Shown here: positions 1 to 64,000 of the stretch, piece by piece
Numbering within the stretch: the stretch's first letter is position 1
Layout: every line of letters begins with the position of its first letter
From: Crossaster papposus
Lineage: Eukaryota; Echinodermata; Asteroidea; Velatida; Solasteridae
Direction: 5' to 3'
DNA length: 64,000 bases
Assembly (NCBI GenBank): GCA_037893245.1
Contig: JBAIAA010000599.1
Span: forward strand, 434,001-498,000
Made by a program: the position numbers and the translations under genes
The notes under the pieces: model-generated
The model's input: only the letters and a program-made list of their open reading frames with translations
What the model was told of the DNA's origin: nothing
The model's database searches: none

Positions 1-18
1 TCCCATCACAGTGTTACA

Positions 19-72
19 CAGAGCAGTCACTGTGCTGAGCAGAATAGTGAGTGTTCCCATCACAATGTGACT
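19..72 (+). repeat. W monomer exemplar (TTACACAGAGC)
   Basis: The junction normally read GTGTGACTGAGAGC is replaced by GTGTTACACAGAGC. The monomer ends in CACAATGTGACT. I used the start of GTTACACA as a landmark. It occurs at 13, 2139, 3285, 4759, 8521, 10485, 22879, 23427, 24409, 26533, 27513, 29637, 30727, 32795, 33941, 36123, 36671, 41083, 42173, 45223, 46313, 49305, 50451, 52251, 53384, 56098, 58168, 59856, 61002 and 63558. A GTATTACAC form is at 37653 and 43099. It is absent from 10.5 to 22.9 kb. Confidence 0.9.
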
Positions 73-128
73 GTGAGAGCAGTCACTGTGCTGAGCAGAA
101 TAGTGAGTGTTCCCATCACAGTGTGACT

Positions 129-184
129 GTGAGAGCATTCACTGTGCTGAGCAGAATAGTGAGTGTTCCCGTTACAGTGTGACT
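129..184 (+). repeat. Exemplar of the 56-bp monomer (Y variant)
   Basis: This copy begins GTGAGAGCATTCACTG instead of GAGAGCAGTCACTG. The two extra bases make it 56 bp and shift the reading frame. It also carries CCCGTTACAG where the consensus has CCCATCACAG. The same type follows the GTGAGAGCAGTC 56-mer (73-128) in nearly every unit, so two 56-mers in a row are a conserved feature of the HOR. Confidence 0.93.
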
Positions 185-674
185 GAGAGCTCTCACTGTG
201 CTGAGCAGAAGAGTGAGTGTTCCCATCACAGTGTGACTGAGAGCAGTCACTGTGCTGAGCAAAATAGTGAGTGTTCCCATCACAGTGTGACTGAGAGCAG
301 TCACTGTGTTGAACAGAATAGTGAGTGTTCCAATCACAGTGTGACTGTGAGAGCATTCACTGTGCTGAGCAGAATAGTGAGTGTTTCCGTTACAGTGTGA
401 CTGAGAGCTCTCACTGTGCTGAGCAGAATAGTGAGTGTTCCCATCACAGTGTTACAGAGAGCAGTCACTGTGCTGAGCAGAATAGTGAGTGTGCCCATCA
501 CAGTGTGACTATGAGAGCAGTCACTGTGCTGAGCAGAATAGTGAGTGTTCACATCACAGTTCGACTGAGAGCAGTCACTGTGCTGAACAGAATAGTGAGT
601 GTTCCAATCACAGTGTGACTGAGAGCAGTCACTGTGCAGAGCAGAATAGTGAGTGTTCCCATCACAGTGTGACT

Positions 675-728
675 GCGAGAGCATTCACTTTGTTGAGCAA
701 AATAGTGTGTTCCAATCACAGTATGACT
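675..728 (+). repeat. Z monomer exemplar, used to delimit HOR units
   Basis: This monomer has GCGAGAGCATTCACTTTG, then AGCAAAATAGTGTGTTCC and AATCACAGTATGACT. It has the 2-bp 56-mer insertion at its start, but loses GA in AATAGTGTG (usually AATAGTGAGTG), so its length returns to 54. The compensating indels make it the most distinctive variant. Copies start at 675, 3947, 5421, 6675, 8965, 10929, 12017, 13211, 13865, 15059, 16527, 17615, 18809, 19405, 20599, 21417, 25071, 28175, 31389, 34603, 38315, 39621, 43761, 46975, 47843, 51113, 54046, 56760, 58830, 61664 and 63236. Confidence 0.92.
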
Positions 729-946
729 AAGAGCAGTCACTGTGCTGAACAGAATAGTGAGTGTTCCCATCACAGTGTGACTGCGAGAGCAGTCACTGTG
801 CAGAGCAGAATAGTGAGTATTCCCATCACAGTGTTACAGAGAGCAGTCAATGTGCTGAGCAGAATAGCAAGTGTTCACATCACAGTGTGACTGAGAGCAG
901 TCACTGTGCTGATCAGAATAGTGAGTGTTCACATCACTATGTGACT

Positions 947-1000
947 GAGAGCAGTCACTGTGCTGAGCAGAATAGTGAGTGTTCCCATCACAGTGTGACT
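947..1000 (+). repeat. Exemplar of the 54-bp consensus monomer
   Basis: This copy matches the majority base at every position I compared. It starts GAGAGCAGTCAC, has GAGCAGAATAGTGAG in the middle and ends CACAGTGTGACT. It has 27 G or C out of 54 and no CpG. Read on the plus strand in one frame it gives the 18-residue cycle ESSHCAEQNSECSHHSVT. Its ends are inverted relative to each other (AGTCAC near the start, GTGACT at the end). The phase chosen here, beginning after GACT, is arbitrary. Confidence 0.95.
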
Positions 1001-1164
1001 GAGAGCAGTCACCTGGCTGAGCAGAATAGTGAGTGTTTCCATTGCAGTGTGACTGTGAGAGCAGTCACTGTGCTGAGCAGAATAGTGAATGTTCCCGCCA
1101 CAGTGTGACAGAGAGCAGTCACTTCGAAAAACAAAATAGTGAGTGTTCCCACCACAGTGTGACT
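1001..1164 (+). repeat. L module, copy 1 (exemplar)
   Basis: Three monomers: 1001-1054 with CACCTGGC and TTTCCATTGC; 1055-1110, a 56-mer with GTGAATGTTCCCGCC and ending GACA; 1111-1164 with CTTCGAAAAACAAAATAG. The TTCGAA hexamer occurs only in this module, and this copy ends CCCACCACAG, whereas the others end CCAATCACAG (copy 12: CCAATCACATTG). Confidence 0.93.
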
Positions 1165-1382
1165 GAGAGCAGTCACTGTGCTGAGCAGAATAGTAAGTGT
1201 TCCCATCACAGTGTGACTGTGAGAGCATTCACTGTGCTGAGCAGAATAGTGAGTGTTCCCGTTACAGTGTGACTGAGAGCTCTCTCTGTGCTGAGCAAAA
1301 TATTGAGTGTTCCCATCACAGTGTGACTGAGAGCAGTCACTGTGCTGAACAGAATAGTGAGTGTTCCCATCACAGTGTGACT

Positions 1383-1652
1383 GAGAGCTGTCATTGTGCT
1401 GAACAGAATAGTGAGTGTTTCCACAACAGTGTGACTGAGAGCAGTCATTATGCTGAGCAGAATAGTGAGTGTTCCAATCACAGTATGGCTAAGAGCAGTC
1501 ACTCTGCTGAGCAGAATATTGAGTGTTCCCATCACAGTGTGACTGAGAGCTATCGTTGTGCTGAACAGAATAGTGAGTGTTCCCACCACAGTGTGACTGA
1601 GAGCAGTCACTGTGCTGAGCAGAATAGTAAGTGTTCCCATCACAGTGTGACT
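1383..1652 (+). repeat. N module exemplar (five 54-bp monomers)
   Basis: Five monomers in fixed order are marked by GCTGTCATTG (1383-1436), CATTATG ending TATGGCT (1437-1490), AAGAGCAGTCACTCTG with AATATTGAG (1491-1544), GCTATCGTTG with CCCACCACAG (1545-1598) and AATAGTAAGTG (1599-1652). A 56-mer with AATAATGAG and CCCGTCAC follows at 1653-1708. The block, sometimes shortened by a monomer, recurs through 20.9-60.5 kb. It also occurs twice in 675-3946 and once each near 7.8 and 9.8 kb. It is missing from 10.9-20.6 kb. Confidence 0.88.
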
Positions 1653-3946
1653 GTGAGAGCATTCACTGTGCTGAGCAGAATAATGAGTGTTCCCGTCACA
1701 GTGTGACTGAGAGCTCTCATTGTGCTGAGCAGAATAGTGAGTGTTCCCATCACAGTGTGACTGAGAGCAGTCACTGTGCTGAGCAAAATAGTGAGTGTTC
1801 CCATCACAGTGTGAGTGAGAGCAGTCACTGTGCTGGACAGAATAGTGAGTGTTCCCATCACAGTGTGACTGAGAGCTGTCAATGTGCTTAGCAGATTAGT
1901 AAGTGTTCACATCACAGTGTGGCTGAGAGCAGTCACTGTGCTGAGCAGAATAATGAGTGTTCCCATCACAGTGTGACTACGAGGGCATTCACTGTGCAGA
2001 TCAGAATAGTGAGTGTTCCCATCACAGTGTGACTGAGAGCAGTCACTGTGCTGAACATAATAGTGAGTGTTCCCATCACAGTGTGACTGCGAGAGCATTC
2101 ACTGTGCAGAGCAGAATAGTGAGTGTTCCCATCACAGTGTTACACAGAGCAGTCACTGTGCTGAGCAGAATAGTGAGTGTTCCCATCACAATGTGACTGT
2201 GAGAGCAGTCACTGTGCTGAGCAGAATAGTGAGTGTTCCCATCACAGTGTGACTGTGAGAGCATTCACTGTGCTGAGCAGAATAGTGAGTGTTCCCGTTA
2301 CAGTGTGACTGAGAGCTCTCACTGTGCTGAGCAGAAGAGTGAGTGTTCCCATCACAGTGTGACTGAGAGCAGTCACTGTGCTGAGCAAAATAGTGAGTGT
2401 TCCCATCACAGTGTGACTGAGAGCAGTCACTGTGCTGAACAGAATAGTGAGTGTTCCAATCACAGTGTGACTGTGAGAGCATTGACTGTGCTGAGCAGAA
2501 TAGTGAGTGTTCCCATCACAGTGTGACTGAGAGCTGTCATTGTGCTGAACAGAATAGTGAGTGTTCCCACAACAGTGTGACTGAGAGCAGTCATTATGCT
2601 GAGCATAATAGTGAGTGTTCCAATCACAGTATGGCTAAGAGCAGTCACTCTGCTGAGCAGAATATTTAGTGTTCCCATCACAGTGTGACTGAGAGCTATC
2701 GTTGTGCTGAACAGAATAGTGAGTGTTCCCACCACAGTGTGACTGAGAGCAGTCACTGTGCTGAGCAGAATAGTAAGTGTTCCCATCACAGTGTGACTGT
2801 GAGAGCATTCACTGTGCTGAGTAGAATAATGAGTGTTCCCGTCACAGTGTGACTGAGAGCTCTCATTGTGCTGAGCAGAATAGTGAGTGTTCCCATCACA
2901 GTGTGACTGAGAGCAGTCACTGTGCTGGGCAAAATAGTGAGTGTTCCCATCACAGTGTGAGTGAGAGCAGTCACTGTGCTGGACAGAATAGTGAGTGTTC
3001 CCATCACAGGGTGACTGAGAGCTGTCAATGTGCTGAGCAGAATAGTAAGTGTTCACATCACAGTGTGGCTGAGAGCAGTCACTGTGCTGAGCAGAATAGT
3101 GAGTGTTCCCATCACAGTGTGACTACGAGGGCATTCACTGTGCAGAGCAGAATAGTGAGTGTTCCCATCACAGTGTGACTGAGAGCAGTCACTGTGCTGA
3201 ACATAATAGTGAGTGTTCCCATCACAGTGTGACTGCGAGAGCATTCACTGTGCAGAGCAGAATAGTGAGTGTTCCCATCACAGTGTTACACAGAGCAGTC
3301 ACTGTGCTGAGCAGAATAGTGAGTGTTCCCATCACAATGTGACTGTGAGAGCAGTCACTGTGCTGAGCAGAATAGTGAGTGTTCCCATCACAGTGTGACT
3401 GTGAGAGCATTCACTGTGCTGAGCAGAATAGTGAGTGTTCCCGTTACAGTGTGACTGAGAGCTCTCACTGTGCTGAGCAGAAGAGTGAGTGTTCCCATCA
3501 CAGTGTGACTGAGAGCAGTCACCGTGCTGAGCAAAATAGTGAGTGTTCCCATCACAGTGTGACTGAGAGCAGTCACTGTGTTGAACAGAATAGTGAGTGT
3601 TCCAATCACAGTGTGACTGTGAGAGCATTCACTGTGCTGAGCAGAATAGTGAGTGTTTCCGTTACAGTGTGACTGAGAGCTCTCACTGTGCTGAGCAGAA
3701 TAGTGAGTGTTCCCATCACAGTGTTACAGAGAGCAGTCACTGTGCTGAGCAGAATAGTGAGTGTGCCCATCACAGTGTGACTATGAGAGCAGTCACTGTG
3801 CTGAGCAGAATAGTGAGTGTTCACATCACAGTTCGACTGAGAGCAGTCACTGTGCTGAACAGAATAGTGAGTGTTCCAATCACAGTGTGACTGAGAGCAG
3901 TCACTGTGCAGAGCAGAATAGTGAGTGTTCCCATCACAGTGTGACT

Positions 3947-5420
3947 GCGAGAGCATTCACTTTGTTGAGCAAAATAGTGTGTTCCAATCACAGTATGACT
4001 AAGAGCAGTCACTGTGCTGAACAGAATAGTGAGTGTTCCCATCACAGTGTGACTGCGAGAGCAGTCACTGTGCAGAGCAGAATAGTGAGTATTCCCATCA
4101 CAGTGTTACAGAGAGCAGTCAATGTGCTGAGCAGAATAGCAAGTGTTCACATCACAGTGTGACTGAGAGCAGTCACTGTGCTGATCAGAATAGTGAGTGT
4201 TCACATCACTATGTGACTGAGAGCAGTCACTGTGCTGAGCAGAATAGTGAGTGTTCCCATCACAGTGTGACTGAGAGCAGTCACCTGGCTGAGCAGAATA
4301 GTGAGTGTTTCCATTGCAGTGTGACTGTGAGAGCAGTCACTGTGCTGAGCAGAATAGTGAATGTTCCCGCCACAGTGTGACAGAGAGCAGTCACTTCGAA
4401 AAACAAAATAGTGAGTGTTCCAATCACAGTGTGACTGAGAGCAGTCACTGTGCTGGACAGAATAGTGAGTGTTCCCATCACAGGGTGACTGAGAGCTGTC
4501 AATGTGCTGAGCAGAATAGTAAGTGTTCACATCACAGTGTGGCTGAGAGCAGTCACTGTGCTGAGCAGAATAGTGAGTGTTCCCATCACAGTGTGACTAC
4601 GAGGGCATTCACTGTGCAGAGCAGAATAGTGAGTGTTCCCATCACAGTGTGACTGAGAGCAGTCACTGTGCTGAACATAATAGTGAGTGTTCCCATCACA
4701 GTGTGACTGCGAGAGCATTCACTGTGCAGAGCAGAATAGTGAGTGTTCCCATCACAGTGTTACACAGAGCAGTCACTGTGCTGAGCAGAATAGTGAGTGT
4801 TCCCATCACAATGTGACTGTGAGAGCAGTCACTGTGCTGAGCAGAATAGTGAGTGTTCCCATCACAGTGTGACTGTGAGAGCATTCACTGTGCTGAGCAG
4901 AATAGTGAGTGTTCCCGTTACAGTGTGACTGAGAGCTCTCACTGTGCTGAGCAGAAGAGTGAGTGTTCCCATCACAGTGTGACTGAGAGCAGTCACCGTG
5001 CTGAGCAAAATAGTGAGTGTTCCCATCACAGTGTGACTGAGAGCAGTCACTGTGTTGAACAGAATAGTGAGTGTTCCAATCACAGTGTGACTGTGAGAGC
5101 ATTCACTGTGCTGAGCAGAATAGTGAGTGTTTCCGTTACAGTGTGACTGAGAGCTCTCACTGTGCTGAGCAGAATAGTGAGTGTTCCCATCACAGTGTTA
5201 CAGAGAGCAGTCACTGTGCTGAGCAGAATAGTGAGTGTGCCCATCACAGTGTGACTATGAGAGCAGTCACTGTGCTGAGCAGAATAGTGAGTGTTCACAT
5301 CACAGTTCGACTGAGAGCAGTCACTGTGCTGAACAGAATAGTGAGTGTTCCAATCACAGTGTGACTGAGAGCAGTCACTGTGCAGAGCAGAATAGTGAGT
5401 GTTCCCATCACAGTGTGACT
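3947..5420. repeat. HOR unit, 1,474 bp
   Basis: It repeats the first ~490 bp of the preceding unit, including its own L module, and then jumps straight to GCTGGACAG and CAGGGTG with no N module, then W at 4759. The jump at ~4,437 is an internal deletion or unequal-exchange junction relative to 675-3946. Confidence 0.85.
4273..4436 (+). repeat. L module, copy 2
   Basis: TTCGAA variant at ~4395. Followed directly by GCTGGACAG, unlike any other copy. Confidence 0.9.
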
Positions 5421-6674
5421 GCGAGAGCATTCACTTTGTTGAGCAAAATAGTGTGTTCCAATCACAGTATGACTAAGAGCAGTCACTGTGCTGAACAGAA
5501 TAGTGAGTGTTCCCATCACAGTGTGACTGCGAGAGCAGTCACTGTGCAGAGCAGAATAGTGAGTATTCCCATCACAGTGTTACAGAGAGCAGTCAATGTG
5601 CTGAGCAGAATAGCAAGTGTTCACATCACAGTGTGACTGAGAGCAGTCACTGTGCTGATCAGAATAGTGAGTGTTCACATCACTATGTGACTGAGAGCAG
5701 TCACTGTGCTGAGCAGAATAGTGAGTGTTCCCATCACAGTGTGACTGAGAGCAGTCACCTGGCTGAGCAGAATAGTGAGTGTTTCCATTGCAGTGTGACT
5801 GTGAGAGCAGTCACTGTGCTGAGCAGAATAGTGAATGTTCCCGCCACAGTGTGACAGAGAGCAGTCACTTCGAAAAACAAAATAGTGAGTGTTCCAATCA
5901 CAGTGTGACTGAGAGCAGTCACTGTGCTGAGCAGAATAGTGAGTGTTCCCGTTACAGTGTGGCTGAGAGCTCTCACTGTGCTGAGCAGAATAGTGAGTGT
6001 TCCCATCACAGTGTGACTGAGAGCAGTCACTGTGCTGAGCAGAATAGTGAGTGTTCCCATCACAATGTGACTGTGAGAGCAGTCACTGTGCTGAGCAGAA
6101 TAGTGAGTGTTCCCATCACAGTGTGACTGTGAGAGCATTCACTGTGCTGAGCAGAATAGTGAGTGTTCCCGTTACAGTGTGACTGAGAGCTCTCACTGTG
6201 CTGAGCAGAAGAGTGAGTGTTCCCATCACAGTGTGACTGAGAGCAGTCACCGTGCTGAGCAAAATAGTGAGTGTTCCCATCACAGTGTGACTGAGAGCAG
6301 TCACTGTGTTGAACAGAATAGTGAGTGTTCCAATCACAGTGTGACTGTGAGAGCATTCACTGTGCTGAGCAGAATAGTGAGTGTTTCCGTTACAGTGTGA
6401 CTGAGAGCTCTCACTGTGCTGAGCAGAATAGTGAGTGTTCCCATCACAGTGTTACAGAGAGCAGTCACTGTGCTGAGCAGAATAGTGAGTGTGCCCATCA
6501 CAGTGTGACTATGAGAGCAGTCACTGTGCTGAGCAGAATAGTGAGTGTTCACATCACAGTTCGACTGAGAGCAGTCACTGTGCTGAACAGAATAGTGAGT
6601 GTTCCAATCACAGTGTGACTGAGAGCAGTCACTGTGCAGAGCAGAATAGTGAGTGTTCCCATCACAGTGTGACT
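5421..6674. repeat. HOR unit, 1,254 bp
   Basis: After its L module it goes to CCCGTTAC with GTGGCTGAG, then an ordinary monomer stands where W would be (the CACAATG monomer at 6019-6072 begins GAGAGC, not CAGAGC). From ~6,060 to 7,160 the sequence repeats 60-1,160 at an offset of exactly 6,000. Confidence 0.85.
5747..5910 (+). repeat. L module, copy 3
   Basis: Followed by a consensus-start monomer ending CCCGTTACAG and then GTGGCTGAG. Confidence 0.9.
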
Positions 6675-8964
6675 GCGAGAGCATTCACTTTGTTGAGCAA
6701 AATAGTGTGTTCCAATCACAGTATGACTAAGAGCAGTCACTGTGCTGAACAGAATAGTGAGTGTTCCCATCACAGTGTGACTGCGAGAGCAGTCACTGTG
6801 CAGAGCAGAATAGTGAGTATTCCCATCACAGTGTTACAGAGAGCAGTCAATGTGCTGAGCAGAATAGCAAGTGTTCACATCACAGTGTGACTGAGAGCAG
6901 TCACTGTGCTGATCAGAATAGTGAGTGTTCACATCACTATGTGACTGAGAGCAGTCACTGTGCTGAGCAGAATAGTGAGTGTTCCCATCACAGTGTGACT
7001 GAGAGCAGTCACCTGGCTGAGCAGAATAGTGAGTGTTTCCATTGCAGTGTGACTGTGAGAGCAGTCACTGTGCTGAGCAGAATAGTGAATGTTCCCGCCA
7101 CAGTGTGACAGAGAGCAGTCACTTCGAAAAACAAAATAGTGAGTGTTCCAATCACAGTGTGACTGAGAGCAGTCACTGTGCTGAGCAGAATAGTGAGTGT
7201 TCCCGTTACAGTGTGGCTGAGAGCTCTCACTGTGCTGAGCAGAATAGTGAGTGTTCCCATCACAGTGTGACTGAGAGCAGTCACTGTGCTGAACAAACTA
7301 GTGAGTGTTCCCATCACAGTGTAACTGAGAGCAGTCACTGTGCTGAACAGAATAGTGAGTGTACCCATCACAGTGTGACTTAGAGCAGTCACTGTGCTGA
7401 GCAGAATAGTGAGTGTTCCCATCACAATGTGACTGTGAGAGCAGTCACTGTGCTGAGCAGAATAGTGAGTGTTCCCATCACAGTGTGACTGTGAGAGCAT
7501 TCTCTGTGCTGAGCAGAATAGTGAGTGTTCCCGTTACAGTGTGACTGAGAGCTCTCACTGTGCTGAGCAGAAGAGTGAGTGTTCCCATCACAGTGTGACT
7601 GAGAGCAGTCACTGTGCTGAGCAAAATAGTGAGTGTTCCCATCACAGTGTGACTGAGAGCAGTCACTGTGCTGAACAGAATAGTGAGTGTTCCAATCACA
7701 GTGTGACTGTGAGAGCATTGACTGTGCTGAGCAGAATAGTGAGTGTTCCCATCACAGTGTGACTGAGAGCTGTCATTGTGCTGAACAGAATAGTGAGTGT
7801 TCCCACAACAGTGTGACTGAGAGCAGTCATTATGCTGAGCAGAATAGTGAGTGTTCCAATCACAGTATGGCTAAGAGCAGTCACTCTGCTGAGCAGAATA
7901 TTGAGTGTTCCCATCACAGTGTGACTGAGAGCTATCGTTGTGCTGAACAGAATAGTGAGTGTTCCCACCACAGTGTGACTGAGAGCAGTCACTGTGCTGA
8001 GCAGAATAGTAAGTGTTCCCATCACAGTGTGACTGTGAGAGCATTCACTGTGCTGAGTAGAATAATGAGTGTTCCCGTCACAGTGTGACTGAGAGCTCTC
8101 ATTGTGCTGAGCAGAATAATGAGTGTTCCCATCACAGTGTGACTGAGAGCAGTCACTGTGCTGAGCAAAATAGTGAGTGTTCCCATCACAGTGTGAGTGA
8201 GAGCAGTCACTGTACTGGACAGAATAGTGAGTGTTCCCATCACAGGGTGACTGAGAGCTGTCAATGTGCTGAGCAGAATAGTAAGTGTTCACATCACAGT
8301 GTGGCTGAGAGCAGTCACTGTGCTGAGCAGAATAGTGAGTGTTCCCATCACAGTGTGACTACGAGGGCATTCACTGTGCAGAGCAGAATAGTGAGTGTTC
8401 CCATCACAATGTGACTGAGAGCAGTCACTGTGCTGAACATAATAGTGAGTGTTCCCATCACAGTGTGACTGCGAGAGCATTCACTGTGCAGAGCAGAATA
8501 GTGAGTGTTCCCATCACAGTGTTACACAGAGCAGTCACTGTGCTGAGCAGAATAGTGAGTGTTCCCATCACAATGTGACTGTGAGAGCAGTCACTGTGCT
8601 GAGCAGAATAGTGAGTGTTCCCATCACAGTGTGACTGTGAGAGCATTCACTGTGCTGAGCAGAATAGTGAGTGTTCCCGTTACAGTGTGACTGAGAGCTC
8701 TCACTGTGCTGAGCAGAATAGTGAGTGTTCCCATCACAGTGTTACAGAGAGCAGTCACTGTGCTGAGCAGAATAGTGAGTGTGCCCATCACAGTGTGACT
8801 ATGAGAGCAGTCACTGTGCTGAGCAGAATAGTGAGTGTTCACATCACAGTTCGACTGAGAGCAGTCACTGTGCTGAACAGAATAGTGAGTGTTCCAATCA
8901 CAGTGTGACTGAGAGCAGTCACTGTGCAGAGCAGAATAGTGAGTGTTCCCATCACAGTGTGACT
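6675..8964. repeat. HOR unit, 2,290 bp
   Basis: Order: L module, CCCGTTAC with GTGGCTGAG, GAACAAACTAG, GTGTACCC with CTTAG at 7379, the two 56-mers (the second with CATTCTCTG), N module, GTGAGTGAGAGC, CAGGGTG, W at 8521. Most of it is copied in the next unit. Confidence 0.85.
7001..7164 (+). repeat. L module, copy 4
   Basis: Same downstream start as copy 3, then GAACAAACTAG and the CTTAG monomer. Confidence 0.9.
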
Positions 8965-10928
8965 GCGAGAGCATTCACTTTGTTGAGCAAAATAGTGTGT
9001 TCCAATCACAGTATGACTAAGAGCAGTCACTGTGCTGAACAGAATAGTGAGTGTTCCCATCACAGTGTGACTGCGAGAGCAGTCACTGTGCAGAGCAGAA
9101 TAGTGAGTATTCCCATCACAGTGTTACAGAGAGCAGTCACTGTGCTGAGCAGAATAGTGAGTGTTCCCGTTACAGTGTGGCTGAGAGCTCTCACTGTGCT
9201 GAGCAGAATAGTGAGTGTTCCCATCACAGTGTGACTGAGAGCAGTCACTGTGCTGAACAAACTAGTGAGTGTTCCCATCACAGTGTAACTGAGAGCAGTC
9301 ACTGTGCTGAACAGAATAGTGAGTGTACCCATCACAGTGTGACTTAGAGCAGTCACTGTGCTGAGCAGAATAGTGAGTGTTCCCATCACAATGTGACTGT
9401 GAGAGCAGTCACTGTGCTGAGCAGAATAGTGAGTGTTCCCATCACAGTGTGACTGTGAGAGCATTCTCTGTGCTGAGCAGAATAGTGAGTGTTCCCGTTA
9501 CAGTGTGACTGAGAGCTCTCACTGTGCTGAGCAGAAGAGTGAGTGTTCCCATCACAGTGTGACTGAGAGCAGTCACTGTGCTGAGCAAAATAGTGAGTGT
9601 TCCCATCACAGTGTGACTGAGAGCAGTCACTGTGCTGAACAGAATAGTGAGTGTTCCAATCACAGTGTGACTGTGAGAGCATTGACTGTGCTGAGCAGAA
9701 TAGTGAGTGTTCCCATCACAGTGTGACTGAGAGCTGTCATTGTGCTGAACAGAATAGTGAGTGTTCCCACAACAGTGTGACTGAGAGCAGTCATTATGAT
9801 GAGCAGAATAGTGAGTGTTCCAATCACAGTATGGCTAAGAGCAGTCACTCTGCTGAGCAGAATATTGAGTGTTCCCATCACAGTGTGACTGAGAGCTATC
9901 GTTGTGCTGAACAGAATAGTGAGTGTTCCCACCACAGTGTGACTGAGAGCAGTCACTGTGCTGAGCAGAATAGTAAGTGTTCCCATCACAGTGTGACTGT
10001 GAGAGCATTCACTGTGCTGAGTAGAATAATGAGTGTTCCCGTCACAGTGTGACTGAGAGCTCTCAATGTGCTGAGCAGAATAATGAGTGTTCCCATCACA
10101 GTGTGACTGAGAGCAGTCACTGTGCTGAGCAAAATAGTGAGTGTTCCCATCACAGTGTGAGTGAGAGCAGTCACTGTGCTGGACAGAATAGTGAGTGTTC
10201 CCATCACAGGGTGACTGAGAGCTGTCAATGTGCTGAGCAGAATAGTAAGTGTTCACATCACAGTGTGGCTGAGAGCAGTCACTGTGCTGAGCAGAATAGT
10301 GAGTGTTCCCATCACAGTGTGACTACGAGGGCATTCACTGTGCAGAGCAGAATAGTGAGTGTTCCCATCACAGTGTGACTGAGAGCAGTCACTGTGCTGA
10401 ACATAATAGTGAGTGTTCCCATCACAGTGTGACTGCGAGAGCATTCACTGTGCAGAGCAGAATAGTGAGTGTTCCCATCACAGTGTTACACAGAGCAGTC
10501 ACTGTGCTGAGCAGAATAGTGAGTGTTCCCATCACAATGTGACTGTGAGAGCAGTCACTGTGCTGAGCAGAATAGTGAGTGTTCCCATCACAGTGTGACT
10601 GTGAGAGCATTCACTGTGCTGAGCAGAATAGTGAGTGTTCCCGTTACAGTGTGACTGAGAGCTCTCACTGTGCTGAGCAGAATAGTGAGTGTTCCCATCA
10701 CAGTGTTACAGAGAGCAGTCACTGTGCTGAGCAGAATAGTGAGTGTGCCCATCACAGTGTGACTATGAGAGCAGTCACTGTGCTGAGCAGAATAGTGAGT
10801 GTTCACATCACAGTTCGACTGAGAGCAGTCACTGTGCTGAACAGAATAGTGAGTGTTCCAATCACAGTGTGACTGAGAGCAGTCACTGTGCAGAGCAGAA
10901 TAGTGAGTGTTCCCATCACAGTGTGACT
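8965..10928. repeat. HOR unit, 1,964 bp, lacking the L module
   Basis: It is collinear with ~7,160-9,123 at offset 1,964. The L module and the monomers before it are missing: after GTATTCCC and GTTACAGAG the sequence passes directly into CCCGTTAC with GTGGCTGAG at ~9,170. CTTAG is at 9343 and W at 10485. Confidence 0.87.
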
Positions 10929-12016
10929 GCGAGAGCATTCACTTTGTTGAGCAAAATAGTGTGTTCCAATCACAGTATGACTAAGAGCAGTCACTGTGCT
11001 GAACAGAATAGTGAGTGTTCCCATCACAGTGTGACTGCGAGAGCAGTCACTGTGCAGAGCAGAATAGTGAGTATTCCCATCACAGTGTTACAGAGAGCAG
11101 TCAATGTGCTGAGCAGAATAGCAAGTGTTCACATCACAGTGTGACTGAGAGCAGTCACTGTGCTGATCAGAATAGTGAGTGTTCACATCACTATGTGACT
11201 GAGAGCAGTCACTGTGCTGAGCAGAATAGTGAGTGTTCCCATCACAGTGTGACTGAGAGCAGTCACCTGGCTGAGCAGAATAGTGAGTGTTTCCATTGCA
11301 GTGTGACTGTGAGAGCAGTCACTGTGCTGAGCAGAATAGTGAATGTTCCCGCCACAGTGTGACAGAGAGCAGTCACTTCGAAAAACAAAATAGTGAGTGT
11401 TCCAATCACAGTGTGACTGAGAGCAGTCACTGTGCTGAACAGAATAGTGACTGTTCCCGTCACAGTGTGACTGAGAGCTGTCAATGTGCTGAGCAGAATA
11501 GTAAGTGTTCACAACACAGTGTGACTGAGAGCAGTCACTGTGCTGAGCAGAATAGTGAGTGTTCCCGTTACAGTGTGGCTGAGAGCTCTCACTGTGCTGA
11601 GCAGAATAGTGAGTGTTCCCATCACAGTGTGACTGAGAGCAGTCACTGTGTTGAACAGAATAGTGACTTTTCCAATCACAGTGTGACTGTGAGAGCATTC
11701 ACTGTGCTGAGCAGAATAGTGAGTGTTTCCGTTACAGTGTGACTGAGAGCTCTCACTGTGCTGAGCAGAATAGTGAGTGTTCCCATCACAGTGTTACAGA
11801 GAGCAGTCACTGTGCTGAGCAGAATAGTGAGTGTGCCCATCACAGTGTGACTATGAGAGCAGTCACTGTGCTGAGCAGAATAGTGAGTGTTCACATCACA
11901 GTTCGACTGAGAGCAGTCACTGTGCTGAACAGAATAGTGAGTGTTCCAATCACAGTGTGACTGAGAGCAGTCACTGTGCAGAGCAGAATAGTGAGTGTTC
12001 CCATCACAGTGTGACT
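10929..12016. repeat. HOR unit, 1,088 bp
   Basis: L module, then GTGACTGTTCCCG, GCTGTCAATG and GTTCACAACAC, then a short pre-Z block. It has no W, N or CTTAG. A unique GTGACTTTTCCAATC lies near 11666. Its neighbour at 16527-17614 has the same length and order at offset 5,598. Confidence 0.85.
11255..11418 (+). repeat. L module, copy 5
   Basis: First copy followed by GTGACTGTTCCCGTC and GTTCACAACAC. There is a gap of ~4.1 kb since copy 4 because the 8,965 unit lacks the module. Confidence 0.9.
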
Positions 12017-13210
12017 GCGAGAGCATTCACTTTGTTGAGAAAAATAGTGTGTTCCAATCACAGTATGACTAAGAGCAGTCACTGTGCTGAACAGAATAGT
12101 GAGTGTTCCCATCACAGTGTGACTGCGAGAGCAGTCACTGTGCAGAGCAGAATAGTGAGTATTCCCATCACAGTGTTACAGAGAGCAGTCAATGTGCTGA
12201 GCAGAATAGCAAGTGTTCACATCACAGTGTGACTGAGAGCAGTCACTGTGCTGATCAGAATAGTGAGTGTTCACATCACTATGTGACTGAGAGCAGTCAC
12301 TGTGCTGAGCAGAATAGTGAGTGTTCCCATCACAGTGTGACTGAGAGCAGTCACCTGGCTGAGCAGAATAGTGAGTGTTTCCATTGCAGTGTGACTGTGA
12401 GAGCAGTCACTGTGCTGAGCAGAATAGTGAATGTTCCCGCCACAGTGTGACAGAGAGCAGTCACTTCGAAAAACAAAATAGTGAGTGTTCCAATCACAGT
12501 GTGACTGAGAGCAGTCACTGTGCTGAACAGAATAGTGACTGTTCCCGTCACAGTGTGACTGAGAGCTGTCAATGTGCTGAGCAGAATAGTAAGTGTTCAC
12601 AACACAGTGTGACTGAGAGCAGTCACTGTGCTGAGCAGAATAGTGAGTGTTCCCGTTACAGTGTGGCTGAGAGCTCTCACTGTGCTGAGCAGAATAGTGA
12701 GTGTTCCCATCACAGTGTGACTGAGAGCAGTCACTGTGCTGAACAAACTAGTGAGTGTTCCCATCACAGTGTAACTGAGAGCAGTCACTGTGCTGAACAG
12801 AATAGTGAGTGTACCCATCACAGTGTGACTTAGAGCAGTCACTGTGCTGAGCAGAATAGTGAGTGTTCCCATCACAATGCGACTGTGAGAGCAGTCACTG
12901 TGCAGAGCAGAATAGTGAGTGTTCACATCACTATGTGACTGAGAGCAGTCACTGTGCTGAGCAGAATAGTGAGTGTTCCCATCACAGTGTGACTGAGAGC
13001 TGTCACTGTGCTGAGCAGAATAGTGAGTTTTCCCACAACAGTGTGACTGAGAGCAGTCACTGTGCTGAGCAGAATAGTGAGTGTTCCCATCACAGTGTGA
13101 CTGAGAGCAGTCACTGTGCTGAACAGAATAGTGAGTGATCCAATCACAGTGTGACTGAGAGCAGTCACTGTGCAGAGCAGAATAGTGAGTGTTCCCTTCA
13201 CAGTGTGACT
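12017..13210. repeat. HOR unit, 1,194 bp
   Basis: Z here reads GTTGAGAAAAATAG, a variant shared only with the Z at 17615. L module, GTTCACAACAC, CTTAG at 12829, AATGCGACTG, GTGAGTTTTCCCAC and GAGTGATCC near 13134 follow. It is repeated at 17615-18808. Confidence 0.87.
12343..12506 (+). repeat. L module, copy 6
   Basis: 1,088 bp after copy 5 with the same downstream monomers. Confidence 0.9.
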
Positions 13211-13864
13211 GCGAGAGCATTCACTTTGTTGAGCAAAATAGTGTGTTCCAATCACAGTATGACTAAGAGCAGTCACTGTGCTGAACAGAATAGTGAGTGT
13301 TCCCATCACAGTGTGACTGCGAGAGCATTCACTGTGCAGAGCAGAATAGTGAGTATTCCCATCACAGTGTTACAGAGAGTAGTCACTGTGCTAAGCAGAA
13401 TAGTGAGTGTTCCCATCACAATGTGACTGAGAGCAGTCACTGTGCTGAGCAAAATAGTGAGTGTTCCCATCACAGTGTGACTGAGAGCAGTCACTGTGTT
13501 GAACAGAATAGTGAGTGTTCCAATCACAGTGTGACTGTGAGAGCATTCACTGTGCTGAGCAGAATAGTGAGTGTTTCCGTTACAGTGTGACTGAGAGCTC
13601 TCACTGTGCTGAGCAGAATAGTGAGTGTTCCCATCACAGTGTTACAGAGAGCAGTCACTGTGCTGAGCAGAATAGTGAGTGTGCCCATCACAGTGTGACT
13701 ATGAGAGCAGTCACTGTGCTGAGCAGAATAGTGAGTGTTCACATCACAGTTCGACTGAGAGCAGTCACTGTGCTGAACAGAATAGTGAGTGTTCCAATCA
13801 CAGTGTGACTGAGAGCAGTCACTGTGCAGAGCAGAATAGTGAGTGTTCCCATCACAGTGTGACT
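13211..13864. repeat. Short HOR unit, 654 bp
   Basis: It contains Z, CATTCACTGTGCAGAGC, GAGTAGTCACTGTGCTAAGC, an AAAATAG monomer, and then the standard pre-Z block. The middle of the HOR (L, N, W) is absent. Confidence 0.83.
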
Positions 13865-15058
13865 GCGAGAGCATTCACTTTGTTGAGCAAAATAGTGTGT
13901 TCCAATCACAGTATGACTAAGAGCAGTCACTGTGCTGAACAGAATAGTGAGTGTTCCCATCACAGTGTGACTGCGAGAGCAGTCACTGTGCAGAGCAGAA
14001 TAGTGAGTATTCCCATCACAGTGTTACAGAGAGCAGTCAATGTGCTGAGCAGAATAGCAAGTGTTCACATCACAGTGTGACTGAGAGCAGTCACTGTGCT
14101 GATCAGAATAGTGAGTGTTCACATCACTATGTAACTGAGAGCAGTCACTGTGCTGAGCAGAATAGTGAGTGTTCCCATCACAGTGTGACTGAGAGCAGTC
14201 ACCTGGCTGAGCAGAATAGTGAGTGTTTCCATTGCAGTGTGACTGTGAGAGCAGTCACTGTGCTGAGCAGAATAGTGAATGTTCCCGCCACAGTGTGACA
14301 GAGAGCAGTCACTTCGAAAAACAAAATAGTGAGTGTTCCAATCACAGTGTGACTGAGAGCAGTCACTGTGCTGAACAGAATAGTGACTGTTCCCATCACA
14401 GTGTGACTGAGAGCTGTCAATGTGCTGAGCAGAATAGTAAGTGTTCACAACACAGTGTGACTGAGAGCAGTCACTGTGCTGAGCAGAATAGTGAGTGTTC
14501 CCGTTACAGTGTGGCTGAGAGCTCTCACTGTGCTGAGCAGAATAGTGAGTGTTCCCATCACAGTGTGACTGAGAGCAGTCACTGTGCTGAACAAACTAGT
14601 GAGTGTTCCCATCACAGTGTAACTGAGAGCAGTCACTGTGCTGAACAGAATAGTGAGTGTACCCATCACAGTGTGACTTAGAGCAGTCACTGTGCTGAGC
14701 AGAATAGTGAGTGTTCCCATCACAATGCGACTGTGAGAGCAGTCACTGTGCAGAGCAGAATAGTGAGTGTTCACATCACTATGTGACTGAGAGCAGTCAC
14801 TGTGCTGAGCAGAATAGTGAGTGTTCCCATCACAGTGTGACTGAGAGCTGTCACTGTGCTGAGCAGAATAGTGAGTTTTCCCACAACAGTGTGACTGAGA
14901 GCAGTCACTGTGCTGAGCAGAATAGTGAGTGTTCCCATCACAGTTCGACTGAGAGCAGTCACTGTGCTGAACAGAATAGTGAGTGTTCCAATCACAGTGT
15001 GACTGAGAGCAGTCACTGTGCAGAGCAGAATAGTGAGTGTTCCCATCACAGTGTGACT
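13865..15058. repeat. HOR unit, 1,194 bp
   Basis: Same length and order as 12017-13210, but it ends in CAGTTCGACT monomers where that copy has GAGTGATCC. CTATGTAACTG near 14127 is a private change. CTTAG is at 14677. The first ~1 kb is repeated in the next unit at offset 1,194. Confidence 0.85.
14191..14354 (+). repeat. L module, copy 7
   Basis: Downstream monomer reads GTGACTGTTCCCATC, whereas copies 5 and 6 have GTGACTGTTCCCGTC there. Confidence 0.9.
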
Positions 15059-16526
15059 GCGAGAGCATTCACTTTGTTGAGCAAAATAGTGTGTTCCAAT
15101 CACAGTATGACTAAGAGCAGTCACTGTGCTGAACAGAATAGTGAGTGTTCCCATCACAGTGTGACTGCGAGAGCAGTCACTGTGCAGAGCAGAATAGTGA
15201 GTATTCCCATCACAGTGTTACAGAGAGCAGTCAATGTGCTGAGCAGAATAGCAAGTGTTCACATCACAGTGTGACTGAGAGCAGTCACTGTGCTGATCAG
15301 AATAGTGAGTGTTCACATCACTATGTGACTGAGAGCAGTCACTGTGCTGAGCAGAATAGTGAGTGTTCCCATCACAGTGTGACTGAGAGCAGTCACCTGG
15401 CTGAGCAGAATAGTGAGTGTTTCCATTGCAGTGTGACTGTGAGAGCAGTCACTGTGCTGAGCAGAATAGTGAATGTTCCCGCCACAGTGTGACAGAGAGC
15501 AGTCACTTCGAAAAACAAAATAGTGAGTGTTCCAATCACAGTGTGACTGAGAGCAGTCACTGTGCTGAACAGAATAGTGACTGTTCCCATCACAGTGTGA
15601 CTGAGAGCTGTCAATGTGCTGAGCAGAATAGTAAGTGTTCACAACACAGTGTGACTGAGAGCAGTCACTGTGCTGAGCAGAATAGTGAGTGTTCCCGTTA
15701 CAGTGTGGCTGAGAGCTCTCACTGTGCTGAGCAGAATAGTGAGTGTTCCCATCACAGTGTGACTGAGAGCAGTCACTGTGCTGAACAAACTAGTGAGTGT
15801 TCCCATCACAGTGTAACTGAGAGCAGTCACTGTGCTGAACAGAATAGTGAGTGTACCCATCACAGTGTGACTTAGAGCAGTCACTGTGCTGAGCAGAATA
15901 GTGAGTGTTCCCATCACAATGCGACTGTGAGAGCAGTCACTGTGCAGAGCAGAATAGAGAGTGTTCACATCACTATGTGACTGAGAGCAGTCACTGTGCT
16001 GAACAGAATAGTGAGTGTACCCATCACAGTGTGACTTAGAGCAGTCACTGTGCTGAGCAGAATAGTGAGTGTTCCCATCACAATGCGACTGTGAGAGCAG
16101 TCACTGTGCAGAGCAGAATAGAGAGTGTTCACATCACTATGTGACTGAGAGCAGTCACTGTGCTGAGCAGAATAGTGAGTGTTCCCATCACAGTGTGACT
16201 GAGAGCTGTCACTGTGCTGAGCAGAATAGTGAGTTTTCCCACAACAGTGTGACTGAGAGCAGTCACTGTGCTGAGCAGAATAGTGAGTGTTCCCATCACA
16301 GTGTTACAGAGAGCAGTCACTGTGCTGAGCAGAATAGTGAGTGTGCCCATCACAGTGTGACTATGAGAGCAGTCACTGTGCTGAGCAGAATAGTGAGTGT
16401 TCACATCACAGTTCGACTGAGAGCAGTCACTGTGCTGAACAGAATAGTGAGTGTTCCAATCACAGTGTGACTGAGAGCAGTCACTGTGCAGAGCAGAATA
16501 GTGAGTGTTCCCATCACAGTGTGACT
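15059..16526. repeat. HOR unit, 1,468 bp, with an internal 164-bp duplication
   Basis: It begins like the preceding unit. The three-monomer stretch containing GTGTACCC, CTTAG, AATGCGACTG and AATAGAGAGTG then occurs twice, with CTTAG at 15871 and 16035 (54+56+54 = 164 bp apart). AATAGAGAGTG is private to these two copies and the one near 20.3 kb. Confidence 0.87.
15385..15548 (+). repeat. L module, copy 8
   Basis: 1,194 bp after copy 7 with the same CCCATC downstream form. Confidence 0.9.
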
Positions 16527-17614
16527 GCGAGAGCATTCACTTTGTTGAGCAAAATAGTGTGTTCCAATCACAGTATGACTAAGAGCAGTCACTGTGCTGA
16601 ACAGAATAGTGAGTGTTCCCATCACAGTGTGACTGCGAGAGCAGTCACTGTGCAGAGCAGAATAGTGAGTATTCCCATCACAGTGTTACAGAGAGCAGTC
16701 AATGTGCTGAGCAGAATAGCAAGTGTTCACATCACAGTGTGACTGAGAGCAGTCACTGTGCTGATCAGAATAGTGAGTGTTCACATCACTATGTGACTGA
16801 GAGCAGTCACTGTGCTGAGCAGAATAGTGAGTGTTCCCATCACAGTGTGACTGAGAGCAGTCACCTGGCTGAGCAGAATAGTGAGTGTTTCCATTGCAGT
16901 GTGACTGTGAGAGCAGTCACTGTGCTGAGCAGAATAGTGAATGTTCCCGCCACAGTGTGACAGAGAGCAGTCACTTCGAAAAACAAAATAGTGAGTGTTC
17001 CAATCACAGTGTGACTGAGAGCAGTCACTGTGCTGAACAGAATAGTGACTGTTCCCGTCACAGTGTGACTGAGAGCTGTCAATGTGCTGAGCAGAATAGT
17101 AAGTGTTCACAACACAGTGTGACTGAGAGCAGTCACTGTGCTGAGCAGAATAGTGAGTGTTCCCGTTACAGTGTGGCTGAGAGCTCTCACTGTGCTGAGC
17201 AGAATAGTGAGTGTTCCCATCACAGTGTGACTGAGAGCAGTCACTGTGTTGAACAGAATAGTGAGTGTTCCAATCACAGTGTGACTGTGAGAGCATTCAC
17301 TGTGCTGAGCAGAATAGTGAGTGTTTCCGTTACAGTGTGACTGAGAGCTCTCACTGTGTTGAGCAGAATAGTGAGTGTTCCCATCACAGTGTTACAGAGA
17401 GCAGTCACTGTGCTGAGCAGAATAGTGAGTGTGCCCATCACAGTGTGACTATGAGAGCAGTCACTGTGCTGAGCAGAATAGTGAGTGTTCACATCACAGT
17501 TCGACTGAGAGCAGTCACTGTGCTGAACAGAATAGTGAGTGTTCCAATCACAGTGTGACTGAGAGCAGTCACTGTGCAGAGCAGAATAGTGAGTGTTCCC
17601 ATCACAGTGTGACT
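16527..17614. repeat. HOR unit, 1,088 bp
   Basis: Collinear with 10929-12016 at offset 5,598. It lacks the GTGACTTTTCC change of that copy and has a private CTCTCACTGTGTTGAGC near 17353. Confidence 0.85.
16853..17016 (+). repeat. L module, copy 9
   Basis: Downstream CCCGTC form; pairs with copy 5 at offset 5,598. Confidence 0.9.
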
Positions 17615-18808
17615 GCGAGAGCATTCACTTTGTTGAGAAAAATAGTGTGTTCCAATCACAGTATGACTAAGAGCAGTCACTGTGCTGAACAGAATAGTGA
17701 GTGTTCCCATCACAGTGTGACTGCGAGAGCAGTCACTGTGCAGAGCAGAATAGTGAGTATTCCCATTACAGTGTTACAGAGAGCAGTCAATGTGCTGAGC
17801 AGAATAGCAAGTGTTCACATCACAGTGTGACTGAGAGCAGTCACTGTGCTGATCAGAATAGTGAGTGTTCACATCACTATGTGACTGAGAGCAGTCACTG
17901 TGCTGAGCAGAATAGTGAGTGTTCCCATCACAGTGTGACTGAGAGCAGTCACCTGGCTGAGCAGAATAGTGAGTGTTTCCATTGCAGTGTGACTGTGAGA
18001 GCAGTCACTGTGCTGAGCAGAATAGTGAATGTTCCCGCCACAGTGTGACAGAGAGCAGTCACTTCGAAAAACAAAATAGTGAGTGTTCCAATCACAGTGT
18101 GACTGAGAGCAGTCACTGTGCTGAACAGAATAGTGACTGTTCCCGTCACAGTGTGACTGAGAGCTGTCAATGTGCTGAGCAGAATAGTAAGTGTTCACAA
18201 CACAGTGTGACTGAGAGCAGTCACTGTGCTGAGCAGAATAGTGAGTGTTCCCGTTACAGTGTGGCTGAGAGCTCTCACTGTGCTGAGCAGAATAGTGAGT
18301 GTTCCCATCACAGTGTGACTGAGAGCAGTCACTGTGCTGAACAAACTAGTGAGTGTTCCCATCACAGTGTAACTGAGAGCAGTCACTGTGCTGAACAGAA
18401 TAGTGAGTGTACCCATCACAGTGTGACTTAGAGCAGTCACTGTGCTGAGCAGAATAGTGAGTGTTCCCATCACAATGCGACTGTGAGAGCAGTCACTGTG
18501 CAGAGCAGAATAGTGAGTGTTCACATCACTATGTGACTGAGAGCAGTCACTGTGCTGAGCAGAATAGTGAGTGTTCCCATCACAGTGTGACTGAGAGCTG
18601 TCACTGTGCTGAGCAGAATAGTGAGTTTTCCCACAACAGTGTGACTGAGAGCAGTCACTGTGCTGAGCAGAATAGTGAGTGTTCCCATCACAGTGTGACT
18701 GAGAGCAGTCACTGTGCTGAACAGAATAGTGAGTGATCCAATCACAGTGTGACTGAGAGCAGTCACTGTGCAGAGCAGAATAGTGAGTGTTCCCTTCACA
18801 GTGTGACT
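17615..18808. repeat. HOR unit, 1,194 bp
   Basis: Collinear with 12017-13210 at offset 5,598, including the GTTGAGAAAAATAG form of Z and the GAGTGATCC monomer (~18732). A private CCCATTACAGTG occurs near 17763. Confidence 0.86.
17941..18104 (+). repeat. L module, copy 10
   Basis: Pairs with copy 6 at offset 5,598; downstream CCCGTC form. Confidence 0.9.
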
Positions 18809-19404
18809 GCGAGAGCATTCACTTTGTTGAGCAAAATAGTGTGTTCCAATCACAGTATGACTAAGAGCAGTCACTGTGCTGAACAGAATAGTGAGTATTC
18901 CCATCACAGTGTTACAGAGAGTAGTCACTGTGCTAAGCAGAATAGTGAGTGTTCCCATCACAATGTGACTGAGAGCAGTCACTGTGCTGAGCAAAATAGT
19001 GAGTGTTCCCATCACAGTGTGACTGAGAGCAGTCACTGTGTTGAACAGAATAGTGAGTGTTCCAATCACAGTGTGACTGTGAGAGCATTCACTGTGCTGA
19101 GCAGAATAGTGAGTGTTTCCGTTACAGTGTGACTGAGAGCTCTCACTGTGCTGAGCAGAATAGTGAGTGTTCCCATCACAGTGTTACAGAGAGCAGTCAC
19201 TGTGCTGAGCAGAATAGTGAGTGTGCCCACAACAGTGTGACTGAGAGCAGTCACTGTGCTGAGCAGAATAGTGAGTGTTCCCATCACAGTTCGACTGAGA
19301 GCAGTCACTGTGCTGAACAGAATAGTGAGTGTTCCAATCACAGTGTGACTGAGAGCAGTCACTGTGCAGAGCAGAATAGTGAGTGTTCCCATCACAGTGT
19401 GACT
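18809..19404. repeat. Shortest HOR unit, 596 bp
   Basis: Relative to 13211-13864 it has lost one 56-bp monomer: GAACAGAATAGTGAG joins directly to TATTCCC near 18896. It has also replaced the ATGAGAGC 56-mer with a 54-mer (GTGCCCACAACAG near 19223). Those changes give the 58-bp difference. Confidence 0.84.
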
Positions 19405-20598
19405 GCGAGAGCATTCACTTTGTTGAGCAAAATAGTGTGTTCCAATCACAGTATGACTAAGAGCAGTCACTGTGCTGAACAGAATAGTGAGTGTTCCCAT
19501 CACAGTGTGACTGCGAGAGCAGTCACTGTGCAGAGCAGAATAGTGAGTATTCCCATCACAGTGTTACAGAGAGCAGTCAATGTGCTGAGCAGAATAGCAA
19601 GTGTTCACATCACAGTGTGACTGAGAGCAGTCACTGTGCTGATCAGAATAGTGAGTGTTCACATCACTATGTGACTGAGAGCAGTCACTGTGCTGAGCAG
19701 AATAGTGAGTGTTCCCATCACAGTGTGACTGAGAGCAGTCACCTGGCTGAGCAGAATAGTGAGTGTTTCCATTGCAGTGTGACTGTGAGAGCAGTCACTG
19801 TGCTGAGCAGAATAGTGAATGTTCCCGCCACAGTGTGACAGAGAGCAGTCACTTCGAAAAACAAAATAGTGAGTGTTCCAATCACAGTGTGACTGAGAGC
19901 AGTCACTGTGCTGAACAGAATAGTGACTGTTCCCATCACAGTGTGACTGAGAGCTGTCAATGTGCTGAGCAGAATAGTAAGTGTTCACAACACAGTGTGA
20001 CTGAGAGCAGTCACTGTGCTGAGCAGAATAGTGAGTGTTCCCGTTACAGTGTGGCTGAGAGCTCTCACTGTGCTGAGCAGAATAGTGAGTGTTCCCATCA
20101 CAGTGTGACTGAGAGCAGTCACTGTGCTGAACAAACTAGTGAGTGTTCCCATCACAGTGTAACTAAGAGCAGTCACTGTGCTGAACAGAATAGTGAGTGT
20201 ACCCATCACAGTGTGACTTAGAGCAGTCACTGTGCTGAGCAGAATAGTGAGTGTTCCCATCACAATGCGACTGTGAGAGCAGTCACTGTGCAGAGCAGAA
20301 TAGAGAGTGTTCACATCACTATGTGACTGAGAGCAGTCACTGTGCTGAGCAGAATAGTGAGTGTTCCCATCACAGTGTGACTGAGAGCTGTCACTGTGCT
20401 GAGCAGAATAGTGAGTTTTCCCACAACAGTGTGACTGAGAGCAGTCACTGTGCTGAGCAGAATAGTGAGTGTTCCCATCACAGTGTGACTGAGAGCAGTC
20501 ACTGTGCTGAACAGAATAGTGAGTGATCCAATCACAGTGTGACTGAGAGCAGTCACTGTGCAGAGCAGAATAGTGAGTGTTCCCTTCACAGTGTGACT
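19405..20598. repeat. HOR unit, 1,194 bp, last with an L module before the central domain
   Basis: Order as in 12017-13210: L, GTTCACAACAC, CTTAG at 20217, AATGCGACTG, GTGAGTTTTCCCAC, GAGTGATCC (~20522). GTAACTAAGAGC near 20160 is private. AATAGAGAGTG is shared with the 15.9-16.1 kb duplication. Confidence 0.85.
19731..19894 (+). repeat. L module, copy 11
   Basis: Last copy before a 42-kb stretch without the module; downstream CCCATC form as in copies 7 and 8. Confidence 0.9.
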
Positions 20599-21416
20599 GC
20601 GAGAGCATTCACTTTGTTGAGCAAAATAGTGTGTTCCAATCACAGTATGACTAAGAGCAGTCACTGTGCTGAACAGAATAGTGAGTGTTCCCATCACAGT
20701 GTGACTGCGAGAGCATTCACTGTGCAGAGCAGAATAGTGAGTATTCCCATCACAGTGTTACAGAGAGTAGTCACTGTGCTAAGCAGAATAGTGAGTGTTC
20801 CCATCACAATGTGACTGTGAGAGCAGACACTGTGCTGAGCAGAATAGTGAGTGTTCCCATCACTGTGTGACTGTGAGAGCATTCGCTGTGCTGAGCAGAA
20901 TAGTGAGTGTTCCCGTTACAGTGTGACTGAGAGCTCTCTTTGTGCTGAGCAAAATATTGAGTGTTCCCATCACAGTGTGACTGAGAGCAGTCACTGTGCT
21001 GAACAGAATAGTGAGTGTTCCCATCACAGTGTGACTGAGAGCTGTCATTGTGCTGAACAGAATAGTGAGTGTTCCCACAACAGTGTAACTGAGAGCAGTC
21101 ATTATGCTGAGCAGAATAGTGAGTGTTCCAATCACAGTATGGCTAAGAGCAGTCACTCTGCTGAGCAGAATATTGAGTGTTCCCGTTACAGTGTGACTGA
21201 GAGCTATCACTGTGCTGAGCAGAATAGTGAGTGTTCCCATCACAGTGTTACAGAGAGCAGTCACTGTGCTGAGCAGAATAGTGAGTGTGCCCATCACAGT
21301 GTGACTATGAGAGCAGTCACTGTGCTGAGCAGAATAGTGAGTGTTCCAATCACAGTGTGACTGAGAGCAGTCACTGTGCAGAGCAGAATAGTGAGTGTTC
21401 CCATCACAGTGTGACT
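20599..21416. repeat. Transition HOR unit, 818 bp
   Basis: It starts as a left-type unit (CATTCACTGTGCAGAGC, GCTAAGC) and switches to N-type at ~20,940 (CTCTCTTTG, AATATTG, then the N module), before a shortened pre-Z block. Private changes include CATCACTGTGTG near 20861, GAGAGCAGACACTG near 20821 and a CCCGTTAC monomer inside the N module. It is the left junction between HOR families. Confidence 0.83.
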
Positions 21417-24400
21417 GCGAGAGCATTCACTTTGTTGAGCAAAATAGTGTGTTCCAGTCACAGTATGACTAAGAGCAGTCACTGTGCTGAACAGAATAGT
21501 GAGTGTTCCCATCACAGTGTGACTGCGAGAGCAGTCACTGTGCAGAGCAGAATAGTGAGTATTCCCATCACAGTGTTACAGAGAGCAGTCAATGTGCTGA
21601 GCAGAATAGCAAGTGTTCACATCACAGTGTGACTGAGAGCAGTCACTGTGCTGATCAGAATAGTGAGTGTTCACATCACTATGTGACTGAGAGCTGTCAT
21701 TGTGCTGAACAGAATAGTGAGTGTTCCCACAACAGTGTGACTGAGAGCAGTCATTATGCTGAGCAGAATAGTGAGTGTTCCAATCACAGTATGGCTAAGA
21801 GCAGTCACTCTGCTGAGCAGAATATTGAGTGTTCCCATCACAGTGTGACTGAGAGCTATCGTTGTGCTGAACAGAATAGTGAGTGTTCCCACCACAGTGT
21901 GACTGAGAGCAGTCACTGTGCTGAGCAGAATAGTAAGTGTTCCCATCACAGTGTGACTGTGAGAGCATTCACTGTGCTGAGCAGAATAGTGAGTGTTCCC
22001 GTTACAGTGTGACTGAGAGCTCTCTCTGTGCTGAGCAAAATATTGAGTGTTCCCATCACAGTGTGACTGAGAGCAGTCACTGTGCTGAACAGAATAGTGA
22101 GTGTTCCCATCACAGTGTGACTGAAAGCTGTCATTGTGCTGAACAGAATAGTGAGTGTTCCCACAACAGTGTGACTGAGAGCAGTCATTATGCTGAGCAG
22201 AATAGTGAGTGTTCCAATCACAGTATGGCTAAGAGCAGTCACTCTGCTGAGCAGAATATTGAGTGTTCCCATCACAGTGTGACTGAGAGCTATCGTTGTG
22301 CTGAACAGAATAGTGAGTGTTCCCACCACAGTGTGACTGAGAGCAGTCACTGTGCTGAGCAGAATAGTAAGTGTTCCCATCACAGTGTGACTGTGAGAGC
22401 ATTCACTGTGCTGAGCAGAATAATGAGTGTTCCCGTCACAGTGTGACTGAGAGCTCTCATTGTGCTGAGCAGAATAGTGAGTGTTCCCATCACAGTGTGA
22501 CTGAGAGCAGTCACTGTGCTGAGCAAAATAGTGAGTGTTCCCATCACAGTGTGAGTGAGAGCAGTCACTGTGCTGGACAGAATAGTGAGTGTTCCCATCA
22601 CAGTGTGACTGAGAGCTGTCAATGTGCTGAGCAGAATAGTAAGTGTTCACATCACAGTGTGGCTGAGAGCAGTCACTGTGCTGAGCAGAATAGTGAGTGT
22701 TCCCATCACAGTGTGACTACGAGGGCATTCACTGTGCAGAGCAGAATAGTGAGTGTTCCCATCACAGTGTGACTGGGAGCAGTCACTGTGCTGAACATAA
22801 TAGTGAGTGTTCCCATCACAGTGTGACTGCGAGAGCATTCACTGTGCAGAGCAGAATAGTGAGTGTTCCCATCACAGTGTTACACAGAGCAGTCACTGTG
22901 CTGAGCAGAATAGTGAGAGTTCCCATCACAATGTGACTGTGAGAGCAGTCACTGTGCTGAGCAGAATAGTGAGTGTTCCCATCACAGTGTGACTGTGAGA
23001 GCATTCACTGTGCTGAGCAGAATAGTGAGTGTTCCCGTTACAGTGTGACTGAGAGCTCTCACTGTGCTGAGCAAAATAGTGAGTGTTCCCATCACAGTGT
23101 GAGTGAGAGCAGTCACTGTGCTGGACAGAATAGTGAGTGTTCCCATCACAGTGTGACTGAGAGCTGTCAATGTGCTGAGCAGAATAGTAAGTGTTCACAT
23201 CACAGTGTGGCTGAGAGCAGTCACTGTGCTGAGCAGAATAGTGAGTGTTCCCATCACAGTGTGACTACGAGGGCATTCACTGTGCAGAGCAGAATAGTGA
23301 GTGTTCCCATCACAGTGTGACTGAGAGCAGTCACTGTGCTGAACATAATAGTGAGTGTTCCCATCACAGTGTGACTGCGAGAGCATTCACTGTGCAGAGC
23401 AGAATAGTGAGTGTTCCCATCACAGTGTTACACAGAGCAGTCACTGTGCTGAGCAGAATAGTGAGAGTTCCCATCACAATGTGACTGTGAGAGCAGTCAC
23501 TGTGCTGAGCAGAATAGTGAGTGTTCCCATCACAGTGTGACTGTGAGAGCATTCACTGTGCTGAGCAGAATAGTGAGTGTTCCCATCACAGTGTGACTGA
23601 GAGCAGTCACTGTGCTGAGCAAAATAGTGAGTGTTCCCATCACAGTGTGACTGAGAGCAGTCACTGTGCTGAACAGAATAGTGAGTGTTCCAATCACAGT
23701 GTGACTGTGAGAGCATTCACTGTGCTGAGCAGAATAGTGAGTGTTCCCATCACAGTGTGACTGAGAGCTGTCATTGTGCTGAACAGAATAGTGAGTGTTC
23801 CCACAACAGTGTGACTGAGAGCAGTCATTATGCTGAGCAGAATAGTGAGTGTTCCAATCACAGTATGGCTAAGAGCAGTCACTCTGCTAAGCAGAATATT
23901 GAGTGTTCCCATCACAGTGTGACTGAGAGCTATCGTTGTGCTGAACAGAATAGTGAGTGTTCCCACCACAGTGTGACTGAGAGCAGTCACTGTGCTGAGC
24001 AGAATAGTAAGTGTTCCCATCACAGTGTGACTGTGAGAGCATTCACTGTGCTGAGCAGAATAATGAGTGTTCCCGTCACAGTGTGACTGAGAGCTCTCAT
24101 TGTGCTGAGCAGAATAGTGAGTGTTCCCATCACAGTGTGACTGAGAGCAGTCACTGTGCTGAGCAAAATAGTGAGTGTTCCCATCACAGTGTGAGTGAGA
24201 GCAGTCACTGTGCTGGACAGAATAGTGAGTGTTCCCATCACAGTGTGACTGAGAGCTGTCAATGTGCTGAGCAGAATAGTAAGTGTTCACATCACAGTGT
24301 GGCTGAGAGCAGTCACTGTGTTGAACATAATAGTGAGTGTTCCCATCACAGTGTGACTGCGAGAGCATTCACTGTGCAGAGCAGAATAGTGAGTGTTCCC

Positions 24401-25070
24401 ATCACAGTGTTACACAGAGCAGTCACTGTGCTGAGCAGAATAGTGAGTGTTCCCATCACAATGTGACTGTAAGAGCAGTCACTGTGCTGAGCAGAATAGT
24501 GAGTGTTCCCATCACAGTGTGACTGTGAGAGCATTCACTGTGCTGAGCAGAATAGTGAGTGTTCCCGTTACAGTGTGACTGAGAGCTCTCACTGTGCTGA
24601 GCAGAAGAGTGAGTGTTCCCATCACAGTGTGACTGAGAGCAGTCACTGTGCTGAGCAAATCAGTGAGTGTTCCCATCACAGTGTGACTGAGAGCAGTCAC
24701 TGTGCTGAACAGAATAGTGAGTGTTCCAATCACAGTGTGACTGTGAGAGCATTCACTGTGCTGAGCAGAATAGTGAGTGTTCCCGTTACAGTGTGACTGA
24801 GAGCTCTCACTGTGCTGAGCAGAATAGTGAGTGTTCCCATCACAGTGTTACAGAGAGCAGTCACTGTGCTGAGCAGAATAGTGAGTGTGCCCATCACAGT
24901 GTGACTATGAGAGCAGTCACTGTGCTGAGCAGAATAGTGAGTGTTCACATCACAGTGCGACTGAGAGCAGTCACTGTGCTGAACAGAATAGTGAGTGTTC
25001 CAATCACAGTGTGACTGAGAGCAGTCACTGTGCAGAGCAGAATAGTGAGTGTTCCCATCACAGTGTGACT
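21417..25070. repeat. HOR unit, 3,654 bp, composite
   Basis: Three N modules and three W monomers (22879, 23427, 24409). The first two W monomers are 548 bp apart and mark a local tandem duplication. Private GACTGGGAGC (22771) and GTGAGAGTTCCC (~22916 and ~23464) recur in the copy 13,244 bp downstream. Confidence 0.86.
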
Positions 25071-28000
25071 GCGAGAGCATTCACTTTGTTGAGCAAAATA
25101 GTGTGTTCCAGTCACAGTATGACTAAGAGCAGTCACTGTGCTGAACAGAATAGTGAGTGTTCCCATCACAGTGTGACTGCGAGAGCAGTCACTGTGCAGA
25201 GCAGAATAGTGAGTATTCCCATCACAGTGTTACAGAGAGCAGTCAATGTGCTGAGCAGAATAGCAAGTGTTCACATCACAGTGTGAATGAGAGCAGTCAC
25301 TGTGCTGATCAGAATAGTGAGTGTTCACATCACTATGTGACTGAGAGCTGTCATTGTGCTGAACAGAATAGTGAGTGTTCCCACAACAGTGTGACTGAGA
25401 GCAGTCATTATGCTGAGCAGAATAGTGAGTGTTCCAATCACAGTATGGCTAAGAGCAGTCACTCTGCTGAGCAGAATATTGAGTGTTCCCATCACAGTGT
25501 GACTGAGAGCTATCGTTGTGCTGAACATAATAGTGAGTGTTCCCACCACAGTGTGACTGAGAGCAGTCACTGTGCTGAGCAGAATAGTAAGTGTTCCCAT
25601 CACAGTGTGACTGTGAGAGCATTCACTGTGCTGAGCAGAATAGTGAGTGTTCCCGTTACAGTGTGACTGAGAGCTCTCTCTGTGCTGAGCAAAATATTGA
25701 GTGTTCCCATCACAGTGTGACTGAGAGCAGTCACTGTGCTGAACAGAATAGTGAGTGTTCCCATCACAGTGTGACTGAGAGCTGTCATTGTGCTGAACAG
25801 AATAGTGAGTGTTCCCACAACAGTGTGACTGAGAGCAGTCATTATGCTGAGCAGAATAGTGAGTGTTCCAATCACAGTATGGCTAAGAGCAGTCACTCTG
25901 CTGAGCAGAATATTGAGTGTTCCCATCACAGTGTGACTGAGAGCTATCGTTGTGCTGAACAGACTAGTGAGTGTTCCCACCACAGTGTGACTGAGAGCAG
26001 TCACTGTGCTGAGCAGAATAGTAAGTGTTCCCATCACAGTGTGACTGTGAGAGCATTCACTGTGCTGAGCAGAATAATGAGTGTTTCCGTCACAGTGTGA
26101 CTGAGAGCTCTCATTGTGCTGAGCAGAATAGTGAGTGTTCCCATCACAGTGTGACTGAGAGCAGTCACTGTGCTGAGCAAAATAGTGAGTGTTCCCATCA
26201 CAGTGTGAGTGAGAGCAGTCACTGTGCTGGACAGAATAGTGAGTGTTCCCATCACAGTGTGACTGAGAGCTGTCAATGTGCTGAGCAGAATAGTAAGTGT
26301 TCACATCACAGTGTGGCTGAGAGCAGTCACTGTGCTGAGCAGAATAGTGAGTGTTCCCATCACAGTGTGACTACGAGGGCATTCACTGTGCAGAGCAGAA
26401 AAGTGAGTGTTCCCATCACAGTGTGACTGAGAGCAGTCACTGTGCTGAACATAATAGTGAGTGTTCCCATCACAGTGTGACTGCGAGAGCATTCACTGTG
26501 CAGAGCAGAATAGTGAGTGTTCCCATCACAGTGTTACACAGAGCAGTCACTGTGCTGAGCAGAATAGTGAGTGTTCCCATCACAATGTGACTGTGAGAGC
26601 AGTCACTGTGATGAGCAGAATAGTGAGTGTTCCCGTTACAGTGTGACTGAGAGCTCTCACTGTGCTGAGCAGAAGAGTGAGTGTTCCCATCACAGTGTGA
26701 CTGAGAGCAGTCACTGTGCTGAGCAAAATAGTGAGTGTTCCCATCACAGTGTGACTGAGAGCAGTCACTGTGCTGAACAGAATAGTGAGTGTTCCAATCA
26801 CAGTGTGACTGTGAGAGCATTCACTGTGCTGAGCAGAATAGTGAGTGTTCCCATCACAGTGTGACTGAGAGCTGTCATTGTGCTGAACAGAATAGTGAGT
26901 GTTCCCACAACAGTGTGACTGAGAGCAGTCATTATGCTGAGCAGAATAGTGAGTGTTCCAATCACAGTATGGCTAAGAGCAGTCACTCTGCTGAGCAGAA
27001 TATTGAGTGTTCCCATCACAGTGTGACTGAGAGCTATCGTTGTGCTGAACAGAATAGTGAGTGTTCCCACCACAGTGTGACTGAGAGCAGTCACTGTGCT
27101 GAGCAGAATAGTAAGTGTTCCCATCACAGTGTGACTGTGAGAGCATTCACTGTGCTGAGCAGAATAATGAGTGTTCCCGTCACAGTGTGACTGAGAGCTC
27201 TCATTGTGCTGATCAGAATAGTGAGTGTTCCCATCACAGTGTGACTGAGAGCAGTCACTGTGCTGAGCAAAATAGTGAGTGTTACCATCACAGTGTGAGT
27301 GAGAGCAGTCACTGTGCTGGACAGAATAGTGAGTGTTCCCATCACAGTGTGACTGAGAGCTGTCAATGTGCTGAGCAGAATAGTAAGTGTTCACATCACA
27401 GTGTGGCTGAGAGCAGTCACTGTGTTGAACATAATAGTGAGTGTTCCCATCACAGTGTGACTGCGAGAGCATTCACTGTGCAGAGCAGAATAGTGAGTGT
27501 TCCCATCACAGTGTTACACAGAGCAGTCACTGTGCTGAGCAGAATAGTGAGTGTTCCCATCACAATGTGACTGTAAGAGCAGTCACTGTGCTGAGCAGAA
27601 TAGTGAGTGTTCCCATCACAGTGTGACTGTGAGAGCATTCACTGTGCTGAGCAGAATAGTGAGTGTTCCCGTTACAGTGTGACTGAGAGCTCTCACTGTG
27701 CTGAGCAGAAGAGTGAGTGTTCCCATCACAGTGTGACTGAGAGCAGTCACTGTGCTGAGCAAATCAGTGAGTGTTCCCATCACAGTGTGACTGAGAGCAG
27801 TCACTGTGCTGAACAGAATAGTGAGTGTTCCAATCACAGTGTGACTGTGAGAGCATTCACTGTGCTGAGCAGAATAGTGAGTGTTCCCGTTACAGTGTGA
27901 CTGAGAGCTCTCACTGTGCTGAGCAGAATAGTGAGTGTTCCCATCACAGTGTTACAGAGAGCAGTCACTGTGCTGAGCAGAATAGTGAGTGTGCCCATCA

Positions 28001-28174
28001 CAGTGTGACTATGAGAGCAGTCACTGTGCTGAGCAGAATAGTGAGTGTTCACATCACAGTGCGACTGAGAGCAGTCACTGTGCTGAACAGAATAGTGAGT
28101 GTTCCAATCACAGTGTGACTGAGAGCAGTCACTGTGCAGAGCAGAATAGTGAGTGTTCCCATCACAGTGTGACT
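25071..28174. repeat. HOR unit, 3,104 bp
   Basis: Defines the 3,104-bp tandem pair with sequence on both sides. Contains GTGTGAATGAGAGC (~25283), AGCAGAAAAGTGAG (~26395), ACTGTGATGAGC (~26606) and GAGCAAATCAGTGAG (~27757). W is at 26533 and 27513. Confidence 0.86.
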
Positions 28175-31100
28175 GCGAGAGCATTCAGTTTGTTGAGCAA
28201 AATAGTGTGTTTCAGTCACAGTATGACTAAGAGCAGTCACTGTGCTGAACAGAATAGTGAGTGTTCCCATCACAGTGTGACTGCGAGAGCAGTCACTGTG
28301 CAGAGCAGAATAGTGAGTATTCCCATCACAGTGTTACAGAGAGCAGTCAATGTGCTGAGCAGAATAGCAAGTGTTCACATCACAGTGTGAATGAGAGCAG
28401 TCACTGTGCTGATCAGAATAGTGAGTGTTCACATCACTATGTGACTGAGAGCTGTCATTGTGCTGAACAGAATAGTGAGTGTTCCCACAACAGTGTGACT
28501 GAGAGCAGTCATTATGCTGAGCAGAATAGTGAGTGTTCCAATCACAGTATGGCTAAGAGCAGTCACTCTGCTGAGCAGAATATTGAGTGTTCCCATCACA
28601 GTGTGACTGAGAGCTATCGTTGTGCTGAACATAATAGTGAGTGTTCCCACCACAGTGTGACTGAGAGCAGTCACTGTGCTGAGCAGAATAGTAAGTGTTC
28701 CCATCACAGTGTGACTGTGAGAGCATTCACTGTGCTGAGCAGAATAGTGAGTGTTCCCGTTACAGTGTGACTGAGAGCTCTCTCTGTGCTGAGCAAAATA
28801 TTGAGTGTTCCCATCACAGTGTGACTGAGAGCAGTCACTGTGCTGAACAGAATAGTGAGTGTTCCCATCACAGTGTGACTGAGAGCTGTCATTGTGCTGA
28901 ACAGAATAGTGAGTGTTCCCACAACAGTGTGACTGAGAGCAGTCATTATGCTGAGCAGAATAGTGAGTGTTCCAATCACAGTATGGCTAAGAGCAGTCAC
29001 TCTGCTGAGCAGAATATTGAGTGTTCCCATCACAGTGTGACTGAGAGCTATCGTTGTGCTGAACAGAATAGTGAGTGTTCCCACCACAGTGTGACTGAGA
29101 GCAGTCACTGTGCTGAGCAGAATAGTAAGTGTTCCCATCACAGTGTGACTGTGAGAGCATTCACTGTGCTGAGCAGAATAATGAGTGTTTCCGTCACAGT
29201 GTGACTGAGAGCTCTCATTGTGCTGAGCAGAATAGTGAGTGTTCCCATCACAGTGTGACTGAGAGCAGTCACTGTGCTGAGCAAAATAGTGAGTGTTCCC
29301 ATCACAGTGTGAGTGAGAGCAGTCACTGTGCTGGACAGAATAGTGAGTGTTCCCATCACAGTGTGACTGAGAGCTGTCAATGTGCTGAGCAGAATAGTAA
29401 GTGTTCACATCACAGTGTGGCTGAGAGCAGTCACTGTGCTGAGCAGAATAGTGAGTGTTCCCATCACAGTGTGACTACGAGGGCATTCACTGTGCAGAGC
29501 AGAAAAGTGAGTGTTCCCATCACAGTGTGACTGAGAGCAGTCACTGTGCTGAACATAATAGTGAGTGTTCCCATCACAGTGTGACTGCGAGAGCATTCAC
29601 TGTGCAGAGCAGAATAGTGAGTGTTCCCATCACAGTGTTACACAGAGCAGTCACTGTGCTGAGCAGAATAGTGAGTGTTCCCATCACAATGTGACTGTGA
29701 GAGCAGTCACTGTGATGAGCAGAATAGTGAGTGTTCCCGTTACAGTGTGACTGAGAGCTCTCACTGTGCTGAGCAGAAGAGTGAGTGTTCCCATCACAGT
29801 GTGACTGAGAGCAGTCACTGTGCTGAGCAAAATAGTGAGTGTTCCCATCACAGTGTGACTGAGAGCAGTCACTGTGCTGAACAGAATAGTGAGTGTTCCA
29901 ATCACAGTGTGACTGTGAGAGCATTCACTGTGCTGAGCAGAATAGTGAGTGTTCCCATCACAGTGTGACTGAGAGCTGTCATTGTGCTGAACAGAATAGT
30001 GAGTGTTCCCACAACAGTGTGACTGAGAGCAGTCATTATGCTGAGCAGAATAGTGAGTGTTCCAATCACAGTATGGCTAAGAGCAGTCACTCTGCTGAGC
30101 AGAATATTGAGTGTTCCCATCACAGTGTGACTGAGAGCTATCGTTGTGCTGAACAGAATAGTGAGTGTTCCCACCACAGTGTGACTGAGAGCAGTCACTG
30201 TGCTGAGCAGAATAGTAAGTGTTCCCATCACAGTGTGACTGTGAGAGCATTCACTGTGCTGAGCAGAATAATGAGTGTTCCCGTCACAGTGTGACTGAGA
30301 GCTCTCATTGTGCTGATCAGAATAGTGAGTGTTCCCATCACAGTGTGACTGAGAGCAGTCACTGTGCTGAGCAAAATAGTGAGTGTTACCATCACAGTGT
30401 GAGTGAGAGCAGTCACTGTGCTGGACAGAATAGTGAGTGTTCCCATCACAGTGTGACTGAGAGCTGTCAATGTGCTGAGCAGAATAGTAAGTGTTCACAT
30501 CACAGTGTGGCTGAGAGCAGTCACTGTGCTGAGCAGAATAGTGAGTGTTCCCATCACAGTGTGACTACGAGGGCATTCACTGTGCAGAGCAGAATAGTGA
30601 GTGTTCCCATCACAGTGTGACTGAGAGCAGTCACTGTGCTGAACATAATAGTGAGTGTTCCCATCACAGTGTGACTGCGAGAGCATTCACTGTGCAGAGC
30701 AGAATAGTGAGTGTTCCCATCACAGTGTTACACAGAGCAGTCACTGTGCTGAGCAGAATAGTGAGTGTTCCCATCACAATGTGACTGTGAGAGCAGTCAG
30801 TGTGCTGAGCAGAATAGTGAGTGTTCCCATCACAGTGTGACTGTGAGAGCATTCACTGTGCTGAGCAGAATAGTGAGTGTTCCCGTTACAGTGTGACTGA
30901 GAGCTCTCACTGTGCTGAGCAGAAGAGTGAGTGTTCCCATCACAGTGTGACTGAGAGCAGTCACTGTGCTGAGCAAAATAGTGAGTGTTCCCATCACAGT
31001 GTGACTGAGAGCAGTCACTGTGCTGAACAGAATAGTGAGTGTTCCAATCACAGTGTGACTGTGAGAGCATTCACTGTGCTGAGCAGAATAGTGAGTGTTC

Positions 31101-31388
31101 CCGTTACAGTGTGACTGAGAGCTCTCACTGTGCTGAGCAGAATAGTGAGTGTTCCCATCACAGTGTTACAGAGAGCAGTCACTGTGCTGAGCAGAATAGT
31201 GAGTGTGCCCATCACAGTGTGACTATGAGAGCAGTCACTGTGCTGAGCAGAATAGTGAGTGTTCACATCACAGTGCGACTGAGAGCAGTCACTGTGCTGA
31301 ACAGAATAGTGAGTGTTCCAATCACAGTGTGACTGAGAGCAGTCACTGTGCAGAGCAGAATAGTGAGTGTTCCCATCACAGTGTGACT
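28175..31388. repeat. HOR unit, 3,214 bp
   Basis: Z reads CATTCAGTTTG and GTGTTTCAGTC. The first ~2.3 kb repeat 25,071-27,4xx at offset 3,104. GAGTGTTACCATC (~30387) and GAGAGCAGTCAGTGTG (~30791) are private markers shared with the copy 15,586 bp downstream. W is at 29637 and 30727. Confidence 0.86.
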
Positions 31389-34300
31389 GCGAGAGCATTC
31401 ACTTTGTTGAGCAAAATAGTGTGTTCCAGTAACAGTATGACTAAGAGCAGTCACTGTGCTGAACAGAATAGTGAGTGTTCCCATCACAGTGTGACTGCGA
31501 GAGCAGTCACTGTGCAGAGCAGAATAGTGAGTATTCCCATCACAGTGTTACAGAGAGCAGTCAATGTGCTGAGCAGAATAGCAAGTGTTCACATCACAGT
31601 GTGACTGAGAGCAGTCACTGTGCTAATCAGAATAGTGAGTGTTCACATCACTATGTGACTGAGAGCTGTCATTGTGCTGAACAGAATAGTGAGTGTTCCC
31701 ACAACAGTGTGACTGAGAGCAGTCATTATGCTGAGCAGAATAGTGAGTGTTCCAATCACAGTATGGCTAAGAGCAGTCACTCTGCTGAGCAGAATATTGA
31801 GTGTTCCCATCACAGTGTGACTGAGAGCTATCGTTGTGCTGAACAGAATAGTGAGTGTTCCCACCACAGTGTGACTGAGAGCAGTCACTGTGCTGAGCAG
31901 AATAGTGAGTGTTCCCGTTACAGTGTGACTGAGAGCTCTCTCTGTGCTGAGCAAAATATTGAGTGTTCCCATCACAGTGTGACTGAGAGCAGTCACTGTG
32001 CTGAACAGAATAGTGAGTGTTCCCATCACAGTGTGACTGAGAGCTGTCATTGTGCTGAACAGAATAGTGAGTGTTCCCACAACAGTGTGACTGAGAGCAG
32101 TCATTATGCTGAGCAGAATAGTGAGTGTTCCAATCACAGTATAGCTAAGAGCAGTCACTCTGCTGAGCAGAATATTGAGTGTTCCCATCACAGTGTGACT
32201 GAGAGCTATCGTTGTGCTGAACAGAATAGTGAGTGTTCCCACCACAGTGTGACTGAGAGCAGTCACTGTGCTGAGCAGAATAGTAAGTGTTCCCATCACA
32301 GTGTGACTGTGAGAGCATTCACTGTGCTGAGCAGAATAATGAGTGTTCCCGTCACAGTGTGACTGAGAGCTCTCATTGTGCTGAGCAGAATAGTGAGTGT
32401 TCCCATCACAGTGTGACTGAGAGCAGTCACTGTGCTGAGCAAAATAGTGAGTGTTCCCATCACAGTGTGAGTGAGAGCAGTCACTGTGCTGGACAGAATA
32501 GTGAGTGTTCCCATCACAGTGTGACTGAGAGCTGTCAATGTGCTGAGCAGAATAGTAAGTGTTCACATCACAGTGTGGCTGAGAGCAGTCACTGTGCTGA
32601 GCAGAATAGTGAGTGTTCCCATCACAGTGTGACTACGAGGGCATTCACTGTGCAGAGCAGAATAGTGAGTGTTCCCATCACAGTGTGACTGAGAGCAGTC
32701 ACTGTGCTGAACATAATAGTGAGTGTTCCCATCACAGTGTGACTGCGAGAGCATTCACTGTGCAGAGCAGAATAGTGAGTGTTCCCATCACAGTGTTACA
32801 CAGAGCAGTCACTGTGCTGAGCAGAATAGTGAGTGTTCCCATCACAATGTGACTGTGAGAGCAGTCACTGTGCTGGGCAGAATAGTGAGTGTTCCCATCA
32901 CAGTGTGACTATGAGAGCATTCACTGTGCTGAGCAGAATAGTGAGTGTTCCCGTTACAGTGTGACTGAGAGCTCTCACTGTGCTGAGCAGAAGAGTGAGT
33001 GTTCCCATCACAGTGTGACTGAGAGCAGTCACTGTGCTGAGCAAAATAGTGAGTGTTCCCATCACAGTGTGACTGAGAGCAGTCACTGTGCTGAACAGAA
33101 TAGTGAGTGTTCCAATCACAGTGTGACTGTGAGAGCATTGACTGTGCTGAGCAGAATAGTGAGTATTCCCATCACAGTGTGACTGAGAGCTGTCATTGTG
33201 CTGAACAGAATAGTGAGTGTTCCCACAACAGTGTGACTGAGAGCAGTCATTATGCTGAGCAGAATAGTGAGTGTTCCAATCACAGTATGGCTAAGAGCAG
33301 TCACTCTGCTGAGCAGAATATTGAGTGTTCCCATCACAGTGTGACTGAGAGCTATCGTTGTGCTGAACAGAATAGTGAGTGTTCCCACCACAGTGTGACT
33401 GAGAGCAGTCACTGTGCTGAGCAGAATAGTAAGTGTTTCCATCACAGTGTGACTGTGAGAGCATTCACTGTGCTGAGCAGAATAATGAGTGTTCCCGTCA
33501 CAGTGTGACTGAGAGCTCTCATTGTGCTGAGCAGAATAGTGAGTGTTCCCATCACAGTGTGACTGAGAGCAGTCACTGTGCTGAGCAAAATAGTGAGTGT
33601 TCCCATCACAGTGTGAGTGAGAGCAGTCACTGTGCTGGACAGAATAGTGAGTGTTCCCATCACAGTGTGACTGAGAGCTGTCAATGTGCTGAGCAGAATA
33701 GTAAGTGTTCACATCACAGTGTGGCTGAGAGCAGTCACTGTGCTGAGCAGAATAGTGAGTGTTCCCATCACAGTGTGACTACGAGGGCATTCACTGTGCA
33801 GAGCAGAATAGTGAGTGTTCCCATCACAGTGTGACTGAGAGCAGTCACTGTGCTGAACATAATAGTGAGTGTTCCCATCACAGTGTGACTGCGAGAGCAT
33901 TCACTGTGCAGAGCAGAATAGTGAGTGTTCCCATCACAGTGTTACACAGAGCAGTCACTGTGCTGAGCAGAATAGTGAGTGTTCCCATCACAATGTGACT
34001 GTGAGAGCAGTCACTGTGCTGAGCAGAATAGTGAGTGTTCCCATCACAGTGTGACTGTGAGAGCATTCACTGTGCTGAGCAGAATAGTGAGTTTTCCCGT
34101 TACAGTGTGACTGAGAGCTCTCACTGTGCTGAGCAGAAGAGTGAGTGTTCCCATCACAGTGTGACTGAGAGCAGTCACTGTGCTGAGCAAAATAGTGAGT
34201 GTTCCCATCACAGTGTGACTGAGAGCAGTCACTGTGCTGAACAGAATAGTGAGTGTTCCAATCACAGTGTGACTGTGAGAGCATTTACTGTGCTGAGCAG

Positions 34301-34602
34301 AATAGTGAGTGTTCCCGTTACAGTGTGACTGAGAGCTCTCACTGTGCTGAGCAGAATAGTGAGTGTTCCCATCACAGTGTTACAGAGAGCAGTCACTGTG
34401 CTGAGCAGAATAGTGAGTGTGCCCATCACAGTGTGACTATGAGAGCAGTCACTGTGCTGAGCAGAATAGTGAGTGTTCACATCACAGTGCGACTGAGAGC
34501 AGTCACTGTGCTGAACAGAATAGTGAGTGTTCCAATCACAGTGTGACTGAGAGCAGTCACTGTGCAGAGCAGAATAGTGAGTGTTCCCATCACAGTGTGA
34601 CT
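31389..34602. repeat. HOR unit, 3,214 bp, with a fused N block
   Basis: Near 31,905 a monomer reading GAATAGTGAG joins directly to CCCGTTAC. Other copies have GAATAGTAAG, a CCCATCAC end and a 56-mer there, so 56 bp are missing. As a result, two N blocks share one reading frame (31475-32362 plus strand, 31643-32566 minus strand). GTGCTGGGCAG (~32873) and GACTATGAGAGCATTC (~32907) are private markers. W is at 32795 and 33941. Confidence 0.86.
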
Positions 34603-37600
34603 GCGAGAGCATTCACTTTGTTGAGCAGAATAGTGAGTGTTCCAATCACAGTATGGCTAAGAGCAGTCACTCTGCTGAGCAGAATATTGAGTGTTCCCAT
34701 CACAGTGTGACTGAGAGCTATCGTTGTGCTGAACAGAATAGTGAGTGTTCCCACCACAGTGTGACTGAGAGCAGTCACTGTGCTGAGCAGAATAGTAAGT
34801 GTTCCCATCACAGTGTGACTGTGAGAGCATTCACTGTGCTGAGCAGAATAGTGAGTGTTCCCGTTACAGTGTGACTGAGAGCTCTCTCTGTGCTGAGCAA
34901 AATATTGAGTGTTCCCATCACAGTGTGACTGAGAGCAGTCACTGTGCTGAACAGAATAGTGAGTGTTCCCATCACAGTGTGACTGAGAGCTGTCACTGTG
35001 CTGAACAGAATAGTGAGTGTTCCAATCACAGTGTGACTGTGAGAGCATTCACTGTGCTGAGCAGAATAGTGAGTGTTCCCGTTACAGTGTGACTGAGAGC
35101 TCTCACTGTGCTGAGCAGAATAGTGAGTGTTCCCATCACAGTGTTACAGAGAGCAGTCACTGTGCTGAGCAGAATAGTGAGTGTGCCCATCACAGTGTGA
35201 CTGTGAGAGCATTCACTGTGCTGAGCAGAATAGTGAGTGTTCCCGTTACAGTGTGACTGAGAGCTCTCTCTGTGCTGAGCAAAATATTGAGTGTTCCCAT
35301 CACAGTGTGACTGAGAGCAGTCACTGTGCTGAACAGAATAGTGAGTGTTCCCATCACAGTGTGACTGAAAGCTGTCATTGTGCTGAACAGAATAGTGAGT
35401 GTTCCCACAACAGTGTGACTGAGAGCAGTCATTATGCTGAGCAGAATAGTGAGTGTTCCAATCACAGTATGGCTAAGAGCAGTCACTCTGCTGAGCAGAA
35501 TATTGAGTGTTCCCATCACAGTGTGACTGAGAGCTATCGTTGTGCTGAACAGAATAGTGAGTGTTCCCACCACAGTGTGACTGAGAGCAGTCACTGTGCT
35601 GAGCAGAATAGTAAGTGTTCCCATCACAGTGTGACTGTGAGAGCATTCACTGTGCTGAGCAGAATAATGAGTGTTCCCGTCACAGTGTGACTGAGAGCTC
35701 TCATTGTGCTGAGCAGAATAGTGAGTGTTCCCATCACAGTGTGACTGAGAGCAGTCACTGTGCTGAGCAAAATAGTGAGTGTTCCCATCACAGTGTGAGT
35801 GAGAGCAGTCACTGTGCTGGACAGAATAGTGAGTGTTCCCATCACAGTGTGACTGAGAGCTGTCAATGTGCTGAGCAGAATAGTAAGTGTTCACATCACA
35901 GTGTGGCTGAGAGCAGTCACTGTGCTGAGCAGAATAGTGAGTGTTCCCATCACAGTGTGACTACGAGGGCATTCACTGTGCAGAGCAGAATAGTGAGTGT
36001 TCCCATCACAGTGTGACTGGGAGCAGTCACTGTGCTGAACATAATAGTGAGTGTTCCCATCACAGTGTGACTGCGAGAGCATTCACTGTGCAGAGCAGAA
36101 TAGTGAGTGTTCCCATCACAGTGTTACACAGAGCAGTCACTGTGCTGAGCAGAATAGTGAGAGTTCCCATCACAATGTGACTGTGAGAGCAGTCACTGTG
36201 CTGAGCAGAATAGTGAGTGTTCCCATCACAGTGTGACTGTGAGAGCATTCACTGTGCTGAGCAGAATAGTGAGTGTTCCCGTTACAGTGTGACTGAGAGC
36301 TCTCACTGTGCTGAGCAAAATAGTGAGTGTTCCCATCACAGTGTGAGTGAGAGCAGTCACTGTGCTGGACAGAATAGTGAGTGTTCCCATCACAGTGTGA
36401 CTGAGAGCTGTCAATGTGCTGAGCAGAATAGTAAGTGTTCACATCACAGTGTGGCTGAGAGCAGTCACTGTGCTGAGCAGAATAGTGAGTGTTCCCATCA
36501 CAGTGTGACTACGAGGGCATTCACTGTGCAGAGCAGAATAGTGAGTGTTCCCATCACAGTGTGACTGAGAGCAGTCACTGTGCTGAACATAATAGTGAGT
36601 GTTCCCATCACAGTGTGACTGCGAGAGCATTCACTGTGCAGAGCAGAATAGTGAGTGTTCCCATCACAGTGTTACACAGAGCAGTCACTGTGCTGAGCAG
36701 AATAGTGAGAGTTCCCATCACAATGTGACTGTGAGAGCAGTCACTGTGCTGAGCAGAATAGTGAGTGTTCCCATCACAGTGTGACTGTGAGAGCATTCAC
36801 TGTGCTGAGCAGAATAGTGAGTGTTCCCATCACAGTGTGACTGAGAGCAGTCACTGTGCTGAGCAAAATAGTGAGTGTTCCCATCACAGTGTGACTGAGA
36901 GCAGTCACTGTGCTGAACAGAATAGTGAGTGTTCCAATCACAGTGTGACTGTGAGAGCATTCACTGTGCTGAGCAGAATAGTGAGTGTTCCCATCACAGT
37001 GTGACTGAGAGCTGTCATTGTGCTGAACAGAATAGTGAGTGTTCCCACAACAGTGTGACTGAGAGCAGTCATTATGCTGAGCAGAATAGTGAGTGTTCCA
37101 ATCACAGTATGGCTAAGAGCAGTCACTCTGCTAAGCAGAATATTGAGTGTTCCCATCACAGTGTGACTGAGAGCTATCGTTGTGCTGAACAGAATAGTGA
37201 GTGTTCCCACCACAGTGTGACTGAGAGCAGTCACTGTGCTGAGCAGAATAGTAAGTGTTCCCATCACAGTGTGACTGTGAGAGCATTCACTGTGCTGAGC
37301 AGAATAATGAGTGTTCCCGTCACAGTGTGACTGAGAGCTCTCATTGTGCTGAGCAGAATAGTGAGTGTTCCCATCACAGTGTGACTGAGAGCAGTCACTG
37401 TGCTGAGCAAAATAGTGAGTGTTCCCATCACAGTGTGAGTGAGAGCAGTCACTGTGCTGGACAGAATAGTGAGTGTTCCCATCACAGTGTGACTGAGAGC
37501 TGTCAATGTGCTGAGCAGAATAGTAAGTGTTCACATCACAGTGTGGCTGAGAGCAGTCACTGTGTTGAACATAATAGTGAGTGTTCCCATCACAGTGTGA

Positions 37601-38314
37601 CTGCGAGAGCATTCACTGTGCAGAGCAGAATAGTGAGTGTTCCCATCACAGTATTACACAGAGCAGTCACTGTGCTGAGCAGAATAGTGAGTGTTTCCAT
37701 CACAATGTGACTGTGAGAGCAGTCACTGTGCTGAGCAGAATAGTGAGTGTTCCCATCACAGTGTGACTGTGAGAGCATTCACTGTGCTGAGCAGAATAGT
37801 GAGTGTTCCCGTTACAGTGTGACTGAGAGCTCTCACTGTGCTGAGCAGAAGAGTGAGTGTTCCCATCACAGTGTGACTGAGAGCAGTCACTGTGCTGAGC
37901 AAATCAGTGAGTGTTCCCATCACAGTGTGACTGAGAGCAGTCACTGTGCTGAACAGAATAGTGAGTGTTCCAATCACAGTGTGACTGTGAGAGCATTCAC
38001 TGTGCTGAGCAGAATAGTGAGTGTTCCCGTTACAGTGTGACTGAGAGCTCTCACTGTGCTGAGCAGAATAGTGAGTGTTCCCATCACAGTGTTACAGAGA
38101 GCAGTCACTGTGCTGAGCAGAATAGTGAGTGTGCCCATCACAGTGTGACTATGAGAGCAGTCACTGTGCTGAGCAGAATAGTGAGTGTTCACATCACAGT
38201 GCGACTGAGAGCAGTCACTGTGCTGAACAGAATAGTGAGTGTTCCAATCACAGTGTGACTGAGAGCAGTCACTGTGCAGAGCAGAATAGTGAGTGTTCCC
38301 ATCACAGTGTGACT
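34603..38314. repeat. HOR unit, 3,712 bp, containing the macro-duplication junction
   Basis: Its Z is a hybrid: CATTCACTTTGTTGAGC followed by AGAATAGTGAGTGTTCC and AATCACAGTATGGCT, that is a Z front half joined to an N-module back half, 56 bp long. At ~35,000-35,190 the first macro-copy ends and the second begins. W is at 36123, 36671 and 37653 (the last GTATTACAC). Confidence 0.85.
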
Positions 38315-39620
38315 GCGAGAGCATTCAGTTTGTTGAGCAAAATAGTGTGTTCCAGTCACAGTATGACTAAGAGCAGTCACTGTGCTGAACAGAATAGTGA
38401 GTGTTCCCATCACAGTGTGACTGCGAGAGCAGTCACTGTGCAGAGCAGAATAGTGAGTATTCCCATCACAGTGTTACAGAGAGCAGTCAATGTGCTGAGC
38501 AGAATAGCAAGTGTTCACATCACAGTGTGACTGAGAGCAGTCACTGTGCTGATCAGAATAGTGAGTGTTCACATCACTATGTGACTGAGAGCTGTCATTG
38601 TGCTGAACAGAATAGTGAGTGTTCCCACAACAGTGTGACTGAGAGCAGTCATTATGCTGAGCAGAATAGTGAGTGTTCCAATCACAGTATGGCTAAGAGC
38701 AGTCACTCTGCTGAGCAGAATATTGAGTGTTCCCATCACAGTGTGACTGAGAGCTATCGTTGTGCTGAACATAATAGTGAGTGTTCCCACCACAGTGTGA
38801 CTGAGAGCAGTCACTGTGCTGAGCAGAATAGTAAGTGTTCCCATCACAGTGTGACTGTGAGAGCATTCACTGTGCTGAGCAGAATAGTGAGTGTTCCCGT
38901 TACAGTGTGACTGAGAGCTCTCTCTGTGCTGAGCAAAATATTGAGTGTTCCCATCACAGTGTGACTGAGAGCAGTCACTGTGCTGAACAGAATAGTGAGT
39001 GTTCCCATCACAGTGTGACTGAGAGCTGTCATTGTGCTGAACAGAATAGTGAGTGTTCCCATCACAGTGTGACTGTGAGAGCATTCACTGTGCTGAGCAG
39101 AATAGTGAGTGTTCCCGTTACAGTGTGACTGAGAGCTCTCACTGTGCTGAGCAGAAGAGTGAGTGTTCCCATCACAGTGTGACTGAGAGCAGTCACTGTG
39201 CTGAGCAAATCAGTGAGTGTTCCCATCACAGTGTGACTGAGAGCAGTCACTGTGCTGAACAGAATAGTGAGTGTTCCAATCACAGTGTGACTGTGAGAGC
39301 ATTCACTGTGCTGAGCAGAATAGTGAGTGTTCCCGTTACAGTGTGACTGAGAGCTCTCACTGTGCTGAGCAGAATAGTGAGTGTTCCCATCACAGTGTTA
39401 CAGAGAGCAGTCACTGTGCTGAGCAGAATAGTGAGTGTGCCCATCACAGTGTGACTATGAGAGCAGTCACTGTGCTGAGCAGAATAGTGAGTGTTCACAT
39501 CACAGTGCGACTGAGAGCAGTCACTGTGCTGAACAGAATAGTGAGTGTTCCAATCACAGTGTGACTGAGAGCAGTCACTGTGCAGAGCAGAATAGTGAGT
39601 GTTCCCATCACAGTGTGACT
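38315..39620. repeat. HOR unit, 1,306 bp
   Basis: One N module and no W. At ~39,053 an N monomer (GCTGTCATTG) is joined to a CCCATCAC end and a 56-mer, restarting the GAGCAGAAGAG and GAGCAAATCAG block already seen at ~37.75 kb. The unit length equals the 13,244-to-14,550 offset step. Confidence 0.86.
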
Positions 39621-42600
39621 GCGAGAGCATTCAGTTTGTTGAGCAAAATAGTGTGTTCCAGTCACAGTATGACTAAGAGCAGTCACTGTGCTGAACAGAA
39701 TAGTGAGTGTTCCCATCACAGTGTGACTGCGAGAGCAGTCACTGTGCAGAGCAGAATAGTGAGTATTCCCATCACAGTGTTACAGAGAGCAGTCAATGTG
39801 CTGAGCAGAATAGCAAGTGTTCACATCACAGTGTGACTGAGAGCAGTCACTGTGCTGATCAGAATAGTGAGTGTTCACATCACTACGTGACTGAGAGCTG
39901 TCATTGTGCTGAACAGAATAGTGAGTGTTCCCACAACAGTGTGACTGAGAGCAGTCATTATGCTGAGCAGAATAGTGAGTGTTCCAATCACAGTATGGCT
40001 AAGAGCAGTCACTCTGCTGAGCAGAATATTGAGTGTTCCCATCACAGTGTGACTGAGAGCTATCGTTGTGCTGAACATAATAGTGAGTGTTCCCACCACA
40101 GTGTGACTGAGAGCAGTCACTGTGCTGAGCAGAATAGTAAGTGTTCCCATCACAGTGTGACTGTGAGAGCATTCACTGTGCTGAGCAGAATAGTGAGTGT
40201 TCCCGTTACAGTGTGACTGAGAGCTCTCTCTGTGCTGAGCAAAATATTGAGTGTTCCCATCACAGTGTGACTGAGAGCAGTCACTGTGCTGAACAGAATA
40301 GTGAGTGTTCCCATCACAGTGTGACTGAGAGCTGTCATTGTGCTGAACAGAATAGTGAGTGTTCCCACAACAGTGTGACTGAGAGCAGTCATTATGCTGA
40401 GCAGAATAGTGAGTGTTCCAATCACAGTATGGCTAAGAGCAGTCACTCTGCTGAGCAGAATATTGAGTGTTCCCATCACAGTGTGACTGAGAGCTATCGT
40501 TGTGCTGAACAGAATAGTGAGTGTTCCCACCACAGTGTGACTGAGAGCAGTCACTGTGCTGAGCAGAATAGTAAGTGTTCCCATCACAGTGTGACTGTGA
40601 GAGCATTCACTGTGCTGAGCAGAATAATGAGTGTTCCCGTCACAGTGTGACTGAGAGCTCTCATTGTGCTGAGCAGAATAGTGAGTGTTCCCATCACAGT
40701 GTGACTGAGAGCAGTCACTGTGCTGAGCAAAATAGTGAGTGTTCCCATCACAGTGTGAGTGAGAGCAGTCACCGTGCTGGACAGAATAGTGAGTGTTCCC
40801 ATCACAGTGTGACTGAGAGCTGTCAATGTGCTGAGCAGAATAGTAAGTGTTCACATCACAGTGTGGCTGAGAGCAGTCACTGTGCTGAGCAGAATAGTGA
40901 GTGTTCCCATCACAGTGTGACTACGAGGGCATTCACTGTGCAGAGCAGAATAGTGAGTGTTCCCATCACAGTGTGACTGAGAGCAGTCACTGTGCTGAAC
41001 ATAATAGTGAGTGTTCCCATCACAGTGTGACTGCGAGAGCATTCACTGTGCAGAGCAGAATAGTGAGTGTTCCCATCACAGTGTTACACAGAGCAGTCAC
41101 TGTGCTGAGCAGAATAGTGAGTGTTCCCATCACAATGTGACTGTGAGAGCAGTCACTGTGATGAGCAGAATAGTGAGTGTTCCCGTTACAGTGTGACTGA
41201 GAGCTCTCACTGTGCTGAGCAGAAGAGTGAGTGTTCCCATCACAGTGTGACTGAGAGCAGTCACTGTGCTGAGCAAAATAGTGAGTGTTCCCATCACAGT
41301 GTGACTGAGAGCAGTCACTGTGCTGAACAGAATAGTGAGTGTTCCAATCACAGTGTGACTGTGAGAGCATTCACTGTGCTGAGCAGAATAGTGAGTGTTC
41401 CCATCACAGTGTGACTGAGAGCTGTCATTGTGCTGAACAGAATAGTGAGTGTTCCCACAACAGTGTGACTGAGAGCAGTCATTATGCTGAGCAGAATAGT
41501 GAGTGTTCCAATCACAGTATGGCTAAGAGCAGTCACTCTGCTGAGCAGAATATTGAGTGTTCCCATCACAGTGTGACTGAGAGCTATCGTTGTGCTGAAC
41601 AGAATAGTGAGTGTTCCCACCACAGTGTGACTGAGAGCAGTCACTGTGCTGAGCAGAATAGTAAGTGTTCCCATCACATTGTGACTGTGAGAGCATTCAC
41701 TGTGCTGAGCAGAATAATGAGTGTTCCCGTCACAGTGTGACTGAGAGCTCTCATTGTGCTGAGCAGAATAGTGAGTGTTCCCATCACAGTGTGACTGAGA
41801 GCAGTCACTGTGCTGAGCAAAATAGTGAGTGTTCCCATCACAGTGTGAGTGAGAGCAGTCACCGTGCTGGACAGAATAGTGAGTGTTCCCATCACAGTGT
41901 GACTGAGAGCTGTCAATGTGCTGAGCAGAATAGTAAGTGTTCACATCACAGTGTGGCTGAGAGCAGTCACTGTGCTGAGCAGAATAGTGAGTGTTCCCAT
42001 CACAGTGTGACTACGAGGGCATTCACTGTGCAGAGCAGAATAGTGAGTGTTCCCATCACAGTGTGACTGAGAGCAGTCACTGTGCTGAACATAATAGTGA
42101 GTGTTCCCATCACAGTGTGACTGCGAGAGCATTCACTGTGCAGAGCAGAATAGTGAGTGTTCCCATCACAGTGTTACACAGAGCAGTCACTGTGCTGAGC
42201 AGAATAGTGAGTGTTCCCATCACAATGTGACTGTGAGAGCAGTCACTGTGATGAGCAGAATAGTGAGTGTTCCCGTTACAGTGTGACTGAGAGCTCTCAC
42301 TGTGCTGAGCAGAAGAGTGAGTGTTCCCATCACAGTGTGACTGAGAGCAGTCACTGTGCTGAGCAAAATAGTGAGTGTTCCCATCACAGTGTGACTGAGA
42401 GCAGTCACTGTGCTGAACAGAATAGTGAGTGTTCCAATCACAGTGTGACTGTGAGAGCATTCACTGTGCTGAGCAGAATAGTGAGTGTTCCCACAACAGT
42501 GTGACTGAGAGCAGTCATTATGCTGAGCAGAATAGTGAGTGTTCCAATCACAGTATGGCTAAGAGCAGTCACTCTGCTGAGCAGAATATTGAGTGTTCCC

Positions 42601-43760
42601 ATCACAGTGTGACTGAGAGCTATCGTTGTGCTGAACAGAATAGTGAGTGTTCCCACCACAGTGTGACTGAGAGCAGTCACTGTGCTGAGCAGAATAGTAA
42701 GTGTTCCCATCACAGTGTGACTGTGAGAGCATTCACTGTGCTGAGCAGAATAATGAGTGTTCCCGTCACAGTGTGACTGAGAGCTTTCATTGTGCTGAGC
42801 AGAATAGTGAGTGTTCCCATCACAGTGTGACTGAGAGCAGTCACTGTGCTGAGCAAAATAGTGAGTGTTCCCATCACAGTGTGAGTGAGAGCAGTCACTG
42901 TGCTGGACAGAATAGTGAGTGTTCCCATCACAGTGTGACTGAGAGCTGTCAATGTGCTGAGCAGAATAGTAAGTGTTCACATCACAGTGTGGCTGAGAGC
43001 AGTCACTGTGTTGAACATAATAGTGAGTGTTCCCATCACAGTGTGACTGCGAGAGCATTCACTGTGCAGAGCAGAATAGTGAGTGTTCCCATCACAGTAT
43101 TACACAGAGCAGTCACTGTGCTGAGCAGAATAGTGAGTGTTCCCATCACAATGTGACTGTGAGAGCAGTCACTGTGCTGAGCAGAATAGTGAGTGTTCCC
43201 ATCACAGTGTGACTGTGAGAGCATTCACTGTGCTGAGCAGAATAGTGAGTGTTCCCGTTACAGTGTGACTGAGAGCTCTCACTGTGCTGAGCAGAAGAGT
43301 GAGTGTTCCCATCACAGTGTGACTGAGAGCAGTCACTGTGCTGAGCAAATCAGTGAGTGTTCCCATCACAGTGTGACTGAGAGCAGTCACTGTGCTGAAC
43401 AGAATAGTGAGTGTTCCAATCACAGTGTGACTGTGAGAGCATTCACTGTGCTGAGCAGAATAGTGAGTGTTCCCGTTACAGTGTGACTGAGAGCTCTCAC
43501 TGTGCTGAGCAGAATAGTGAGTGTTCCCATCACAGTGTTACAGAGAGCAGTCACTGTGCTGAGCAGAATAGTGAGTGTGCCCATCACAGTGTGACTATGA
43601 GAGCAGTCACTGTGCTGAGCAGAATAGTGAGTTTTCACATCACAGTGCGACTGAGAGCAGTCACTGTGCTGAACAGAATAGTGAGTGTTCCAATCACAGT
43701 GTGACTGAGAGCAGTCACTGTGCAGAGCAGAATAGTGAGTGTTCCCATCACAGTGTGACT
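39621..43760. repeat. HOR unit, 4,140 bp, composite
   Basis: Contains a 1,090-bp tandem duplication (about 40.58-41.67 repeated at 41.67-42.76 kb), the second copy lacking one 54-bp N monomer near 42,490. W is at 41083, 42173 and 43099. CACCGTGCTGG is private to ~40771, ~41861 and ~44911. Confidence 0.86.
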
Positions 43761-46700
43761 GCGAGAGCATTCAGTTTGTTGAGCAAAATAGTGTGTTCCA
43801 GTCACAGTATGACTAAGAGCAGTCACTGTGCTGAACAGAATAGTGAGTGTTCCCATCACAGTGTGACTGCGAGAGCAGTCACTGTGCAGAGCAGAATAGT
43901 GAGTATTCCCATCACAGTGTTACAGAGAGCAGTCAATGTGCTGAGCAGAATAGCAAGTGTTCACATCACAGTGTGACTGAGAGCAGTCACTGTGCTGATC
44001 AGAATAGTGAGTGTTCACATCACTATGTGACTGAGAGCTGTCATTGTGCTGAACAGAATAGTGAGTGTTCCCACAACAGTGTGACTGAGAGCAGTCATTA
44101 TGCTGAGCAGAATAGTGAGTGTTCCAATCACAGTATGGCTAAGAGCAGTCACTCTGCTGAGCAGAATATTGAGTGTTCCCATCACAGTGTGACTGAGAGC
44201 TATCGTTGTGCTGAACATAATAGTGAGTGTTCCCACCACAGTGTGACTGAGAGCAGTCACTGTGCTGAGCAGAATAGTAAGTGTTCCCATCACAGTGTGA
44301 CTGTGAGAGCATTCACTGTGCTGAACAGAATAGTGAGTGTTCCCGTTACAGTGTGACTGAGAGCTCTCTCTGTGCTGAGCAAAATATTGAGTGTTCCCAT
44401 CACAGTGTGACTGAGAGCAGTCACTGTGCTGAACAGAATAGTGAGTGTTCCCATCACAGTGTGACTGAGAGCTGTCATTGTGCTGAACAGAATAGTGAGT
44501 GTTCCCACAACAGTGTGACTGAGAGCAGTCATTATGCTGAGCAGAATAGTGAGTGTTCCAATCACAGTATGGCTAAGAGCAGTCACTCTGCTGAGCAGAA
44601 TATTGAGTGTTCCCATCACAGTGTGACTGAGAGCTATCGTTGTGCTGAACAGAATAGTGAGTGTTCCCACCACAGTGTGACTGAGAGCAGTCACTGTGCT
44701 GAGCAGAATAGTAAGTGTTCCCATCACAGTGTGACTGTGAGAGCATTCACTGTGCTGAGCAGAATAATGAGTGTTCCCGTCACAGTGTGACTGAGAGCTC
44801 TCATTGTGCTGAGCAGAATAGTGAGTGTTCCCATCACAGTGTGACTGAGAGCAGTCACTGTGCTGAGCAAAATAGTGAGTGTTCCCATCACAGTGTGAGT
44901 GAGAGCAGTCACCGTGCTGGACAGAATAGTGAGTGTTCCCATCACAGTGTGACTGAGAGCTGTCAATGTGCTGAGCAGAATAGTAAGTGTTCACATCACA
45001 GTGTGGCTGAGAGCAGTCACTGTGCTGAGCAGAATAGTGAGTGTTCCCATCACAGTGTGACTACGAGGGCATTCACTGTGCAGAGCAGAATAGTGAGTGT
45101 TCCCATCACAGTGTGACTGAGAGCAGTCACTGTGCTGAACATAATAGTGAGTGTTCCCATCACAGTGTGACTGCGAGAGCATTCACTGTGCAGAGCAGAA
45201 TAGTGAGTGTTCCCATCACAGTGTTACACAGAGCAGTCACTGTGCTGAGCAGAATAGTGAGTGTTCCCATCACAATGTGACTGTGAGAGCAGTCACTGTG
45301 ATGAGCAGAATAGTGAGTGTTCCCGTTACAGTGTGACTGAGAGCTCTCACTGTGCTGAGCAGAAGAGTGAGTGTTCCCATCACAGTGTGACTGAGAGCAG
45401 TCACTGTGCTGAGCAAAATAGTGAGTGTTCCCATCACAGTGTGACTGAGAGCAGTCACTGTGCTGAACAGAATAGTGAGTGTTCCAATCACAGTGTGACT
45501 GTGAGAGCATTCACTGTGCTGAGCAGAATAGTGAGTGTTCCCATCACAGTGTGACTGAGAGCTGTCATTGTGCTGAACAGAATAGTGAGTGTTCCCACAA
45601 CAGTGTGACTGAGAGCAGTCATTATGCTGAGCAGAATAGTGAGTGTTCCAATCACAGTATGGCTAAGAGCAGTCACTCTGCTGAGCAGAATATTGAGTGT
45701 TCCCATCACAGTGTGACTGAGAGCTATCGTTGTGCTGAACAGAATAGTGAGTGTTCCCACCACAGTGTGACTGAGAGCAGTCACTGTGCTGAGCAGAATA
45801 GTAAGTGTTCCCATCACAGTGTGACTGTGAGAGCATTCACTGTGCTGAGCAGAATAATGAGTGTTCCCGTCACAGTGTGACTGAGAGCTCTCATTGTGCT
45901 GATCAGAATAGTGAGTGTTCCCATCACAGTGTGACTGAGAGCAGTCACTGTGCTGAGCAAAATAGTGAGTGTTACCATCACAGTGTGAGTGAGAGCAGTC
46001 ACTGTGCTGGACAGAATAGTGAGTGTTCCCATCACAGTGTGACTGAGAGCTGTCAATGTGCTGAGCAGAATAGTAAGTGTTCACATCACAGTGTGGCTGA
46101 GAGCAGTCACTGTGCTGAGCAGAATAGTGAGTGTTCCCATCACAGTGTGACTACGAGGGCATTCACTGTGCAGAGCAGAATAGTGAGTGTTCCCATCACA
46201 GTGTGACTGAGAGCAGTCACTGTGCTGAACATAATAGTGAGTGTTCCCATCACAGTGTGCCTGCGAGAGCATTCACTGTGCAGAGCAGAATAGTGAGTGT
46301 TCCCATCACAGTGTTACACAGAGCAGTCACTGTGCTGAGCAGAATAGTGAGTGTTCCCATCACAATGTGACTGTGAGAGCAGTCAGTGTGCTGAGCAGAA
46401 TAGTGAGTGTTCCCATCACAGTGTGACTGTGAGAGCATTCACTGTGCTGAGCAGAATAGTGAGTGTTCCCGTTACAGTGTGACTGAGAGCTCTCACTGTG
46501 CTGAGCAGAAGAGTGAGTGTTCCCATCACAGTGTGACTGAGAGCAGTCACTGTGCTGAGCAAAATAGTGAGTGTTCCCATCACAGTGTGACTGAGAGCAG
46601 TCACTGTGCTGAACAGAATAGTGAGTGTTCCAATCACAGTGTGACTGTGAGAGCATTCACTGTGCTGAGCAGAATAGTGAGTGTTCCCGTTACAGTGTGA

Positions 46701-46974
46701 CTGAGAGCTCTCACTGTGCTGAGCAGAATAGTGAGTGTTCCCATCACAGTGTTACAGAGAGCAGTCACTGTGCTGAGCAGAATAGTGAGTGTGCCCATCA
46801 CAGTGTGACTATGAGAGCAGTCACTGTGCTGAGCAGAATAGTGAGTGTTCACATCACAGTGCGACTGAGAGCAGTCACTGTGCTGAACAGAATAGTGAGT
46901 GTTCCAATCACAGTGTGACTGAGAGCAGTCACTGTGCAGAGCAGAATAGTGAGTGTTCCCATCACAGTGTGACT
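43761..46974. repeat. HOR unit, 3,214 bp
   Basis: Same length as 28175-31388 and collinear with it at offset 15,586. Private changes include GTGTGCCTGCGAG near 46257 and GCTGAACAGAATAG in a 56-mer near 44322. W is at 45223 and 46313. Confidence 0.86.
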
Positions 46975-47842
46975 GCGAGAGCATTCACTTTGTTGAGCAA
47001 AATAGTGTGTTCCAGTAACAGTATGACTAAGAGCAGTCACTGTGCTGAACAGAATAGTGAGTGTTCCCATCACAGTGTGACTGCGAGAGCAGTCACTGTG
47101 CAGAGCAGAATAGTGAGTATTCCCATCACAGTGTTACAGAGAGCAGTCAATGTGCTGAGCAGAATAGCAAGTGTTCACATCACAGTGTGACTGAGAGCAG
47201 TCACTGTGCTAATCAGAATAGTGAGTGTTCACATCACTATGTGACTGAGAGCTGTCATTGTGCTGAACAGAATAGTGAGTGTTCCCACAACAGTGTTACT
47301 GAGAGCAGTCATTATGCTGAGCAGAATAGTGAGTGTTCCAATCACAGTATGGCTAAGAGCAGTCACTCTGCTGAGCAGAATATTGAGTGTTCCCATCACA
47401 GTGTGACTGAGAGCTATCGTTGTGCTGAACAGAATAGTGAGTGTTCCCACCACAGTGTGACTGAGAGCAGTCACTGTGCTGAGCAGAATAGTAAGTGTTC
47501 CCATCACAGTGTGACTGTGAGAGCATTCACTGTGCTGAGCAGAATAGTGAGTGTTCCCGTTACAGTGTGACTGAGAGCTCTCTCTGTGCTGAGCAAAATA
47601 TTGAGTGTTCCCATCACAGTGTGACTGAGAGCAGTCACTGTGCTGAACAGAATAGTGAGTGTTCCCATCACAGTGTGACTGAGAGCTGTCATTGTGCTGA
47701 ACAGAATAGTGAGTGTTCCCACAACAGTGTGACTGAGAGCAGTCATTATGCTGAGCAGAATAGTGAGTGTTCCAATCACAGTGTGACTGAGAGCAGTCAC
47801 TGTGCAGAGCAGAATAGTGAGTGTTCCCATCACAGTGTGACT
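46975..47842. repeat. HOR unit, 868 bp
   Basis: Two N blocks and no W. It ends with an early return to the CAGAGC and Z monomers. Z reads GTTCCAGTAACAG here, in the next unit and at 31389. Together with the 56-bp difference noted at 31.9 kb it accounts for the 924-bp offset step. Confidence 0.86.
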
Positions 47843-50800
47843 GCGAGAGCATTCACTTTGTTGAGCAAAATAGTGTGTTCCAGTAACAGTATGACTAAGA
47901 GCAGTCACTGTGCTGAACAGAATAGTGAGTGTTCCCATCACAGTGTGACTGCGAGAGCAGTCACTGTGCAGAGCAGAATAGTGAGTATTCCCATCACAGT
48001 GTTACAGAGAGCAGTCAATGTGCTGAGCAGAATAGCAAGTGTTCACATCACAGTGTGACTGAGAGCAGTCACTGTGCTAATCAGAATAGTGAGTGTTCAC
48101 ATCACTATGTGACTGAGAGCTGTCATTGTGCTGAACAGAATAGTGAGTGTTCCCACAACAGTGTGACTGAGAGCAGTCATTATGCTGAGCAGAATAGTGA
48201 GTGTTCCAATCACAGTATGGCTAAGAGCAGTCACTCTGCTGAGCAGAATATTGAGTGTTCCCATCACAGTGTGACTGAGAGCTATCGTTGTGCTGAACAG
48301 AATAGTGAGTGTTCCCACCACAGTGTGACTGAGAGCAGTCACTGTGCTGAGCAGAATAGTAAGTGTTCCCATCACAGTGTGACTGTGAGAGCATTCACTG
48401 TGCTGAGCAGAATAGTGAGTGTTCCCGTTACAGTGTGACTGAGAGCTCTCTCTGTGCTGAGCAAAATATTGAGTGTTCCCATCACAGTGTGACTGAGAGC
48501 AGTCACTGTGCTGAACAGAATAGTGAGTGTTCCCATCACAGTGTGACTGAGAGCTGTCATTGTGCTGAACAGAATAGTGAGTGTTCCCACAACAGTGTGA
48601 CTGAGAGCAGTCATTATGCTGAGCAGAATAGTGAGTGTTCCAATCACAGTATGGCTAAGAGCAGTCACTCTGCTGAGCAGAATATTGAGTGTTCCCATCA
48701 CAGTGTGACTGAGAGCTATCGTTGTGCTGAACAGAATAGTGAGTGTTCCCACCACAGTGTGACTGAGAGCAGTCACTGTGCTGAGCAGAATAGTAAGTGT
48801 TCCCATCACAGTGTGACTGTGAGAGCATTCACTGTGCTGAGCAGAATAATGAGTGTTCCCGTCACAGTGTGACTGAGAGCTCTCATTGTGCTGAGCAGAA
48901 TAGTGAGTGTTCCCATCACAGTGTGACTGAGAGCAGTCACTGTGCTGAGCAAAATAGTGAGTGTTCCCATCACAGTGTGAGTGAGAGCAGTCACTGTGCT
49001 GGACAGAATAGTGAGTGTTCCCATCACAGTGTGACTGAGAGCTGTCAATGTGCTGAGCAGAATAGTAAGTGTTCACATCACAGTGTGGCTGAGAGCAGTC
49101 ACTGTGCTGAGCAGAATAGTGAGTGTTCCCATCACAGTGTGACTACGAGGGCATTCACTGTGCAGAGCAGAATAGTGAGTGTTCCCATCACAGTGTGACT
49201 GAGAGCAGTCACTGTGCTGAACATAATAGTGAGTGTTCCCATCACAGTGTGACTGCGAGAGCATTCACTGTGCAGAGCAGAATAGTGAGTGTTCCCATCA
49301 CAGTGTTACACAGAGCAGTCACTGTGCTGAGCAGAATAGTGAGTGTTCCCATCACAATGTGACTGTGAGAGCAGTCACTGTGCTGGGCAGAATAGTGAGT
49401 GTTCCCATCACAGTGTGACTATGAGAGCATTCACTGTGCTGAGCAGAATAGTGAGTGTTCCCGTTACAGTGTGACTGAGAGCTCTCACTGTGCTGAGCAG
49501 AAGAGTGAGTGTTCCCATCACAGTGTGACTGAGAGCAGTCACTGTGCTGAGCAAAATAGTGAGTGCTCCCATCACAGTGTGACTGAGAGCAGTCACTGTG
49601 CTGAACAGAATAGTGAGTGTTTCAATCACAGTGTGACTGTGAGAGCATTGACTGTGCTGAGCAGAATAGTGAGTGTTCCCATCACAGTGTGACTGAGAGC
49701 TGTCATTGTGCTGAACAGAATAGTGAGTGTTCCCACAACAGTGTGACTGAGAGCAGTCATTATGCTGAGCAGAATAGTGAGTGTTCCAATCACAGTATGG
49801 CTAAGAGCAGTCACTCTGCTGAGCAGAATATTGAGTGTTCCCATCACAGTGTGACTGAGAGCTATCGTTGTGCTGAACAGAATAGTGAGTGTTCCCACCA
49901 CAGTGTGACTGAGAGCAGTCACTGTGCTGAGCAGAATAGTAAGTGTTCCCATCACAGTGTGACTGTGAGAGCATTCACTGTGCTGAGCAGAATAATGAGT
50001 GTTCCCGTCACAGTGTGACTGAGAGCTCTCATTGTGCTGAGCAGAATAGTGAGTGTTCCCATCACAGTGTGACTGAGAGCAGTCACTGTGCTGAGCAAAA
50101 TAGTGAGTGTTCCCATCACAGTGTGAGTGAGAGCAGTCACTGTGCTGGACAGAATAGTGAGTGTTCCCATCACAGTGTGACTGAGAGCTGTCAATGTGCT
50201 GAGCAGAATAGTAAGTGTTCACATCACAGTGTGGCTGAGAGCAGTCACTGTGCTGAGCAGAATAGTGAGTGTTCCCATCACAGTGTGACTACGAGGGCAT
50301 TCACTGTGCAGAGCAGAATAGTGAGTGTTCCCATCACAGTGTGACTGAGAGCAGTCACTGTGCTGAACATAATAGTGAGTGTTCCCATCACAGTGTGACT
50401 GCGAGAGCATTCACTGTGCAGAGCAGAATAGTGAGTGTTCCCATCACAGTGTTACACAGAGCAGTCACTGTGCTGAGCAGAATAGTGAGTGTTCCCATCA
50501 CAATGTGACTGTGAGAGCAGTCACTGTGCTGAGCAGAATAGTGAGTGTTCCCATCACAGTGTGACTGTGAGAGCATTCACTGTGCTGAGCAGAATAGTGA
50601 GTTTTCCCGTTACAGTGTGACTGAGAGCTCTCACTGTGCTGAGCAGAAGAGTGAGTGTTCCCATCACAGTGTGACTGAGAGCAGTCACTGTGCTGAGCAA
50701 AATAGTGAGTGTTCCCATCACAGTGTGACTGAGAGCAGTCACTGTGCTGAACAGAATAGTGAGTGTTCCAATCACAGTGTGACTGTGAGAGCATTTACTG

Positions 50801-51112
50801 TGCTGAGCAGAATAGTGAGTGTTCCCGTTACAGTGTGACTGAGAGCTCTCACTGTGCTGAGCAGAATAGTGAGTGTTCCCATCACAGTGTTACAGAGAGC
50901 AGTCACTGTGCTGAGCAGAATAGTGAGTGTGCCCATCACAGTGTGACTATGAGAGCAGTCACTGTGCTGAGCAGAATAGTGAGTGTTCACATCACAGTGC
51001 GACTGAGAGCAGTCACTGTGCTGAACAGAATAGTGAGTGTTCCAATCACAGTGTGACTGAGAGCAGTCACTGTGCAGAGCAGAATAGTGAGTGTTCCCAT
51101 CACAGTGTGACT
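47843..51112. repeat. HOR unit, 3,270 bp
   Basis: Collinear with 31389-34602 plus the 56-bp monomer missing there. Shares GTGCTGGGCAG (~49383) and GACTATGAGAGCATTC (~49417). GAGTGCTCCC (~49564) and GTTTCAATC (~49620) are private. W is at 49305 and 50451. Confidence 0.86.
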
Positions 51113-54045
51113 GCGAGAGCATTCACTTTGTTGAGCAGAATAGTGAGTGTTCCAATCACAGTATGGCTAAGAGCAGTCACTCTGCTGAGCAGAATATTGA
51201 GTGTTCCCATCACAGTGTGACTGAGAGCTATCGTTGTGCTGAACAGAATAGTGAGTGTTCCCACCACAGTGTGACTGAGAGCAGTCACTGTGCTGAGCAG
51301 AATAGTAAGTGTTCCCATCACAGTGTGACTGTGAGAGCATTCACTGTGCTGAGCAGAATAGTGAGTGTTCCCGTTACAGTGTGACTGAGAGCTCTCTCTG
51401 TGCTGAGCAAAATATTGAGTGTTCCCATCACAGTGTGACTGAGAGCAGTCACTGTGCTGAACAGAATAATGAGTGTTCCCATCACAGTGTGACTGAGAGC
51501 TGTCATTGTGCTGAACAGAATAGTGAGTGTTCCCACAACAGTGTGACTGAGAGCAGTCATTATGCTGAGCAGAATAGTGAGTGTTCCAATCACAGTATGG
51601 CTAAGAGCAGTCACTCTGCTGAGCAGAATATTGAGTGTTCCCATCACAGTGTGACTGAGAGCTATCGTTGTGCTGAACAGAATAGTGAGTGTTCCCACCA
51701 CAGTGTGACTGAGAGCAGTCACTGTGCTGAGCAGAATAGTAAGTGTTCCCATCACAGTGTGACTGTGAGAGCATTCACTGTGCTGAGCAGAATAATGAGT
51801 GTTCCCGTCACAGTGTGACTGAGAGCTCTCATTGTGCTGAGCAGAATAGTGAGTGTTCCCATCACAGTGTGACTGAGAGCAGTCACTGTGCTGAGCAAAA
51901 TAGTGAGTGTTCCCATCACAGTGTGAGTGAGAGCAGTCACTGTGCTGGACAGAATAGTGAGTGTTCCCATCACAGTGTGACTGAGAGCTGTCAATGTGCT
52001 GAGCAGAATAGTAAGTGTTCACATCACAGTGTGGCTGAGAGCAGTCACTGTGCTGAGCAGAATAGTGAGTGTTCCCATCACAGTGTGACTACGAGGGCAT
52101 TCACTGTGCAGAGCAAAATAGTGAGTGTTCCCATCACAGTGTGACTGAGAGCAGTCACTGTGCTGAACATAATAGTGAGTGTTCCCATCACAGTGTGACT
52201 GCGAGAGCATTCACTGTGCAGAGCAGAATAGTGAGTGTTCCCATCACAGTGTTACACAGAGCAGTCACTGTGCTGAGCATAATAGTGAGTGTTCCCATCA
52301 CAATGTGACTGTGAGAGCAGTCACTGTGCTGAGCAGAATAGTGAGTGTTCCCGTTACAGTGTGACTGAGAGCTCTCACTGTGCTGAGCAGAAGAGTGAGT
52401 GTTCCCATCACAGTGTGACTGAGAGCAGTCACTGTGCTGAGCAAAATAGTGAGTGTTCCCATCACAGTGTGACTGACAGCAGTCACTGTGCTGAACAGAA
52501 TAGTGAGTGTTCCAATCACAGTGTGACTGTGAGAGCATTGACTGTGCTGAGCAGAATAGTGAGTGTTCCCATCACAGTGTGACTGAGAGCTGTCATTGTG
52601 CTGAGCAGAATAATGAGTGTTCCCGTCACAGTGTGACTGAGAGCTCTCATTGTGCTGAGCAGAATAGTGAGTGTTCCCGTTACAGTGTGACTGAGAGCTC
52701 TCACTGTGCTGAGCAGAAGAGTGAGTGTTCCCATCACAGTGTGACTGAGAGCAGTCACTGTGCTGAGCAAAATAGTGAGTGTTCCCATCACAGTGTGACT
52801 GAGAGCTATCGTTGTGCTGAACAGAATAGTGAGTGTTCCCACCACAGTGTGACTGAGAGAGCATTGACTGTGCTGAGCAGAATAGTAAGTGTTCCCATCA
52901 CAGTGTGACTGTGAGAGCATTCACTGTGCTGAGCAGAATAATGAGTGTTTCCGTCACAGTGTGACTGAGAGCTCTCATTGTGCTGAGCAGAATAGTGAGT
53001 GTTCCCATCACAGTGTGACTGTGCTGAGCAAAATAGTGAGTGTTCCCATCACAGTGTGAGTGAGAGCAGTCACTGTGCTGGACAGAATAGTGAGTGTTCC
53101 CATCACAGTGTGACTGAGAGCTGTCAATGTGCTGAGCAGAATAGTAAGTGTTCACATCACAGTGTGGCTGAGAGCAGTCACTGTGCTGAGCAGAATAGTG
53201 AGTGTTCCCATCACAGTGTGACTACGAGGGCATTCACTGTGCAGAGCAGAATAGTGAGTGTTCCCATCACAGTGTGACTGAGAGCAGTCACTGTGCTGAA
53301 CATAATAGTGAGTGTTCCCATCACAGTGTGACTGCGAGAGCATTCACTGTGCAGAGCAGAATAGTGAGTGTTCCCATCACAGTGTTACACAGAGCAGTCA
53401 CTGTGCTGATCAGAATAGTGAGTGTTCCCATCACAATGTGACTGTGAGAGCAGTCACTGTGCTGAGCAGAATAGTGAGTGTTCCCATCACAGTGTGACTG
53501 TGAGAGCATTCACTGTGCTGAGCAGAATAGTGAGTTTTCCCGTTACAGTGTGACTGAGAGCTCTCACTGTGCTGAGCAGAAGAGTGAGTGTTCCCATCAC
53601 AGTGTGACTGAGAGCAGTCACTGTGCTGAGCAAAATAGTGAGTGTTCCCATCACAGTGTGACTGAGAGCAGTCACTGTGCTGAACAGAATAGTGAGTGTT
53701 CCAATCACAGTGTGACTGTGAGAGCATTCACTGTGCTGAGCAGAATAGTGAGTGTTCCCGTTACAGTGTGACTGAGAGCTCTCACTGTGCTGAGCAGAAT
53801 AGTGAGTGTTCCCATCACAGTGTTACAGAGAGCAGTCACTGTGCTGAGCAGAATAGTGAGTGTGCCCATCACAGTGTGACTATGAGAGCAGTCACTGTGC
53901 TGAGCAGAATAGTGAGTGTTCACATCACAGTGCGACTGAGAGCAGTCACTGTGCTGAACAGAATAGTGAGTGTTCCAATCACAGTGTGACTGAGAGCAGT
54001 CACTGTGCAGAGCAGAATAGTGAGTGTTCCCATCACAGTGTGACT
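51113..54045. repeat. HOR unit, 2,933 bp, odd length, rearranged
   Basis: It begins with the same hybrid Z as 34603. At 52,580-53,020 the normal order is scrambled: AATAATGAG, CCCGTTAC, GAGCAGAAGAG, AAAATAG and CTATCGTTG monomers follow each other, then GACTGAGAGAGCATTG (another route to 56 bp, ~52853). A 13-bp deletion at 53020/53021 makes the unit length odd. W is at 52251 and 53384. Confidence 0.86.
53011..53034 (+). other. 13-bp deletion breaking the even monomer register
   Basis: CAGTGTGACT is joined to GTGCTGAGCAAAATAG at 53020/53021. The usual sequence has GAGAGCAGTCACT between them. ACT at both edges of the lost bases suggests microhomology or slippage. The W-to-W distance across it is 1,133, which is 13 less than the recurrent 1,146. 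Confidence 0.9.
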
Positions 54046-54574
54046 GCGAGAGCATTCACTTTGTTGAGCAAAATAGTGTGTTCCAGTCACAGTATGACTA
54101 AGAGCAGTCACTGTGCTGAACAGAATAGTGAGTGTTCCCATCACAGTGTGACTGCGAGAGCAGTCACTGTGCAGAGCAGAATAGTGAGTATTCCCATCAC
54201 AGTGTTACAGAGAGCAGTCAATGTGCTGAGCAGAATAGCAAGTGTTCACATCACAGTGTGACTGAGAGCAGTCACTGTGCTGATCAGAATAGTGAGTGTT
54301 CACATCACTATGTGACTGAGAGCAGTCACTGTGCTGAGCAGAATAGTGAGTGTTCCAACAACAGTGTGACTGAGAGCAGTCATTATGCTGAGCAGAATAG
54401 TGAGTGTTCCAATCACAGTATGGCTAAGAGCAGTCACTCTGCTGAGCAGAATATTGAGTGTTCCCATCACAGTGTGACTGAGAGCTATCGTTGTGCTGAA
54501 CAGAATAGTGAGTGTTCCCACCACAGTGTGACTGAGAGCAGTCACTGTGCTGAGCAGAATAGTAAGTGTTCCCA

Positions 54575-55684
54575 TCACAGTGTGACTGTGAGAGCATTCA
54601 CTGTGCTGAGCAGAATAGTGAGTGTTCCCGTTACAGTGTGACTGAGAGCTCTCTCTGTGCTGAGCAAAATATTGAGTGTTCCCATCACAGTGTGACTGAG
54701 AGCAGTCACTGTGCTGAACAGAATAGTGAGTGTTCCCATCACAGTGTGACTGAGAGCTGTCATTGTGCTGAACAGAATAGTGAGTGTTCCCACAACAGTG
54801 TGACTGAGAGCAGTCATTATGCTGAGCAGAATAGTGAGTGTTCCAATCACAGTATGGCTAAGAGCAGTCACTCTGCTGAGCAGAATATTGAGTGTTCCCA
54901 TCACAGTGTGACTGAGAGCTATCGTTGTGCTGAACAGAATAGTGAGTGTTCCCACCACAGTGTGACTGAGAGCAGTCACTGTGCTGAGCAGAATAGTAAG
55001 TATTCCCATCACAGTGTGACTGTGAGAGCATTCACTGTGCTGAGCAGAATAATGAGTGTTCCCGTCACAGTGTGACTGAGAGCTCTCATTGTGCTGAGCA
55101 GAATAGTGAGTGTTCCCATCACAGTGTGACTGAGAGCAGTCACTGTGCTGAGCAAAATAGTGAGTGTTCCCATCACAGTGTGAGTGAGAGCAGTCACTGT
55201 GCTGGACAGAATAGTGAGTGTTCCCATCACAGTGTGACTGAGAGCTGTCAATGTGCTGAGCAGAATAGTAAGTGTTCACATCACAGTGTGGCTGAGAGCA
55301 GTCACTGTGCTGAGCAGCAGTAGTGAGTGTTCCCATCACAGTGTGACTGAGAGCTGTCATTGTGCTGAGCAGAATAATGAGTGTTCCCGTCACAGTGTGA
55401 CTGAGAGCTCTCATTGTGCTGAGCAGAATAGTGAGTGTTCCCGTTACAGTGTGACTGAGAGCTCTCACTGTGCTGAGCAGAAGAGTGAGTGTTCCCATCA
55501 CAGTGTGACTGAGAGCAGTCACTGTGCTGAGCAAAATAGTGAGTGTTCCCATCACAGTGTGACTGAGAGCTATCGTTGTGCTGAACAGAATAGTGAGTGT
55601 TCCCACCACAGTGTGACTGAGAGAGCATTGACTGTGCTGAGCAGAATAGTAAGTGTTCCCATCACAGTGTGACTGTGAGAGCAT
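54575..55684 (-). other. Longest spurious open frame in the array (369 codons), not a gene
   Basis: The frame reads both minus-strand repeat peptides, changing from the MGTLTILLSTVTALSHTV cycle to the HSDCSQSHCDGNTHYSAQ cycle. A 2-bp 56-mer shift near 55.03-55.08 kb produces the first change. The 1-bp insertion at ~55317 returns it to the first cycle. It has no start context, signal or non-repeat residues. I list it so that its length is not mistaken for coding evidence. Confidence 0.85.
55309..55328 (+). other. 1-bp insertion (GAGCAGCAGTAGTG)
   Basis: Consensus GAGCAGAATAGTG reads GAGCAGCAGTAGTG: AA is replaced by CAG, as if CAG were duplicated at a junction. The next monomer begins a copy of the 52.58-kb scrambled block, so this is also a rearrangement junction. 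Confidence 0.9.
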
Positions 55685-55713
55685 TCACTGTGCTGAGCAG
55701 AATAGTGAGTGTT

Positions 55714-55734
55714 CCCATCGATCAAAGTGTGACT
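55714..55734 (+). other. GATC insertion creating ATCGAT, with the 13-bp deletion
   Basis: CCCATCACAGTGTGACT has become CCCATC, GATC, AAAGTGTGACT: four inserted bases plus one C-to-A change. It is followed at once by the same 13-bp deletion as at 53.02 kb. ATCGAT (55717-55722) is the only such hexamer I noticed in the window. Confidence 0.88.
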
Positions 55735-56759
55735 GTGCTGAGCAAAATAGTGAGTGTTCCCATCACAGTGTGAGTGAGAGCAGTCACTGTGCTGGACAGA
55801 ATAGTGAGTGTTCCCATCACAGTGTGACTGAGAGCTGTCAATGTGCTGAGCAGAAAAGTAAGTGTTCACATCACAGTGTGGCTGAGAGCAGTCACTGTGC
55901 TGAGCAGAATAGTGAGTGTTCCCATCACAGTGTGACTACGAGGGCATTCACTGTGCAGAGCAGAATAGTGAGTGTTCCCATCACAGTGTGACTGAGAGCA
56001 GTCACTGTGCTGAACATAATAGTGAGTGTTCCCATCACAGTGTGACTGCGAGAGCATTCACTGTGCAGAGCAGAATAGTGAGTGTTCCCATCACAGTGTT
56101 ACACAGAGCAGTCACTGTGCTGATCAGAATAGTGAGTGTTCCCATCACAATGTGACTGTGAGAGCAGTCACTGTGCTGAGCAGAATAGTGAGTGTTCCCA
56201 TCACAGTGTGACTGTGAGAGCATTCACTGTGCTGAGCAGAATAGTGAGTTTTCCCGTTACAGTGTGACTGAGAGCTCTCACTGTGCTGAGCAGAAAAGTG
56301 AGTGTTCCCATCACAGTGTGACTGAGAGCAGTCACTGTGCTGAGCAAAATAGTGAGTGTTCCCATCACAGTGTGACTGAGAGCAGTCACTGTGCTGAACA
56401 GAATAGTGAGTGTTCCAATCACAGTGTGACTGTGAGAGCATTCACTGTGCTGAGCAGAATAGTGAGTGTTCCCGTTACAGTGTGACTGAGAGCTCTCACT
56501 GTGCTGAGCAGAATAGTGAGTGTTCCCATCACAGTGTTACAGAGAGCAGTCACTGTGCTGAGCAGAATAGTGAGTGTGCCCATCACAGTGTGACTATGAG
56601 AGCAGTCACTGTGCTGAGCAGAATAGTGAGTGTTCACATCACAGTGCGACTGAGAGCAGTCACTGTGCTGAACAGAATAGTGAGTGTTCCAATCACAGTG
56701 TGACTGAGAGCAGTCACTGTGCAGAGCAGAATAGTGAGTGTTCCCATCACAGTGTGACT

Positions 56760-58829
56760 GCGAGAGCATTCACTTTGTTGAGCAAAATAGTGTGTTCCAG
56801 TCACAGTATGACTAAGAGCAGTCACTGTGCTGAATAGAATAGTGAGTGTTCCCATCACAGTGTGACTGCGAGAGCAGTCACTGTGCAGAGCAGAATAGTG
56901 AGTATTCCCATCACAGTGTGACTGAGAGCAGTCACTGTGCTGATCAGAATAGTGAGTGTTTACATCACTATGTGACTGAGAGCAGTCACTGTGCTGAGCA
57001 GAATAGTGAGTGTTCCAACAACAGTGTGACTGAGAGCAGTCATTATGCTGAGCAGAATAGTGAGTGTTCCAATCACAGTATGGCTAAGAGCAGTCACTCT
57101 GCTGAGCAGAATATTGAGTGTTCCCATCACAGTGTGACTGAGAGCTATCGTTGTGCTGAACAGAATAGTGAGTGTTCCCACCACAGTGTGACCGAGAGCA
57201 GTCACTGTGCTGAGCAGAATAGTAAGTGTTCCCATCACAGTGTGACTGTGAGAGCATTCACTGTGCTGAGCAGAATAGTGAGTGTTCCCGTTACAGTGTG
57301 ACTGAGAGCTCTCTCTGTGCTGAGCAAAATATTGAGTGTTCCCATCACAGTGTGACTGAGAGCAGTCACTGTGCTGAACAGAATAGTGAGTGTTCCCATC
57401 ACAGTGTGACTGAGAGCTGTCATTGTGCTGAACAGAATAGTGAGTGTTCCCACAACAGTGTGACTGAGAGCAGTCATTATGCTGAGCAGAATAGTGAGTG
57501 TTCCAATCACAGTATGGCTAAGAGCAGTCACTCTGCTGAGCAGAATATTGAGTGTTCCCATCACAGTGTGACTGAGAGCTATCGTTGTGCTGAACAGAAT
57601 AGTGAGTGTTCCCACCACAGTGTGACTGAGAGCAGTCACTGTGCTGAGCAGAATAGTAAGTGTTCCCATCACAGTGTGACTGTGAGAGCATTCACTGTGC
57701 TGAGCAGAATAATGAGTGTTCCCGTCACAGTGTGACTGAGAGCTCTCATTGTGCTGAGCAGAATAGTGAGTGTTCCCATCACAGTGTGACTGAGAGCAGT
57801 CACTGTGCTGAGCAAAATAGTGAGTGTTCCCATCACAGTGTGAGTGAGAGCAGTCACTGTGCTGGACAGAATAGTGAGTGTTCCCATCACAGTGTGACTG
57901 AGAGCTGTCAATGTGCTGAGCAGAATAGTAAGTGTTCACATCACAGTGTGGCTGAGAGCAGTCACTGTGCTGAGCAGAATAGTGAGTGTTCCCATCACAG
58001 TGTGACTACGAGGGCATTCACTGTGCAGAGCAGAATAGTGAGTGTTCCCATCACAGTGTGACTGAGAGCAGTCACTGTGCTGAACATAATAGTGAGTGTT
58101 CCCATCACAGTGTGACTGCGAGAGCATTCACTTTGCAGAGCAGAATAGTGAGTGTTCCCATCACAGTGTTACACAGAGCAGTCACTGTGCTGATCAGAAT
58201 AGTGAGTGTTCCCATCACAATGTGACTGTGAGAGCAGTCACTGTGCTGAGCAGAATAGTGAGTGTTCCCATCACAGTGTGACTGTGAGAGCATTCACTGT
58301 GCTGAGCAGAATAGTGAGTTTTCCCGTCACAGTGTGACTGAGAGCTCTCACTGTGCTGAGCAGAAGAGTGAGTGTTCCCATCACAGTGTGACTGAGAGCA
58401 GTCACTGTGCTGAGCAAAATAGTGAGTGTTCCCATCACAGTGTGACTGAGAGCAGTCACTGTGCTGAACAGAATAGTGAGTGTTCCAATCACAGTGTGAC
58501 TGTGAGAGCATTCACTGTGCTGAGCAGAATAGTGAGTGTTCCCGTTACAGTGTGACTGAGAGCTCTCACTGTGCTGAGCAGAATAGTGAGTGTTCCCATC
58601 ACATTGTTACAGAGAGCAGTCACTGTGCTGAGCAGAATAGTGAGTGTGCCCATCACAGTGTGACTATGAGAGCAGTCACTGTGCTGAGCAGAATAGTGAG
58701 TGTTCACATCACAGTGCGACTGAGAGCAGTCACTGTGCTGAACAGAATAGTGAGTGTTCCAATCACAGTGTGACTGAGAGCAGTCACTGTGCAGAGCAGA
58801 ATAGTGAGTGTTCCCATCACAGTGTGACT
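56760..58829. repeat. HOR unit, 2,070 bp
   Basis: Z is followed by a private GCTGAATAGAATAG (~56830). The GTTACAGAGAGCAGTCAATG monomers found in other units are missing: TATTCCCATC runs into a GACTGAG monomer with GCTGATCAG (~56905-56945). GTTCCAACAACAG is present. W is at 58168. Confidence 0.85.
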
Positions 58830-61663
58830 GCGAGAGCATTCACTTTGTTGAGCAAAATAGTGTGTTCCAGTCACAGTATGACTAAGAGCAGTCACTGTGC
58901 TGAACAGAATAGTGAGTGTTCCCATCACAGTGTGACTGCGAGAGCAGTCACTGTGCAGAGCAGAATAGTGAGTATTCCCATCACAGTGTTACAGAGAGCA
59001 GTCAATGTGCTGAGCAGAATAGCAAGTGTTCACATCACAATGTGACTGAGAGCAGTCACTGTGCTGATCAGAATAGTGAGTGTTCACATCACTATGTGAC
59101 TGAGAGCAGTCACTGTGCTGAGCAGAATAGTGAGTGTTCCAACAACAGTGTGACTGAGAGCAGTCATTATGCTGAGCAGAATAGTGAGTGTTCCAATCAC
59201 AGTATGGCTAAGAGCAGTCACTCTGCTGAGCAGAATATTGAGTGTTCCCATCACAGTGTGACTGAGAGCTATCGTTGTGCTGAACAGAATAGTGAGTGTT
59301 CCCACCACAGTGTGACTGAGAGCAGTCACTGTGCTGAGCAGAATAGTAAGTGTTCCCATCACAGTGTGACTGTGAGAGCATTCACTGTGCTGAGCAGAAT
59401 AGTGAGTGTTCCCGTTACAGTGTGACTGAGAGCTCTCTCTGTGCTGAGCAAAATATTGAGTGTTCCCATCACAGTGTGACTGAGAGCAGTCACTGTGCTG
59501 AACAGAATAGTGAGTGTTCCCATCACAGTGTGACTGAGAGCTGTCATTGTGCTGAACAGAATAGTGAGTGTTCCCACAACAGTGTGACTGAGAGCAGTCA
59601 TTATGCTGAGCAGAATAGTGAGTGTTCCAATCACAGTATGGCTAAGAGCAGTCACTCTGCTGAGCAGAATATTGAGTGTTCCCATCACAGTGTGACTGAG
59701 AGCTGTCAATGTGCTGAGCAGAATAGTAAGTGTTCACATCACAGTGTGGCTGAGAGCAGTCACTGTGCTGAGCAGAATAGTGAGTGTTCCCATCACAGTG
59801 TGACTGTGAGAGCATTCACTGTGCTGAGCAGAATAGTGAGTGTTCCCATCACAGTGTTACACAGAGCAGTCACTGTGCTGAGCAGAATAGGGAGTGTTCC
59901 CATCACAATGTGACTGTGAGAGCAGTCACTGTGCTGAGCAGAATAGTGAGTGTTCCCATCACAGTGTGACTGTGAGAGCATTCACTGTGCTGAGCAGAAT
60001 AGTGAGTGTTCCCGTTACAGTGTGACTGAGAGCTCTCACTGTGCTGAGCAGAAGAGTGAGTGTTCCCATCACAGTGTGACTGAGAGCAGTCACTGTGCTG
60101 AGCAAAATAGTGAGTGTTCCCATCACAGTGTGACTGAGAGCAGTCACTGTGCTGAACAGAATAGTGAGTGTTCCAATCACAGTGTGACTGTGAGAGCATT
60201 GACTGTGCTGAGCAGAATAGTGAGTGTTCCCATCACAGTGTGACTGAGAGCTGTCATTGTGCTGAACAGAATAGTGAGTGTTCCCACAACAGTGTGACTG
60301 AGAGCAGTCATTATGCTGAGCAGAATAGTGAGTGTTCCAATCACAGTATGGCTAAGAGCAGTCACTCTGCTGAGCAGAATATTGAGTGTTCCCATCACAG
60401 TGTGACTGAGAGCTATCGTTGTGCTGAACAGAATAGTGAGTGTTCCCACCACAGTGTGACTGAGAGCAGTCACTGTGCTGAGCAGAATAGTAAGTGTTCC
60501 CATCACAGTGTGACTGTGAGAGCATTCACTGTGCTGAGTAGAATAATGAGTGTTCCCGTCACAGTGTGACTGAGAGCTCTCATTGTGCTGAGCAGAATAG
60601 TGAGTGTTCCCATCACAGTGTGACTGAGAGCAGTCACTGTGCTGAGCAAAATAGTGAGTGTTCCCATCACAGTGTGAGTGAGAGCAGTCACTGTGCTGGA
60701 CAGAATAGTGAGTGTTCCCATCACAGGGTGACTGAGAGCTGTCAATGTGCTGAGCAGAATAGTAAGTGTTCACATCACAGTGTGGCTGAGAGCAGTCACT
60801 GTGCTGAGCAGAATAGTGAGTGTTCCCATCACAGTGTGACTACGAGGGCATTCACTGTGCAGAGCAGAATAGTGAGTGTTCCCATCACAGTGTGACTGAG
60901 AGCAGTCACTGTGCTGAACATAATAGTGAGTGTTCCCATCACAGTGTGACTGCGAGAGCATTCACTGTGCAGAGCAGAATAGTGAGTGTTCCCATCACAG
61001 TGTTACACAGAGCAGTCACTGTGCTGAGCAGAATAGTGAGTGTTCCCATCACAATGTGACTGTGAGAGCAGTCACTGTGCTGAGCAGAATAGTGAGTGTT
61101 CCCATCACAGTGTGACTGTGAGAGCATTCACTGTGCTGAGCAGAATAGTGAGTGTTCCCGTTACAGTGTGACTGAGAGCTCTCACTGTGCTGAGCAGAAG
61201 AGTGAGTGTTCCCATCACAGTGTGACTGAGAGCAGTCACTGTGCTGAGCAAAATAGTGAGTGTTCCCATCACAGTGTGACTGAGAGCAGTCACTGTGTTG
61301 AACAGAATAGTGAGTGTTCCAATCACAGTGTGACTGTGAGAGCATTCACTGTGCTGAGCAGAATAGTGAGTGTTTCCGTTACAGTGTGACTGAGAGCTCT
61401 CACTGTGCTGAGCAGAATAGTGAGTGTTCCCATCACAGTGTTATAGAGAGCAGTCACTGTGCTGAGCAGAATAGTGAGTGTGCCCATCACAGTGTGACTA
61501 TGAGAGCAGTTACTGTGCTGAGCAGAATAGTGAGTGTTCACATCACAGTTCGACTGAGAGCAGTCACTGTGCTGAACAGAATAGTGAGTGTTCCAATCAC
61601 AGTGTGACTGAGAGCAGTCACTGTGCAGAGCAGAATAGTGAGTGTTCCCATCACAGTGTGACT
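58830..61663. repeat. HOR unit, 2,834 bp, right-hand family junction
   Basis: The central type ends in this unit. At ~59,700 an AATATTGAG monomer is followed directly by GCTGTCAATG, skipping the CTATCGTTG part. After W at 59856 the sequence is left-type. GAATAGGGAG (~59885) is private. The second W is at 61002. Confidence 0.84.
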
Positions 61664-63235
61664 GCGAGAGCATTCACTTTGTTGAGCAAAATAGTGTGTT
61701 CCAATCACAGTATGACTAAGAGCAGTCACTGTGCTGAACAGAATAGTGAGTGTTCCCATCACAGTGTGACTGCGAGAGCAGTCACTGTGCAGAGCAGAAT
61801 AGTGAGTATTCCCATCACAGTGTTACAGAGAGCAGTCAATGTGCTGAGCAGAATAGCAAGTGTTCACATCACAGTGTGACTGAGAGCAGTCACTGTGCTG
61901 ATCAGAATAGTGAGTGTTCACATCACTATGTGACTGAGAGCAGTCACTGTGCTGAGCAGAATAGTGAGTGTTCCCATCACAGTGTGACTGAGAGCAGTCA
62001 CCTGGCTGAGCAGAATAGTGAGTGTTTCCATTGCAGTGTGACTGTGAGAGCAGTCACTGTGCTGAGCAGAATAGTGAATGTTCCCGCCACAGTGTGACAG
62101 AGAGCAGTCACTTCGAAAAACAAAATAGTGAGTGTTCCAATCACATTGTGACTGAGAGCAGTCACTGTGCTGAACAGAATAGTGACTGTTCCCATCACAG
62201 TGTGACTGAGAGCTCTCAATGTGCTGAGCAGAATAGTAAGTGTTCACAACACAGTGTGACTGAGAGCAGTCACTGTGCTGAGCAGAATAGTGAGTGTTCC
62301 CATCACAGTGTGACTGAGAGCAGTCACTGTGCCGAACAGAATAGTGACTGTTCCCATCACAGTGTGACTGAGAGCTGTCAATGTGCTGAGCAGAATAGTA
62401 AGTGTTCACAACACAGTGTGACTGAGAGCAGTCACTGTGCTGAGCAGAATAGTGAGTGTTCCCGTTACAGTGTGGCTGAGAGCTCTCACTGTGCTGAGCA
62501 GAATAGTGAGTGTTCCCACCACCGTGTGACTGAGAGCAGTCACTGTGCTGAGCAAAATATTGAGTGTTCCCATCACAGTGTGACTGAGAGCAGTCACTGT
62601 GCTGAACAAACTAGTGAGTGTTCCCATCACAGTGTAACTGAGAGCAATCACTGTGCTGAACAGAATAGTGAGTGTACCCATCACAGTGTGACTTAGAGCA
62701 GTCACTGTGCTGAGCAGAATAGTGAGTGTTCCCATCACAATGCGACTGTGAGAGCAGTCACTGTGCAGAGCAGAATAGTGAGTGTTCACATCACTATGTG
62801 ACTGAGAGCAGTCACTGTGCTGAGCAGAATAGTGAGTGTTCCCATCACAGTGTGACTGAGAGCTGTCACTGTGCTGAGCAGAATAGTGAGTTTTCCCACA
62901 ACAGTGTGACTGAGAGCAGTCACTATGCTGAGCAGAATAGTGAGTGTTCCAATCACAGTATGGCTAAGAGCAGTCACTCTGGTGAGCAAAATAGTGAGTA
63001 TTCCCATCACAGTGTGACTGAGAGCTGTCAATGTGCTGAGCAGAATAGTAAGTGTTCACAACACAGTGTTACTGAGAGCAGTCACTGTGCTGGGCAGAAT
63101 AGTGAGTGTTCCCATCACAGTGTGACTGAGAGCAGTCACTGTGCTGAACAGAATAGTGAGTGATCCAATCACAGTGTGACTGAGAGCAGTCACTGTGCAG
63201 AGCAGAATAGTGAGTGTTCCCTTCACAGTGTGACT
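61664..63235. repeat. HOR unit, 1,572 bp, left-type with extra monomers
   Basis: L module (61990-62153) followed by two rounds of GTGACTGTTCCC and GTTCACAACAC (~62.2 and ~62.4 kb), CTTAG at 62692, one CATTATG-like (CACTATG) and TATGGCTAAG pair (~62.93 kb) with CTCTGGTGAGC, and GAGTGATCC near 63160. It is the only L-bearing unit that also has an N-derived monomer after its CTTAG. Confidence 0.84.
61990..62153 (+). repeat. L module, copy 12
   Basis: The only copy right of 20 kb. Its third monomer ends CACATTGTGACT, a private G-to-T change. Confidence 0.9.
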
Positions 63236-64000
63236 GCGAGAGCATTCACTTTGTTGAGCAAAATAGTGTGTTCCAATCACAGTATGACTAAGAGCAGTCA
63301 CTGTGCTGAACAGAATAGTGAGTGTTCCCATCACAGTGTGACTGCGAGAGCATTCACTGTGCAGAGCCGAATAGTGAGTATTCCCATCACAGTGTTACAA
63401 AGAGTAGTCACTGTGCTGAGCAGAATAGTGAGTGTTCCCATCACAGTGTGACTGAGAGCAGTCACTGTGCTGAACATAATAGTGAGTGTTCCCATCACAG
63501 TGTGACTGCGAGAGCATTCACTGTGCAGAGCAGAATAGTGAGTGTTCCCATCACAGTGTTACACAGAGCAGTCACTGTGCTGAGCAGAATAGTGAGTGTT
63601 CCCATCACAATGTGACTGTGAGAGCAGTCACTGTGCTGAGCAGAATAGTGAGTGTTCCCATCACAGTGTGACTGTGAGAGCATTCACTGTGCTGAGCAGA
63701 ATAGTGAGTGTTCCCGTTACAGTGTGACTGAGAGCTCTCACTGTGCTGAGCAGAAGAGTGAGTGTTCCCATCACAGTGTGACTGAGAGCAGTCACTGTGC
63801 TGAGCAAAATAGTGAGTGTTCCCATCACAGTGTGACTGAGAGCAGTCACTGTGTTGAACAGAATAGTGAGTGTTCCAATCACAGTGTGACTGTGAGAGCA
63901 TTCACTGTGCTGAGCAGAATAGTGAGTGTTTCCGTTACAGTGTGACTGAGAGCTCTCACTGTGCTGAGCAGAATAGTGAGTGTTCCCATCACAGTGTTAT
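63236..64000. repeat. Partial HOR unit at the right edge
   Basis: Z, CATTCACTGTGCAGAGCCG, GTTACAAAGAG (private), GCTGAACATAATAG, W at 63558, two 56-mers, GAGCAGAAGAG, AAAATAG, GTGTTGAAC, a TTTCCGTTAC 56-mer, and the window ends inside GTGTTAT. From ~63,546 the sequence matches 1-455. Confidence 0.85.

Follow-up and report, generated by a model that had tools for sequence, protein, structure and literature searches.

Two long, adjacent and directly repeated segments of a 54-bp satellite array lie in the window (the whole 64,000-nucleotide stretch of Crossaster papposus DNA analyzed here). The history preferred for them, with a probability of roughly 0.6, is a tandem duplication of about 10.1 kb followed by separate change in each copy. 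This is ordinary satellite growth via out-of-register recombination, the process that would drive growth of the array as a whole, in an unusually legible form. All of the results derive from a single assembly.

Scored matches to the satellite span about 812 kb on one contig of a 1.02-Gb genome. The monomers run head to tail in the window, 1,172 of the 1,175 belong to a single length class (54 or 56 bp), and 87% of positions match at the 54-bp period (TRF). Multi-monomer blocks, by comparison, are 99.4-100% identical (among 110 of 200 blocks listed). A common monomer length, together with larger units that are far more alike than the monomers, class the array as satellite DNA with higher-order repeats. 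A possible dyad symmetry in the monomer comprises 11 pairs, a 2-base bulge, and the loop AGAG, and the DNA fold z scores are -1.4 (54-mer, + strand), -2.2 (56-mer), and -2.9 (54-mer, - strand). Dyad symmetry is reported as frequent, though not universal, in centromeric satellite monomers in the relevant part of PMC8997354. The features discussed below are collected in Table 1.

Table 1. Positions, within the window, of the satellite, the two macro-copies, and the repeats inside them.
Feature	Position	Strand	Remarks
54-bp satellite	1..64000	.	170 different sequences among 1,175 monomers, of which 895 measure 54 bp, 277 measure 56 bp, and 3 are odd
Macro-duplication copy 1	21942..34958	.	from diagonals and two-copy words
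Macro-duplication copy 2	35186..51468	.	from diagonals and two-copy words
Spacer, four monomers, 218 bp	34967..35184	.	sits between the copies
Block X_L	21779..22976	.	left edge of copy 1; candidate recombination substrate
Block X_R	51151..52348	.	right edge of copy 2
3,104-bp repeat unit a, copy 1	23581..26684	.	
3,104-bp repeat unit b, copy 1	26685..29788	.	partial third unit to 30,494
Unit a1, copy 2	36825..39056	.	counterpart of unit a until the 1,306-bp repeat
Unit b2, copy 2	42489..46080	.	counterpart of unit b
1,306-bp tandem repeat, first member	37751..39056	.	
1,306-bp tandem repeat, second member	39057..40362	.	
1,090-bp tandem repeat, first member	40309..41398	.	
1,090-bp tandem repeat, second member	41399..42488	.	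next 54-bp monomer missing
868-bp tandem repeat, first member	46903..47770	.	
868-bp tandem repeat, second member	47771..48638	.	
Fused-looking monomer, copy 1	31859..31912	.	left part type 3, right end type 4*; copy 2 is 56 bp longer here

The two macro-copies are collinear along four diagonals. At an offset of 13,244 the diagonal extends from 21,942 to 25,812, its first 2,467 bp being exact; at 14,550 it extends from 24,507 to about 26,848, with a paralogous match past that point; at 15,586 from 26,903 to 31,858; and at 16,510 from 31,913 to 34,958. The first-pass annotation had proposed these offsets and a size difference of 3,266 bp; the edges needed correction, and the sum of the steps is arithmetically right. 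Two-copy words, that is, words found exactly twice in the 326 kb examined and once per macro-copy, fall on the four offsets in all 474 cases at k=60 (222 at 13,244, 0 at 14,550, 60 at 15,586, and 192 at 16,510) and in 862 of 865 cases at k=100, the remaining three lying on 16,454. The 14,550 diagonal lacks such words; its sequence occurs in several units, and it rests on multi-copy repeats. The best chain scored 11,064 compared to shuffle maxima of 3,073 with 20-monomer blocks and 4,886 with 40-monomer blocks (30 shuffles each), and none of the 60 block shuffles of the window reached the observed level. Macro-duplications across the 326 kb were scored by chained ungapped blocks, gapped local alignment of monomer strings having been dropped because gaps that were too cheap let paths wander between repeats.

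The copies share their orientation and are adjacent apart from the 218-bp spacer, which the first-pass annotation had not recorded and which is matched with one mismatch in at least 11 other places and is absent from the monomer string that ends copy 2. The outer edges are homologous as well, with 6 differences in 1,198 bp between X_L and X_R (99.5% identity). Direct orientation, adjacency, and edge homology are together what a homology-mediated tandem segmental duplication would be expected to leave, and exchange or re-replication between these near-identical blocks of about 1.2 kb may have duplicated the segment of about 10.1 kb. The inserted spacer hints at template switching in repair synthesis and not at a simple crossover. 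Stretches of 768 bp for the 3,104-bp repeat and 855 bp for a 14,170-bp repeat elsewhere in the array (run length minus period) were counted as recombination substrates.

Copy 2 contains three tandem repeats of about 1 kb, each with one substitution, in runs of 1,326 bp (the 1,306-bp repeat), 1,110 bp (1,090), and 895 bp (868, spanning 46,888 to 48,650). All three had been annotated earlier and are real; the 1,090-bp repeat does lack one 54-bp monomer after it, but its former position of 40.58-42.76 kb was off by about 270 bp. These repeats support the view that three tandem events have recently lengthened copy 2. The 56-bp monomer said to be missing from copy 1 at 31.9 kb is a genuine difference. 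Here copy 1 has one 54-bp monomer, a single base away from type 3, where copy 2 has 54 + 56 bp, and the intact form occurs exactly 15 times in the 326 kb versus 2 times for the short form, so a loss in copy 1 is more likely than growth of copy 2. This loss is not certain since the short form recurs at contig 383,200.

The order of these events turns on a 3,104-bp tandem repeat that the first-pass annotation had overlooked. It sits inside copy 1, as units a and b, and is also present in copy 2. Within its core of about 2.4 kb, units group by copy: {a,b} form one sister pair in copy 1 and {a',b2} another in copy 2, with a and b differing at only 3 sites across 2,398 bp. The between-copy pairing (a with a', b with b2) is rejected with p-AU values of 0.00018 and 0.00015 for two composites of a', the KH and SH tests being weaker at 0.015. 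Six informative core sites were polarized by comparison with other similar contexts in the 326 kb, numbering 71 to 282; four changes are common to a and b only and two to a' and b2 only, and none is derived in a and a' only or in b and b2 only. Private core words in the 326 kb agree: 180 are confined to {a,b} and 139 to copy-2-only sets in which b2 occurs together with an a-type unit (43 + 36 + 60), compared to 0 shared solely by a and a-type copy-2 units and 0 shared solely by b and b2. The 3.1-kb junction differs too: two of its sites have the bases of the right parent in copy 1 and those of the left parent in copy 2.

Because sister units lie within copies and the junctions differ, the 3.1-kb step more likely arose, or was homogenized, separately in each copy, and the macro-unit that duplicated was thus probably about 10,140 bp. 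After that duplication, copy 1 would have gained its 3,104-bp repeat, probably also losing 56 bp. Copy 2 would have gained its own 3.1-kb repeat and then, presumably in this order, the steps of 1,306, 1,090 (less 54), and 868 bp. The within-copy grouping would then reflect separate duplication and not gene conversion. Several observations speak against the preferred history. Both copies would need the 3.1-kb step in an identical register. A count of substitutions per block, proposed earlier as a check, proved uneven, with 9 differences between the copies in the 2,398-bp core versus 7 in 7,398 bp outside (Fisher p 0.0064, for segments picked post hoc and with bases 31,796-31,912 excluded), which is not expected from a single clock. 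At core site u=1503, b groups with copy 2 while a keeps the ancestral base (24 words in {a1,a2,b,b2}), which makes some conversion or a second change necessary in any event. The a/b base at site 2505 is present in 14 of 206 other contexts, and to these may be added the weaker KH and SH values and the uncertain 56-bp loss.

The first-pass annotation had a segment of about 13 kb duplicating first and copy 2 lengthening later. One large direct duplication and a later lengthening by three events of about 1 kb stand, but a complete unit of about 13 kb, with both 3.1-kb units, is unsupported by the grouping of the core units. Such a history could be rescued by gene conversion that later homogenized each copy, and in that form it is unlikely, though worth serious consideration. 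It would explain why the 3.1-kb unit has the same register in both copies (an offset of 3,104 in copy 1 versus 5,446 = 3,104 + 1,306 + 1,036 in copy 2), and site 1503 needs conversion or a second change anyway. However, its conversion-free tree is rejected by the AU test, and it requires each copy to have undergone conversion over a long tract (sites 890-2820 for copy 1 and 828-2642 for copy 2) and additional conversion at the junction (sites 528-599).

The array offers other duplications for comparison. Several further macro-duplications occur in the 326 kb, including a cleaner one of 14,170 bp upstream of the copy 1/copy 2 pair, and, that one apart, the tandem periods in the 41 rows listed range from 489 to 3,927 bp. 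There is a rather low probability that tandem steps start preferentially at a fixed monomer phase, near CAGAATAGTGAGTGTTCCCA, which spans the boundary between monomers, as would follow from a recurrent break or replication barrier, with each macro-copy then repeating the 3.1-kb step independently. In 12 of 23 distinct tandem junctions the midpoint lies within the final sixth of the monomer, versus 18% by chance. Under a parent-conditional null, 13 of the 17 usable junctions (of 23) fall in a zone picked post hoc, versus 6.9 expected (P 0.002), and outside the window 9 of 12, versus 4.7 (P 0.009). A second detector, which leans towards a hotspot because boundary junctions are visible from two slots, placed 8 of 11 junctions in the zone versus 4.25 expected. 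When it was relaxed in four settings, the counts were 39/110, 30/73, 45/112, and 30/61 versus 30.0, 22.2, 34.1, and 17.1 expected, and P outside the window was 0.017, 0.19, 0.023, and 0.0003. In its strict form it placed 4 of 7 junctions in the zone outside the window (P 0.28). A junction-phase hotspot is not established.

It is improbable that unequal exchange between two homologous chromosomes brought the copies together, their differences being old allelic ones that vary along the segment. This would account for the differing 3.1-kb junctions without conversion and for the contrast between the left 2,345 bp, with 0 differences, and the core, with 9 in 2,398 bp, but in satellite arrays such exchange between homologues is considered rare. 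An assembly artefact, arising from repeat reads that were duplicated or wrongly joined, is the least credible explanation: long near-identical repeats of a 54-bp array are difficult to assemble, but the copies are told apart by private substitutions and by three structural steps whose junctions are clean, and comparable events of differing ages occur across the 326 kb.

A protein-coding tandem repeat was considered and rejected, the longest open reading frame listed in the 64 kb having 369 aa and each of the 277 56-bp monomers shifting the frame. One of four proteins, a 294-aa frame at 31,478-32,359, matches the Pfam suprabasin repeat family (E 1.9e-10, 40.9 bits versus a cut-off of 31), which is likely a likeness in repetitive composition. 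No RNA family reached its gathering score. Exact matches were absent for a 51-base monomer pattern in viral_contigs and for a 40-base pattern in genome_contigs, as was any match for a 1,601-bp stretch among plasmids, results that say little because these collections hold no eukaryote genomes. Literature queries with four monomer strings and descriptive terms found no description of the 54-bp satellite in the library searched.

We take the duplication to be a by-product of array turnover. Its significance lies in an array that preserves duplications differing in size and age, whose readable junctions make growth models (exchange, conversion, and break-induced replication) testable site by site. 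It also carries a lesson, that the order of events read from collinearity alone misleads; the shared substitutions point instead to a 3.1-kb step after the macro-duplication or to strong homogenization within each copy.

The unequal exchange model of satellite evolution reportedly goes back to Smith in 1976. In this model, as outlined in part of PMC8997354, out-of-register exchange yields tandem duplications and deletions; the tandem steps seen here fit it, as does the fused-looking monomer. The foreign-monomer spacer at the macro-junction, however, would not come from one simple crossover. Under the break-induced replication model (Rice 2020, via a section of PMC8997354), out-of-register re-replication gives nested duplications, and a templated insert at the junction would fit. 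The array also resembles the alpha-satellite higher-order-repeat arrays of human centromeres as portions of PMC11062924 and PMC8997354 describe them, both in the co-amplification of distinct monomers as near-identical larger units and in recent local amplification within an older array. It differs from them in its 54-bp monomer (versus about 171 bp) and in units of no fixed length.

The single 54-bp satellite that fills all 64 kb of the window contains a macro-duplication, and its two members, copy 1 and copy 2 (coordinates in the table), are collinear at the four offsets proposed by the first-pass annotation. Consecutive diagonals were found, and all 474 two-copy 60-base words (exactly two occurrences in 326 kb, one in each macro-copy) lie on these offsets: 222 at 13,244, 60 at 15,586, 192 at 16,510 and none at 14,550, a segment backed solely as part of multi-copy units. 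Of the two-copy 100-base words, 862/865 do so. The best chain score in the real window was 11,064, compared to maxima of 3,073 and 4,886 after shuffling it in blocks of 20 and 40 monomers (n=30 each) and no more than 3,633 when all 326 kb were shuffled ten times. The two copies are adjacent, as had been described, but with a 218-bp spacer (34,967-35,184) ahead of copy 2, and copy 1 reaches only to 34,958. The tandem repeats of 1,306, 1,090 and 868 bp in copy 2 exist as well, each with 1 substitution (0.08-0.11% divergence), although the 1,090-bp pair really lies at 40,309-42,488.

The proposed order of events, in which a complete segment of about 13 kb was duplicated first and copy 2 was lengthened afterwards, is only partly supported. 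Missing from that account was a 3,104-bp tandem repeat in copy 1 (units a and b; 6 differences in 3,810 bp), and 3,104 is the offset found most often in the window when words of 60 bases present six times or fewer are paired. Copy 2 contains counterparts of both units, namely a1, a2 and a3 (composite, a') for a and b2 for b. Had the 13 kb been copied entire and with both units already present, a should match a' and b should match b2. Instead, the 2,398-bp core has 3 differences between a and b, as against 9 between a and a' and 9 between b and b2. The tree preferred by IQ-TREE, with two further window stretches covering part of the length as outgroups, was ((a,b),(a',b2)). The between-copy pairing of a with a' and b with b2 was tried and rejected (p-AU 0.00018 and 0.00015 for two a' composites; KH and SH 0.015).

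To polarise individual sites, numbered by position in the unit, comparable contexts from the rest of the 326 kb were used, 71 to 282 for each informative site. Units a and b carry the derived base at sites 890, 1706, 2505 and 2820, and a' and b2 carry it at 828 and 2642, while no core site is derived in a and a' only or in b and b2 only. At site 2505, the base of a and b is present in 14 of 206 other contexts. Site 308, where a and a1 have a common base, lies in the left parental block and is uninformative on order because b and b2 both have the right parent's base there. Site 1503 contradicts any simple scheme: unit a agrees with all 106 outside contexts, and the changed base is common to b, a1, a2 and b2.

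One shared event would be expected to leave a single junction of the 3.1-kb repeat, but those of b and b2 differ. The left and right parents can be distinguished at sites 308, 528 and 599; the junction of b has right-parent bases at all three, and that of b2 has the right-parent base at 308 and left-parent bases at 528 and 599. Two separate exchanges within a homologous block of about 0.7 kb would be a simple explanation, with gene conversion as the rival cause of the difference. The macro-unit minus 3,104 bp comes to about 10,140 bp, and this offset is among the commoner ones in the window.

As for the origin of the macro-duplication, two near-identical blocks mark its outer edges, X_L on the left of copy 1 and X_R on the right of copy 2, with 6 base differences in 1,198 bp. 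Copy 2 opens with a block equal to X_L at 980/980 bases compared. Such likeness is the footprint that exchange or re-replication involving X blocks should leave. With a simple crossover the X blocks would be joined directly, but 382 bp extra were found (16,510 - 16,128), made up of four monomers (218 bp), matched with 1 mismatch at 11 or more other sites, and three repeated ones. The surplus suggests either a template switch or a subsequent event at the macro-junction.

The 56-bp monomer reported as absent from copy 1 is indeed absent, but its gain by copy 2 is less likely, since the intact order has 15 exact occurrences in 326 kb and the short form 2. One of these two is in copy 1 and the other at contig 383,200, which ceases to match copy 1 exactly after 294 bp. 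Copy 1 has a fused-looking monomer (left part type 3, right end type 4*), and a type 3 monomer with one altered base, next to which type 4* had been lost, would give the same appearance. On these counts, copy 1 more likely lost the 56 bp than copy 2 gained them, though this is not certain. A single clock does not fit the divergence between the copies, with 9 differences in the 2,398-bp core versus 7 in 7,398 bp outside (Fisher p 0.0064, for segments picked after the data were seen and with bases 31,796-31,912 omitted). Later inter-copy exchange, conversion, or the union of two haplotypes could each be the cause.

Coordinates of features in the satellite array
Feature	Frame	Coordinates	Remarks
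Copy 1	window	21,942-34,958
Copy 2	window	35,186-51,468
Unit a	window	23,581-26,684
Unit b	window	26,685-29,788
X_L	window	21,779-22,976
X_R	window	51,151-52,348
Outer pattern class	window	1-20,700; 59,900-64,000	monomer strings; offset 57,717
Inner pattern class	window	20,900-59,800
41-bp monomer	window	53,003-53,043
45-bp monomer	window	55,713-55,757
14,170-bp tandem duplication	contig	388,844-417,945	L029-L032
Reverse-transcriptase fragment in satellite	contig	322,667-324,156	L023:2667-4156; RVT_1, two frames, E 9e-13 and 4e-13
Non-satellite insert, 12.7 kb	contig	254,857-267,583	L016-L017; 37% GC
Non-satellite insert, 2.15 kb	contig	430,758-432,910	L034; 61% GC; repetitive arginine/serine-rich frames by eye

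Wraparound alignment gave 1,175 monomers in the window (895 of 54 bp, 277 of 56 bp and 3 odd), with 170 distinct sequences. The 54-bp consensus monomer has a dyad throughout the window, CACAG(TG)TGACTG-AGAG-CAGTCACTGTG, and its single-strand DNA fold has z -1.4 and -2.9 on the two strands. By eye, two short monomers have no hairpin loop and retain little of the right arm; next to each is a block of odd monomers that are shared, with an offset of about 2.7 kb. Two higher-order pattern classes were also seen, the outer on both sides of the inner, as if the inner domain had expanded within the outer. In the assembly (1.02 Gb, 1,841 contigs), the matches listed are all on C599 (JBAIAA010000599.1) and span about 153.6 kb to 965.7 kb among those scored, 40 of 1,195 and 40 of 1,121 candidates, so further sites may exist. 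The gapless 326 kb analysed (contig 180,001-506,000, with the window at 434,001-498,000) has three inserts breaking the satellite.

Within this array, the copy 1/copy 2 pair is not special, ranking third among the 22 chains of blocks listed for the 326 kb. First is the 14,170-bp tandem duplication upstream of the window, which is cleaner, with 5 substitutions in 14.9 kb and a junction homology of about 855 bp. Other chain offsets are about 18.5-20.8, 10.1-10.4, 11.4-13.1 and 8.5-9.1 kb. The array has short-homology and long-homology steps: among 41 tandem rows (period at least 300 bp, copies of one junction counted too), junction homology is at most 58 bp in 32 and 101 to 2,378 bp in 9. Tandem-step junctions appear to be enriched at one monomer phase, with a strength that varies with the detector.

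Unequal exchange, conversion, saltatory amplification and break-induced replication are discussed for other satellites in the portions consulted of PMC11062924 and PMC8997354, and on that basis the duplication is of a known kind. The copy 1/copy 2 pair is thus a further example of known satellite growth, with an instructive revision of its history.
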